DNA from: Patagioenas fasciata
Taxonomy: Eukaryota; Chordata; Aves; Columbiformes; Columbidae
Direction: 5' to 3'
NCBI RefSeq assembly: GCF_037038585.1
Contig: NC_092520.1
Location: 149,233,104 to 149,297,103 of the forward strand
Length of the DNA stretch: 64,000 nucleotides
The notes beneath the pieces are model-generated. The model had not been told where the DNA came from. It was given only the letters and a program-made list of their open reading frames with translations, and did not search any database. The position numbers were made by a program, and so were the translations under genes. Shown one piece after another: positions 1-64,000 of the stretch; within the stretch, counting starts at the first letter, position 1; every line of letters starts with the position of its first letter.

Positions 1-3000
1 CTCTGGCGCCAGCCCTGGGGCTGTTTAAAGGCAGGGCTGCAAACTGAGCTTGCCAGTTGTTTAAGTGATCTCTCTCGATCTGAATTAAAAGAATTAAAAT
101 TCTTGGTGGATTATAGGTTGTAGCCATGACAACAAATTCTCTCCCTTTCTCTTTTTTTTTTCTAGATTTGTCTTGCATTTCAGAAATGTTGCCAAACAAA
201 ACTCCTCCTTTTCTTTTTTTTCTTTTAATGTTTCAGGTGATAGAAGCATTAAATTAAAAAGCAAAATAAATGGTCATCAGCATTTTGATGACTGTATATG
301 CTTTATGCCTGGTATCTTCTTGTGAAACTGAAAATCTGTTGACTGTGCAAGTCAATAAGGCTTTTGTTCAGTGGTATTAGAAGGAATTTTGCTAGCCTAA
401 AAGAAGTGAAAATAATTACTAACAGGAGTTCTTGTGCAGTGTATACCTGTAATAGTTAAAGGGAAAGCTGCTTAAATTTATTCTGACAATTGCAGATACA
501 GCACTGGAGGAATCATTTGAATTATTCATTCTGCAACAAGGAAACATCCCACTTGTCTTCTCTTCAGAAATGAAATGCCGGTCTGATTTAAAATATACTT
601 TTATGGGTTGTTTTCCTTTTTTTGTTTTTAAAGTAATTTTGCCATTTCAAGGCTTCTATTAGAATTAACTGTGAATGTAGGTTTTTAAAGAAAATTATTC
701 TGATATCTGAAAGAACAAAACTGATTTTTTTACATAAACTGCTTCTTGTAGAATAAGTTTAATGAAATTCAGCTTTCTTTCATAAATAATGCAGCACTTG
801 CATTTGATTAGGTGAAGCCTAGAGGAATTTCTACCTAATCAGATGCATAGCAAGAAGGATATTGCCTGCAGACTGCTACCATTATCAATGGTGGTGGCAA
901 GGAAAATACAGCTCCATGTGTGTCCAGATAGAAAGCTTTGTTTCTTCAGAGAAGCTGCAAAACAAGGTATATATGTTCTAACAACTGATTCCTTGAGCCT
1001 CAGAGTGTCTTGGCTATTTATAAAATAAGACCTGGTTCTGAGTATTTTCATTTTGTGGCATGAAGAGACTTGAGGTTAACTGGAGAGCTCTTTGTCCTGG
1101 TAATGGGTTTCTGACCCTTCCAAGAAATGAATACATGTGAGGAAGAGACAACCTTTACATCAGAGAGCTTATGGTCAAAGTAAGCAAGGTGGACATTGGG
1201 AATCATTTGGACCTATTCCAAAAGTCTTGAAGATGACACAAACCTCTTGATACCATGAAAATGGAAAAAGAAAAAAGTATATGTGCCATCATTTATTAAA
1301 ATGTCACACACAGCAAAAAGCAAACCAGTTTACAAGTGGTGTATCTGCAAGTTTTGCAGAAACATTTTGAGAGTTTTGAGTAAATGTTGCTTTAATTAGT
1401 CACCTGTGGTCAAATTTCATGATACCCTGTAAATCCAGCCACAAGAGTTTTTTCTGCTCTGGTTTTATCCTCAGGAAGCTGTTATTAACAGCAGTGGGTG
1501 TGCATGAAGAGAGGCCAGTGTGAGTAAGGCCATTAGTCCTTTAGTCATCATCCATATTAATGAATAAGAAATGGCCTGGTCCCCTTTCTCTAGCCCTGAG
1601 GCCAACTGGCGTAAATTGACCTGCAAGCATTCAGATAGTGCTTGTGTCTTCTGAGACACAGTGGCTGAGCCCAAGCTGGCTTTTGGGACCAGACCCTGGT
1701 CTGGGCTCACCCCTGGACCACTCCTGGGAACTATCTGAGGCTGGTGTTAAACAGTTAGGGATCATGTTAATAGTATAACAGTGTGAATGATCATGGGCTC
1801 TGGCTCTGGTTACTTTATTAGAAGTGATGCTTTCTTAGGGCTTGGTTATTCTCTGGGCTGATCTGAATTGAGTGGCATCTTGCTCTACCACTGTAATGAA
1901 GTAATACTCCAAATAAAAGAATAAAGATCTGAACCCTAATGGCAAAGCCCCAACAACACTGCCTTATCTCTTAACATTTACTTGGATGTGTAAAATTGCA
2001 AATGTCAGAAGTTCTTTGGGATGGATGCTAAGCGGGTTTAAGCTTAAGGTTCTTTTTTCACTTACATTTCTTGGAAAGGGCAATGAGATGTAATGAATAA
2101 ATGTAAAACACAAGAAATAGAGCCCAGAATCTATGGGAGATGTGCTTGCATCCTGTGATTTGCTGTCAAGAGGTTTTAGTGCTGAGCTTAGAAGTGTATT
2201 TATGGAACTGCTGGTCAGAACTGTGCAGTTTAAAGGTGAAATCAGTTCTCTTTTTTAATCTTGAGTTTTCATTCCTCTCAAAATTGGTGCAAGCAAATCT
2301 CCTGGGCCTGAAATGTCATGGGAGCACTGGAGGCCAAGAATAGAATTAATTTCTGAAAGTTTGAAAGCAAAATCATCAGGTTTTGGGCTGTAAAATGGTA
2401 ATCTGTTTCTGACTTTCCCAAGAACTGCCTGAAATACTTCTGCCCACTCATAACTCAAGCGACTTCATGTCAGATATTAGAGCTGTTTTTATGTGTGAGT
2501 ACTGACAGAAGTAGTACATGGCTTTTATCATAGCCAGCTGGAAAGAAAGGCCTCAAAAGTATAACTCCTAAACCTTTTTTTGGTCCAAAACTATGTCAAA
2601 GTCCCATAGAAGAAATGGGAAAAAAAGATAAGTCCTCAGCCATTTTCCCTAGGATAGATAGAATGTTCTTCGCTCAAGGTCCTGGTCAAGGTATCCCATA
2701 GAGTTGCATCCCAAGTGCTGAAGAGCAAGCAAGCCAGTCCTTCCTGTTGTTCCCCTGCTGTTGCTGTGGGAAGCATTTCTCCCAGCCTGCTTCAGCTGGG
2801 AAGGCTTAGCCTTGATAGACAGTGGATTTTAGGGCCAAGGTCAAGACTCAGCACTATACCCTTATGACTCTCTTGGCTTTAGCTGATGCTTCTCCAAGCA
2901 CAGGCAGCCTCTCGCATCCCAAGATGTGCAGACTCACTGAGTAGCTTCAGTGATGGAAAGTGATGCTGTTTCTGTGCCATCTGCAGCCCAGCTTCAGATT

Positions 3001-5029
3001 TCATACTCTTTGCTCCTCTGTGACAAGATCAATTAGGGAATTCTTCAAAAATCATTTGAGCAGGGAGTGCAGGTAGTGTGGGCAAACAGACACGGGGCAA
3101 TGCGGACATTTGAGACATGTGAACTGCACCTGAGAGCTTGCAGCAGAAGTGGTTACCTCTGAGAGACGGGATGCTTATCTGTACCTGAGGGATGTTGACA
3201 GAGTCCACAGTCGTTAGTTACTGAGTGGTGGTCACTACATTTGTCAGTATAACAGGCAAAGTTTTTTAAAAAAGTATTTGCATCCTTGACTGCTGTCTCC
3301 TGGACTATGTGGCTTTGCAATCATCGTCAACTAAGCTTGGTGTCAGGTGGAAAAAGGATTTTGGGGCTTTTCTCTTGCTTAGTTGTAGGAAACATCCTGG
3401 TTTTGTTATCAGTGCATGTCCACTTTTCCTGGAGTTCCCTCATGCTTCACACTGTGTTCATCTCCCCAGGTTCTCCCCCACGGAAGATGCTGCCAGAATC
3501 ACTTATGTGCAGTGGAGCGAAAATGTGAATGATACAAATGTTGCAGCAGTGTATAAAATGCTAAATTATTCATGGTACTTCAGCACAGAAAATCCCAGGG
3601 CTGAACTGACATAATGAAAAACTCCAGGGAAAAAAAAAAAGAAAAAAGCAACCACACACAAAAACAAACAAAGAAACAAAAACACCATGGAAGGTCTTAT
3701 ATTAAAACCAGTTGCAGACTTTAGAGTTAGACTGTATTATAGAATCTTAATCCCTTCTTCTTCCTTTAAATGCCCCTCCTCATGCTGTACCCTGGGCTAT
3801 CATAGCCAACTGCTTTTAACATCATTATCCACATCACTTTCCCATGAACAGGGACCTAAGGGAAAGAAATGTCAGATGACTGGTCCTGGTCCAAAATAGA
3901 AAATCTGTACTGGCAGCAGGATTTGCAACTAGATCTTCTCAAACCGAAGCCTTGACCATCTTTAACCTGCTTCTTCCTCTGTATCATGAATGAAATAATC
4001 ATCAGGAATTGTTCAGTGGGCAAGCGCCTGTGCACCATCTCATACCAGAGCAGCAGACAGACACACAGCTGGTCTCCCAGCTTGCCTGGGAACCCCATGG
4101 GCTGCTGCCACAGCTTTATTTCTTTATCGTAATGAAACCTTAGTTTTCACCCATCTATGACACAAAGGGTCCTGGGTGTTAATCTTGCCCTGGATCACTT
4201 TCACCTCTGGAGTTTTCTGGTGTAAGACATACAAACAAAAATATTGATGTAGGTGTACAATTTTGTCTGAGAATTGGACCACAATGTGCTTCTTAATTCA
4301 TGGCAAATTTTAATGGAGATGCACAGTGCCCAATATGTAGTGTTATAACTGAAACAGGTAGATGTAAAGGTCAACAGATCAGTTAAAAGGAGAACTGAAC
4401 CAAGTGGTGAAAAAATACAACTTGAAGCTTAGGAAATTAATAGTGTTAAGCAGTCTGTTTCCAGATATTTTTTTCATTTTGCTTGATCCTGAAAACATGG
4501 TTCAACAGCTGATTTCAAGTTTCCTTTTGCACTTTATTATCACTTTTATTGTAGAAAACTGATTTAAAAAAACAAAACAAACACAAACAACAACAACAAA
4601 AACCAGATCAATTTGAACAGTGTTGTATTGGCTTCTGTACATGTCAAAACATACTTCCATTGGAAACATATTTTTGACAAAACAGTTCTTGCTTGTTTAA
4701 AAACATTTTGAATAAAGACATTCAAACTGCTTTAGTCACTTTGCCTTTTGCTTGAAGGGTAAAATAGGCTTTCAAAGCTGTTCAGTGTTCCCTTTTGCCC
4801 GGAGGCATGCAGGAACTGTAGGAGAAGATCTGATTTGCAGTTTCTTTGGGAGTTGAAAAGGTTCCTCAGGATCCCACAAGGATGGGCAACAAATGAAGAG
4901 AGAACAGTGTTTCCTAGCCAGCATCCTTTGCTTTACCAAGTGCTAAACAGCAGTGGTGGCAGCATTAGTAACCTCAGCATTATTTGTCAATTAATGAGTG
5001 TCTGTAACTTGATATTTTATTTTTCCTAG
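1..5029 (+). other. TMTC1 intron (partial)
   Basis: No exon or recognisable transposon was found. The sequence is AT-rich with scattered A-rich runs (3628-3690 and 4567-4605). Short open frames here are chance ones with no splice or protein support. It ends at the acceptor before 5030. Confidence 0.7.
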
Positions 5030-5173
5030 GCTCTACCCTCGTCACGCAAGTGCTCTCAACAACCTGGGGACGTTGACCAAAGATGTGGTGGAGGCAAAGG
5101 ACTACTACAGACGGGCCCTTCAGTTAAACCCTCACCACAACAGAGCTCTCTTCAATCTCGGCAACCTGCTCAA
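5030..5173 (+). CDS. TMTC1: TMTC1 exon, first TPR units in window
   Basis: Acceptor TTTTCCTAG precedes 5030 and donor GTAAGT starts at 5174. The frame reads [15 protein letters not shown], then [20 protein letters not shown], which is one full TPR plus the start of the next. It ends two bases into a codon (phase 2), completed by the first base of the exon at 12470. Confidence 0.95.
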
Positions 5174-8100
5174 GTAAGTTGAATGTGGAACTGGCACCAA
5201 GGAAATTCACATTCTCTCTACACATATCAGCAAAGTAGTTTTTGCTGCCAAGTGGTGAAGGAATGGCATTATTTCCTATTGGTGGTCAAGACTTCCAGCA
5301 CAAAGGTGAGGCTTAGTTTGAATATCCTTATACTGTCCACCACATCACTTCAGGTGCTGTTTAGAGTTGTGCTTCAGCTGGAAGCAATTCACTTGTTCCC
5401 AGTCAGGAAGCAAAAAATGAGGTGCCTGAACCCAACTAGTCACCTGAGACTCCCATCTCAATGAAGCAGTGTAAGCCTTTCCAGTGGAGCATTCCATGTT
5501 GTTCCAAGACAGGCATGTGATGCAGATCTAATAAATAACACACATCCAACAAATCCCCCTCTGCACGTTCCCACTTCTCCTCATCAGCTGTGTGGAAAGT
5601 TGATGCCTAGTTTAGGCATAAGCAGTGAACCCTGAGGTGCTGAGACCAGCAGAAGGTTCATCCTGTTGCAAAGGGGGTGGGTCTGCAATTGAGGGGAAAG
5701 CTGGCTTTACATCCCTGTACGGTTACTCTGCTGAGCAAGAGAACAAGTTAATCAGCTCATAATTTCACTCATTGTTATTTAGGGTGTCAGCCTTGAGCAA
5801 GGAGAACAGCAGACGATCATAATCATGTGAATTAATTTGACTAACCATATCTAAATGCTGGACTTAAATCTACACAAGAAGCTTTGCAAGTATGATAAGA
5901 TCCACTTGGGGTGCAATTAAAAATATGTATATCTCTACTCATGCATTACTATTTCACACCAGCAAAAACCCCCTTGTTTTTGTGAGGATAGTGTGTTATT
6001 TGCTGACAGAACTGCATAAACTACATCAGTAAAAGCAAAGTTATCAGAATAATATTACAAGTAAACTTGATGGATTTGGGTAAGAATATTGCAGCTGAAT
6101 AATTCCTAAATAAAAAGTAGATGAGTGCTTTACTGAAAATACTAGAAAGAAAGGAAAATGGTAAAGACAGTCTTATTGCAAGAGAAATGGAAGGTCTTTG
6201 TATTATTCATCGAATTCGGTTGATTGAAATTAATCTTAGGTGGCAATGCTGTTTAAATATACATATTGTCCTTTTAATCCATCATGTTTGCCTTAGTTAT
6301 TATTCTCTGTGATTTTTTAAAAATATAAAATATTAATACAAAAGGATGTAAGCCAGAAGCAGCATCAGGACATCCCATGTCAATAACGCTTAAATCTGGC
6401 CCGTTGATGGGCTCTTATGACCCAACAGATGCATATAAACTGGATTTGTTGCACTGGCGAAGCACAAAGGAGGCATGTGGGAAAATCTCTTAGAACTGCT
6501 GTTTGTTTTCTGTGCAATATGTCATGTTTTTCCTAATGTGATAGTTAAGATATTGCGTGTTTTGTTGAACTGTATGTGCTCTGCATCCTTCTGTGATGCC
6601 ATAATTGCAGTATGTTAAAAGTGTGTGATGGTTGTGCTAATCTAATTAAAATAAAGCACTCAGGTTCCACCGACCCTTTTCCCAGAGCCATTTGCTCATA
6701 TTTTCTAGACTTTTTTTTTAGGCTTTCCAAACAACCTAGTACATCTGAACACACCAATAGTATTAATTATAATGGAAACTGAGTGGGCTCATCTCCCTAT
6801 TCAGCTTTAAAAAATCCTAAATTAGGTAGAGTTCATGGTGGAAGGACTAGCATGTACATAAAGGAGATTCTGTGCAGGCAGATCCTATATTAATATCTCC
6901 CCTAAAACACAGCCCAAACCCCTTTGCCAGGATCTTTCCTGGATCATCCGTCAGCATAGAAGAGATCATCAGCCATGCTGGTGGTAAGGTGTTTTGTAGG
7001 ATGACCACATGGGAATGAGGCAGAGATTTCAAGCTCCCCCTTCCTACAACTTTGTCTTTATTTGTATTTTCTACCTAGCTCTCCAAATTATCCTTTCATG
7101 CGTATGTATATAGGGCAACCAGTTTTCTGCAGACACTAAATACTAGTATAATCTAGGTAATAAATGAAAATCTGCAGAATATTACAGGCAGATATTATTT
7201 TCTGGCTGTGCTATGAGACATCATGAAGAGTGTTTTGATTTTTAAACATATGGCAGAGAGAGAATAGATGGTCAAGCCATAAAAGCATTTTCTGTCCTCT
7301 TTGCAGAGGCTTCAGTGCATGGTGCAGATCAGGAAAATCCAAATCAGCAACATTTGAGGCACGTTCGGTAACAGCACTTCTTGTACTGAGACACATAACA
7401 AAGCTGTCTGGCATGGGGAATTCCTGGTTGAATTCTGCCAAGTTCGTTATACCCATCCCTGCTCGTAGTGTGCAAATCTGATGGTGGATATTAGATTTCA
7501 CCTCCTCTGGAGTGCTGAGAAAGGGGAACTCCAAGATTTTGGAGGGATGGGTTTGCTATTTCCATGTGGGAATCTGCCTCTCATTATTCCATGTAAATAA
7601 GCTCTCTATTTAAGCATCCATTGCTTGTGATTCAAGCTTGAGTAAAAATCTGTTTTGAGGACTACATGGCAGAATTTTAAAGTTCTTTTTTTCTGCAGAA
7701 GTCCTAGATATAAAAGGATGTTTCCATTTTCTGTTTGCACATAACAAAGACAGCTATGTGCCAGAAGATGAATGTACTCAGGAAGCATTGCAGGGTAATG
7801 GCTGAATAAGCCTTTGGTTTTGTTTACATCTCCTAAAATAAAGTTGTATGTCATCATTTTCTTGCCTAATATAAATATTGGAGAGTAGATAATTAAACAA
7901 TGCCAACAGATTTCTTAGTTAAAATAGACCCAAAAGATGGCCTACCTAAAAGCAAGAAATCTTTCTCCACTTCTGTGATCAGTGACACAGAGCAGCCTGA
8001 TGCTACTTTCTTGTGTTTTGTTTTGAAGTTTCCCATTATATCAATATTTACCTCCTCTATATAGATTCAGTTTTGTCGAGATACAGCTTGAAAAACTAAG

Positions 8101-11100
8101 GTAAATATCATTCAGAATACCTCACAAATCTATAGCCTGTGAGATATTCTGTAAAGAGACAAGAAATAAAATATCATGAACATTTGAAGTAAATATTTGT
8201 CTCAGCTTTCTGTTGGAGGAAGGATGGGAGACAACTTATTTGCATTACTGTATCTGTCCGTATGTGAAGCATTCCCAACATTCAGTACAGTATTTCTTAT
8301 GAAGAAAAGCCTCAAAACTCTTACGTGCTTTGTGAGTGTTATGGCTGCATTTTCAAGGGGAAAATGAAATGCCTAGAAACAATACCCAGTAAAATATTGA
8401 GTTTATTTGAAGGACTGATTCTCTTCTGAATGTAGAATAACACACAAGGTGTTCTGTGCATTTGTTCCTGTGATTTAGTTCAAGTTTAGCAAACTTATAT
8501 ATTCAGAGGAAGAAGAACTGTCTGCCCTCTCCAGTACAGGCTTCTGGATATGTTGTGTATGTGAATGTGCTGACACGGGCTTGTATAACTGCTTGAAGAT
8601 GCTGGAAAACATCAGATAGCTATTACGTGTATTGAGATTTAAGATCTTTCAGAGACTGAAACATTCCTCCCTTCCATTCAAAGATGCAAAGTGAGTGATA
8701 ATGCTCTGTGATACTGCATCTGGCTTTCTGGATGGTCTCTGGTTAGGATATCCTGCACTGCATGAAGGGCTGTAGTTATCTGTCAGTATCACGTACATAT
8801 TGTAGCCTGTTTATTAAAACAAAAAACAAAACAACAACAAAAACCCACACAAAACAAAGCACAAACAAACAAACAAAAAACCAACCAACCAAACCAAAAC
8901 AAAGCAACAACAAAAAATCCTACCTCTGCAAGTGTCAAATTTACAGTAGATTAAAAACATAACGTAGGTTGGAACAGACCTCTGGAGATCATTTGTTCAA
9001 GCCCGCTGCTCAGAGCAAGTCTTAATTGGATCAGATTGCTCTGGGTTGTGTCCAGCTGAATCTTGAACACCTCCAAGCACAGAGATGCCACAGTCTCTCC
9101 ATGCAGCTTGTTCCACTGTTTGACCACCCTCGTGGTGAAAAATATTTCTCCTTATATCTAATCAGAATTTCCCATGTTCCTACTTGGATCTGTTGCTTCT
9201 TGTGCTGTCATCGTGCACCTCTGAGAAGAGTTTGGCTCTGGCTTCTCTGTGTCCTCTGACCAGGTAGTTGCAGGCGGCACTGAAGTCACCCCTGAACCTT
9301 CTGTAGGCTGCACAGGCACAGCTCACTCAGCCTCTCCTCAGTGCAACGGGTGCTCTTGCCCTGGCCTTTGGTGGCCCTCTGTTGGGCTTCCTTTGGGAAG
9401 TCTGTGACTTTCTTGTGGTGGGGAGCCCAACTCTGGCAGACATTGCTCCAGATGTGGTCTCACAAGTACCATGTAAAGGGGAAGAATTGCTTCCCTGGAC
9501 CCACTGTTGGCTGCCTTTGCCACGCAGGGTACGTTACTGACCCACGGTCAACTTGTTGTCCACCAGGATGCCAGTCATTCCCTAACCTGTGTTCATGCAC
9601 AGGGTTATTCCATTCCGGGCGCAGGACTTACTTTTGCTTTTGTTGAACTTTCTGAGGTTCTCATCAGACTTGGTCCCTCTGAAAAGCAGCCCTGCCTTGC
9701 AGTGTGTTGCCTGCTCCCCCACTTTGGTATAGATGAATGGCAAAGGTGTGCATCTAAATTATCTGAATCCCTTTTAAACCAGGGAACCAAACAGGCTTAG
9801 AGGCTTCCTTTCAGACAGGCAGTCTTAGACACTGCAAGCTCCCTTTGGATTGTGGTGTGAAACCAACATGAGATGTTCAGAACAGTTGCAGAGCCCTTGT
9901 TGAGTTGTGTGTTTCTGGTTATAATGCAGCCAAACTAACTTCACAAAACAAAGCAAATCTTGAAAGTTAAAAAGTCCTCTAGAGCCTTAATTCCTAGGTT
10001 GCTCTTTCTGTTGCAAATGAAATTTGCTTCAGCGCTAACAGCCCACACACAGCCCCGTGCAACGCCAGACTTCTGCAGGGTGGTTTTGGCTGATGCTTCT
10101 CCAACTGTGGGGCACTTGCAAAAATATGGAAGGGATGCTTCTGGTGGAAAGAGCTGTTCCTCCACTCGGCTCGAGCACGCTGGTTGTAGAGGGAGGCTGG
10201 GAGCTCAAGAGGGAGTCAGGAGAGGGCATTGCAAGGCAACAGAATTTTGGGAAAAATTGGATTAAGTGATCATAGACTCCACGTGTCAGTTGAAGTTGTT
10301 CCTCTCTCTGTCGTAGCGAAGGTACACATTACCTAACTTTTCCTGCTCTAGATGCCCAGTTTACGGTAAATTAGTGTATTGGACTGTTCTTCCAATGCTC
10401 TGCGCTCTCCCAAATTGCAGGAGATTTATATAAGCAACGGCCTCAATCTCGCAACGCGTTGGCCTTGATCCAGAAAAGCACTTCAGCTGGTAATTAATTT
10501 TCAACTTGCATACATAAAAGTTAAGTACGCGTTTAAGTGCTTGGCCTCGCGCTTGGTATCTTGCAGGCCTGAGCCCTCTGAGAAACTACTGGATCTGCTT
10601 TTTTGAATGTAATTCAGTCTGTCCTATAAAAAGATGCCATAATCTTTCCCTCTCTGCCCCCACTTTCAGGAGACAAACATTGTTCTTGGATCAAAAGAAA
10701 AAAAAAGCCATTTTGAAAAAAAAAAGAGTAATCAAGAGGGCTGCCCCATGTTCAGAGTGCATGCTTGTGGTTAATGGGAGCTTTTACTACTGCTGAGTGG
10801 ATCACTTAATCCTTTTATTTCTGTAGCTGGCATTTCCTACATTTTTTTGCCAAACATCAATACCTTTATAAAGCAGTCATCTGGTTTTGATTTATAAAAA
10901 TGTGTCATGAAACTCCAGCCAAGTGATCCAAAAGTTTTATAAATTGACAAGCTAGCTAGTCTTTAATTAGTGTAGGAGAAAAGTGGTTCTTTATTTGGTT
11001 TTGCTTCATTCGTGTAATTTATATGGAACACCACTGGAAGAAGAAAAAGACTAGCACAACTGGTTTTACTTAGCTTAATGCACAGGCAAAATATTCTTCC

Positions 11101-14100
11101 AGTTACACAACTAGAAAGGGAAAATATCTGCAAAGCCACATATATTATCAGCTGAAATTTGCACCTTATAAACAAGATCTGGTTACTTGACCATGTCACT
11201 CAGATGAAATCTAAAGCCAAAGTGGCAAGGTGTTCCCATGTTTTCTGTGTCCCAGAGCCCTTTGTTTCTTTTTGTAAGCACTGCTATTCATATTCTTTGT
11301 ACACCCAACATAAGGAGAATGTTGTTCCAGCCCAGCTAAGCATCCTTAGATGTTTGTTCAGGAAACCGTCTCATTTTTCTAAGGAAAGAAATACAGTGTG
11401 ATACTAGAGAAATTGTAGCTCAAATAAATAAACATGCTTAGATTTTTGTTCAGGAAACCTTTTCTTTTTCCAAGGCAGTAAACACAGAACAATGCTGGAA
11501 AAAAAGTCTAGCTCATCAGCATAGACATCTCTCAACTACCTTTGTTCATAATCCTTAGGATTTGTAGAACAGACTGCTCTAGCCTAATGATCGACTTGCT
11601 AAGGAATTATTTAGACATCCTAGGCAGACTTAACTTAGCAATATATGAATTTCAAAGTGTTAATTTAAGTAAGTCATAAGTAGATATATAACAGCACTCG
11701 TTGTCTAGGAACATGCAAAGACTTTGAGGTGGGTTTTTTTTAGGAAAATGCAAATGTTTTGGTGTCTACAACTTACCGAAGTGAGAGTAAGTGTCCTGTT
11801 CACAGGTCAATCAGTGCCTCAGTGACATGACTGGGGCCAGACCTCCAGAAGCTGACTGCAAACCTGGTGTTACCCCAACAGCATCATGCCCATAGGCCAC
11901 ACAACTTCCCAAGGACATCGTTGGGGGGTCTTGTGCAGTACTTCGTACCTGGGGACACTTTTGCTATCTTGTCCTTCATGTATCTTTAACTCCTGACAGG
12001 ACAAATGAGGCAGAATGTGATGTATTTGCCGTAAAGAGAAATACTGAGAGGAGATGTAGAGTATGATTGGAGAAGTTTACAAAAACCTAGTGATTGTGAC
12101 TCAACAGTCAGAGCATGTGCCCTGTACTGATTGCCTTGTAGCCAAAATACAATACTTTTGTTCTTCAGTGTGCAGGGCTGAGGAATGCCCTATTTTGGGG
12201 GTATTTTGTAGCAGACCAAATGGTGGATTCATTAAAGCCAGTGTCCTCCCAGCTCCTGGGAATAACGTATGGAAACAGTGATGGGCTGAGGAGATGCTGG
12301 GTACACACACCATGGAGAGGAGGCACGAGTGAATCATTTAGTCTTTTGTTGAAAAGGTCAAGCTGAGGACTTTCACGTGTCTTTAAAGCAGTTAAATCAG
12401 TGGGATGACCTAAATATGTGCTTACAGGAACTTATCTTTCTTTTTTCTCCCTCCTTCCCTGTACTGCAGGTCCCAAGGGAAGAAGGAGGAAGCCGCAATC
12501 TTGCTGCGGGACTCCATTAAGTACGGCCCAGAGTTCACAGATGCTTACTCAAGCCTGGCCTCGCTGCTGGCCGAACAGGTAATGGGCACGGCCTGAGCTC
12601 CTGTGCCTTCTGCAGGGTGCATGCACTGCTCCAGCATCCGCGACACATCCCGCGCATCACGGGGCTGAGGAGCACCCTCGCCTCGCATGTGTGCAGTGAC
12701 AGCAAGTGTTGGATCTTTGGCTGTCTGCAGACAGCTCTCGGGCTGCTTTAGAGATGAGTTTTCCAGGATAGGAAGCAACTCGTTCACAGTGAGTAATTAC
12801 ACCCACATGGCGTGGCTCTGAATTAAATCACTGTTGAAGCTGTGAGTAAATAACCCTCTCTTGCAGCTCCCCGCGTCTATGGCGAGGTCTTAATCCATCG
12901 CACTTGGAATGTTGTGACAGTAGAATAGGCGAGCACTTCCCTCTCATACACACACGCCTACGTAGATAACCTTGAGATTTTGTAATAAATCACTCCAAAG
13001 CTAGGAAATGTCTGAAACAAGGTGGCCTCCGCAGCCTGAATTCTGCTCCTCGCATGCACACATCAGGTTATGGTCTTTAATTACCGTGGTAGATGATCAC
13101 ATACACAGGGTGTGAAGGCTTGCCAGCTTCATGTTGCTCTTAATGAGCAGCTGTTCGCTATTTTATTTAACCTCATTGTTCAATATGTGCCCCCAGGCGT
13201 TATTTACTGCGCACGGCCCAGGCTGCACTCTGAAGGCAGGATTACTCATTTCCTCTCCAGCTTGTTCCCTGTGCTCATTACTTGGGGTTCTCTCTACTCT
13301 CTGTAGTTAGGTAATTTATTTCTACAAAGTCCCTGTGAGGTGAAATATTGTCCGTGCAGAGGAAAAGGGAAATTGAGGCACAAAATGCTTGAGTTCAGAA
13401 GACGCAGCCAGGGATCGCGGGTGCCCATGTCAAGACAACCAAGCCCCGCTTTTCTCTGTGCCTGTAGCAGCAGTTGAGGGATACTGTGCTTTGGGCATTG
13501 CTCCCATGGACTGTGGCCAAAACCAGTGGCCCCATTCTGGGGGCATGGGGGTGGGTAATGAGGTCCTTATAACAGCACAGCTCCAGCACACCTCCGCAAA
13601 CCTTTTGAAAACTGATTTTTATCTCCCCAGGTTTCAAATCTAACTGTTCCATAGCACAGAGTGCTAAAGGTTTCTTAAAAGGTTGCCAAATGCAAATACA
13701 GACAAAGCAAAGAAGTATCATCTTTCATGGTTTCCCATTAATCTGGCTAGCGAAATCTTCTCCTTGGAAGGGGATACATTTCACCAAAACTATAAGTGAA
13801 GGTCTTTTTCTGGTTTAGACTTCTGTAATGATGTAGGCACTCTGCAAAATTAACCTATGATATATATGGGTTACTGGAAGATGTGCAATTTTATTTCAAG
13901 TGGCTTTCAAACATTTTAATATTATCAGTATCAGCTGCAGGGATCTAGAAATGTAGTGTATGAATTGAAAGAACCACTTTATTGAATGGGAACTGTGTTT
14001 TGAATAAGCCTGTGAAGGAAGAGTCTCCTGCAAGTACAGGAAATGAGTCCTCTGCAGAAATACCTGGTTTTAATATTCATTGAAATTATTAATTAGAACC

Positions 14101-17100
14101 ATTGATTGTAAGGTCAACAGAGCAATAAAGCCATTACAGACTCCCGAGGCCTTCTGCCCAAAGCAAATGCCATTAGTAAGTCCAGCAGTAATTTATCTAC
14201 TTTTACTTACAGGTTGTTCATCCTCTTGTGACTTGAGGAAGCGGTAGGGAAAAAAGATAGTACAATTTCCTCAGAAAATAGCCATTTCCTGGTGGCTTTT
14301 AACACCTTCTCATGTCCAGCCACAGCGGACGGCTACCTGGTTGTGCAGCTTCTGCCTCGCACCCCCGTCTTAGTGACCGCAGTAGGGGTTGTCCTACAAA
14401 TAGGTGCTGGTGCCCATGGCTATGGGCTGCAGAATCGCACCCTAATGCTGTGTGCTTCCTGGAGGGGTACGGGCAGAAGTTTTTGGCATCTTCAGCCCAA
14501 AGGCTGGTGACAGGACCCCATTTTTCAGTTTGGGGTTTTCCGCTTTGTCCAAGCAACAGTGTCCAAAATGGTTAGAAGTTTCGAACCCGTTTTTCTGTCT
14601 GCTTCTGGCCTATAGTCTGTCTCACAGCTGCAGGGGTGTCTGCGATGCCAGGCAGCATGCAGTGGGCTGCACGGATGGCATCGCTGTGGAGCTTTGGGGA
14701 AGGGAGCACGAACTGGTTCTCTCTTGCTGTTATGTGATAGAAAGGGGCTGAAGTGCCATAAGTGGCAGATTGAAACAACTTGCGTGAAGTGACCGTGCCC
14801 ATGACAAGCTGCTGCTCTTACAGCTTTCCACTGAGGCTAAGAAGGGGGGATATGGGTGGGCGCAGCTCAGTGAATTAGCACCGGGATTGCCTTGGTGGGT
14901 CCCGCACAGCGTGTTCCCCCCAGTCTTAAAGACAATGAATCCGAAGCGTGGCTTATGGGTCCTTCCCTCCCTTCCAATCCCTAACATTCTGTGACTCTGT
15001 GACTGTAAAAATTGCTGCCGAGAGGAACCTCTCATGCACTGGGGAATTAGCCTGCAACTCCATTTCTCTCGGTGATAGTTGACTCTGAAGCCAGAGTTGA
15101 CGTGGAAAAAAAAAATCCTCACGTTGTATAAAACAGTTTGACTTGCTTGTGCCTTTTATTAATGCTTGCCCTTCTTAACGCTCTTGATATCGTAACTTGA
15201 TGTCATAACTCAGTCGCAATGTATCATTGTTTTCCATGCTCACTGCAGTGGTGCTAATGTGGGAAATCAGGCATTTTTGTTTGATGTTGCCCACTCCTGT
15301 AGCACTGCTTCCCCAGGATTTACTCTGATGTATTTGAACAACATCTTTTTTCCAGCTCTTGCAGTTTCATAAGCCATCTTGTGCTACTTGATGCCTCTTT
15401 TCAGGTCCTGGTTCCTGGCTTTAAGTGATTTTGTGTGTGTGTGTAATAATATCAGCCCACACTAAGAAAAGGAAACTTTTTAACCCACTTAGCTGCAGAG
15501 GAGAGCCTACTCAGGCATAACCACACTGAAAAACTGAGCCATAAAAAAACAGACTTAAAAGCCCTGGAGTTCAACTGAGAGATCCTCACATGCATAATTT
15601 TTTTAATATCATAAAAATCTCATACATTTTTCAAGCCAATCTCCTCAATTTTGTGAGCTTGATTAATGTTTCACGAAGGCCTGGGAGTGGCATTATTAAG
15701 TGTTAATGAGACTCGAGCCTTGATGAACTTACAGCATTTCTCCCAAGAAGAGGAGAGGCTGTGAGGGAGAAACCTCTGGCACAAAAAGCTGAGCCCATCC
15801 TTCCCTATTTCTGACTGTGCTTAAAGCGAACACTTTGTTAGAGAAACCATCCCAGACTGTGCTGAGCCTGAGGCATGCAGCATCAGGGTATTAGGTGCCA
15901 AAAAAGCAATGCAGCCATGATAAAAGTGCTAAAAGTGCTCAATATCAGTGAATGTGAATGTTTTGACAGGGGACACTGCTAATCCAGTTTAACACAGTCC
16001 TTCTCTCCTTTAAAGATCAGGTTTATGATCAGTAAATAAAATGAAGAAAGCTGACATAAAGCCCCATTTGTACACAAAGCCACATTCCTCTGCTGAAAAT
16101 TAAAATCAAAGGAAAAGAAACTAATACAGAAATATTTGAAAATATACTTGTTAATTTATTGTTGACACAGATACTTTCTCAAAAAATTGCTCTTCATTTT
16201 AGTGGACTGTGACATTTTTCCTGACCCCACGGGATAGGGATGTCAAATTCACATAAATATATCCAAAATATTGAAACTTAAGCACTTTTTAAAAGTGTGT
16301 TTCTGTGTTTTATCACATACTATCTTTTCTGCTGGCTGACCTTTCTCATGTAAATGTGAAGGCACTTAACCATGGCAAACCGTGTGCTTTCATCAAGTCA
16401 TCCTCTTCCAATGCAATTAATTCCAGCTCTCCAGTCCTGAAATAGGAGGTGAGAAAGAAGTCTACACATTTGAGCAGCTGCAGAGCAAAAGCTGCTGTCA
16501 GGTTCACCCTTTAAATCTAGAGAAAGCTCCCCAGGCTCTGGGATTTGCAGGATTTAAGGAGAGTCCATAGCTGGGAATGGACCTGCCTCTCATTTCAACA
16601 TGGATTCAGCTCCGGAGCAGGAGATCAGCCTTAGTGGCTTCCGCTTGGCAGCATCCTCGGAAGGCCATGGGGTTTGTTGCCGTGGGGCTGCATCTCTCCA
16701 CAGAAGGGCGAGACTTGGAAAAAGCATCTTTGGTGCTGGGGGCTTGCCTGACACCCCTCTGCACCCCTCAGCTTGTCTGCTGTGTGCAGCCCTTTCCCTA
16801 AATACACCCAACAGCAAAGCTCTGAGGTTAGGAGGGGAGGAAGACCATGATAATCCATGCTAGGGAGCATGCAGGCAGGGAGCATGCACTGGCTGGCTGG
16901 AGGGACACGGAAACCTTTTTAAATTGCTCTTTGATTCAAACAAGATACCTTATTTTTGTTTCAGGAGCTGGCTGTCCATAGCTCAAGCTAGCAGAGCCCA
17001 GCCAGTGGGGCACTTTCTGTAGGCAGAGTGTTCCTGAAGTAAAGATCTGTATTTTTCAGAAATGCTCGGTACCAACAAACCTTGAAATCTATGCAAAATG

Positions 17101-20100
17101 TAAGGGTTCAGCACATCTGCGAATCAGCATGGTGGCACATCCCATCCATCCCAGTGAGCTACATCCAGGCATTTACAATGCCTGGTTTTAATGTGACTCT
17201 GTCAGATTTTCCCCGCTCTCTCATTTCCCCCATCCACCTCCAGCTCCCCTCATCCCTTTGCATGAGCTCCTCATTCCCCAGCCAGCACACTCGCCAAGCT
17301 TTTGTTCCTTGTATTTTCCCCACTGCTTAGGGAACAAACAGCAGAGCTCCAGACCAGAGGGGGAAAGATAGCCAGCGACATGCTCATTAAACAGATAAAT
17401 TAAAATTTGTCAACTCCCAGATGACAGACATTTCTCAACAGAGCCAAGACGACCCCCGTCACTGTGTGTTTCCCAGCTGGGTGCGTTCCCAGCTGCGTCT
17501 CACTGGCATTGCACAGGAGCCACCTTTTCCAGCTGTTATTTTTGTTTCATAGGTAGCTCCAATTGCAAACATATGGGGGAAAGCTGTCTGAATTGCTCTG
17601 GGATACCAGACAGCACCTTTATCACATCCATGCCGTGGGGTAAAATTTTAGCCTCGTAGAGGTGGGCTTGTTCCCCGAGCTCCCTGTGCAGCGAGGGAGT
17701 TGTCACAAAATGCAGATATGTGGCAAATGGTACTGACACACTTTCTGCCACCACTAAGAAATCTCCTTCTCTTTTAAGGAACGGCTGAAGGAAGCAGAGG
17801 AGGTCTATAAGGCTGGCATAGAAAATTGTCCAGAGAGCTCCGATCTGCATAACAACTTCGGTGTTTTCTTGGTTGATACCGGTAAGTGAGGGGGAGGGGT
17901 TTTCCTTCTCTGCCTTATTTGCTTTGATTTGTTTTATTCCACAGTACACATCTAAAAGGGTGTCAGAAGCTTCCAAAGCAATAGATGTGTCTCCACTGTA
18001 GCTCGGAAATAAATATCCCTGCACTGCTGAGATGGCACAGTGTACTGAAATTTGTAATCAATGCAGGCACTGTGCAGCAGTGGCATTCAACCTGGCTGTT
18101 TCCTTCAGTGTTTCTCACCATCTTTGCACAGGCAGTTGTCCTCGTCCATTTGAGCTGGGCAGCACCCGGACAATACTGCCCTTTCTGCAGGAAAGCGTGG
18201 CGACATCAAACCAAATCCCAGGCACACAAGTGGATCGTTATGGTTGGTCTTTGGGGCACTTGCAGCTCTACTTGGTGACAAAGCAGCTCTTTGACTGTAG
18301 AGGTTGAGTGCCACCACTATAAAACAAACGTGGCTTTTAAACCATAGTCACCTGTGGAAACAAAATCTAAGGTAGCTGTGGGATGAACTGATTTCTCAGG
18401 AGCTCCATTATGACATCCAAAGCCTTTCTTTTCTGGTCTGGTTCCCAGCCAACTTCCCTGGACTCAAGCACTTCCTGGCATCCACATAACAACAGCACCA
18501 ACAAATGCCACTGTAGTTGCCACCTACTAGTGACAGCTTTATAAGCAAGACTAAGTTTGACAAACAACTAGAGGAAACCGAACTACTATCTCACTGCAGT
18601 CCCTCCAGAACAGAGCTGAAACTCGATGGTGGAATATTGTAGGCTTCACGTGGTTGCTACCCATTCTGCCCCTTTCACACTGTGCCCAGTTCTGGTGGTG
18701 CTTGGGAAGAAATGACAATGGTATTTGTCAGTCTGCAGCTGACTGTTGTACCTCTCAGCTGATGCTCAGCCATCGCTTTTCTGTAGTATCTGTGTAAAAT
18801 AAATACAAAGCCAAAATGAGTATTCGTTATCAAAAAAAGCATCGTGGCGTTAGCGACAGAGGTCAAGGTTCTGAATTTGTGCCCTGGCCAACTTCAAGCT
18901 TGCAAATAATAAAAATTCCTCAGTAATTTAACTCTGACATTGAATTCATCTTTGCTTCCCAACCAAGATAAACTGCCCTATTCCTGCCAAAAATTGTGGT
19001 TTAAACACAGTGCAGTGCACTTTCTATTTTTTGCACTTGTGTGTTCTGACAAAGTCAAACTAACTTTTCCTGGTTTACTCCTACACTTCCCTACACACAA
19101 ACAACAGGAAAAAAAACCAACAACACTGACTTTTGATACTTAAGGCATGATGTGTAAATAACCCTCCTGGAGACATGACAAGGCGTGAAGGAAGCGACTG
19201 GTAGTGAGCCCATCACAGGCTGTGCTCTTCCCCAGCAGGCACAGGGAGCTGCTGTGAAGCACCATGCCAATTAACTTCCAGGATTTTGTTCTACAAGCCT
19301 CAAGCAAGTGTCAGCTCTGGGGAGCCATAACTCTAGACAGCTCTGCAGTGGTCATGGACACTCAATGTGTCTCCCTGAACGATGCTCATTTCCCCTGTGT
19401 GTGGAGCAGGGGAGGCACTGCCTGCCTTAGGGACTGAGGTGCGTGTCCAGCTGCTTTCCGGGTTGCTTTGTAGATGTGATTTTCAAAAACATCTGGACGT
19501 TTTAAAAGAGTCCTACCCTGAAAGATATGTTGTTGGCCTCTTAATGAGTCTTAAGTGCTTCTAAATCTCACTACAGATATCCCTCCTCTCTTCTGTAAAG
19601 GAAACGCAGATAAGTGTCAATGTTACTTTTATGTTGCATGGATAGTCTCAGGAAAACCCAAGTAAGATCTGAGAAGCTATGAAAGTAAAATTCCCACAGC
19701 AGCAGATTGTGCCCCAACACGCACAGGCTGTTTTCAAGTTCCGCTTTCCAGTTAGAAATGGGATTAAATACATTGGCTTAAAAAATGCCACTGCTCAGAA
19801 GCTTTGTTGGTGGACAAAGCTCCATGAGTATCAGTTTTCATCAGGAGATTATCTGGTCTAGAGTGTGAAAACCGGTTGAACGAGCACTGCTATTAAAAAT
19901 ATGATCTTCACATTGCTGAAATGCTGGAACTTTACGTTGTGCCTATTAATTTATTTAGTAGGTAGTTGGCAGGCCCAGCCTGAGGAAAGCACTGCAAGCT
20001 CCTTCTTGAGGAAAGCCATTATTTAGATAAAGACAAATATACTTTCGAGGATACTGGTCTGGCACCTTTCTTTTTGCACGGAGGTGTATTTTGTTGTGGT

Positions 20101-23100
20101 GCTGGGTGATGTCATGGACTGCGGGGCCTTGCACGGGTAGACATTTTCACACAGCGGAGCAGTGCCACCCAATGGCTCCTCTGCAACACAGAGACGGTGT
20201 CTACGTGCTCCAAAAGAGGCACCTGGACACCTCTGGTCTGGGATTTAATTGCCCCAAGGTGGGAATGAGCTGGCGACTGGCCGCTCTGCCAGGTCCTGTG
20301 GAGCAAAATGCAGAGACTGAGCAGGGACAACACCACAGAGGTGGAGGCAATGGTCTCAGTTTGTAAAGAGCTGAAACTATTTTCAGCTCAGGTAGGGTTG
20401 TGAGGAATACTGGGTGGCTTGTTCTCTGTGTGTTCATTGCCTGTCTCTCTAGTGGGCCAGGGTGGAAGGATGGTGTCCCAGGAGGTGGGAGACATGTCCC
20501 AGTCTCCTCTGTGGGGTCGGCTCTGTCCTTAGCACGAGGTTGCATCCCCCTGCTGTATGATCAGAGGGTGCTTTCGGTCAGGAGTCTTCTTCTGGTGGCT
20601 GTACCCTCGACTCGTGAAAACCCGCCCCTAGAAAATCTGTTTCTGAGGATTGTCTCTGAATATTGGAACCTAAATCTTAGTTTCTACAGCAATTTTCCTT
20701 ACACCACTTCTCAAAAGGTTGAGGCAGGATTTATTTCTTAAAATGGTTTTTGTGCATAGAGTAATAGAAAGAAAACCCAGAGCATTATTGTGTGCTGAAT
20801 TTGTGGCAGGACTTTTCTGAGTCACCAGTTTAGTATAAATTGCTGTTTTCCTCTCCAGGGTTTCCTGAGCGAGCCATGTCCCACTACAGGCAGGCCATCC
20901 GCCTGAGCCCTGCTCACCACGTAGCCATGGTGAACCTGGGCAGGCTTCACCGCTCCCTGGGGCAGAACAAAGAAGCTGAAACTTGGTACAAGCGGTAAGA
21001 ATTTGGGATGGAGACAGAGGTTTCCTTCCTCCCCCTGTATCTCCTGTCTCCGCTAAAGAGCCTCTGACACATTAATCTGTGCATGTTTGGGTTTCCTCTA
21101 CTTCCTCCTTCATCCGTTAGAAACAAGACTTATCTGTGCTTGTTTGTCTATTTTTGGGGAGTGTTTGGAGAGGACTCAGGCAGTGTTGACTTCCTGGAAC
21201 CGTTCCCAAGCCCCCAGGATGGACACACTGCTGCATGTGGCTGGGAGATGCTCTAACAAGAAGTCAGATGTTTCTTGATGGCATGAGCAAGTTGTTAGCA
21301 TAACTCCCTCCCTGCTCAGAGCTGATCTGTGGGTGCTGCACCACTAACAGCCATAGCTGTGCACAACCCAGCATCAAAACCTTGGCACCATCAGGAACTC
21401 CAGCCCTCGCCAGCAACACACCAGTAGGCAGGTTCTGACTCCCAGTAGGCAGTAGGGTGGACTGGGTTGGGAGTTTTTGCCTCCTTTTTGGCATCCAGAT
21501 TTGTGCTCACATTCCCTAGGTACTGCCACTCTCAGCCATCCCCACCCTTGCTTCATGCTTACATGTGCTTTGGAGGTGGCCCTCTCAGGTGGCATGTTTG
21601 TCCATCCCCAGGACAGAATCACAGAATGTTAGGGATTGGAAGGGACCTCAAAAGATCACCTAGTCCAATCCCCCTGCCGGAGCAGGAACACCTGGATGAG
21701 GTTACACAGGAAGGCGTCCAGGCAGGTTTTGAATGTCTCCAGAGAAGAAAAATCCACAACCTCCCTGGGCAGCCTGTTCCAGTGCTCTGTCACCCTCACT
21801 GTGAAGAAGTTTCTTCTCATATTTAAGTGGAACCTCCTGTGTTCCAGTTTGTATCCATTGCCCCTTGTCTTATCGTTGGTTGTCACTGAGGGCCTTCAAG
21901 TTGTGCTCCCCAGGGTGGGATCAGTGTGCCATGCAGGCTACAGAGTTTTGCTGCTCCATCCCAACACAAGCTATATCTTACTCTTCTGCTTTGAGCCCCT
22001 CACCACCTGGATGCACCTCTTTTTCCCAAATTCCAGGGCACTGAAGGTATCCCGGAAGGCTGAAGTCCTGTCCCCACTGGGGGCTCTGTATTACAACACG
22101 GGGCGGTATGAAGAAGCGTTGCAGGTTTACAGAGAAGCCGCATCACTGCAGCCTTTGAACAAAGAGATCCGACTGGCACTGGTGAGTGTGGGGCGAGCTC
22201 GGCCAGGGCAGGGCCACAAAAGTGGAGGGGGATGGTTTTTAGCGTGATTGTTGCCCAAGACTCAGAGTTTGGTTCTACCTCCATGCTGGCCATCCAGCAA
22301 CCGTCTTTCACATCCTCCTTGTTTCGTCCTCATCCCTTCTGAACTCAGAGCCTTGTTTCAGACACTGCCTTTCCAGCTGAAAAGGACTTGGTACAGAGAA
22401 AATATGACCTGCCCCTTACTTGCTAGAAAGGGTCAATCCTCCTGCCTTTGCTTGAGGTGTCTCTTAACACCACTAGCAGAAGCAGGAGTCCAGCCACAGT
22501 CACTGGGTGTATCCATCATGTGCTAAAGAGGGCTGAACTTTTCAAGATCATAACCTTTTATAATACGGCTCCATAGGCTCAGGTTTTAGCAATGATGGGG
22601 CGGATGAAAGAAGCCGAAAAGATGACCAACCATATACTAAGCGAGGATGCAGAGTGTCTGGAGTGCTACCGCCTTCTTTCAGCCATCTACAGCAAGCAGG
22701 AGCACTATGCCAAGGTACCGTGGCTACGCTTGTCCCAAGGACTCACACACAGAGCTCAGGTTGCATTTTAGACTCCACCTCTCCAGAGACACATCACGTG
22801 CATTAGGGCACATCCAGTAGATTTTTTTTTTCACTAAACCCTGTTTATCTAGGTACTGGGACTGAAGCTAAGCAGTGTGGTTTTCTTATGACTTACTGTT
22901 CCTGCTGCTGTCAGCCCCACTGCCCATTAGCCACAGGCATCTAAAAAACTCATTTCCACATGTGTTAATGGTGTGGGACAAACAAGGGAAGGAGAAAGAA
23001 GACTCTTATACTGGGAGGCTCTAGTGGAGAGGTGAACATGAGAATTGGAACAGCACAGAATACAGTAACGCGATGTCCTCTTGCTTTTTCACAGGCACTT

Positions 23101-25248
23101 GAAGCTATAGAAAAAGCTTTTCAGCTAAAACCAAAGGATCCAAAAGTCATATCAGAGCTCTTTTTTACTAAAGGAAACCAGCTAAGAGAACAGAATCTCC
23201 TTGACAAGGCTTTTGAGGTATGACTGCTCTAAGCCCTATGGATAGTTTATAGGTTAAAAGATAGAGTTAGCTCATTGTATCTAATACTCCCTAGGGCATG
23301 CACCCTGGCTGTTGGCCTTGGGAGCTCAAGAGTTCACCAGTGGTATAGCTAAAGCTATGGGGCACCTAACTTTACCAGACTTAGTTGCAACTTTTTTCCA
23401 CATTCCTGAGTGGAAATAGAGCTCCCGCCTCCGAGAGGTTAAGTACAGATTTGTGGTGGTATTATGATTTTCTTAGATCCTCTTGCTGGTGGGATTATGA
23501 TTTTCTCAGATCCTCTTGCTGGTGACAGCCAACTTCAGGTGGCTCAGCTGGAAGCTTGGGAACCTGTGAGAGCCCACCACGTTGTTATATCTCACCTCAT
23601 TACCTAACAGCTGAGAGATTAGTTTATCCTGTGGAGCAGGATGCTTGATAGCTCTGAAATTATCTTAATGTTAAATAACAGCACAGAATATTATTGACAC
23701 AGTTCTGAATATTCTCAGTATTCGCGGAGATATCTAATCCTGATTTGATTCCTTTCCTGTTGTGACACCATAAAAACGGTGCTGCTTGACAGAGCCTAGG
23801 AGGCCCTTGTTGCTTCTTGTCCCATGCACAGTGACAGAAACAGTGGGGAGGGACAGCACTGCCCTCAGGTCCTTGTGAAACCTCCAGGTAGGTGGCTGTA
23901 CTGTAGGTTGCTGCCAGCTCCACGTGAGAGCCTTGCAGATAAGGAGCACTTGTAGATTGGCAAGGGAATGACCCTGACGTGCAAGAGACCCCAGTGGTGC
24001 AGGGTGCCAGAGAGAGGGTCGCTGGGGTTGATGTGGCTCCTCGTGCAGTTCTGTGGGCAGGGAAAAGCTGCAAGATGAGCTCAGCAGTACAGAAGTGTAT
24101 TATGGTGCCTCTGCTATAAAGAAACTGAAATTCAGCTTATGCATTGTATTTGAGAAGAATTTGAAATTATATTTTAAATGGATTCAGAAGGAGAGGAAAC
24201 TTTGTTTCTCTTTCTTCTCAAGATCTGGTTTTGTTTGAATAGTCAGACTCTTAACCTAAAAATATTTCATATTTTTACAGAGCTATAAACAGGCTGTGGA
24301 GCTCAACCCAGACCAAGCGCAGGCCTGGATGAATATGGGAGGCATTGAGCACATCAAGGTATGACAATTTCGCTTATCCTTAAGCTGTCAAGTGTAGACA
24401 CTACAACTCAGGACAGAAAGATAAATTTGTTTTAGATTGCCAAGAGCTGCATGTTTGTGAACAGTGACTGTCCCCGACATACTTTTATCCAAAAAAGAGG
24501 AACGTCTGTCCACTCCAACTAAAATTTTCCAATCAGCTTGCTTGAGAATATGTATCCTGTAACGTAAACCTCATATTTTAAGAGGGCAGGCTTCAAGGAA
24601 CAGCCAGCCCATCTCTAAAGTTTTCCTGCTTCAACTGTTGACCTTCCTTAGAAAAATGTCACCCTGAGTTGACTTTTAAGATTCCTCTCTACCTGATTAA
24701 TTTAATAAAGATGTCTAATGCAGAATTCTGGCATGAAATTATGGAAATACACATCCTGCCCTGTGGTTGCTTATCTTTTTTGAATAGTTTAGCATATCAT
24801 TATCATTTGGGTCTTAAGGAGTCTCATTCTGTGAGATCCTCAAGCTATCCTATCGTTGAATAAAATTAACTCTTCTGGTACAACGTAACAGGAAAATGTA
24901 AATCTGTTTCTTGCCATGTGTGTTTTATCAAATTTAGGCTAACAGCACTCAGTGATACTTTTCATAATGAAGAAATATTCCTGCTACCTAGCAATATCAA
25001 GTTTTATGAACTTTGTTTTCTTTGTATTACCATCTTTGCCATTCTCAAGGAATGAACTTTCTATGTCAGGGAATGCGAATGAGATCTGTCACTCACTTTC
25101 TTTGTAGGGGAGCTACGTCACTGCCCGTGGCTACTATGAGAAAGCCTTACAGCTGGTTCCAAACAGCAAGTTGCTGAAGGAGAATCTGGCCAAACTGGAT
25201 CGCTTGGAGAAGCGGTTTCAGGAAGTCCAGGAGAAAGACCAAACATAG
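5030..25248 (+). CDS. TMTC1: TMTC1, C-terminal TPR half (nine exons, gene continues upstream)
   Basis: Nine exons joined by GT/AG introns give one open frame of about 371 residues ending at TAG 25246-25248. Seen: about ten consecutive tetratricopeptide units of 34 residues, with the usual small and aromatic positions (for example [41 protein letters not shown]), then a short charged tail ending EKDQT. I recognise this as the C-terminal half of TMTC1. Known of the family: TMTC proteins are multipass endoplasmic reticulum membrane proteins whose TPR array faces the lumen. They O-mannosylate cadherin-family proteins, and TMTC1 has also been linked to ER calcium handling. The N-terminal transmembrane and catalytic exons lie before position 1. 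No frameshift, stop or lost splice site is seen, so the gene looks functional. The same-strand ovochymase remnant downstream matches the human gene order TMTC1-OVCH1. Confidence 0.96.
8818..8920. repeat. A/C-rich low-complexity tract
   Basis: Repeated AAAC, AAC and CAACC units, placed directly before the CR1 at 8950. An open frame across it is composition-driven and not a gene. Confidence 0.85.
8950..9740 (-). mobile_element. CR1 LINE fragment, old copy
   Basis: It starts with the reverse complement of a CR1 3' end (ACGTAGGTTGGAACAGACC). It continues through the usual segments on cumulative symptoms of CR1 ends: lists of C-rich blocks such as CTTGTTCCACTG and CTCAGCCTCTCC. It is strongly diverged, so it is older than the other copies here. 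Confidence 0.8.
11341..11515. repeat. Diverged tandem duplication of about 85 bases
   Basis: Copy 1 (11341-11422) and copy 2 (11433-11515) share CTTAGAT, TTGTTCAGGAAACC and AGCTCA at matching spacing, with many substitutions between. Intronic. Confidence 0.75.
12470..12578 (+). CDS. TMTC1: TMTC1 exon, TPR
   Basis: A pyrimidine-rich acceptor (CCTGTACTGCAG) and a GTAATG donor flank 109 bases. The peptide [19 protein letters not shown] completes one TPR, and [14 protein letters not shown] begins the next. It ends on a whole codon (phase 0). Confidence 0.95.
12579..17778 (+). other. TMTC1 intron, 5.2 kb
   Basis: Non-coding. A short CR1 tail on the + strand lies at about 14958-15004. The GC-richer stretch at 14.3-14.9 kb has overlapping short frames on both strands but no splice or domain support. 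Confidence 0.7.
14958..15004 (+). mobile_element. CR1 3' end fragment
   Basis: Only the last roughly 45 bases are kept: GGTCCTTCC...CCTTCCAATCC, then CTAACATTCTGTGACTC. This equals the 3' tail of the longer CR1 at 55736-56476. Confidence 0.7.
17779..17881 (+). CDS. TMTC1: TMTC1 exon, TPR
   Basis: Acceptor CTTTTAAG, donor GTAAGT. The peptide [20 protein letters not shown] finishes a TPR and [14 protein letters not shown] opens another. It ends in phase 1. Confidence 0.95.
17882..20858 (+). other. TMTC1 intron, 3.0 kb
   Basis: I see no exon, RNA gene or recognisable transposon in this intron. Confidence 0.7.
20859..20994 (+). CDS. TMTC1: TMTC1 exon, TPR
   Basis: Acceptor TTCCTCTCCAG, donor GTAAGA. 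The frame continues from the previous exon with [20 protein letters not shown], then [20 protein letters not shown] and the start of TWYKR. It ends in phase 2. Confidence 0.95.
21615..21892 (-). mobile_element. CR1 LINE fragment in a TMTC1 intron
   Basis: The reverse complement of the CR1 3' region, starting ACAGAATCACAGAATGTTAG and running through CAGCCTGTTCCAGTGCTCTG. It lies 145 bases before the exon at 22037. Same subfamily as the copies at 39127 and 55736. Confidence 0.85.
22037..22181 (+). CDS. TMTC1: TMTC1 exon, TPR
   Basis: Acceptor TTCCAG, donor GTGAGT. The peptide [20 protein letters not shown] is followed by [20 protein letters not shown] and KEIRLAL, a well-formed TPR. An open frame runs back from here into intron and CR1 sequence to about 21636, but it has no support as coding; the splice acceptor sets the true exon start. 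Confidence 0.95.
22577..22714 (+). CDS. TMTC1: TMTC1 exon, TPR
   Basis: Acceptor CTCCATAG, donor GTACCG. The peptide [20 protein letters not shown], then [20 protein letters not shown]. In frame with both neighbours (phase 0 at each end). The upstream polypyrimidine tract is weak. Confidence 0.94.
23095..23217 (+). CDS. TMTC1: TMTC1 exon, TPR
   Basis: Acceptor TTGCTTTTTCACAG, donor GTATGA. The peptide [20 protein letters not shown], then [20 protein letters not shown]. Phase 0 at both ends. The [14 protein letters not shown] stretch is a segment I recognise as characteristic of TMTC1. Confidence 0.95.
23461..23524. repeat. 33-base tandem duplication
   Basis: ATTATGATTTTCTTAGATCC and its continuation appear again at 23494 with one base changed within the first 31 (T to C). 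In the intron between TMTC1 exons 23095-23217 and 24281-24358. Confidence 0.9.
24281..24358 (+). CDS. TMTC1: TMTC1 exon, TPR
   Basis: Acceptor CATATTTTTACAG, donor GTATGA, 26 codons. The peptide [20 protein letters not shown] then GIEHIK bridges two TPR units. Phase 0 at both ends. Confidence 0.95.
25108..25248 (+). CDS. TMTC1: TMTC1 last coding exon and stop
   Basis: Acceptor CTTTCTTTGTAG. The peptide [20 protein letters not shown] forms the last TPR. A charged helix ([16 protein letters not shown]) and the end QEKDQT follow, with TAG at 25246-25248. This is the usual TMTC1 C-terminus. Confidence 0.95.
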   Translation, partial: GSYVTARGYYEKALQLVPNSKLLKENLAKLDRLEKRFQEVQEKDQT

Positions 25249-28200
25249 CATTCAGTCACCAGTGGAAAGAAACTCATGCCCCTTGGAGAAGAGTATGGTG
25301 GAAGCCTATTGCTCAAAGCGATGCCGAAGGAACTTTGATAGGACTCAGAATTTCGGAAGGCAAATTTTGAATGCATGCTTGTGTTTGACTTACGTTACAG
25401 GAGTCACTTGGCTCCTGTAGGACATGCTGGGGAATGAATGAAAACCTTCCTTCAGTCAAGATCTGTGTTTAGGCTGAACCCATTTTAATCACACCAGCCA
25501 GGAGTGTGGGTGGGACATGTACCTTCAATATCTTGGTTATCACTGGGGAAGCCATGGAGACAAAGCAGTCATCCATTGCAGCAGGGGTGAAGTAGCACCT
25601 CCTGTTACTCAACACGGGCTCACCTCGTCCATATAAAGTACCACCAATGTGCTTCATTGCAAGTGCTACCAGGTCCTTCTGAGCCAGGAAAGATGGTCAT
25701 AATGATCACATAAAAGGGTTTCGAGGGGTTAATGCTGAGGAAATGGTGACCACTTTTACAGCTCTAAATGTGACTTGAAAATTATTCTAAAGAAAGGGAA
25801 AGTGGTGTTGGAATATCACCCTAGAAGGATGATTCTACAAGTAGGATAAAAGATCCTTTGAGGGAAAACCTCACCTGAATGTTTTACTCATAAGATAGTC
25901 ATTTTGTAGTAATTCAGGTTCATGATGTCAGTATTGTCAAATATCACATGGCTTTACCCTTTGCCCTCTTCCTCCAAGCCAAATAATTATTACTCTGAAA
26001 AAAATGGAAGTATCCGAAGGCAATGGGAAGCTCTAGAAGTACTTGTCCTCCTGTCCAGTCCCCAGTAAAAAATCAACCAACCAACCAACCAACCAGCTGA
26101 CCTGATCAATATAGGAGGTAAAATAAGGCCACAGAGAAATTAGGGGAGATTTCCTAGCCTAGAAAGGTACTAAAGAGGTTTTTTTATGGGTGTGCAGGGG
26201 CAAAGCCTATTTATCATGGTGATAACACTGACAAAACACTTTGTCAAAATGTTCTCACCACCTCCCCCCAAAGATACAGAAAATGGCCTATAGCTGCTCA
26301 GTCATAAATCTATATTTTTAAATACTGAAGTGGGAAAACAAATTCTCTCCAGAATTGAGGCTTTTATTTTTGAGCTTTATTTATTTAACTTATAATAATC
26401 AAATAATTAATATATTTTCTCTGTTTTATACAAATTGGGCAGTATCCTTCACAGCTGGCCACGTGGCTGAGCATTGTGACTTGTATTGTCTAAAGTTAGA
26501 AAAATGCAGGACCACTGAGACGTGCTTGAATAAGTCCCCTTGATGATGTTTCTAAAGCAAATGGCTGCAGAGCGCATTCGACCATACTGTCACTGTAAGA
26601 ACAGCACTTCTACTGTGTCCACCAGGGTTTGTACCAGTTCACAGAGAGTGCTAGTGGAATCGTGCTTGGTCCCACTTCCTTTGGGTTGGGACATCAGGGT
26701 AGGTCATCAGTTTGTTCCTCTAGCAGGAGGGAGCTGCTGTGAAAGTTGTTATATTCGAGCTTGATTGTGGCCAGTCCCTGCAGCAGAGCAGCCCGGGGTT
26801 TGGCATTATTAGTAAAGGACAGTTCTGATTAGGTAGGCAATGTCTTGATACACATCTGTGAGGAAAAGCCTGAGTGACAGTGACCCACGTGGCATCCGAA
26901 TTTAGCTGCTGCTGGCCATGGCACCTCAGCAAGCTCAGTGTGATGGGACAGCCATGCGCTGCTGGCTCCGCAGGCTTCATTTAAAAGGTTCGGTGTCTGC
27001 CTGCTACTGGTGATCAAATGACTGACAAATTATTAACATGACTCCAACTGCATTTGGAGCTCAGACAGAGTACAGACTGGTGCAGAGATCTGCCCTGCCA
27101 GGGCTTGTAGACCTGCTAGAGCCATGGCTGTGCACCCAGCAAGATGAGGCTGGACTTGGAAGGTTCTGGTCCCTGCTGACCAAGGAGGGTGGCCAGTGCC
27201 TGCAGCTGGGCAGAGGTGGGAGGCAGAGACCATCTGCGGTAGAAGTAGTGACACACTTTTAGGGGCTCCCTCCCTTTGAATGAGCTTCCCAAGGGAGCAG
27301 CTGGGACCAAAACAAGCGAGTCTCATGCTGGTGCATTTTCCCTTCCCCCCCCCAGCCCAAGCAGCCTACTTTGCTTTCAGAGGCCAAGGCCAGTTTTGAG
27401 GTCCTGGAGCTGTGTCAGCAACCCTTGTCTTTTGACATGACTTTTATGGCCATGGACTTGCTGACCTGACATTTCTGGAGGTCCCCAGTGCGGGCACACT
27501 GCTGGCTGCCTTGCATGGAGTAGCTTTGCACAGCCCTGGCACTGCTGGAGTGGCCAGAGGAGATGGGATCACACCAGCAGAAACCCATGGGATGGAGAAA
27601 CCAAAGCTTTGAGGCAGCTTCACCAAAGCCCTATGGGCCTGAGCTGACTGCCTGGGGTACTGCTGTTGGCAGTGAGTTTTGTGGCTGACAGAGGAGTGTT
27701 TGGTGCAGCCCCTGACAGAGGTGCTGTGCAAAAACCCCTGTGGAGAAGGCATCTGCGGAGTGCTCTGACAGCCAGCTGAAGTGTGGGGGATAGGGCTGGG
27801 GGGAGACACGACTCATTTAAAAACATGTATCAGCTATAAACTTTGCCTCATAAAGATATATTAAATAAATACTATATATTCTACAAGCCCCACAGCAGTG
27901 TGGCTTTAAATTGTGGCCAATGAAACATATTTTTTCAAATATAGAAAAAGCTGTATTTTTTATAGCAATGCTTTGTGAGGGGAAGACTTAGTTCTGTGCT
28001 TTTAACTTTGGCTTAGTCTTAGTTTGTCTTTCCTGAGAGACCTGGTAGAAATGATTGTCTCATTCTTGTCCTAGAACTTGATCCAAGCCATCTTGACCTC
28101 CTAAAACTGGTGCACATGTGAAAGTATGGTATAGCTTTGAGTGCCTCCCTCCCAGATCCTGGAGAAGTATTACCATTTTTGCAACACTGCCTTACTTGCA

Positions 28201-30340
28201 GAATAATGTAGAAAGATGAGACCAACCTTCCTGTGAGGGAGGTGGTTTGGTTGGAAGGCTTGGTATATGTGCATCCACATGCCTCAGTTAAACAGGTAAC
28301 ATATCCATAGAGTTTAATCCCAGTTGAACTGGATTACGTTTATATGCCAGAAGGCCAACTCTCCACATCTTGGAGCTGGGTTTATGGTCGTTATGAAGAG
28401 AGGGGGGCTTGGTAGTGAACCCTGCTTTCCTGAACCGGCACTTTATACCCCATCTATGCAGGATGACCATCTGCAAACTGGCAGCGTATTTGGAGAACGA
28501 TTCAGACCATGAGCTACCAAAGCAGTTTAACCCTTGTGAGCTTTTGAGCTGACTCCGTGTCTCGTTGGCGTCCGTGCTGAAACGCTGTGTTTTTTCAGGA
28601 CATTAATCTTGTGAAAGGTTTATTGCAAGCAAAGAAGAAGAATGGAGTGTGGCATGAAATGGGTTGCCTCCACCAAAATGGAATGCTGTTGTGGAAGATA
28701 AATCAAGCGACATACCTTGTGATAAACTGGATATTATCTTAATTAATCATAGGAAATGTCCTCTTCCTCTAGCATTGCACTGCTTCTAAAATAATGAGTT
28801 ATAAATACATTGTTTTCTGATGACTCCAGTGCTCAGCATGGTTAGGAGAGATTATAAATTAATAAATGGGTGAAGCTTTAGCTGGTGGGGAAGAATTCAC
28901 ACTCTGCAAGCTGCGTTGCCTAAACCTCAGCACTCACCGATATGAAAGTGGAGAATTAATGGAAAGTTGGTTAGACAGGACTATCCCTATGCGCACTGTG
29001 CATTTTAATCCTAAATGAAAAACATAATAACTGTGTTGCTTTTTCCTTTCCCATGAATAATATTTTCAGTGGATGGATTTTGTTTTATTTTATTGCTTAT
29101 TTAAAGTCTAGCATTCTTTGCTTCCATTCCTTTTCCATCCCCTGGGATAAATGATGCAGTGGGGGGCGTTTTCTCCCTTTCTCAGACTCCTTAGACTAGA
29201 TTTTCCTACAAATGTGCAGGCAACTTGTTTTGGCCAGAGGGTAAGTGAATGCAGCAGTGCAAATGGCCTTCATTCCAGAGATCTTGACAAGCAGGGGGTG
29301 TGTGCATGCATGCACATGGGTGGAAGAAGTCTAAATCAAAAATATCAAAAATAAAGAGCCTAACTTGCAGGGGAGGCTGGACACCCCTAAAATTATCTAA
29401 AAACCATGAAAGCTTCTCACCAGTTATAGGAACCAGGCCAGATATGCTGCACAATATTTGATGAAAGAAGAGAATTGTCATTCTAATTTTAATAGTTAGG
29501 CAATTTAGCATATAGTTGTATGATCTTTTGCCCCACTTGTCCTCCAGTTCGGTGAAATGGTATATGCTTAACTCTCCTCAATCTGCGTGTGATTAAGTTG
29601 ACGAAGTGCTCAATTTCTACCTTTGATATATGCAATTATGCACAATCTTTGGAAAAAAATAGCCCTTAGAGGTTTTTTTTCCCCAACCTTCGTTCTCTTG
29701 CAGCAGTTTCAAAATGCACCATTTTGCTTTCATGTACATTTAAACCCAGGAGCAAAAAAAGAAAAAAAGACAAAAAAAAAAAAAAGGCGCTTGGCATTCA
29801 CTAGTGCACTAATGTTTCAATGTGGCAAAGTTGCTTCAGGTAATCTTTATAACTTTGTGCAGAAGTTCATTGCCATGTTTGTACTGACTTGCTGAAAATT
29901 TTTTCTTCTGGAAAATAACACCCAGTGGTATCCTCTGTAAAAGTTATGGCTTCTACAACTGTATTAATATAGAAATCTCTGCCTAAAGTGGATGTCACGC
30001 TGCGTGTTCCTCTCATGTGGGAATTGTTTGCATTGCCTGTTGTTCATATGGTTCTTATTTCTGTACCTGTTTTTTTAACCAGTTGTGCATATCTTTAGAA
30101 ACCAAACCAAACCACAACACCAAAAAACAAGAAAAACAGCAACAAGAAAGCAGCCTTTGGATTAGAAATCTTGTGAAAATTAATTCAGACTTAGCAGCAA
30201 CTGGGTGTTTGTCAGTGGTACAGGAATTTGCAAAGTCTTTGCTTTTTTTCACTGTGGGATTTATGGCTAGATTTCACATAAAGGAATTATGCTCGAAGTC
30301 TTTGCAAAAGAAAATGTATGTAAATGTCTATTTTATATAA
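25249..30340 (+). other. TMTC1 3' UTR and flank, end not fixed
   Basis: This follows the TMTC1 stop and has no supported coding exon. Possible polyadenylation signals AATAAA stand at 27864-27869, 28861-28866 and 29350-29355. The sequence from 29.5 to 30.34 kb is AT-rich and UTR-like, so a long 3' UTR is possible. I cannot tell which signal is used. A short (AACC)n run is at 26069-26093 and an A-rich tract at 29753-29786. Confidence 0.45.
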
Positions 30341-32591
30341 AACGTAAGAAAAGTAAGTGCCATGTCTGGTTTTGTTCTCTTGGCTGTGGGGTCAGTCTTT
30401 TCCTTAGGATCAACCATGAACAAGTTCCTCTGGAGGTGGAAGGGCCAAAGTTTCTTATTCCACTTGCTTTACATTTTACTGCCCAAGGAGTCCCAGTTAT
30501 TGGTCATGTAGCATCAACTATGCAGCACACGTATTTGAGTCTGGCCATATAAAAATATTGGAGCAGGCATTTTTGGAGCCTGAGCATGAGAAAGGACAAG
30601 GGCTGGTGCTTACATGGTCTTGATGATTGGACATGTTATACTGACATGAGCTCTTAGTGTCAGGCTTTATACATCTGTTGGGCGTGTCAAGTCTACAGAG
30701 TGCGAAGATAAAAACAGAACAGAAATTAAACTCATTTTCTTCTAATTCCCTTCTTCCTGGCAGGCATTCCCAGATGCTTCTGTGTGCTCCCAGGGCTTGG
30801 GTTCACTTCGGACATCATGATGGTGATAAACACCTCCACTGAATACGGACCTTAAAGAGAATCAAAAGCCCCGAACACAGCTGTAGTGTTTCCTACCATC
30901 TTGGTGTGTGCAGAGCCATCTGTAGCATGAAGGGGAATTGCACTCTCACTTTGAAGTCAGCCTGTACATTCTGAACTTCTCCAGATCCCAACACCACAGG
31001 GTTTCTTAATGGAGCTTGCTATCCAACACCCCCTTGCCCAGGTCCACGTTTGTCCTGATGGAGAAATAAGATGTATAGTCAGGTTGTAGTATGGATCCTA
31101 CCCTGTGGAGTAGTGTGCAGGTTTTGCTCTTTCAGCAGAATAAGGAATACAGCATGTTGGGCTTGCCTCCTGCCATCGCCTGCAGATGTAGTTGGCCTTT
31201 GGTGGTGTTATGACAGGAGAGGGGCCTTCCTACTGCCAGCTGGCCAACAGCGCCATGACGTGACAAGTGGGGAGAGGCTGGGAAATGCTTGCTTCTTCCA
31301 GACCCAGCAGCCCCCAGGTGAAGTGGAGATGTCTGATCTACTGTGAGTGACACCAGGGACCCATGTTCCTGGAAGCAGCGCAGCACTCAGGAGGGGTCTG
31401 TAGTTCCTGGTCCTAAAGAAAAGGCAGTTCCATGCTTTGCTTGCTCTTTCACTGATGGATATAGCAGCTTTCCCTGTAAAAAAGGTTAATTCTCATCCTT
31501 ATGGCAGCTACTTAAGCCTCTCTGTAAACCCCAGGAATTGCTTCACAGATGAAGAGCTGCTAGAGGTGTCCGATTCTCGTGGTGTCCTCTGGGAAGGAGA
31601 AGGCAAACACACCACATGCCTCATAAACACGTTCCTCCTGGCTGGCCTGGGTGAGGACAGACCACAGAGAAAGGAACTTGGCTGGACTCGCCCCTGCCTG
31701 TGCTAACCTTCCACTGCAATAAGATGATCCCCCTGTACTCAGAGCTGGTGAGGCCTCACCTCAAAACCTGTGTTCAGTTTTGGGCCCCTCACTACGAGAA
31801 AGACATTGAGGTGCTGGGGAGAGTTCAGAGAAGGGTGACGAGGCTGGTGAGGGGTCTGGAGCACAAGTCTGATGAGGAGCGGCTGAGGGAACTGGGGCTG
31901 TTTAGCCTGGAGAAAAGGAAGCTGAGAGAAGACCTTATCTCTGTCTACAACTACCTGAAAGGAGGTTGTAGCATGGAGAGTGTTGGTCTGTTCTCCCAAG
32001 TAGCAAGAGATGGGACAAGAGGAAATGGCCTCAAGTTGCGCCAGAGGAAGTTTAGTTTGGCTATTAGGGAAAATTTCTTCATGGAAAGGCTTGTGAAGCA
32101 CTGAACAGTGGTTGAGTCACCATCTCTGGAGGTGCTTAAAAAAACATGTAGATGAGGTTCTTAGGAACATGGTTTAGTGCCAGTGTTAGGTTAATGGTCG
32201 GATTCGATGATCTTGAGGGTCTCTTCCAACCAAAATGATTCTATGATTTCTTTCAAAAGAAGATTTTTTTCAAAAGATTTGTTTCAGACCACAGAGGTTG
32301 AGGCAGCTCAGGACTGGTGGCAATGGTAAGGGGGAATGCTAGCTCCTGCTGCTGTCCCTGTGCAAAGCAGGCAGAAAACTACAAATAGGAGAGCCCAGGG
32401 AGCTGATGATCCCCAGCAAGACATGGCTGGAGAGCCTCCATACACAGCTGATTTGCAGTCCTGCAGCCTCACCTGCCAAAACTGATTGGCTCCCTCATCT
32501 CTTAAAGAGGCTGGTTAGGTGCAGATGGGTGAGGTTTGTTTTTGTTGTGTGTAGTTCAGCTCAGGTTTGGTTTGAGTACTTTCCCTGGACC
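30341..32591. other. Intergenic stretch between TMTC1 and ovochymase remnant
   Basis: No supported exon. A CR1 fragment (+ strand) fills about 31720-32250, some 340 bases before the ovochymase signal-peptide exon. No TATA box or other promoter element could be assigned. Confidence 0.6.
31720..32250 (+). mobile_element. CR1 LINE fragment with reverse transcriptase C-terminus remnant
   Basis: The frame includes [37 protein letters not shown] and [19 protein letters not shown], the CR1 ORF2 end. The copy ends with the tail GATTCTATGATT. It lies just upstream of the ovochymase signal-peptide exon. Confidence 0.88.
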
Positions 32592-32643
32592 ATGGTGGGA
32601 GTAGGGTTCCTTGTGCTGCTGGTGCCCCTTCTTGTTCTATGTG
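32592..32643 (+). pseudogene. OVCH1: Ovochymase exon 1, signal peptide
   Basis: ATG at 32592 in the context ACCATGG opens MVGVGFLVLLVPLLVLC, a clean hydrophobic signal sequence, followed by donor GTGAGT at 32644. It ends in phase 1, which fits the two-base start of the exon at 35095. It is still intact. The assignment rests on position, phase and signal-peptide character. Confidence 0.7.
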
Positions 32644-35094
32644 GTGAGTCCTGTGTGTGGATTGTGGGGTGAGGGCTGTGGGGTGGTGTGTCCCAGTGTG
32701 GGGGGTTTACAGCAGTGAGCACTAGCTTTTTCTGCTCTTTTTAGGGTACCAAACAGGTGAATACAAACAGTTGGTTTTCAGAAATTATACTGGTGCTTGG
32801 TGTGTTTATTCCTGGTGAGTGATTTTTGGACTGCCCCTACTGAAAGCTTTTCTTACCCTCTCCATCTGGGTGCTGTTTTCCCACAACTCTCTCCTGGCTG
32901 CTGTGGCAAGAGAGCAGTTCCCCATGTAGGCTGCTCAGCTGCTGTGTGATCCCTTGGCTGTGCAAGAAAGAGCAATGGCTTGGTCCTGTTGAGTGGCTGA
33001 CTGGTGTCAATCAGGTCAGAAAAACGTCTAGGAGAGCCATGAATGGCAGCGCGTTCTCAAAAATCTTTCTTATGCATCCTCCTGCAGTGGTGAACATATT
33101 TGTAACTCCCATTCTGGCCTGCTACCATATCCATGGAAAAATTTATTTGCTAGGGATGCTTATAGATAAGAGAAGGGAATAGTAATGTAACTAGTGCTAA
33201 AAAGATCTGCCCACCTGGGGCAAGAGAAAGGATAACCACCTAACTGCCATTCTTCCCACCCTTCTTCAATATGATGCTTATCCTGCTGTTGCTAGTGCTA
33301 TTTCTCTCCCCACCCAAGGGAATGGTGTTTTCTCCATCATTTACTTCCCTGATAAAGTCTATTTATTTTCTACTTCACTAGTAGACTTGCTGCTATAGCA
33401 ATAATCACCACAATGTCTTCTTGGAAAAGCTATTCAGCAGGAAGGGCTAAGGAGAGCTTGGTTCAGGTCAATGGCTTAGAAAATTGTGCCTGATTTCATG
33501 ATTGAGCTTTCTGCAGTAGTCAGCTGTTTTGAGGCCAGAGAGTGTCCTGGGAATATGATGAAATGCTGTTAAAAAAGGGAGGGAGAGAGAGGCTGGCCTG
33601 AATGGGACAGCAAAGAGCTCAGCCTCTCTACAGCCAGGAGTGCTTCAGGAATTGTGCAAGGATCCCCACAGCTTGTGGGGTGAGGCCCACTTGTTGCTGC
33701 TGAGGTCTTGGGGTGGCTGGCCATCCAGGTAGAGGAGAAAGACATGGGCTCCTCAGTTCACTGGCACTTGAGTAGTACGGTGTGAGAGATTGGTGGGCTT
33801 TCTAATGCTTGCCAATCTGATGGGCAGGTTAAGCAAGTAGCATTGCCTTGAAGCCTAAGCAGAGGACATAGGGCCCAAAGTTAAGGAGAGATCTGGAAGG
33901 GTATCATTGTGATAGTTGGTAACTTTTTGGATTCAGATTCAGTCTCCTGGTGACTCCATTGAGTTATTCCAGGCTCTTGCCTGGACAAACACCGTGTGAG
34001 GACCTCCTGAATCATGAGCATTATGTGTGTGTGTGTCTGGGAACCGAACTCTTATCCCAGCCTCGGCTTGAGAGAGGCAGAGGACCTCTCCTGTTGGCAT
34101 GGAAACGCATTGGGCAGGAGTGATTAACAAAGTGATTTTAGCTGATGCAGACACAAGCCAGTTGAAGGGTGTGGAGGAAGAGCTGCTGTCCTCTTCCCAG
34201 CAGAGGAGCCAGAAGCTCGATGCTAACCCTTTCCTGAAACCACCCAGCCTGGAGAAGCAGACCTCTGGTATGAGCAGTCGCAAACGGTTCCTTTTCCTTG
34301 CGTCCCAAGTATTAGAGATCATTCCTCCTGTGCGATCTTTGCTGTGATGATAGCATTTTGGAGCTGACCTAGGGGAGCAGCACACCCCTTCCTTTTCCCC
34401 CCTCCCCAGCATGTGGTCCAACAGACCTGTCAGTGTGTGCATCGGTCCCCGCTGGGTGAGGGCTGAGCGGGGTTTTCCCAGAGAACATAAATGTGATGGC
34501 TACAAATTTGTCTGAAACTGCACAATTCAATGAAGCATCTAAAACTTAATCAGATCCAGCCATTCCTGGCTGGACCCCAATCTAAGTCAAAAGGCCCTGT
34601 GCTTATTGTCCACTTTTTAAAGGCACAATTGGTGCCAAAAGCAATGTGAGAAAGCTCTGTTTCCCCAGGAAACTTAAGGTATAGAAGCTTTGAAATAATA
34701 AACTTTGAATAAAGTAGGGTGGCATCATTGTAACTTGTTGCATTTGTTACCTCATTTTGTAAGTCCTAGTTGCATTTCATGAAGAGCAATTAGGCTCCTG
34801 GATGAAATCTGCATTTGTTTTTTTTTTCAGTGTGCGTACACACCATGAAAGTACCTCACAGGAGACCTCAGCTTTGCATACATGAGCTTCTTATCAAGAA
34901 ATACAGTTTCTATGCATTTTCATTTATTTCCATATAATTGCCTTCAGCTTGGAGCTCAGGCTGGAGCTAGGAAAGCTGCGACACCAGGGGTTTGTCCCAT
35001 TAATTCCCTTCGTGTCAGAAGAGCCTGAGGTGATGTATTTGAGCATATGGGGGGTTGTCTCACTGCAAAACTCTCTTGTTTGTCTTCTGTGTAG

Positions 35095-35213
35095 ACCTGA
35101 AACATAGAGTTCACCCCATCAACCTGAAGAGCACAGATGATGCTCTGCCACTGGGATTCTTCTCTCAAATCCTTGGTGAGAGAGAGTCGGTGCCTGGAGG
35201 GCAGCCCTGGCAG
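35095..35213 (+). pseudogene. OVCH1: Ovochymase protease 1, activation-site exon
   Basis: Acceptor CTTCTGTGTAG; ends CCC TGG CAG before GTCTGT. It reads SQILGERESVPGGQPWQ, the trypsin-family N-terminus usually seen as R-IVGG...PWQ. The activation Arg is Gln here and the Gly-Gly after it is Gly-Glu, so tryptic activation would fail. The frame is open. A short CR1 sits 70 bases downstream. Confidence 0.85.
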
Positions 35214-35283
35214 GTCTGTGTTGCAGTACGCTGCCTTCCTCCTGGAAAAGGTGAAGGAGAGACAGCAGCTTTCTTCCTCAAGC

Positions 35284-35383
35284 CATAGAATTGTAGAATC
35301 ATTTAGGTTGGAAGAGACCCTCAAGATCATTGAGTCCAATCATTAACCTAACGCTGGCACTAAACCATGTCCCTAAGAAATCA
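35284..35383 (-). mobile_element. Short CR1 3' fragment
   Basis: It begins ATAGAATTGTAGAATCATTT and runs through TGGCACTAAACCATGTCC. Same subfamily as the copies at 31720 and 52943. It lies 70 bases after the first protease 1 exon. Confidence 0.82.
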
Positions 35384-36183
35384 TTGAATGCTGCTCAGTC
35401 AAGTTGAACTAAAAGTCTTTCTTACCCAGCTTCCCAGGCTGACTCCCCTCCCAAAGTAGGAGGAAATGAGCTGATCTAATAGTGTAGACAAGTCTCTGGC
35501 TGCCATGAGCTAATGCAACTGCGGAGTTTTTGTGATGTGCACCAGCTGATGATTTGCTGGGTTTTATGGTATAGCAAGAGGCTGCAGAGGAAAGTTGCCT
35601 CACCTGATGGTTTGTGTTCACATAAGAAAAACACAGAGCAATGACTGTGGGAGGAAATTAGACAAGTACCTGAGCAGGACATGGTTTTATTTAGAAAAGT
35701 GCTACTTGTTTGCACATGTGGCAAACAGTATTTGCCACCTCCCTCTCCCTAAAAGCCAGTCCCAGCACACAGATCAGCTTGAAAATGTATGCAGATAGTA
35801 GCGTGAAGGGCAGGAAGGAAAAGGAGGGGGTGGTGTAGGAGGAAGGTAGGGTGCTAGGGTTGGGGGATGGATCCTCTGAGCGGCATCAAGCCTTGGAAGC
35901 TCAGGAACACAAGGATGAGGAGTGAGAAGGCTGTTCATTCCCCTCTGGTTTGGGGTGCTCCGGAGTCTCAATCCTCTCATGCTGCACTGCAGCTGAAGGT
36001 GGTTGCCAAGGGTCAGCAATGGCTTGGAAATGACTCCTCTCGGCTCCAGGTAGCTGGGCATCCCACACAAACACTGGGAGGAAAAAGTTGTTTTCCAGGC
36101 TGGGATGATCTTTTTTATTTCACATTTTGGAGAGGTGATAGGACTCTCCTAATCTCAAAACATACCCAAGCCTTTCTTTGAAG

Positions 36184-36281
36184 GTGTCCCTCAGACTGGG
36201 CCATTTCCATTTCTGTAATGGTGGTTTGGTCGGAGGAGATGTGATTATTACCACCACTCACTGTGTGGTCAGCCTGCAGCA
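36184..36281 (+). pseudogene. OVCH1: Ovochymase protease 1, catalytic His exon
   Basis: It starts in phase 0 with VSLRLGHFHFCNGGLVGG, then DVIITTTHCVVSLQQ, corresponding to the usual CGGSL...VLTAAHC. The catalytic His is present, but the AAHC alanines are Thr. The expected donor after 36281 reads ATAAGT where GTAAGT is expected. With this donor the phase (2) fits the next exon exactly (CA plus G gives Gln). Confidence 0.87.
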
Positions 36282-38697
36282 ATAAGTCAGCCTGACCTCC
36301 TCACTTGTTCTTGATGCCTCTTGAAGCAGAAGTTCTTCTTATGATGTGGGGAGCTCCTGAGCTCAGGTATGTGGTTCTCAGTCAGGGAGGGAAATGCTCC
36401 CCCTGGGACTGAGTGCTCTGCCACTGTCAGATCTGCCAGATGTCCTTGAGCGACTGGTGCACCCCCCAGCACCCTGCTTGCTCCTGCTGGTTCTCTGCAT
36501 GGTTCTCCCCAAAGCCTGGGGAGAGGGGTCCCCTGCACAGGGAGATTGTGAATCAAATTTGAATGTCCTGTTCAGTGCCCAGACCAGAGAAGCATTTCTG
36601 AGGCAGAAGGAGCAGCACTGCAGCTTCCTAGTAAAAGCAGCCCTGGCAAATATCCCATTACTCCTGGCAGTCACATTGGCTTCTGCACTTTTAATGCAAG
36701 ACCAGCTTTACAGGTCACGCTACAGACCTCTTAATGGGCAGGGACAATGATATAAGTGGCCCCTTTGCCAGCCCTTTTATAATCCATTATAATGTAATTG
36801 CAGACCAGTCAGCTTCACATCTGTTTCTTGCTCAACTTGAGCATCGTTTTTGAGGGCTGATGTTGAATAATGATGAAGTCGCTATGGTACAAAAATTTCA
36901 ATGTGCAAGAATAACCTTGATAACGAGGCACCTCCTTGTTTCTCTGTTCAATGCAAAACTAGCCAGTGCTATTGCTCTCCAGTGTTATGTTACCAATGCT
37001 GTTCCTATGTTCCCATTGCTGCAGCATTTGCATTCCCAGATGATCCCAGTGTTAGATGTTGCTGGGAAGTATGGGAGCTTTGCAGCTCTAATAAACAGCC
37101 TCCTGGGCTTAATGCTGAGCTGTGCTATTAGTGGGTCTGTTACCTGTGGCTGGAAGTGATTAGAAAATGAGAGGAATGATTTTCCTGAGAGTGTGTATGT
37201 ATGTATGTGTGTGGGGGGGATATATGTTAATTTACTAGAAAGCATTGAAGCAAAGACTCAAGTTGAACCCCCAGTATCTTGAATCAAAATGTGCAAGGCC
37301 ACACTTCAGGGCAGGCAGCTGTAATACACCATGTGCCTACCAGCACCCTCAAACCAGGCTGTCAAGACTTGTCACCTCTGAAGTCTTCATGGGTGATATA
37401 GTGTGGTGGTGATTCACAGCGGTCAGATTTTCATGAAGGGCTGTAATCCCATGGGGGTTAGAAGGGTTTGAGGACAGGGATTAAAAAAATTAATTAAAAA
37501 GAAACCTATGGAACTACTAGAAATCAGTGATAAATAGGCTCCAAAGCACTGGGGTTTCTTGGGCTCTCAAGTGAACATAGTTTGGAGAGAAAAGGCAGTT
37601 GCTTCAGGTCTGGGTTTTATCCTGTTTTGGTAATAGCGCAGGCAGACCTTTAATCAGGCCTAATTGCAAAGGTCTTGAAACGAGGTCGCTGCTGTGTTGT
37701 GCCCTGTGCTGTGAGAGTTGGTAAGGGCAAATGCTGACAGCCAAAACAGATGAGTTGTGTGGCTCCTATGGGCATCTCTTGCAGTGCCTGGTACTGAGCA
37801 GATCGATGAACCCTGTTCATACCTCCCATTGAGAGCAAAACTGTCTTACCCTGCACCCAATGCGATTGCTGAGTCCCCAGAGGAGATTAAACTCCTTTGC
37901 TAAATATCTGGTTGGCTAAAGATGTGATCTACTGCCAATCTATTTATTGGGTAACTATTCTCATAGCATAACTATCTACCCAATGGTAAAAGACATACTG
38001 AATGGTGTTTTGACTCTGCTGCACCAAATTGCTGTAAATTCAACTGTGGCATTATATTGCTTATAAAATATGCAGAAAAACCATAATGGGCATACACTCA
38101 TCTAGTGTTAATTTAAAATACATGTAACTACATACAATTATCATAAAGCTCTCAGACATAGGACTCTGCTCATCTCCTAAATGTGCTGATAACAAAATTA
38201 GGAAGATTTATGGAGCCAAAACGACTAGGCAATTGCTTTTAAGGCTTTTCATGTGCCTTTTAGAATCCTAGACGGGAGGTAACAGGAGCTGAACTTGATG
38301 TTTCAAGGCCAAAAACCAGCACAGAGGTTCTGTGAGTCCCAAGGCAAAAAGATAAACTGTTGTTTTCCCTCCACAGAGCTGGCAGCAAAGAAATCTGCTG
38401 GCATGCCCCCTGGCCTCCTGGCAGCTTGCTGCTGCCCAGGTATGAACAGTGGCTTGATAGATAGCAGATGAAACAAGAAACCTATTTGTCAATTTAAAAG
38501 TAAGTCCAGTTTTTTCAGCTGGAGGTCAGGGAATCCTCTGTGATGCTGATAATGTGGAATCAGCCCTGCTGAAAGTCCAGCCCCAGCTCCCAGGGTAGGA
38601 GCACATTGTGAGTTTTCAGGCTCAGTATTTTCAGGCTCAGTTTGCTTTGTGGTGGAAGCCTCTTCCCTCATCACCCTGGCACTGTTTTTTCCACCAG

Positions 38698-38861
38698 GAA
38701 ACTCCTGAAGAGCCTGGTGGTGACAGAGGAGGAGTGTCACCTCCAGTGGGCTGGCAGGCAGGAGCAGAACATCCCTGTCTTGTGTGTCATTACCCAGCCC
38801 ATGTTCAACCAGCTGCACTACATAGTCTGTGACGTGGCCCTGCAGCACTCAGTCCAGTATG
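38698..38861 (+). pseudogene. OVCH1: Ovochymase protease 1, catalytic Asp exon
   Basis: Acceptor TTTTTTCCACCAG, donor GTAAGT. The open frame reads KLLKSLVVTEEECHLQWAG, then QEQNIPV, FNQLHYIVCDVAL and QHSVQYG. DVAL carries the catalytic Asp. Compared with the family pattern DIALLYLKH, about three residues are missing after VAL, suggesting a small in-frame deletion. Confidence 0.87.
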
Positions 38862-39126
38862 GTAAGTAGGAACCCAAGGGCTGGAGGTGAGCTGCCTCTG
38901 TGAGAGGGTGCTTTATGCAGGCAAAGTCCTCATCTGATTCACTGGTCTGGAAAAAACACCCCTCTTCCTTCCTTCCCTGTGCTCTCTATGCTAGAGAAGT
39001 ATTCCCTCAGTTATGCCATTTATTCTCACTGAGGTAACACAATTTGGTTAATTCTTGTCCTAGGCTTTGATTAGTTGTCCCAGAAGTTTATCCCTTGGTC
39101 AGGGTCCGTGTCCTGGATAAGCCCAT

Positions 39127-39754
39127 CACAGAATATTAGGGATTGGAAGGGACCTCGAAAGATTATCTAGTCCAGTGCCCCCACCGGAGCAGGAACACCT
39201 AGATGAGGCTACACAGGAATGTGTCCAGGTGGGTTTTGAATGTCTCCAGAGAAGGAGACTCCACAACCTCCCTGGACAGCCTGTTCCAGTGTTCTGTCAG
39301 CTTCACTGAGAAGAAGTTTCTTCTCAAATTTAAATGGAACCTCATGTGTTTCAGTTTTAACCCATTACCCCTTGTCTTACCATTGATTGTCACCGAGAAG
39401 AGCCTGGCTCCATCCTCGTGACACTCATCCTTTATATATTTATAAACATTAACGAGGTCACCCATCAGTCTCCTCTTCTCTAAGATGAAGAGACCCAACT
39501 CCCTCAGCCTTTCCTCATAAGGGAGATGCTCCACTCCCTTCATCATCTTTGTTGCCCTGCGCTGGACTCTCTCGAGCAGTTCCCTGTGCTGCTTGAACTG
39601 AGAGGCCCAGAACTGGACACAATATTCCAGATGTGGTCTCACAAGGGCGGAGTAGAGCAGGAGGAGAACCTCTCTGGACCTATGAACCACCCCTCTTCTA
39701 ATACATCCCAGGATGCCATTGGCTTTCCTGGCCACAAGGGCACAGTGCTGGATG
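39127..39754 (-). mobile_element. CR1 LINE fragment with reverse transcriptase C-terminus
   Basis: On the minus strand an open frame of 178 codons (39199-39735) reads [20 protein letters not shown], then [19 protein letters not shown] and TFLCSLI. The intact frame suggests a fairly young insertion. It sits in a protease 1 intron of the ovochymase remnant. Confidence 0.9.
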
Positions 39755-41000
39755 AATGTTTTCTCTGTGTATCAGATTCCTGTGTGCTTTGTGTTCCCCT
39801 CACACAAACTATACCAGCACAGTTCCCTTTGGCCCCGCTGTGCTAACGCAAGCGCTCAGCTAGCTGCTGGAAAGCCATGGGCTTCCCCTTGGCTGCAGCC
39901 CTGGACCATTAGCTAGCTGTGGCTGCAGGGGTCCTGCCCACTGAGCAGCAGGCTGGATTAAAACCTGCTCACTCCAAGCACTTCTGTGGGCAAAGGCAAA
40001 ACCTCTGGAGGCAATTTCAGGGTGTTGGAGGTAAAGAAGTAGCACAAGTCTCTAACTTTTTAGGCTTTTCAAAGGCAATCCTGTGAGTTATATGGAGCTC
40101 TGATGGGTTACAGCTAATTGGCCATGACTGGCTGCGACCATCAGATGGCAGATCAGCCAACATAAAACAACCTTCTGTCACTGTCATGTCTCTCATCACT
40201 GGCTCAGATTTTGATAGCCTTACTGTTTGCCCATGATGGCAGGAATAAAGGAAATAAGACCCAAGAACTGTTCATTTTGGGGCTCAAACATCCTGCCAGG
40301 CAGCATGAGGAAAGCTGCTTGAGGGCTGCCTGTGTGCTGTACTCTGTGGCTAGACAGACATATCTCTAGGCATGAACTAGGCTCGACATCATCTGAGCCA
40401 TATGGACAACCCTTGAGGCAACTACAGGGCTCCCTGACCAGCCCTTCTGAAGGGTCAGAACTGCCAATGCCCTATTAGGGCAGCCAAGGAGAACTGTCAT
40501 CCATTTTTCTCCCAATATCAAGAAAAAACCCAAGCAATAAGAGTCTGAATTGAACTGTGTTGAGTTTTCTGTGTCCTGCATAATTTCTCTGATCTGATCT
40601 CTGGTCTTTGGGGACAATGGTGCAAAGAGTTTCCCAAGCACTGTCCAATTTCCATGCTGTATGAAATTGATACAAAGGCAACTTGCTTTCATTTTGTGGT
40701 CCCTGTCATGCTGTTCCCTTTTCTTTCGTCCCCTTTCCAAGTGTGCTTCTGCTTAAGTTAACAAAGCTAACAACCTTCGTGATCTCTCTCCCTCTGAATT
40801 TGCCTCATGTAAATTCAATTACATGTCGCTAACTTCAGTGTGTATTCCCATTTTGTATATACCTACGTATGACCATGGTATTTCAGAAAGGGGAGAAATG
40901 GAACAGTGTGACTTGAAGGATGCTGTTCATGCTTGTAAATCAGGAATGCTCCTAGAAGGACAGGGTTCAGGCGCCCATTTATACACCCTTTCCTCTGCAG

Positions 41001-41089
41001 GGGACAATGTTTGGCCCTCCTGCCTCATCCACAAGGATGAAGACTTCCAGGCTGGGACACTGTGTGTGGCTGGGGCAAGGTGTCTGAGG
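41001..41089 (+). pseudogene. OVCH1: Ovochymase protease 1, exon with a frameshift before GWG
   Basis: Acceptor CCTTTCCTCTGCAG; GTGAGC donor at 41090. The phase fits the previous exon (YG-DNVWPSCL). The frame DNVWPSCLIHKDEDFQAGTL is correct until TLCV. The conserved trypsin segment GWGKVSEG then continues in another frame, showing a small indel near 41067-41071. Confidence 0.86.
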
Positions 41090-42078
41090 GTGAGCCAAAT
41101 GGTAGGGTCTTCTGGTCACAGTTGCAGGAATAAAGAGTAACAGATAAGGGAAAAGAGATGATACTTTATTTTCAGAAATAGAAATGCAAGAGAAGGTGAC
41201 TTCTGCCAGATGGAAAATTCAGGTACCCCTTTGCTCATCAGGTCTTCTCTGCCTGTCAGAGGACTGGCCTCTGTAGGGATGTGCAGATCAGCATTTTCCT
41301 GCAGTGTGGGACCTTGGAGAACATTAGGGAAGGTTGAACTTTGCAGAACTGCTGTGCATATTCATGCATGCATATCAAAGCCTCTCAGAAGCAGAGCTGT
41401 CCTTACAAGATTTTACAAAAGTGAGAATAGTTCCCTTGCATGTAAAAATGTATATTTTTTTTATACTCCTCTAGATATCAGAAATTTGTTCCCTTAGAGG
41501 AATTGCACTTGCTTGGGTTTGGTGGATTTTGAAGGAGATGGGAATGTCTGTGAATGATGCTTTTTATTTTCATGTTCTCAGTGGTTTGAGGCTCATTCAC
41601 AGCAGAGGAGACAGAGGAGACCTGCCTGTCCCCCACTCTCCAGCAGCCCACCCAGGAGAGAGCATGCCTGTCTCCCAACCAGGGCTGATCTCTCATGCTA
41701 GCAGCTCGCTGAAGGCTTCGTCCTAGCCCCTGAAAGTCTCCAGCCCTGTAGCAGGAAGATACTTGGGAGAAGAGAGTGATGTCCATTGTCCAACCAGCAG
41801 AGGAATTACATGCTTTGACCTTGTTTAGCAGCACTTCTCTCTGCACTGGCAGAGGGTAAACCAATGCATTACCTGACTAGCTGGGTGCATGTGCTTGGTG
41901 GTCCCAAACTGCCTCAAAACCAGGTAGGCAAATGGTGTGGGACTCACCTCAATCACTTGTGCTGGGGTGTCGGGGAAGGGGTGGATGTGGCTCCCAGGAG
42001 TGTGAGTTGCTGACTGTCATTTGGTCAGAGGGGTGAGCTGTCTTGCAGTTGCTGGATGTGGCCTGACTGCTTCCACAG

Positions 42079-42223
42079 CAACTGGGGCACTGGGTCCTGT
42101 CTGTAGGAGCTGGAGCTGCCCCTCACCCACAGTCAGACCTTCAGCGTACTGCTGAGAGACATCAACCTGCTGCTGGTGTAGGGCTTCATGCTGTTTTTTC
42201 TGGTGGTGAGAGGGACACATGTG
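42079..42223 (+). pseudogene. OVCH1: Ovochymase protease 1, exon before the catalytic Ser; frameshifts and TAG
   Basis: Acceptor GCTTCCACAG at 42078. A first segment in phase with the previous exon (ATGALGPV) shifts by one base near 42101 into ELELPLTHSQTFSVLLRDIN. An in-frame TAG at 42179-42181 follows, where the family has Gln. Then MLF and, after another shift, SGGERDTC, the remnant of the CAGF..GG.DTCQ block. The conserved Cys of this block is Phe (QTFSVL). Confidence 0.83.
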
Positions 42224-42749
42224 GTAACAGCTTGTCTGCCCTGGCTCCCACTGGGCAGTAGGCTAGTCATGTCCACCTGCAAACCTTCTCCTCTCCTGGG
42301 GAGAAAGGGAAGCAGCAACTCTGACAGTGCTGTCAGCACTTCACTGAGCAAGGGCTTTACAAGGAGCTTCAGGATAACAAAGGCAAGGAGAATTCTTTTG
42401 TGGGTGGGAGTATGGATGTGGGTAGGAGACTGGAGCATGACTGCCCCTTTGTCTAGACCTGTCCTGGTCATTGCTAACAGCAGGACTTCCATCTCTGCAT
42501 GCAAGTGCCACCACCTTTGCTGAAACCAGGAGAGACTTTGAGTGGTGGGAATTCAGGCAATGAGCAAGGGAACCTGGCATGGGAAAGGCTACCAGGAGGC
42601 TGGAAAGAAGGCAGTTCCCACCTCTCCATCAGTGTCCTCTTACACACACTCAAGCTTTCTGATATAGCTTTACTCAGCCCCACTGGGCAATGGGCTGCAA
42701 TAGAGGAGATTGGTCAGTGCCAAACCCTCCTGTGCTGGTCTTAACAATG

Positions 42750-43207
42750 TGAGTTAATCCAGCAGAGGGTTACAAAGATGATTAGGGGACTGGAGCATCT
42801 TTTTTTACAAGGAAGGGCTGAAAGTGCTGGGTCTGTATAGCCCGGAGAACAGAAGATTGAGAAGGGATCTTATAAATTCTTATATAAGTATCTTAAGGGC
42901 AGGTGTCAAGAGGATGAGACCAGACTCTCTTCAGTGGTGCCAAACAACAGGTTAAGGGGCAATGGGCACAAACTGAAATGCAGTAAGTTCCTTCTGAATA
43001 TTTGGAGAAATTTCTTTTCTTTGAGGGTGCCAGAGCACTGAACAGGCTGCCCAGAGAGGTTGTGGAGTTTCCTTCTCTGGAGACAATCAAAACTTTCCTA
43101 GACTTGTTCCTGTGCCACCCACTCTAGGTGAACCTGCTTTAGCAGGTGGGTTGGACTAGATGATCTCCAGAGGTCCCTTACATCACCAACCATTCTGTGA
43201 TTCTGTG
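42750..43207 (+). mobile_element. CR1 LINE fragment
   Basis: It starts near AGTTAATCCAGCAGAGGG and ends with ATTCTGTGATTCTGTGA. The reverse transcriptase frame is broken. It lies between two protease 1 exons. Confidence 0.85.
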
Positions 43208-43680
43208 AGTGGGGCCACTCTTGGTCTACCCTAGGGAAAGCTGCTGACCAGGCTGTCACTAGTCCCCTTGGGGTGTACTTACAGGAACATTTTTTAGCCA
43301 AACAGTAGCTTGGGAAGCTCCTTGCCCTTTGTCGTACCTTGTGTGAACATTTTCAAAGCAGTTCTGCACCTGTTAGTGAAATAGCTTTCATTTTTACATT
43401 TTTCCTGGAAAAAGGGGGTTTGTATATGGGGAAGGGCAGAGTGTCAGACTGCAAGGCAGATCAGGAGCATGAAACAACAGAGCTTAGATTGGTGCATTTT
43501 AGATTAAAGAAACACAGCTGAATGAGCAGGGACAGTGCCAGGTCCCTGTGACTGGGGAGAAGCAAGCAAGGTTGTGTTGGCTTCTGTGTTAAAGCTGGTG
43601 TGTCATGCAACACTGCCAAAGGCTGGTGCTGCTGATACAGGAACAAATGGCTCCTTTCCCCTTCGACAGGCTGGCAACAG

Positions 43681-43864
43681 AGTGATTCCAGAGCTCCCCT
43701 TGCATGTCTGAGCACCTGGACTCTGGCTGGTGTGGTATCCTGGGAGGATGGTTGTGCCAGAGGATGGGATACCATCAGGGGAAGCACCATGGCCCAGGGC
43801 TCTCCAGGCATCTTCTTCTGGGTGGCTGCATTCACAGACTTCATTGCCCAGTCCGTGGCACCAG
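43681..43864 (+). pseudogene. OVCH1: Ovochymase protease 1, catalytic Ser exon
   Basis: Phase-0 start after AACAG, donor GTAGGT. It reads SDSRAPLACLSTWTLAGVVS, then WEDGCARGWD and SPGIFFWVAAFTDFIAQSV, the end of a trypsin fold. The motif that should be GDSGGPL is SDSRAPL: the catalytic Ser remains, but three motif glycines, including the oxyanion-hole Gly, are replaced. The frame is open across the exon. Confidence 0.88.
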
Positions 43865-45788
43865 GTAGGTGTGAGTACTGGGAGGCTTTTTCCTCGCCTG
43901 TCTGTTCAGAACTGTAGGGACCCAAATTGCCATGCTATTGCTGCCTCCCTCCACTCCACACACAGCAGTTCTGTTTAATTCCCAACTGCTGCATCAGCAG
44001 CAAAGTATATAATCTTTAATTTGGGATGGCAAAACCAAAGCTTCAAATGCATAAATCCTCCTTCAGAAACCCTGTTACAGTAGCAGGTCCGACCCATGTG
44101 TCCTCTGAAGGCAGCTTGAGTAGCCTTCAGCTTTTCCCTCTCTCTGGCTGAATGCAGCCCTTCCAGCTTGGTGAGGTGTCCCTTGAGTGCTGCATAACAG
44201 CCCTGCTCTAATAAAAGCTTGCTTTGAGCACTTGCCAGCTTGCAAAGGCTATTGTGCTCCTGAAACAGCATGCGGGATTGATTGGGGGTTATCTCCTCAT
44301 CAAACACAACTTTGAGTGGGAAGAGGGGCACTATATTAAGTGCTGTGGTTTTAGTGGCTTATCAGAAGTGCCTTTTATAGGTAGGCACAGGTCTAGTGAC
44401 TCCCTGCTTGCCACTTGTATTTTTCTCTACAGATGATTACAGGGCTAATACAAGTTATTAAAGAGATAGTGTTATTTCCGTCATAGCCGTCAAAGTTGAA
44501 GCATTGGTATTAACTAATACCTGACCTATTATGGCTTCGCTAGGGATCCTTAATGATCGTGCTTTCAAAGGGGAACTGTCTGCAGTTAAGAAGATGCCTC
44601 TTAATTGGCAAAAGTAACTGCAAGGAGCAGAAGCCACATGGCTACAAAATGGGTGTGTTACCCTTTGCAAAGCAGAGCTATTGGGATTCGAGCAGACCAA
44701 ATGCCCATAGAAGATGAAGGAAAGGCAAACGTAAAAGTGGTGCTTCATTAAAACGAAGCTTGGAGTAGACATGTCAGATCTTAGCAGGCTGAATGAATGC
44801 AAGCCCCAGTGTTGGTGGGATAGGTTCCAAAAGTTGGGGGATTTTTAAGTAGGACTTTGGGAAAGAAATAATGTGCTCTCAACCAAGGCTTCTCTCAGCC
44901 ACATGTCAAACACTTTGTGTTTGAAACAACTGCAATGCTGTAGCCCATGCCTTGACTGACAGTGCTTGTTCCGAGGTATCCCGTACAGCTCTGTTCTCTC
45001 CCAGTCTGCTGTGCCAAGCTCTCTCCATGCACCAACAGAGTGCAGTTCCCAATGCGTCCTTGCTCTTTGGAGAAAGTGGCCATATTCAGTATACCCAGGC
45101 TTTGTAGGATGACTACCCTGACAACAGGTAACTGATGTAGTAGCCAAATTGCTGGGTCTTCCTTGGGGCACCCACCCAAGTGTTTCCCAGAGATCCAGCT
45201 TGTGCTGCTCCCAGCAGTGTCTGTATGATGGGGGTTATGTGTTTTCTGCAATAAAAATCTCCAGCTACACTTGCTGGGCAGGATAATGCTGTGGGGGAAG
45301 GAAGACACAGTCTATTAGTAACACAGAGTCTGCATGAGCCACACTCCTAAAATGGCTGTAGCTGTCTAGAGATCTGTTCTACCCTTTATCCTTTTGTCTG
45401 GCCATATCAGTGTCACCTGGCACAAAGAAGCTTTCAGCCCCTGAGAGAGGCAGGGGAATGTGATGGACTGAGCCGGCAGTGTTAGTCACACAGCACAAAG
45501 CTGTTGCTGCTGTAAGGTACCATTAGTCCCCATCTAGTGCTGAGCAAATTCACAACAGTCCTCTGCTTTTGGTCACTCTTCCCAGATGGCTTATGCTAAG
45601 GGAGAAGATAATAAAATTTACCAGGTGGAGCTGGTGACATCAGTTGACAACTCCTGCTGTGTGCTTGTAGGAAAGCAGCCACTGAAGCCTCCCAGCCCAT
45701 GGTGGGACTGACAAGGGCTAAGCTCAGCCATGCAGATACATACCTTTACTGTTTCTTGCTTCTAACCTGTGCACCTGGAATACAACAG

Positions 45789-45891
45789 TGCCAGAGGACA
45801 AAATCATCTTGATACGCTTCACCAAATTATATGTGGAGTACCCAGTTGAATGTGACTGTGTCCCTCTCTTCAAACAGAAGAGAGCTGATCA
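45789..45891 (+). pseudogene. OVCH1: Ovochymase CUB1, middle exon
   Basis: Acceptor ATACAACAG, donor GTAAGT. It reads VPEDKIILIRFTKLYVEYPV, then ECDCVPLF, the central strands of a CUB domain. A frameshift near the end is needed to reach the frame (L-I-S) that joins the next exon. The preceding CUB1 exon was not recognised between 43.87 and 45.79 kb. Confidence 0.8.
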
Positions 45892-46738
45892 GTAAGTCTG
45901 TGTGCCCTGGAGTGAGGGCTACTGGGTGTAGCTTCTTGTTAACTCATTGTCACAAAAACCCCAACAAATCTAGATGGCTTCTGAGAAGCCTTTTATATTT
46001 TGCACTATGAATCTAAAGAGCTAGAGACAACACCCAAATGGGGCAGGGCAGGTGGGACTGAGGGATGTGTTCCTGTTCGTGCTGGCATCCAGTGCAGTGT
46101 GGTGGGTGTCTCAAAAATGTCTTTCAGCCATACATAATTCTGTGCCCTCTCTGCCTTGTCTCCAATATTACATATTTTATGGACCCTGGGTATCAGAAGA
46201 GACAGAGTGCTTAGCCTTGTTTAGCTGGTGTGTGTCCAGACGAGCTTCTGATGTGTCAGCAGAGCCAGCAAATGTCATGTGCATTGGAGACACTTCTCCA
46301 GAGGCCTGGTCTTCCTTGGTTCAGAATTGGTTATACGGTCCAACAAGCATGCAGATTACTGGGTAAATGTACAGATGAGACTTTTAAAGAAATGTGGCCT
46401 GTTGTCCCTCTGTAAGGTATGCTTAATACTGAACCAACAGAGAATAAATATTTCCTGCAAATACTGGCTGGCTCTCCACTCAGTATTACTGGCAATGTGT
46501 TGATAATAATGTTAATCTTAAGTCCATGCAATTAATCCTCTAGGAATATATGATTGTTTCGAATGGTCTCATCTCCTCAGTTTTTCTCTGCTGCCTCTAA
46601 ATATTTTATAGGTAATGAAAGCCAAACAGTCTTCCACTCAGTGTAAGAAGAGACCTTCCTGATGGGACCTAGCCTAATGAACCACAGTGAGATTTGTCTG
46701 AATAAATGTATGTTCAGCCCATTCCTTGTCTCCATGAG

Positions 46739-46866
46739 GTAAATTCTGCAGGAATGTGTTCCCAGCCCCTCTGTTGGCAGAGTTGGACCAGGTCACCATT
46801 ACTTTTGTTTCTGATGGGAACAACACCAGCTCACTTTCATGGCCAGCCATGCGGACTCTGAAGCAG
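46739..46866 (+). pseudogene. OVCH1: Ovochymase CUB1, last exon; frameshift
   Basis: It reads KFCRNVFPAPLLAELDQVTI, then TFVSDGNNT, a typical CUB C-terminal half. It changes frame by one base near 46828 into LTFMASHADSEAG, ending before the GTGACC donor at 46867. The phase (1) fits the next exon. Confidence 0.84.
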
Positions 46867-47047
46867 GTGACCTCACCTATGCTGTAGAAACTCCTTTCCC
46901 TTCCTTCCTGACTCCCTTAAAATATAATAACAACTATCCTTAGTGTGCCTGGGTTCCTTAAAACTCAAGTTGTTTGATTTGGGTTTATTAAAAGTACTGT
47001 ATAATCCAAACTGTTCAATTGTCATGTTTCTCATCTCTGTATTGCAG

Positions 47048-47178
47048 GTTTGGGCTGTGGGAGTGTCGCAATGCTAGTGGAAGAGGGGAAGATTGATACT
47101 GCTAATTACCCTGGCTTGTATCCCAGGAACACAAAGTGCCACTGGCTCATTGAGGCTCCAGCAGAGTATGTTGTATAG
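47048..47178 (+). pseudogene. OVCH1: Ovochymase CUB2, first exon ending in a TAG
   Basis: Acceptor CTGTATTGCAG, donor GTAATA. It reads LGCGSVAMLVEEGKIDTANY, then PGLYPRNTKCHWLIEAPAEY, the CUB start with its first two Cys. The last codon, 47176-47178, is TAG directly before the donor, where a Gln or similar codon is expected. Confidence 0.87.
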
Positions 47179-48212
47179 GTAATAAAAGGAGAAACTGCAC
47201 TTAAACCTCTGCACAAAGAACTGTTCAGGGGAATAATTCAATAAAATCCTGCCAGAAACATCTGTGACATGGAAGATTGTAAACTGTAAGGTTTCCAGGT
47301 CACTGATTCTTTGCAGTGCATATTTTGTCAATTAGACATCACCTCTGAACTCATGTATTGAGAGGCTGTGACTGTTGTAAGTGCTTGAAGTCTGTAGGCA
47401 CCAATCTCATCTCAAGACGCCTTTATCTTGAAGTCCAGCACAGATATTTAGTGGTAAAGGGAAGGTAGAGATCATGTTGCAAAAAATATAGTCAGTCTTT
47501 TCCTGAAGACAGTGTCAAAACCCCATGCTACTCCTTAGCCTCATACCAAAGCATTTGTTCCTCATTGTGCAAGGGTGGTTTGACAATAGTTCCTGCTCAT
47601 AGTACTGGCATGTCTCTTTATTGCCTGTTGCTACTCGTGTGCACCAAACATGCCACCAAGCTCATCCCAGCCCCTGATGAATCACATCAACATCTGACTC
47701 TGTTCAAAGCAGCAACATCTCTCCTCCCTCACTGCCTTGGCTGAGGGCTTGAAAAACTGTGTTAAACCTAAGGATGCTCGAGGATATGCAGACCTACTGG
47801 CTGGGTTGCTGCTGCTCTGTTGCTGTGAGAACGTGTAGTTTGGCTTAAAAACAAAACAAACAATGGGAAAATCACCTGTTCTCCAGGATGGCAGGAAAGG
47901 CTCTTGGAGGGGCATTCCACATGGGACACTGACCCTTCAGAAGTACAAGTAAAAGTGTTGCAGTAAAGATCACAGTTGAAATCCCTTAAGGTAAAGCTTA
48001 GGCCAGCCTCATACTCTGCAGACCTGTCTGTAGCCCTGCACACAAGGGAGCAATCAGGCCAAGATTGCCAACAGGCTGTTTTGATGCAAAATGTGACATA
48101 CTCACCAAGGGAAGCCATGCTCAAATTCCTCTGAAATCTAGCTTTTCTGCAGCATATGGTTAAGAAGGGTGTCTCAGTCTTGATGATTCCTTCTTGCTTG
48201 TCCTCTTTGCAG

Positions 48213-48303
48213 CTGAAGTTTGAAGACGTTGTGTAACTTAGTCCAAGCTGCATTTATGATGCAGTTACTCTTCACAGTGATGATGAAGAAGAAAACCGGC
48301 TGG
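48213..48303 (+). pseudogene. OVCH1: Ovochymase CUB2, middle exon with a TAA
   Basis: Acceptor TCCTCTTTGCAG, donor GTGAGT. It reads LKFEDVV, then TAA at 48234-48236, then LSPSCIYDAVTLHSDDEEEN, with the CUB Cys and the YDAV strand. Phase 0 start and phase 1 end are as expected. The following CUB2 exon was not found before 51.5 kb. Confidence 0.87.
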
Positions 48304-49846
48304 GTGAGTGCTAATTGTTTCAGTCTCAAATTAGAAGTCCATGTGGAAACGAGTGTGTTTTATCACCAAAACACTCTCTCTGTCTGGTAATGTGGTACTG
48401 GTGCTACTGAAAGGGCTTCTGCAGTAGCCTTGAGGCTTGCCCATCTATCTTGCCCATCGTGATGTGGCCAAATGGGCCATTGGCACAGGAGATGCCACAT
48501 TCTGGTCCAAAGCTGTGCTTCCTCATGGAGAGCTGGCTGGTGCTGAGGGCCTGGATATCAGGCCATGGTCTCATGTTCTGCTGCAGGGCACAGAAGTGTG
48601 TGCTGCTGGATCAGGTCTCCACTCTGCATCTCTCTATCAAAGAAGAGAGCAAGAGCAACTTTGATCTAAGTGTTATTAAATAAAACAAATGTGCAAAGTA
48701 AGGCAGAGCAAAAGAGGGGTTGTTGATAGGTGTCTAGTACCACTGGAATGGATATGAATTCTTTACGAATTGAAGTAATTCTGATGGAATTTCATTATCA
48801 AAAAAGTGCTAACCTGAGGCATTGCTTTCCCACACCTTCAGAAGGAAATATTTTTAATTCATCATTTTAAATCTGCTTCAGCTTTATTAATGTGAGAATC
48901 GTTTTTTTTTTTTTAAATCTGTATTTCCAGATGTTCCTCCTACTTGGACAAAATGAAAGCATGTTGTAACATACCAACTTCTTTTTTTTTTTTTTTTTTT
49001 ATTTAAATAAAGAGCTGCCAGGCACCACACTCACTTCAGCAGAGCTTGGTATCTGTTCTTAAGGTGAACAGCAAACTAGTGCTCAAAAGTGAAGATATTT
49101 GAATTGAATTCTGGCTACCTCTTTACAGGCCTGTATGTCAGCAAAAAGACAGAGTAGAGTGATGAGAGTCTGGTGCTCTTTTCTTCACAGCAGACAAGCT
49201 GGGAAAGAGGCTTGAACTGTCCTGGGTTCACCATTGACAAGTCATCTTTGCCAAACTCCTTCTATCTTTTCACCATCTATTTTGTTGTGGTAATTTAGTT
49301 GCATGTGTTTGCCAAATGCTGAATAAGTATTAACACTACATTTCCCTTGAAAAGAAATCTGGTTTGCATTGGAAATGAGTATTTAAATGAGGGGAAGAAG
49401 GCTAACAAATTTGGATCTGGAATCCTTCAGGGGGGAGCTTTCAGCATCCCAGAATGTTTCACTTGATGCTTTCCAGCACAGCTTTGTCATCAGAAATTCA
49501 GATTCTTACAGGAAAGTTCCTCTGGAATAAAGCACAAGCTTCCTATCCAGCTGCAGTTATGGGACTTCCAGATGCTGTGCAAACTGAATGCTCTCAATAG
49601 GAAGAAAAGTCTAGCAGATGCTCTATAGGTCCTCAACCTGTACATGTAAACCATTCAAGCAAGACTTTGCTTGCACCCCTCAATGCTGGCAAGCACAATT
49701 CTCAAGTGTGGAGGTTTTGTGCAACGAATGTCATTCATACTGTTGAAGATTACTTGTAATTCCACAATGAGAAAATTAGGATTGCTTTTGTGTACCTGTA
49801 GCATAACTGTAGTAGTTTAACTCTGGCTGCTATTGTTTACTAATTA

Positions 49847-50470
49847 TAGAATAGTTTGAACTGGAAGGTACTTCAAAAGTCATCCAGTCCAACCCCCTGC
49901 CATGAGCAGGGGCATCTTCAACTAGATCAGGTTGCTCAGAGCCCTGTCCAGCCTGGCCTTGAATGTCTCCAGAGATGGGGCATCTACCACCTCTCTGGGC
50001 AACCTGGGCCAGTGTTTCACCAACCTCAATGTAAAAAAAAAACTCTCCCTCATGTCTAGTCTAAATCTGCCCTCCTTAGTTTAAAACCATTACCCCTTGT
50101 CCTACTGCAACAGGCCCTGCTACAAAGTCTGTCCCCTTCTTTCTTATAGGCCGCTTTGAAGGCTGCAATAAGGTCTCCCCAGAGCCTTTTCTTCTCCAGG
50201 CTGAACAATCCCAACTCTCTCAGACTGTCCTTACATCTGAGGTGTTCCAGCTCTCTCATAATCTTGGTGGCCTCCTCTGGCCCCTCTCCAACAGGTCCAT
50301 GTCTTTCCTGTACTGAGAGCTCCAGAACTGGACACAGGACTCCAGGTGGGGTCTCACCAGAGTAGAGGAGCACAATCACCTCCCTCAGACTGCTGGCCAT
50401 GCTCCTTTAATGCAGCCCAAGATACAATTGGCCTTCTGGGCTGCAAGCGCACATTGCTGGCTCATGTCAC
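49847..50470 (-). mobile_element. CR1 LINE fragment, another subfamily
   Basis: The reverse complement begins at ATAGAATAGTTTGAACTGGA. It includes the stretch CCAACCCCCTGCCATGAGCA, seen in a different CR1 subfamily from the copy at 39127. The remnant frame includes MASSLREVIVLLYSGE. Confidence 0.85.
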
Positions 50471-50923
50471 TGATTAACATTGCTTTGCAGGCGCTTCTTC
50501 AGCAGAAGTTCTCATTTCAATCAGAAAGTCACCAAGACTCTAGGGCTGTGGGTTTTTTTTAGAAACCTAGATTAGCTAAAGCTGTGAGTGCTCACAGGAG
50601 GACATTTCTCACGTTAGAAATACAGCTTCTTGTTCATTCCCTCAGCTAATCTCTGTGCATTCTCAACTCCCAAACCACTGCTGAGTCCAGAGAATGCCAT
50701 GCTGGCACGTTTTGAAAGTGATAGTGAGAACAGCTTCAGAGGGTTCAGAGCCCAGCTTGCTTTTGTTCATTCAGGTTAGCAGAGAGATGCTTGCTGTGCC
50801 TAACAATGTCTGCATCATCTGCAGCTATTCTTAGATGCATGATCTTATTTTTAAGCTAATCCTGCTGCATTCTGTCGAAGTAACTTTAAAACAGAATAGC
50901 TGTTTGTGGCAAAGCAGCTCACT

Positions 50924-50945
50924 GAGAAATGGGATCCCATTTCTC
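50924..50945. repeat. Perfect 22-base palindrome
   Basis: The half-site GAGAAATGGGA is followed by its exact reverse complement, with no spacer. The bases ACTGAGAAATG at its left edge recur at 50946. In an ovochymase intron; no function is evident. Confidence 0.9.
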
Positions 50946-51577
50946 ACTGAGAAATGAGATGACTAACTTTTGTTACCTGAAACAAGCAACCTTGCTAATC
51001 CTGTCAGTCTGATATTCCCCTTGAAATCTCATCATAGATTCTTGATGCTGGAGGCTAGTCTGCTGTTGTTGCTTTCTCCTTTCATTAATATGTGCCAGCT
51101 GTTGCTGGAGGTGATGAATAACATTTCCGTTCCAGAGTGGGGACTTCTTTTGAGGGGACAAGCCACAGCTATTGACCCAAGTCAGAGCTAACTCTTATTT
51201 CCTTTCTTGTAATGGAGGCAGGAAGAGAAGATTCAGGATTAATTACTACACTGATGTTGCCTCTGAAAGATGTCCCCTTAGGCAAAGAAATAAAATTCTG
51301 CTCAGGTGATCTAGGCTGAGGAGCTTTCTTCTGACATATAAGAGGATTATACAGTGAGGCAGATAATTTCTGACCTCAGGTCCCTCTTTGCACACTTCTT
51401 GCATTAATGAAAAGTGATAGGCAAGTGTCCCATCTCTCATTTTCCATATGCATGGTGTGTCCTCTCTGTTCTGGTTGCATGCACTTCCTATTGGGAGTGG
51501 GGACACAGGGTAGAGGATGGGAAAGACCTGCTTTCAGTGCCTGAGCCTCATTTGCTCTCTGAAGTGCTCTCTTGCAG

Positions 51578-51752
51578 ATGCCTGTGGCCTTCCCCCATTT
51601 ACTTTCCAGTGGCTGTTCAAGTGTGTTAGTGGGACTGAGAAGGCCTATCCTCACTGTTGGCCATGGCATGCTGCCCTGAAGCTCCTTGGAGACCACCAGT
51701 GTCATCACCCTATATAGCAGCTGAAAGACACACGCTCTGTGTAGCTGTGAAT
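51578..51752 (+). pseudogene. OVCH1: Ovochymase protease 2, activation and His region
   Basis: Acceptor GCTCTCTTGCAG. It reads DACGLPPFTFQWLFK, CVSGTEKAYPHCWPW and HAALKLLGDHQC. The activation site R-IVGG is K-CVSG, so it is lost. A frameshift after DHQC leads to a degenerate stretch, ERHTL then CVAVNV, which looks like the TAAHC region with the four codons holding the catalytic His deleted. The 3' end is approximate. Confidence 0.78.
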
Positions 51753-52163
51753 GTGACCAAAGCATCCCAAAGCCACCTCAGCTCCTTTCCCCATGCTCTG
51801 CACTCCTCCTGCTCCTCCAGGCAGGGGTGCAAACAGCTGGAGAGCTATAAATTACATTCACACCTTCATGTCCTCTACAAAACCTTCCTTCTGCCCTTCA
51901 TCCACAATCACTGGTTTTAGACAGGGCAGCAGGTTGGTCTTGCTTGTAAGAGATCCATTAAAGTTAATTGGACTATCTACTGTCAGAGCTGTAGCAAAAC
52001 CAGAACTTACACAACATATTTGTTGTGGTGAGCAGATCTTGCTCAGCAGTCCTGGGAATAACTGACTAATTAAAGAAGAGCCAGAAGGGATGTATGACTG
52101 CTGAATAAGGAAGCTGTATGGCTGACTGTAAGTAGCTCCAATATGTTTGCTTTAATTATACAG

Positions 52164-52236
52164 ATCCAATAAACTCTTGCACTGGACTGTGACAGCAGAA
52201 GAACATGACAGAGCCCTGAGAGAGTTAATAGAACAG
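52164..52236 (+). pseudogene. OVCH1: Ovochymase protease 2, small exon
   Basis: Acceptor TTAATTATACAG, donor GTAAAA. It reads SNKLLHWTVTAEEHDRALRE then LIEQ, like the family pattern WTV.AGDHDR. The frame is open and ends in phase 0, fitting the GTG start of the next exon at 52910. Confidence 0.82.
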
Positions 52237-52909
52237 GTAAAAACCATGCAATACCATTAAAAATTTTGACTTGTGTGTATTTGCCCCTACACTATTTCTC
52301 AAAATACATCTACATGCACAGATAAAACAGTGTTGACAGCAAGGCAAAACGACTGATATGCAGCATAGGTTGAGGAATGAGAAAGGAAATCTAGTGACTC
52401 TGGTCTCATTCAGTTAACTTGCAGTTTATAGAAGTATGTTTTATATCTGGTTCTTACTACTAGCAATAAAAAAGTCTTAAAATCTAACAGAGATGACTGA
52501 GTGTCCATAGCGTCTTACTCTCTTGATGCCGAGCAATATATCCGTCTATAAAAAGCCTGCTGATTTTTTCTTCCTAATGAGGGGAGGGAAGAAATAACAT
52601 GTGGAAAAGAAGCACAAATGACTCACACCAGTCTTCTGCAAAAGCTTAGTGACTTGTGTTTGCACAATCAAGCAGTCAGCCTTCACTCTAAACTCAGGAG
52701 GTCTACATAATCCATTCTAACAATCTTCTCAACTGAAAAATTGAGAAGTGGGGGATTTGTCTTCAAAGTTCTTGTACCTTGTTTGTTTCTTTTTATGCCT
52801 TATTTTGAGCTTGGTCATTGCTTGTGGGATTTTTACCCTCTTCCTTTACAAGTATGCTTTCAGGATGCACTTTAGAGGGCTGCTTGTTCCTTCTCTGCCC
52901 TGGTCACAG

Positions 52910-53440
52910 GTGAAAACCACCACGATAAATCTCCACTTCATGGAATCATAGAATCATTTTGATTGGAAAAGACCCTCAAGATCATTGAGTCCAACCACTA
53001 ACCTAACACTGGCACTAAACCATTTCCCTAAGAACTTCATCTACATGTCTCTTAAACACCTCCAGGGTGTCTCTTTAACACCTCTACCGTGTCCCTGGGC
53101 AGCCTGTTTCAATGTCTGACAACCCTCTATGTGAAGAAATTTTTCCAAGTGTCTAATCTAAACCTCCCCTGGTGTAATCTGAGGCCATTTCCTCTCATCC
53201 TATCACTTGCTACTTCAGATAAGACACCAACACCCTCCTCACTACAACCTCCTTTCAGGTAGTTGTAGAGAGCCATAAGGTCTCCCCTCTCAGCCTCCAT
53301 GCTGAGCTATGACTCTAACATTGCCCTGGTGCACTGAGACACCCCTCTAGACTACAACACTACTGAGCCCAGTGCGTCTGCCCAACAGCACAAACACGTT
53401 ATCTTCTTCACTGTGTCTAAATAGTCGATCATCAAAGAAG
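52910..53440 (+). pseudogene. OVCH1: Ovochymase protease 2, catalytic Asp exon split by a CR1
   Basis: The left piece (52910-52942) follows CTGGTCACAG and reads VKTTTINLHFM. The right piece (53298-53440) resumes with [12 protein letters not shown], a TGA, then DTPLDYNTT. After a shift comes VRLPNSTNTLSSSLC, then GIIKE before GTGGCT. A CR1 occupies 52943-53297. The catalytic Asp position (DIAL) is Asn (NIAL). The phase-1 end fits the next exon. Most of the GWG motif is deleted. Confidence 0.85.
52943..53297 (-). mobile_element. CR1 LINE inserted in an ovochymase protease exon
   Basis: It begins GAATCATAGAATCATTTTGA and is 5'-truncated at ...AGGTCTCCCCTCTCAGCCTC. The four bases CATG flank it on both sides (52939-52942 and 53298-53301), a possible short target duplication. 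The host exon resumes in the same frame after it. Confidence 0.88.
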
Positions 53441-53548
53441 GTGGCTCTTCTGATTTCGCCTGTTTGCCTATTATGAGCAGAACAGACACTTTCATCTCAT
53501 CTTTTACTCTTGTGCCCAGATCTAACCTTGAATTTATTTCCCAAGCAG

Positions 53549-53700
53549 ATGGGAGCCCAGCTAGGCAGTTGCAGCAGACAAGTGCCTGTACTTGAGAATG
53601 AAATCTGTGAGAGAAATTACTACTTCATTTACCTGGAAGTATCACAGCCAGGATGTTCTGTGCTGGCTTTGTTTCTGTGGGAGGCCAGGAGTCCTGTCAG
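53549..53700 (+). pseudogene. OVCH1: Ovochymase protease 2, exon before the catalytic Ser
   Basis: Acceptor ATTTCCCAAGCAG, donor GTAAGG. The blocks GSPARQLQQ, QVPVLENEICERNYYF and HLPGSITARMFCAGFVSVGG then QESCQ are all recognisable. They lie in different frames, so at least two frameshifts exist (near 53578 and 53628). Confidence 0.87.
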
Positions 53701-54543
53701 GTAAGGTAAAACTAAAGGTGAGCACTCTTGAAGGTGTCTACATATGGATTTTGGTGGACTTTCTGAGGGAAGGGACTGAGAAGGACAGAGGGCAGAGCTG
53801 TACATAGCAAGAGGTAGTTAAAAGTTCCAACACCTTGCTGTCTCTGGAGTGGATAGTGCTTGTAAGAGCAATAGATGGAGTCAATCAGTACGGGAGATAT
53901 AGGCAATGTGCAGTATTGCTTGGAAATGGAACCACAGAGATTAGTAATATTTCTCTGGACTGTAATTTTAATGAGACCTGTGGAGGAGAGGTTGTTCTTC
54001 CCTTGCACTTCTCGAGTCCCATCTCTTACTCTAGTGAAGACACTTCCCATTGTATCTTGGCAATCCCTTCATAGTACTCTTTTGTCAAGATAAACTGTGA
54101 AGACTTCTATTGGTTTTGTAAAACTCTTGTATTCAGAGCACTGTTCAAGAACTAACTTCCTTGAAATCACAAGGCAAGTGAGTAAGAACAACTGAGTAAA
54201 TAAAAGGCAAGTAATTCTGACTGAGGCACTGTCAAGTTAGAAAGTAGGTTCTGCTTAATATCACAGTCTTATGGCAGACTCATAAATTATGTGTAAGACT
54301 AAAGAGCACTACTCAATCATTCGCTGTCTGCAGCCTGTTCTCGGTCCTCACTCCATGTTGATAAGCAAGACTTTAAATTAGTCTCTTCATTGCAGGCTAG
54401 GGCTGAGTTGCATCAGCAGCAGCCCTGTTCTTGCACAGAGGATTTTTCTTGGGCAAATCTGACCTGTGACAGCTCTCCTCTTAGCTGCAGTAGTGTGGGG
54501 GCTAAATGAGATTACTGTGAGTCCTTTGTCTTTTGGTTCCTGG

Positions 54544-54669
54544 GGTGGTTCTGGTTGCCCTTTGGTTTGCAGCAAGGAAAATGAACTGTTTACCTTTTCA
54601 GCCTGAAGAAACCAGTGGTCTGTTCAAGGGTGAAGATTTTCCTAGACTGGATAAGACTGATGATAAAAG
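54544..54669 (+). pseudogene. OVCH1: Ovochymase protease 2, catalytic Ser exon with internal deletion
   Basis: It reads GGSGCPLVCSKENELFTF. The expected GDSGGPLVC is GGSGCPLVC, so the Asp beside the catalytic Ser and one Gly are lost. The YGITSWG.GCA section is missing. The end LKKPVVCSRVKIFLDWIRLM follows in another frame, up to the GTGAGT donor. The bases just before 54544 are GG where an acceptor AG is expected. Confidence 0.83.
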
Positions 54670-55735
54670 GTGAGTTTTCTCTAAGTGAGATGAGCCCTGA
54701 ATATAACCCCTTTGTATAAAATATCCCAAGTGCACTGAGGTTTTGTCTGGCAGACTTTTTGAGGCAACATAACAGGAAGAACTAAAAATCCAGGTGATGT
54801 CCTGCAGAAAGTCTCTGCTTCCTCTTCTTCCTCATGTCTTCACCCCAAACAATGCTTACTATAAATTAGAATGGGAGTCTCAGAAGCATAAGTCTTGTAT
54901 TTAACACTTCCGGTTCACAAAGAGAATATAATCTTTGGGCAGGTACTTTTCTAAGTAAAAAGTGGCTGCTTCTGAAAATGCCTACCAGCCCCACACTTTT
55001 GGGCAGAATAGCTTGGGACAATGCTGTAAACTGAAGTTGTGTGTCCATGTGTGCCTAGATATAACTAGCACAACATTCAAAAGTCTGCAGGATAAATTTT
55101 GCCAGAGAAATGCTAGAGAAAGGATAGCATATGCTAGTGTATAATGACTGATTGCATGAAAGTGATGGTATCTTACAAAGGGAAGAGGCCCCTATTCTTA
55201 AACTAGGGGTTTTCTTACGCAGAGAAATGAGGGGAGCAAACCTGTTTGAGGTGCTCCATGTGAACTCAGCATTGACATACTGCTTCCATGCCACCAGTTC
55301 TCTCCCTTCTTCTTTCCCAGAAGTTCCTCTCCTGCTGAGGTTACTCAGGTCAAGGTAATTTTGGCTTTACAGTTTCATTGGCAAATGAAGAAATCCACTG
55401 CATCAGCTTGTTTAATCTGACGGGATTTGAGAGATTTCAAAGAGCGACCAGATAGCTTCAAGTCTCCTTTTCCATGTTAAATAAACTGAATCTAATTCTA
55501 GAGAAATATTTCACTTTGGCTCAGAGTAGTTGCACTGGGAAGCTGCTGATGTAAAGCCTTTGTCTTCCAGAACTTTATCCCTCCTCCTTCCCTGCATGTG
55601 CACATGTACAGCCAAGTATGTAATTGTTTAGTGAACAGCTGTGATTGTACTACAGTATTTCCTAAGAAAGAGGAAAGAGCTAATCTTGGACGGAGTTTTC
55701 ATGTTTCTGCACATCCTATATTTTATCCTATTAGT

Positions 55736-56476
55736 GCCAGCAGAAAATGGAGGACTTCCAGTATAAGTTGGGGAACAACCTATTAAAGAGCAGTGTAGGG
55801 GAAAGGGACCTGGAGGCCCTGGTGAACAGCAGGATGACCATGAGCCAGCACTGTGTCCTTGTGGCCAGGAAGGCCAATGGCATCCTGGGGTGTATTAGAA
55901 GGGGGTGGTTAGTAGGTCGAGAGAGGTTCTCCTTCCCCTCTACTCTGCCCTGGTGAGACCACAGCTGGAATATTGTGTCCAGTTCTGGGCTCCTCAGTTC
56001 CAGAAGGTCAGGGAACTGCTGGAGAGAGCCCAGCGCAGGGCAACAAAGATGATGAAGGGAGTGGAGCATCTCTCTTATGAGGAAAGGCTGAGGGAGATGG
56101 GTCTCTTTAGTTTGGAGAAGAGGAGATTGAGGGCCGACCTCATCAATGTTTATAAATATGCAAAGGGTGAGTGTCACGAGGATGGAGCCAGGCTCTTCTC
56201 GGTGACAACCAATGATAGGACAAGGGGTAATGGGTACAAATGGGAACACAGGAGGTTCCACTTAAATATGAGAGGAAACGTTTTCTCAGTGAGGGTGCCA
56301 GAGCACTGGAACAGGCTGCCCAGGGGGGTTGTGGAGTCTCCTTCTCTGGAGACATTCAAATTCTGCCTGGACACATTCCTGTGTAACCTCATCCAGGTGT
56401 TCCTGCACTGGCAGGGGGATTGGACTAGATGATCTTTTGAGGTCCCTTCCAATCCCTAACATTCTGTGATTCTGCT
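55736..56476 (+). mobile_element. CR1 LINE fragment, longest copy in window
   Basis: It encodes the remnant MEDFQYKLGNNLL, then [14 protein letters not shown]. After a frameshift near 55905 comes [19 protein letters not shown] up to [11 protein letters not shown]. It ends with AACATTCTGTGATTCTG. Its close likeness to the copies at 21615 and 39127 points to one subfamily. Confidence 0.9.
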
Positions 56477-58749
56477 AAGAGGAATATATTTTTCTTCTTT
56501 CTTTTTTTTTTTTTTTTCCCTGTATTCTGAATAAAGTGTGCTGCAGTTATGAGCAGGAAATTAAAGTATATATTAAAGAAAAGAGCACGTTGTGGATAAT
56601 CCTTCACTCTTGGGTCAGATGAGCACTTGGACTCTGCTGCTTTGTGCTGCAGCTGCCAGTCTTCGTCCCTTGTGGCACCATTCATAGTCCCACATTGACC
56701 TAACAGAAATGTTAGTACAGGTGCTGACTAAGGGAGAGCTTTCTTCTAAACTAAAACCAGTTAACAGAACAAGTAATCACTTGTATGGTAGCCAGGCCAT
56801 CCCCACAGATAAGCTGAGAGCTGGCTGGAGATATTCCATACCCTTGGATCTGACACAACTGGCTGCCGACCACTGATTCTCTGAAGGCTGTAATGGCTTT
56901 CATGGATTTACTGTAGGTCAGGCATTTTGTGCAGGGAATTGCTCAGCTCTGTAGCTGTAAATCTTTCTCAGAGGTGGAGGCTGTAGAATTGCATACAGCT
57001 TTTACATATGGCACCATACAAAAGATTCAGAGCCCTGAGGGCTCTTTGAGCCAGATACTGACCATTGATTCCTTTATCTGTCTTTCATATGATTGCCTTC
57101 TTATTGAGGCAAGTGCTTGGCTGTGCTGACTCTTCCTGAGTTTTGTATAATATTGAACTGTCTCCAAGCACTCTGTGCCTCTGCTCAGATGCTAAACAGA
57201 GCATGCTGCTGGGAAGTAAACTGGAGACCTCAGCACAGGAGCAGCCAGAGAAGCTGCCCACAAAGCTGTTGGGGTAGATGTGCACACAGGGTGACTGCAG
57301 AACTGTGTGTGTGGAGCTGACGTGTGCCAGAGGCTGCAGCGCTTGGTTTGCAGAAGGTGGTGGAGCTTGTTCAGTTCAGAAGCAGCTGTAGGTAGAGCCT
57401 AGTAACAAGGTTGAGTCTCCTAACATCTTGATGTAAGTGGACACAGCTCTCTGGATTTTGTCCTGGGAAGAGTATGTGTGTGTGTACACAGGGAGATGGA
57501 GGGAGAGAGGAAGGGAGGGGGGCTGATGAGCAGACCAAGAGAAGAAAGACTCTGTTGCAGTGAGAAGCAATGGGCTCCCCTTGTGAGAAAGCCAGGGGTC
57601 TGTTAATACTGATGCTGCAGGTTTGGTTGCACATGGGAATATTGCTTCATCTGCTCTTTCTCTCCCTCACTATTCTTGGAATGAGGTATTTGGGCTTTTG
57701 TGTGTATGTGGTTTTCTGTTGTTGCTGGTTTTTTGTTTTGTTTTCAGTCGTCCATGTTTTAGGTTGTGTTTCCCAGGGCACGGACAGTTACTTAATCTCT
57801 TACGCATGTACCTAGCATAACCAGAGCTGTGATTTCAGGTGAGGTGCTCTGTCAGGTTGCTGCTGTCTTTAAAGCACAGCAAACAGCCCTGTCCTGCTGT
57901 TGTGCCTCCTCCTGCCTATTAAACATTTAAATGTTTCTCCACATCTAATATTGTGACAGTATTGGAGGAAGACTGATGAAAAGGCTGAAGTACCCCTGAA
58001 TTACTGGTGACACTCGCTTTGGCAACTAATTGCAGAATGCTGTTGCTCAAAGCTTTAACAAGCAACCTGCTCAGGAGGGAATGTGCTACTGGCTCTGCTT
58101 GCAGACTTGTGCTGCAGCTGGGCTGTTGGCATGCAGCATGTGCTTTACTCCTCTTCCCACTTGGCATCCTTGCTGGTGCTCCAAGACATCACGCCACTGA
58201 GATAAAAATAGGTCCCCTGAAGCAATAAGCAACAGGAGGTGGGGATGCTTTTTCTCCTCAGGCAAGTGCAGCACAGCCAGCAACTGTGAGGGCTTCATTA
58301 ACACAGCAGCGCCAGGGATGGTTTGTAGGGGCTGGAAATACACGTGAGGCTCTTGCCTGCACTGGAGAGGCCTTGTCTCGGCTGAGGCACTCATCGCTGG
58401 ATGAGCTCCAAGTCATGGCAAGTGCATGGTGCTGTAATGACCTGAATTGGGATGTCATCCTCAATGCACTAAACAGTTTTTAAAATGAACTTAGAGACAA
58501 GCTCTTGTGGCTCAGCCTGCTGGGCTTTACCAACTTCCAGACCATTTTACCCACACCTGCACTGCCCTTTGGTGCTGTCCCCCTGTGCCAGCACAGGGTC
58601 TCCATCCTCCAGCAGTGCTGAATACCTGCAGGACCCTTGCTTTGTCTTTGTGCAAAGCTGTGTGATTAATTCATTGTGCTCTTTTTAAAACCTAAACTGG
58701 TGGAAGAGGTTTTAGTTTTTTGGGTTGGTTTTTGCTTTTTAAAAGATCT

Positions 58750-58754
58750 CATCC

Positions 58755-58811
<57 letters not shown>

Positions 58812-58892
58812 CCTACCTACCTACCTACCTACCTACCTACCTACCTACCTACCTACCTACCTATCAACCTACCTACCTACCTACCTATCTAC
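58750..58892. repeat. Compound tetranucleotide microsatellite (ATCT)n then (ACCT)n
   Basis: An ATCT run from about 58750 passes into an ACCT run from about 58809, with a few ATCT or ATCA interruptions near 58861-58890. The change between the two unit types is one C/T position. It lies in the large ovochymase intron and is likely length-variable. Confidence 0.95.
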
Positions 58893-59913
58893 TTTAAAGG
58901 TCATTCTCCTGGAGGAAGGCTACTTTCCCTATAACTCAGCCTGGCCAAGCTCTGCTCCATGGTGGGGTAAGCTTCATCATGCTTCCCTGTGTATGCCCTC
59001 AGACAGTTGCTGCTGCTGTGCAATGCCGTTCACACCGCCGCACCTTCCCCAGGAGGCAAATGTTCCTCATCTCCCTTCTGGATTTGGAAGATTTCTACTG
59101 AAGGGCTCAGCTTTCCCCATTTGTGATCTCAGCATCCCATGCAGGTAGGCAGAGACACTGTGTGGTGTCAGCATCCAGTCTGTGCAGAAAGCTCATAAAT
59201 GTTGGTGTGGGTGGAAGCACACTTAAACAGATTTTAAGCTACTCTACAGAGGGTACAACTTCAAAAATTGCTGCCCTGGGAGGCAGACAACCCTATTATG
59301 GTTGGTACTAAAGGGACATGCAATTCTCATTAGTGATCTTGTTTTCACTCCTCCTGCTCAGTTATAACCACTTAGATGCCTCCAAATATTTCCCTGTTGA
59401 TTTGGCCTCTTATTTAACAAGTGTCGAATCTGACTGCCCTGTGTGTGCATACAGCTACAGGCTAAGCCTGCTCTCCTCCTGTGTTTCTGGAGAACCAGAA
59501 AGTGCATAGACAAAAGCAAAATATTTCAGAACTCTTGTCAATGGCTGGTCACCAGATCAATTAAAAAAATATATATAATTGCATTTCTTCCTCAGTAATG
59601 AGTGAGCATCTGAGGTTGGTAGGCATGTTAGATTGGGTACTTGACTGGCCTGGTATTTGTTTATCTGTTTTTCAGGCATTAATTCAAAGCACAACTCAGA
59701 GCAAATTTGCAAGCAGGTCTGCTTTCCTTTAAGGCCTGGCAGCTCACTCGTTTTTGCTGTCTGGCTTGTGTCTGATGCCTGGCTCTCCAAGGCAAAGGCG
59801 ACAGGACTGCCTTGTGGTCCTGCACGTTGAGAACTCCTGCGAGAACTCCTGCATGCTTGTACCAGCCTGCATGCTGGACCCTAAGAAATTATTCAACTGA
59901 CAGGAATGGGTTT

Positions 59914-59984
59914 TAAACATATATATATCTGTGTGTGTATATATATGTATATATATATATATATATATACACATACATACATAC
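59914..59984. repeat. TA/TG microsatellite
   Basis: Alternating TA and TG units with an uninterrupted TA core at about 59947-59969, then ACATACATACATACC. Intronic. Confidence 0.92.
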
Positions 59985-62900
59985 CCTATGTCGGATTAAG
60001 CTTTTTATCAGATCCATTCATTTTGACCTTTCCAGTGGACCTGCTGTAGCTGTGCTCTTGCCAGTGAAATCAAGATATGCAGACTTCCAGCACGTTTGCT
60101 AATACTGGGGAAAGGGGAAAATAGGCTACAAAACCAACCAAACAAAAAACAACCAACCAACCAAACAAAAAACTCATCACAATAACAATGAAAAAAACTC
60201 TAGATATTGGAAAACCATTTTGCACTAACCTTATTGACCTATCTTTAATCACAGGCAGAACTGGTAGTTTTTGTAAAAAGCTCTTACTGTCTTTTTTAAC
60301 GCTTTTGTCACTCAAGTGCACATTTATCCACAGAATGTGCATCAGGTGTGGAGTTAGAAGAGCCCCGGGGGTTTATCTCCATTCCTTCCTCATCAGCATA
60401 GGTGGGAAGCCCAGAGTGCTCTTGGATACCGTGAAGGGCATGGCAAATATTATAGTAAAGCATCTGTCAATAACATCATCACTGAACTGCCAAGAGGAGT
60501 TTCTTGGGTTTTATGAAGAGAGTCAGCAAGGAAGATTAGTGCTAGGTAGCAACAAATGGTCCAGCTGAGGACACTCAGTATTAGAAATTTCTCACTTTCA
60601 CCTGGTCCAGCTACAGAAAGGGTTTCCAGCACCAAATGCATGGATCCTATGTGTCGCAACCTTCAGTTAACATTTAGAGCCCAGGCCATAAACTTGGCTG
60701 AAGATCGTAAACCCTGTGTCAGTGTGTTGCATTGGCTCAGTGAGAGAACAGCCCTCTCAATACACGAAGAAATAAGCTGTGGTAATTGGGAAAATCTTTA
60801 TAGGCAATTGCCTATATAAGTGCCTTGTCACCTCTTGTACCAGCAGCTTCTTGTTCAAAGTCAACCTCCCTTCCTTCATCGAAGTGAGATGTAGGTATTA
60901 TTTGCCTCTTGGAGCTGGAATGGATGACACTGAAGCGTTAGTGTCTGGGAAACAGACATTCCTGGGCAAAACCTATGGTATTCTTCACCCTGACCCTGCT
61001 GAGGTGCAATCCCATCACTGAGACAACATCTCAATGAACACAATCCACAGCATTAAAGAAAGCTAAAATAAAATTAAATTGAGAACTCTAATTTTCTTTA
61101 CCCCAAAATCTAGGTTTCTGGAGGCCTGTGTGTTCATATGTGTGGCTTGCTCACATACTGCACATCATCCAGTTGAGTAAAATCCTCTGTATAGGTTTAG
61201 TTTATTGTGATTACAGATGTTATAAACCAGGTATACAGAAACATTTTTCCTGGGTAGGTATCCACACTGACACCCTGGTAGACGAAGTGTGGTGGAGAAA
61301 TCCACAATCAGCCTTTGGGAGTCTTGTGGGTGAATTCTAACGTATGTGTTCTCCAAATATTTTCAAAATGAAGTGATGCCTTTGGAGAAAGTTTTGGGAT
61401 AACAGGTATTCTGTGTAGACTTTCATCCTCCCATATCACACTGGTGGTGATGGCTAATGCACTCGGGAAGAGGCCCTATTGAACTTTTCTCTGGGTGTAG
61501 ATGAGAGCTATGTGTATGATCATCATAACTCTCATATAAGGGAAATAAGCTGTTTTTTCCTGACACTTGAACAACAACACCCTTTTGTTACCAAATGCAG
61601 TAGTAATGTTTCCAGATGAAGACCTTTAGAGAAATAGAACATGACAGGAATATTTTATTTAATTAAGGAAAAAAAAAAAAAACCAAACAACAAAAACAAA
61701 TAAACAAAAACTCACCACCAAATCTAAAGTTTAACATGCCAGTTAACTCTGAGTTAGGAGTGAAAGGACAGGAGAGGAGAAAGACAGAGGATGTGCTAAG
61801 GAGCTCTTAGAGAACTCCACAGATATCTTCCCCCAATAACTTATTTATTAGAGCACACAGAAAAATTCTAAAAGTATGTCTATTACAGCTGAGAATAACA
61901 GTTTAACTATCACAACTATTTCTATCCAAGACAGAGGAAAATTATATCAGAAATGGGATCATCAGTCAAACTTTTCCCTGAAAGGAGTCTGATAGCTCTC
62001 TGGAGCATTCTACAGCACAAGGACATGCTATGTAACAGCATTTGTAATGGCTGGCAGTTTTTCAAGGTTGGGTATATTAAACTAGATTCCTATGTCTATT
62101 TGTTTGCTAATATACTGAAAAAGCCTGTTTTCCTTTTTTCTTTTTTTTTTTTTCTTCCATCTCCTGCTGTAGAGCCCATGAGCAACAGAAGCCAGTGGAT
62201 GCCTGTCTCTCAACAAAATTACTTCTATTGAGGAACCTAAAACATAGATTGGGACTTTAATGTCAGCACGAGCAAGAACTTCAGGACGATTGTGTGACAA
62301 GGGAGAAAGAGGCTGGAAAACTCAGACAGCTAGAAAGTAACCTGAAAACAATTTAGCATGCTCAACAACTGAAAGTACCTATCAGTGGAGACTGAGTAAT
62401 GGCAAAAATTTCCTGTCCTATCCCATTTTCAATTTAAGTCCAAGAAAGAACCCATAAGTAGTCTAGCAGCTTTTCAGGATAGATAAAACAAACAAAATGC
62501 CTAGCCCCATAGACAGACTTTGAGCAGTCAATACTATGCAATGAACTGAACCCATCCTTGCTGGCCAGAAGTAGGACACTTCTTGCGAGACGGTGACTGG
62601 AGGTGCTTCCTACTGCCTCATCAGGAGGTGACTGCAGAGCAGCTACCTTACCAGCATGGAATATATCTCACATGTGAATAGTTCCCTGCTTTTTTGCCTT
62701 ATTGTATGACTTTTGTCTACGTTTCTCAAATGGCATTTTTCCCGTGGTGATGGTGTGTTTGAATTTGCTTCTAGTTGTGCTATGAAACACTCTGCAGCCT
62801 CCTGTGGTCCACCAGAGCCCCGGACCTGTGGCAAAGGTGCTGCTCCACTCCACTGGCCCTGCTGCTTTCAGTGTTGAATACCTGATACTCAGGGTTCAAG

Positions 62901-63377
62901 GTCAAGTCAGTTGTCCAGTTGTTCAGTCAAGCTGTACAACCACTTCTCTCTAAAATGACCTTCTTGACCCAAGCTTCAAGAATGTACTAGCTTTCAAGAT
63001 GCCTTTATGGGCTTTCTGGAGTTGTTCCATGCAGAAGTTCTCAAAAAATAAGTGAAAATAGAACTGTCCTAAGCTGTAGCCTGGATAAAAATGGCTGTTA
63101 TGTAAATTCTGAAGCTTGAAACAAGCCTGAAGTAAGTTTGAGTTTTGTAGGATTATGATGAACGAGGTCTAGCCTGGTAGAATAAGAATGTAGTAGCTTT
63201 GCTAATTGGTTTGTCTTCTAATTGAATACACCTTTTTCTAAATTGACTCTCACTCATGATACACCCTTTCAATGGGAGTCATATGTTATCTAGGAATTGT
63301 CCTAGTACCCACTGAAATACCATATAAAAGTTACTAATAAAGCTGAATTTTATGCTCTATATTCTTACTCTTCCTAG

Positions 63378-63516
63378 GACAAAAACTTGGCAGTGCCTTA
63401 AAAAGTCCCAAGGAGATGAGCTCGGAGTTGTCACAATGCACGGATGTCATCCTTACAAATTGGGAAGCGAACATCCAGTCACCAGGCTGCCCCATGAGAT
63501 GTGCAAATGCTGCCAG
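63378..63516 (+). pseudogene. OVCH1: Ovochymase further CUB domain, first exon
   Basis: Acceptor CTTACTCTTCCTAG, donor GTGAGC. One frame is open throughout and reads QKLGSALKSPKEM, SQCTDVILTNWEANIQSPG and CPMRCANAA, a CUB start (C..VILTN..G.IQSPG). The two-base start fits the phase-1 end of the protease 2 Ser exon. This exon has no inactivating lesion, though SPGYP has become SPGCP. Later exons lie beyond the window. Confidence 0.8.
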
Positions 63517-64000
63517 GTGAGCACCCGAGTTATTCTGGCTTTTGAAACTCACATGAAAATCTGTAAACATCTGTGATGTGGTTTTCAATAAATCTATAGA
63601 TGGTACTTCAGTGCATTTCAGAAAATTGGGCAAGTTCCCCAAAGGGAGTTATGAAAGTTTGGGGACACCAGTATGTTCTTTCCAGCAAGCAGTAGACAAT
63701 CTGACATCTCTGGGCAAAGCTCTCATCTTAAAACATGTCAGAGGCCTGAATATGGTGTAACTGAGGGGTTAACAATGGCAATGATAAACTACGTCACTAA
63801 AAATCTTCTGGCACTTTCATCTCTTTCCTTTTCTTCCTCCTTTATCATGCTTAGTTAGGATGAGAGATAACTTTCCATTCACATGGCAATAGCATAGACT
63901 TCTAAACTGTTTGAAGGCTTAACTTCAGAACTAATGAATAATATGACTGAAATAGATTTGGACCAGTATCCCCTCTTTGATTTTTTTTTTTATTTTCCTC

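Follow-up and report, generated by a model that had tools for sequence, protein, structure and literature searches.

The window analysed here, a stretch of 64,000 nucleotides from Patagioenas fasciata (C1:149233104-149297103, + strand), very probably holds a unitary pseudogene of OVCH1, formerly a gene for a secreted polyprotease that combined three chymotrypsin-like domains with three or more CUB domains. This call is based on stop codons, exon lengths and splice sites in exons with recognisable borders, each compared with the open exons of the paralogue OVCH2 in the same genome. Introns and splice borders are kept over 22 kb at the home locus. An origin as a retrocopy was thus rejected, in agreement with the first-pass annotation of this DNA, which had called the locus a unitary loss.

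Exon remnants along the window

The reference for our comparisons was a gene of the OVCH2 type, whose exons lie within C5:9476013-9491262 on the - strand. We took it to be OVCH2 on two grounds: the human OVCH2 region presumably has its counterpart on bird chromosome 5, and the gene is the second ovochymase of this genome. It shares the protease-CUB-CUB-protease order and the exon phases with the OVCH1 remnant, but it lies on another chromosome, all 14 of its delimited exons are open with ag/gt borders (the first exon was left unplaced), and both of its protease domains keep their catalytic motifs. Ancestral states of OVCH1 were inferred from this paralogue, which is 40.7% identical to the remnant at the amino-acid level over 469 aligned codons. 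In these codons, drawn from 11 exons, the differences at the three codon positions number 210/165/304, a pattern that would be expected for sequence long held as protein.

We scanned the three + strand frames of positions 26001-64000, with stops read as X, against Pfam. One exon gave a CUB match that is not near chance (E 5.8e-07), while the Trypsin match on the His exon (E 0.015) is near chance on its own; beyond these two stretches no Trypsin or CUB match was found in these frames. Peptides of the 14 OVCH2 exons were then used as templates for frameshift-tolerant alignment to the window and the 40 kb downstream of it, and their scores were compared with those obtained on 60 dinucleotide shuffles of 32001-76000. 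The templates matched the + strand in gene order from 35148 to 54669, and the best template scores on the - strand were 38-55. Twelve of the 14 templates outscored all 60 shuffles; the score of the P1a template was reached in 12/60 and that of the P1c template in 1/60. For 10 of the 12 templates never reached by shuffles, the best match was at the expected place. The best match of the P1e template was the protease 2 counterpart (53548), and that of the P2d template was the Ser exon of a third protease (74538).

Home-made trypsin and CUB profiles at a threshold of 7 bits pointed to five places, all on the + strand between 43.7 and 50.8 kb, with nothing at this threshold on the - strand or in 1-32 kb. 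The CUB profile included the window's own CUB exon, so that this one match arises by construction. The profiles were built from few sequences, and one version was too noisy; the others gave four or five places, including one of 7.9 bits.

Reading of the DNA gave 16 exon remnants at 32592-54669 on the + strand, plus two tentative CUB exons up to 63516 (OVCH2 lengths in brackets; scores are those of OVCH2 templates):

32592..32643, + strand: exon 1, signal peptide MVGVGFLVLLVPLLVLC; donor gtgagt, phase 1; no matched OVCH2 exon
35148..35213, + strand: protease 1 activation-site exon; donor present, 5' end left unplaced
36184..36281, + strand: protease 1 His57 exon (P1b); score 69, 0/60 shuffles; 98 nt (92), phase 0 to 2 as in OVCH2
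38698..38861, + strand: protease 1 Asp102 exon (P1c); open; score 50, weak alone; 164 nt (173), borders and phases agree with OVCH2
41001..41089, + strand: protease 1 CLP...GWG exon (P1d); score 68, 0/60 shuffles; 89 nt (96)
43681..43864, + strand: protease 1 Ser195 exon (P1f); open; score 141, 0/60 shuffles; 184 nt (196), phase 0 to 1 as in OVCH2
45766..45891, + strand: CUB1 middle exon (C1a); score 71, 0/60 shuffles; 126 nt (134)
46739..46866, + strand: CUB1 last exon (C1b); score 65, 0/60 shuffles; 128 nt (141)
47048..47178, + strand: CUB2 first exon (C2a); Pfam CUB 5.8e-07; score 96, 0/60 shuffles; 131 nt and phases as in OVCH2
48213..48303, + strand: CUB2 middle exon (C2m); 91 nt (94), phases as in OVCH2
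50646..50774, + strand: CUB2 last exon (C2b); open; score 102, 0/60 shuffles; 129 nt (132), phases as in OVCH2
51578..51774, + strand: protease 2 first exon (P2a); score 94, 0/60 shuffles; 3' end unplaced
52164..52236, + strand: short exon of protease 2, preceding the Asp exon (P2b0); open; P1c template 60, 1/60 shuffles
53259..53440, + strand: protease 2 Asp exon (P2b); score 65, 0/60 shuffles; 182 nt (196)
53549..53700, + strand: protease 2 exon before Ser (P2c); score 98, 0/60 shuffles; 152 nt as in OVCH2
54544..54669, + strand: protease 2 Ser exon (P2d); score 50, weak alone; 126 nt (169)
60334..60437, + strand: tentative CUB3 first exon; two stops; score 43, near background
63378..63516, + strand: tentative first exon of a CUB domain; open, with acceptor and donor present; read by eye

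Position 32592 is the ATG of the sole signal-peptide-like exon that passed the filter on the + strand of 26001-36000. The activation-site exon scored 67 with the P2a template, against a shuffle maximum of 55, while the P1a template was not significant there. The two exons at 38.7 kb and 54.5 kb, both weak by score, are supported by order, borders and motifs, the latter resting on its position and motif. The short exon P2b0 is without a delimited OVCH2 counterpart, and its borders are compatible with the flanking phases. No Pfam match was obtained for 63378..63516. The protease 1 exon before Ser was not found (the best candidate scored 41, with a template that had no control of its own), nor was the first exon of CUB1, for which there is a weak candidate at 45017-45111 (score 43). 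Scores for further CUB exons in 55-69 kb were near background, the best being 43 at 68206.

The first-pass annotation had described the locus as keeping the order, strand and splice phase of a protease-CUB-CUB-protease-CUB ovochymase. The order on the + strand was confirmed. The phases are those of OVCH2 in most remnants, but they differ in C1a, C1b and P1d, all three of which are broken. As to the domains, protease-CUB-CUB-protease stands; the third CUB is tentative within the window, and a third protease lies beyond it. The limits given there, 32592 and 63516, coincide with the ATG of the signal exon and the donor of the tentative CUB exon, but the gene continues past the latter.

Open frames unrelated to the exon table also occur in the window. 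Those at 31655-32104, 39199-39771, 50056-50406 and 55899-56432, in introns and upstream of the OVCH1 remnant, resemble what we take to be the reverse transcriptase end of CR1 retrotransposons, and the one at 58696-59148, with SIYLSIYL and PTYLPTYL, is a simple short-unit repeat.

Distribution of the lesions

Fourteen remnants, excluding the signal and activation-site exons, had borders that could be judged. Ten of them are broken (P1b, P1d, C1a, C1b, C2a, C2m, P2a, P2b, P2c and P2d) and four are open, namely P1c, P1f and C2b, whose phases match OVCH2, and P2b0. In length, P1c, P1f, C2b, P1b and C2a equal their OVCH2 counterparts or are off by a multiple of three; the offsets are 7 nt in P1d, 8 in C1a, 13 in C1b, 14 in P2b and 43 in P2d, P2a being not comparable.

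Within the window, each of protease 1, CUB1, CUB2 and protease 2 carries at least one disabling change, in line with the earlier statement that lesions are spread along the gene. Protease 1 has QILGE at its activation site where OVCH2 has RIVGG, TTTHC in place of TAAHC, and at in place of gt at the donor of its His57 exon. The homologous pieces of P1d lie in two frames, with the change between 41065 and 41068, and P1f reads SDSRAP where OVCH2 reads GDSGGP. In CUB1, C1a is preceded by aa, not ag, and has a donor of phase 2, not 1, while C1b has a donor of phase 0, not 1, and its second piece, recognised by eye, shifts frame from 46827. In CUB2, the last codon of C2a is TAG (47176-47178) where OVCH2 has AAG, and C2m contains an in-frame TAA (48234-48236) between two intact splice sites. 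In protease 2, the conserved frame of P2a hits a stop five codons past GDHQC, and the positions of His57 and Cys58 were read by eye as Val and Asn. P2b has a TGA at 53335, is interrupted by stops whichever of the three frames is read, and has its homologous pieces out of frame with one another. P2c also has its pieces in different frames, with three stops in the conserved frame. P2d is preceded by gg, not ag, has pieces in two frames, and carries GGSGCP in place of GDSGGP.

Frameshifts called by the aligner were not used as evidence. The aligner counted 9 frameshifts and 1 stop in 510 codons of the OVCH1 remnant. For 18 control loci assumed to be intact, the corresponding figures over 117 trypsin-family matches, 5119 codons in all, were 70 frameshifts and 3 stops. 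The aligner also called 5 frameshifts when OVCH2 exons were matched with each other (12 matches), and the two that it called in 43681-43864 are false, the exon being open. Since other genes show a similar rate, aligner frameshift counts are no evidence for decay.

Could the lesions be assembly errors in a living gene? We hold this to be extremely improbable, as OVCH2 of the same assembly is open in 14/14 delimited exons and the changes in the catalytic motifs (SDSRAP, GGSGCP and TTTHC) are not of the indel type. A shortened working gene, built for example from the open exons only, seems very improbable as well. The Asp and Ser exons of protease 1, the last exon of CUB2 and one protease 2 exon are indeed open; however, no domain is complete. 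Protease 1 has lost a donor, has a length offset of 7 nt, is missing one exon and carries the altered Ser motif; CUB2 has two stops, and protease 2 is without the acceptor of its Ser exon. It is somewhat less unlikely, though still a minor possibility, that a non-coding RNA is made from the locus while the protein is dead. The signal-peptide exon is intact, as are many of the splice sites, and a human OVCH1 antisense RNA 1 is known (PMC10828349), but the sequence holds nothing that requires such a transcript. The unitary loss of OVCH1 is well supported.

Copy number, gene extent and neighbouring genes

Any further copies were sought in the whole 1.45-Gb assembly of 359 contigs. With the window's CUB exon as bait, the search returned the exon itself (100%), a next match that is 46% identical (E 1.7e-4), and a match at C5:9482189 (39%, E 8.3e-4) adjoining trypsin exons. 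Two further exons, joined as one bait, matched their own locus at 94% and 95% and OVCH2 at 48% and 43%; two weak other matches had E above 0.2, one of them being 63% identical over 27 residues (E 0.25). With three exons as bait and the best candidates scored, no second OVCH1 copy was found in the assembly. An intact second copy was one of the findings named beforehand as speaking against a loss. The first-pass annotation had also asked what replaced OVCH1, and for this the two-protease OVCH2 on C5 is the obvious candidate.

Other repeated CUB-like and trypsin-like loci came to light elsewhere in the genome. C11:38442111-38484819 holds more than 15 matches to positions 51-110 of the CUB profile, many of them 1790 bp apart and with near-identical scores, which we read as a CUB-domain gene that recently expanded in tandem. 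At C2:122304041-122614153 there are about 10 near-identical weak CUB-like matches, several spaced by about 15 kb and each with an internal TGA, that is, a repeated unit. Trypsin exons occur three times with identical scores at C1:129564652-129585279, two on the - strand and one on the + strand, as recent and partly inverted duplications.

Three further exons follow downstream of the window (in window coordinates). The CUB exon at 69165-69281 reached 63 with the C2b template, whose best shuffle gave 45. The His exon at 70699-70793, which contains stops, reached 61 with the P2a template, whose best shuffle gave 55. The Ser exon at 74538-74654, with GDSGWPLTC, scored 56 (0/60 shuffles). Nothing clear was found of terminal exons after 75 kb. 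Given the His and Ser exons of a third protease past the window, the ancestral protein probably had three protease domains, the third near 70.7-74.7 kb. The Xenopus ovochymase polyprotease, reportedly described by Lindsay and colleagues in 1999, is an active egg protease and is said to have three protease domains. The OVCH1 remnant resembles it in that a single chain combined multiple protease domains with multiple CUB domains, but the bird gene is dead.

On the other side, upstream of the remnant, the window contains the following feature:

21633..23220, + strand: C-terminal TPR exons of TMTC1 in open frames (TPR at about 22.08-22.18 and 23.09-23.14 kb)

These frames match Pfam TPR_2 (1.1e-06) and, weakly, TPR_1 (0.016). 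The genome has four TMTC DUF1736 exons, and one of them lies on this strand, 48.5 kb upstream of the window. Since the DUF1736 and TPR exons share this strand, TMTC1 is likely the upstream neighbour, oriented as the OVCH1 remnant is; its choice among the four TMTC genes follows a gene order that we assume. An intact TMTC1 beside OVCH1, as claimed earlier, is thus likely as to position, while intactness was judged on the DUF1736 and TPR exons only.

ERGIC2 adjoins OVCH1 in mammals. In this genome, an ERGIC2 bait placed the exons of that gene on the - strand (C1:199774399-199794278), at a distance of about 50.5 Mb from TMTC1/OVCH1 and in the opposite orientation; within the window and the following 40 kb, its matches were no better than E 5.8. 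The TMTC1-ERGIC2 interval that had been proposed for a survey is therefore absent here, and a large intrachromosomal rearrangement parts ERGIC2 from its mammalian neighbours. A chromosome inversion that broke at the 3' end of OVCH1, or close to it, might itself have inactivated the gene, and the distance and strand of ERGIC2 would fit. We consider this improbable, however, because no convincing piece of OVCH1 turned up in the 30 kb upstream of ERGIC2 (the score of one template, 54, was just as high as the best of its shuffles), because three protease domains are still on the TMTC1 side, and because the rearrangement may be common to birds with a living OVCH1.

Age of the loss and ovochymases of other birds

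A rough lesion clock places the loss of OVCH1 tens of millions of years ago. The clock uses 3 stops and 8 frame changes in 1933 nt (counts made by hand; anything from 7 to 9 frame changes would be defensible). Its point estimates are 18-52 million years, and the intervals span 4 to 102 million years. The neutral rates used are 1 to 1.9 per billion years, with indels at a tenth of that. Under our reading, selection on OVCH1 would have relaxed in the lineage of P. fasciata, a first inactivating change would then have been fixed, and stops, splice changes and frame changes would have accumulated neutrally over tens of millions of years, while OVCH2 may cover any remaining function in the egg coat or oviduct. 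The haemoglobins of this genome are pigeon-like. Three alpha-like and four beta-like globin genes were inspected, and one of each type was assembled. Of the single-domain chains, PDB 2r80_A was the best match of the alpha globin (293.6 bits, as for 3dhr_A; the next chain had 259.8); six fused two-domain constructs came higher only through summing of their scores. The beta globin, assembled from exons 1 and 2, scored 224.1 with 2r80_B and 217.6 with the runner-up. We take 2r80 to be pigeon haemoglobin.

A loss in all birds was set aside as improbable, as OVCH1 transcripts are reported in chicken and duck (PMC6839265 and PMC9243076). PMC3495648 gives chicken GeneID 769290 as ovochymase-2, four-fold over-expressed in the liver of laying hens and specific to the vitelline membrane, and PMC6839265 lists the same GeneID as OVCH1 and has OVCH2 in one of its sentences; the name of the chicken gene is thus uncertain in these sources. 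In ducks, both OVCH1 and OVCH2 are up in the ovaries of high layers (PMC9243076). Given these reports from hen liver and duck ovary, the loss is probably not general to birds, with the chicken name unsettled. The chicken and duck genes, possibly living orthologues as judged by name only, are expressed according to these papers, and the chicken gene is one of those listed for the vitelline membrane. Our literature searches turned up no report that we recognised as describing OVCH1 loss in birds.

A wider scenario, which we offer tentatively and rate well below an even chance, is that the ancestor of pigeons and doves lost OVCH1, tens of millions of years back, and that OVCH2 has since been their sole ovochymase. 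In that case pigeons would amount to a natural knock-out for an egg-coat polyprotease still produced by the hen's liver and deposited in the vitelline membrane, and the break in TMTC1-OVCH1-ERGIC2 beside the dead gene may have helped by cutting it off from regulatory DNA. The pigeon-wide loss, the takeover by OVCH2 and the role of the rearrangement each may hold. With a bird lineage that lacks OVCH1, one can ask whether the protein matters to fertilisation or to the egg coat in birds, whether its absence was followed by changes in OVCH2, and at what time the gene was lost.

Loss of a single gene in a bird lineage is a common class of event, and the case of OVCH1 is real but ordinary. STK33, described in PMC4509753 as a unitary pseudogene of neognath birds, is likewise a gene lost at its home locus in birds, though it is another gene and the loss is of another age.
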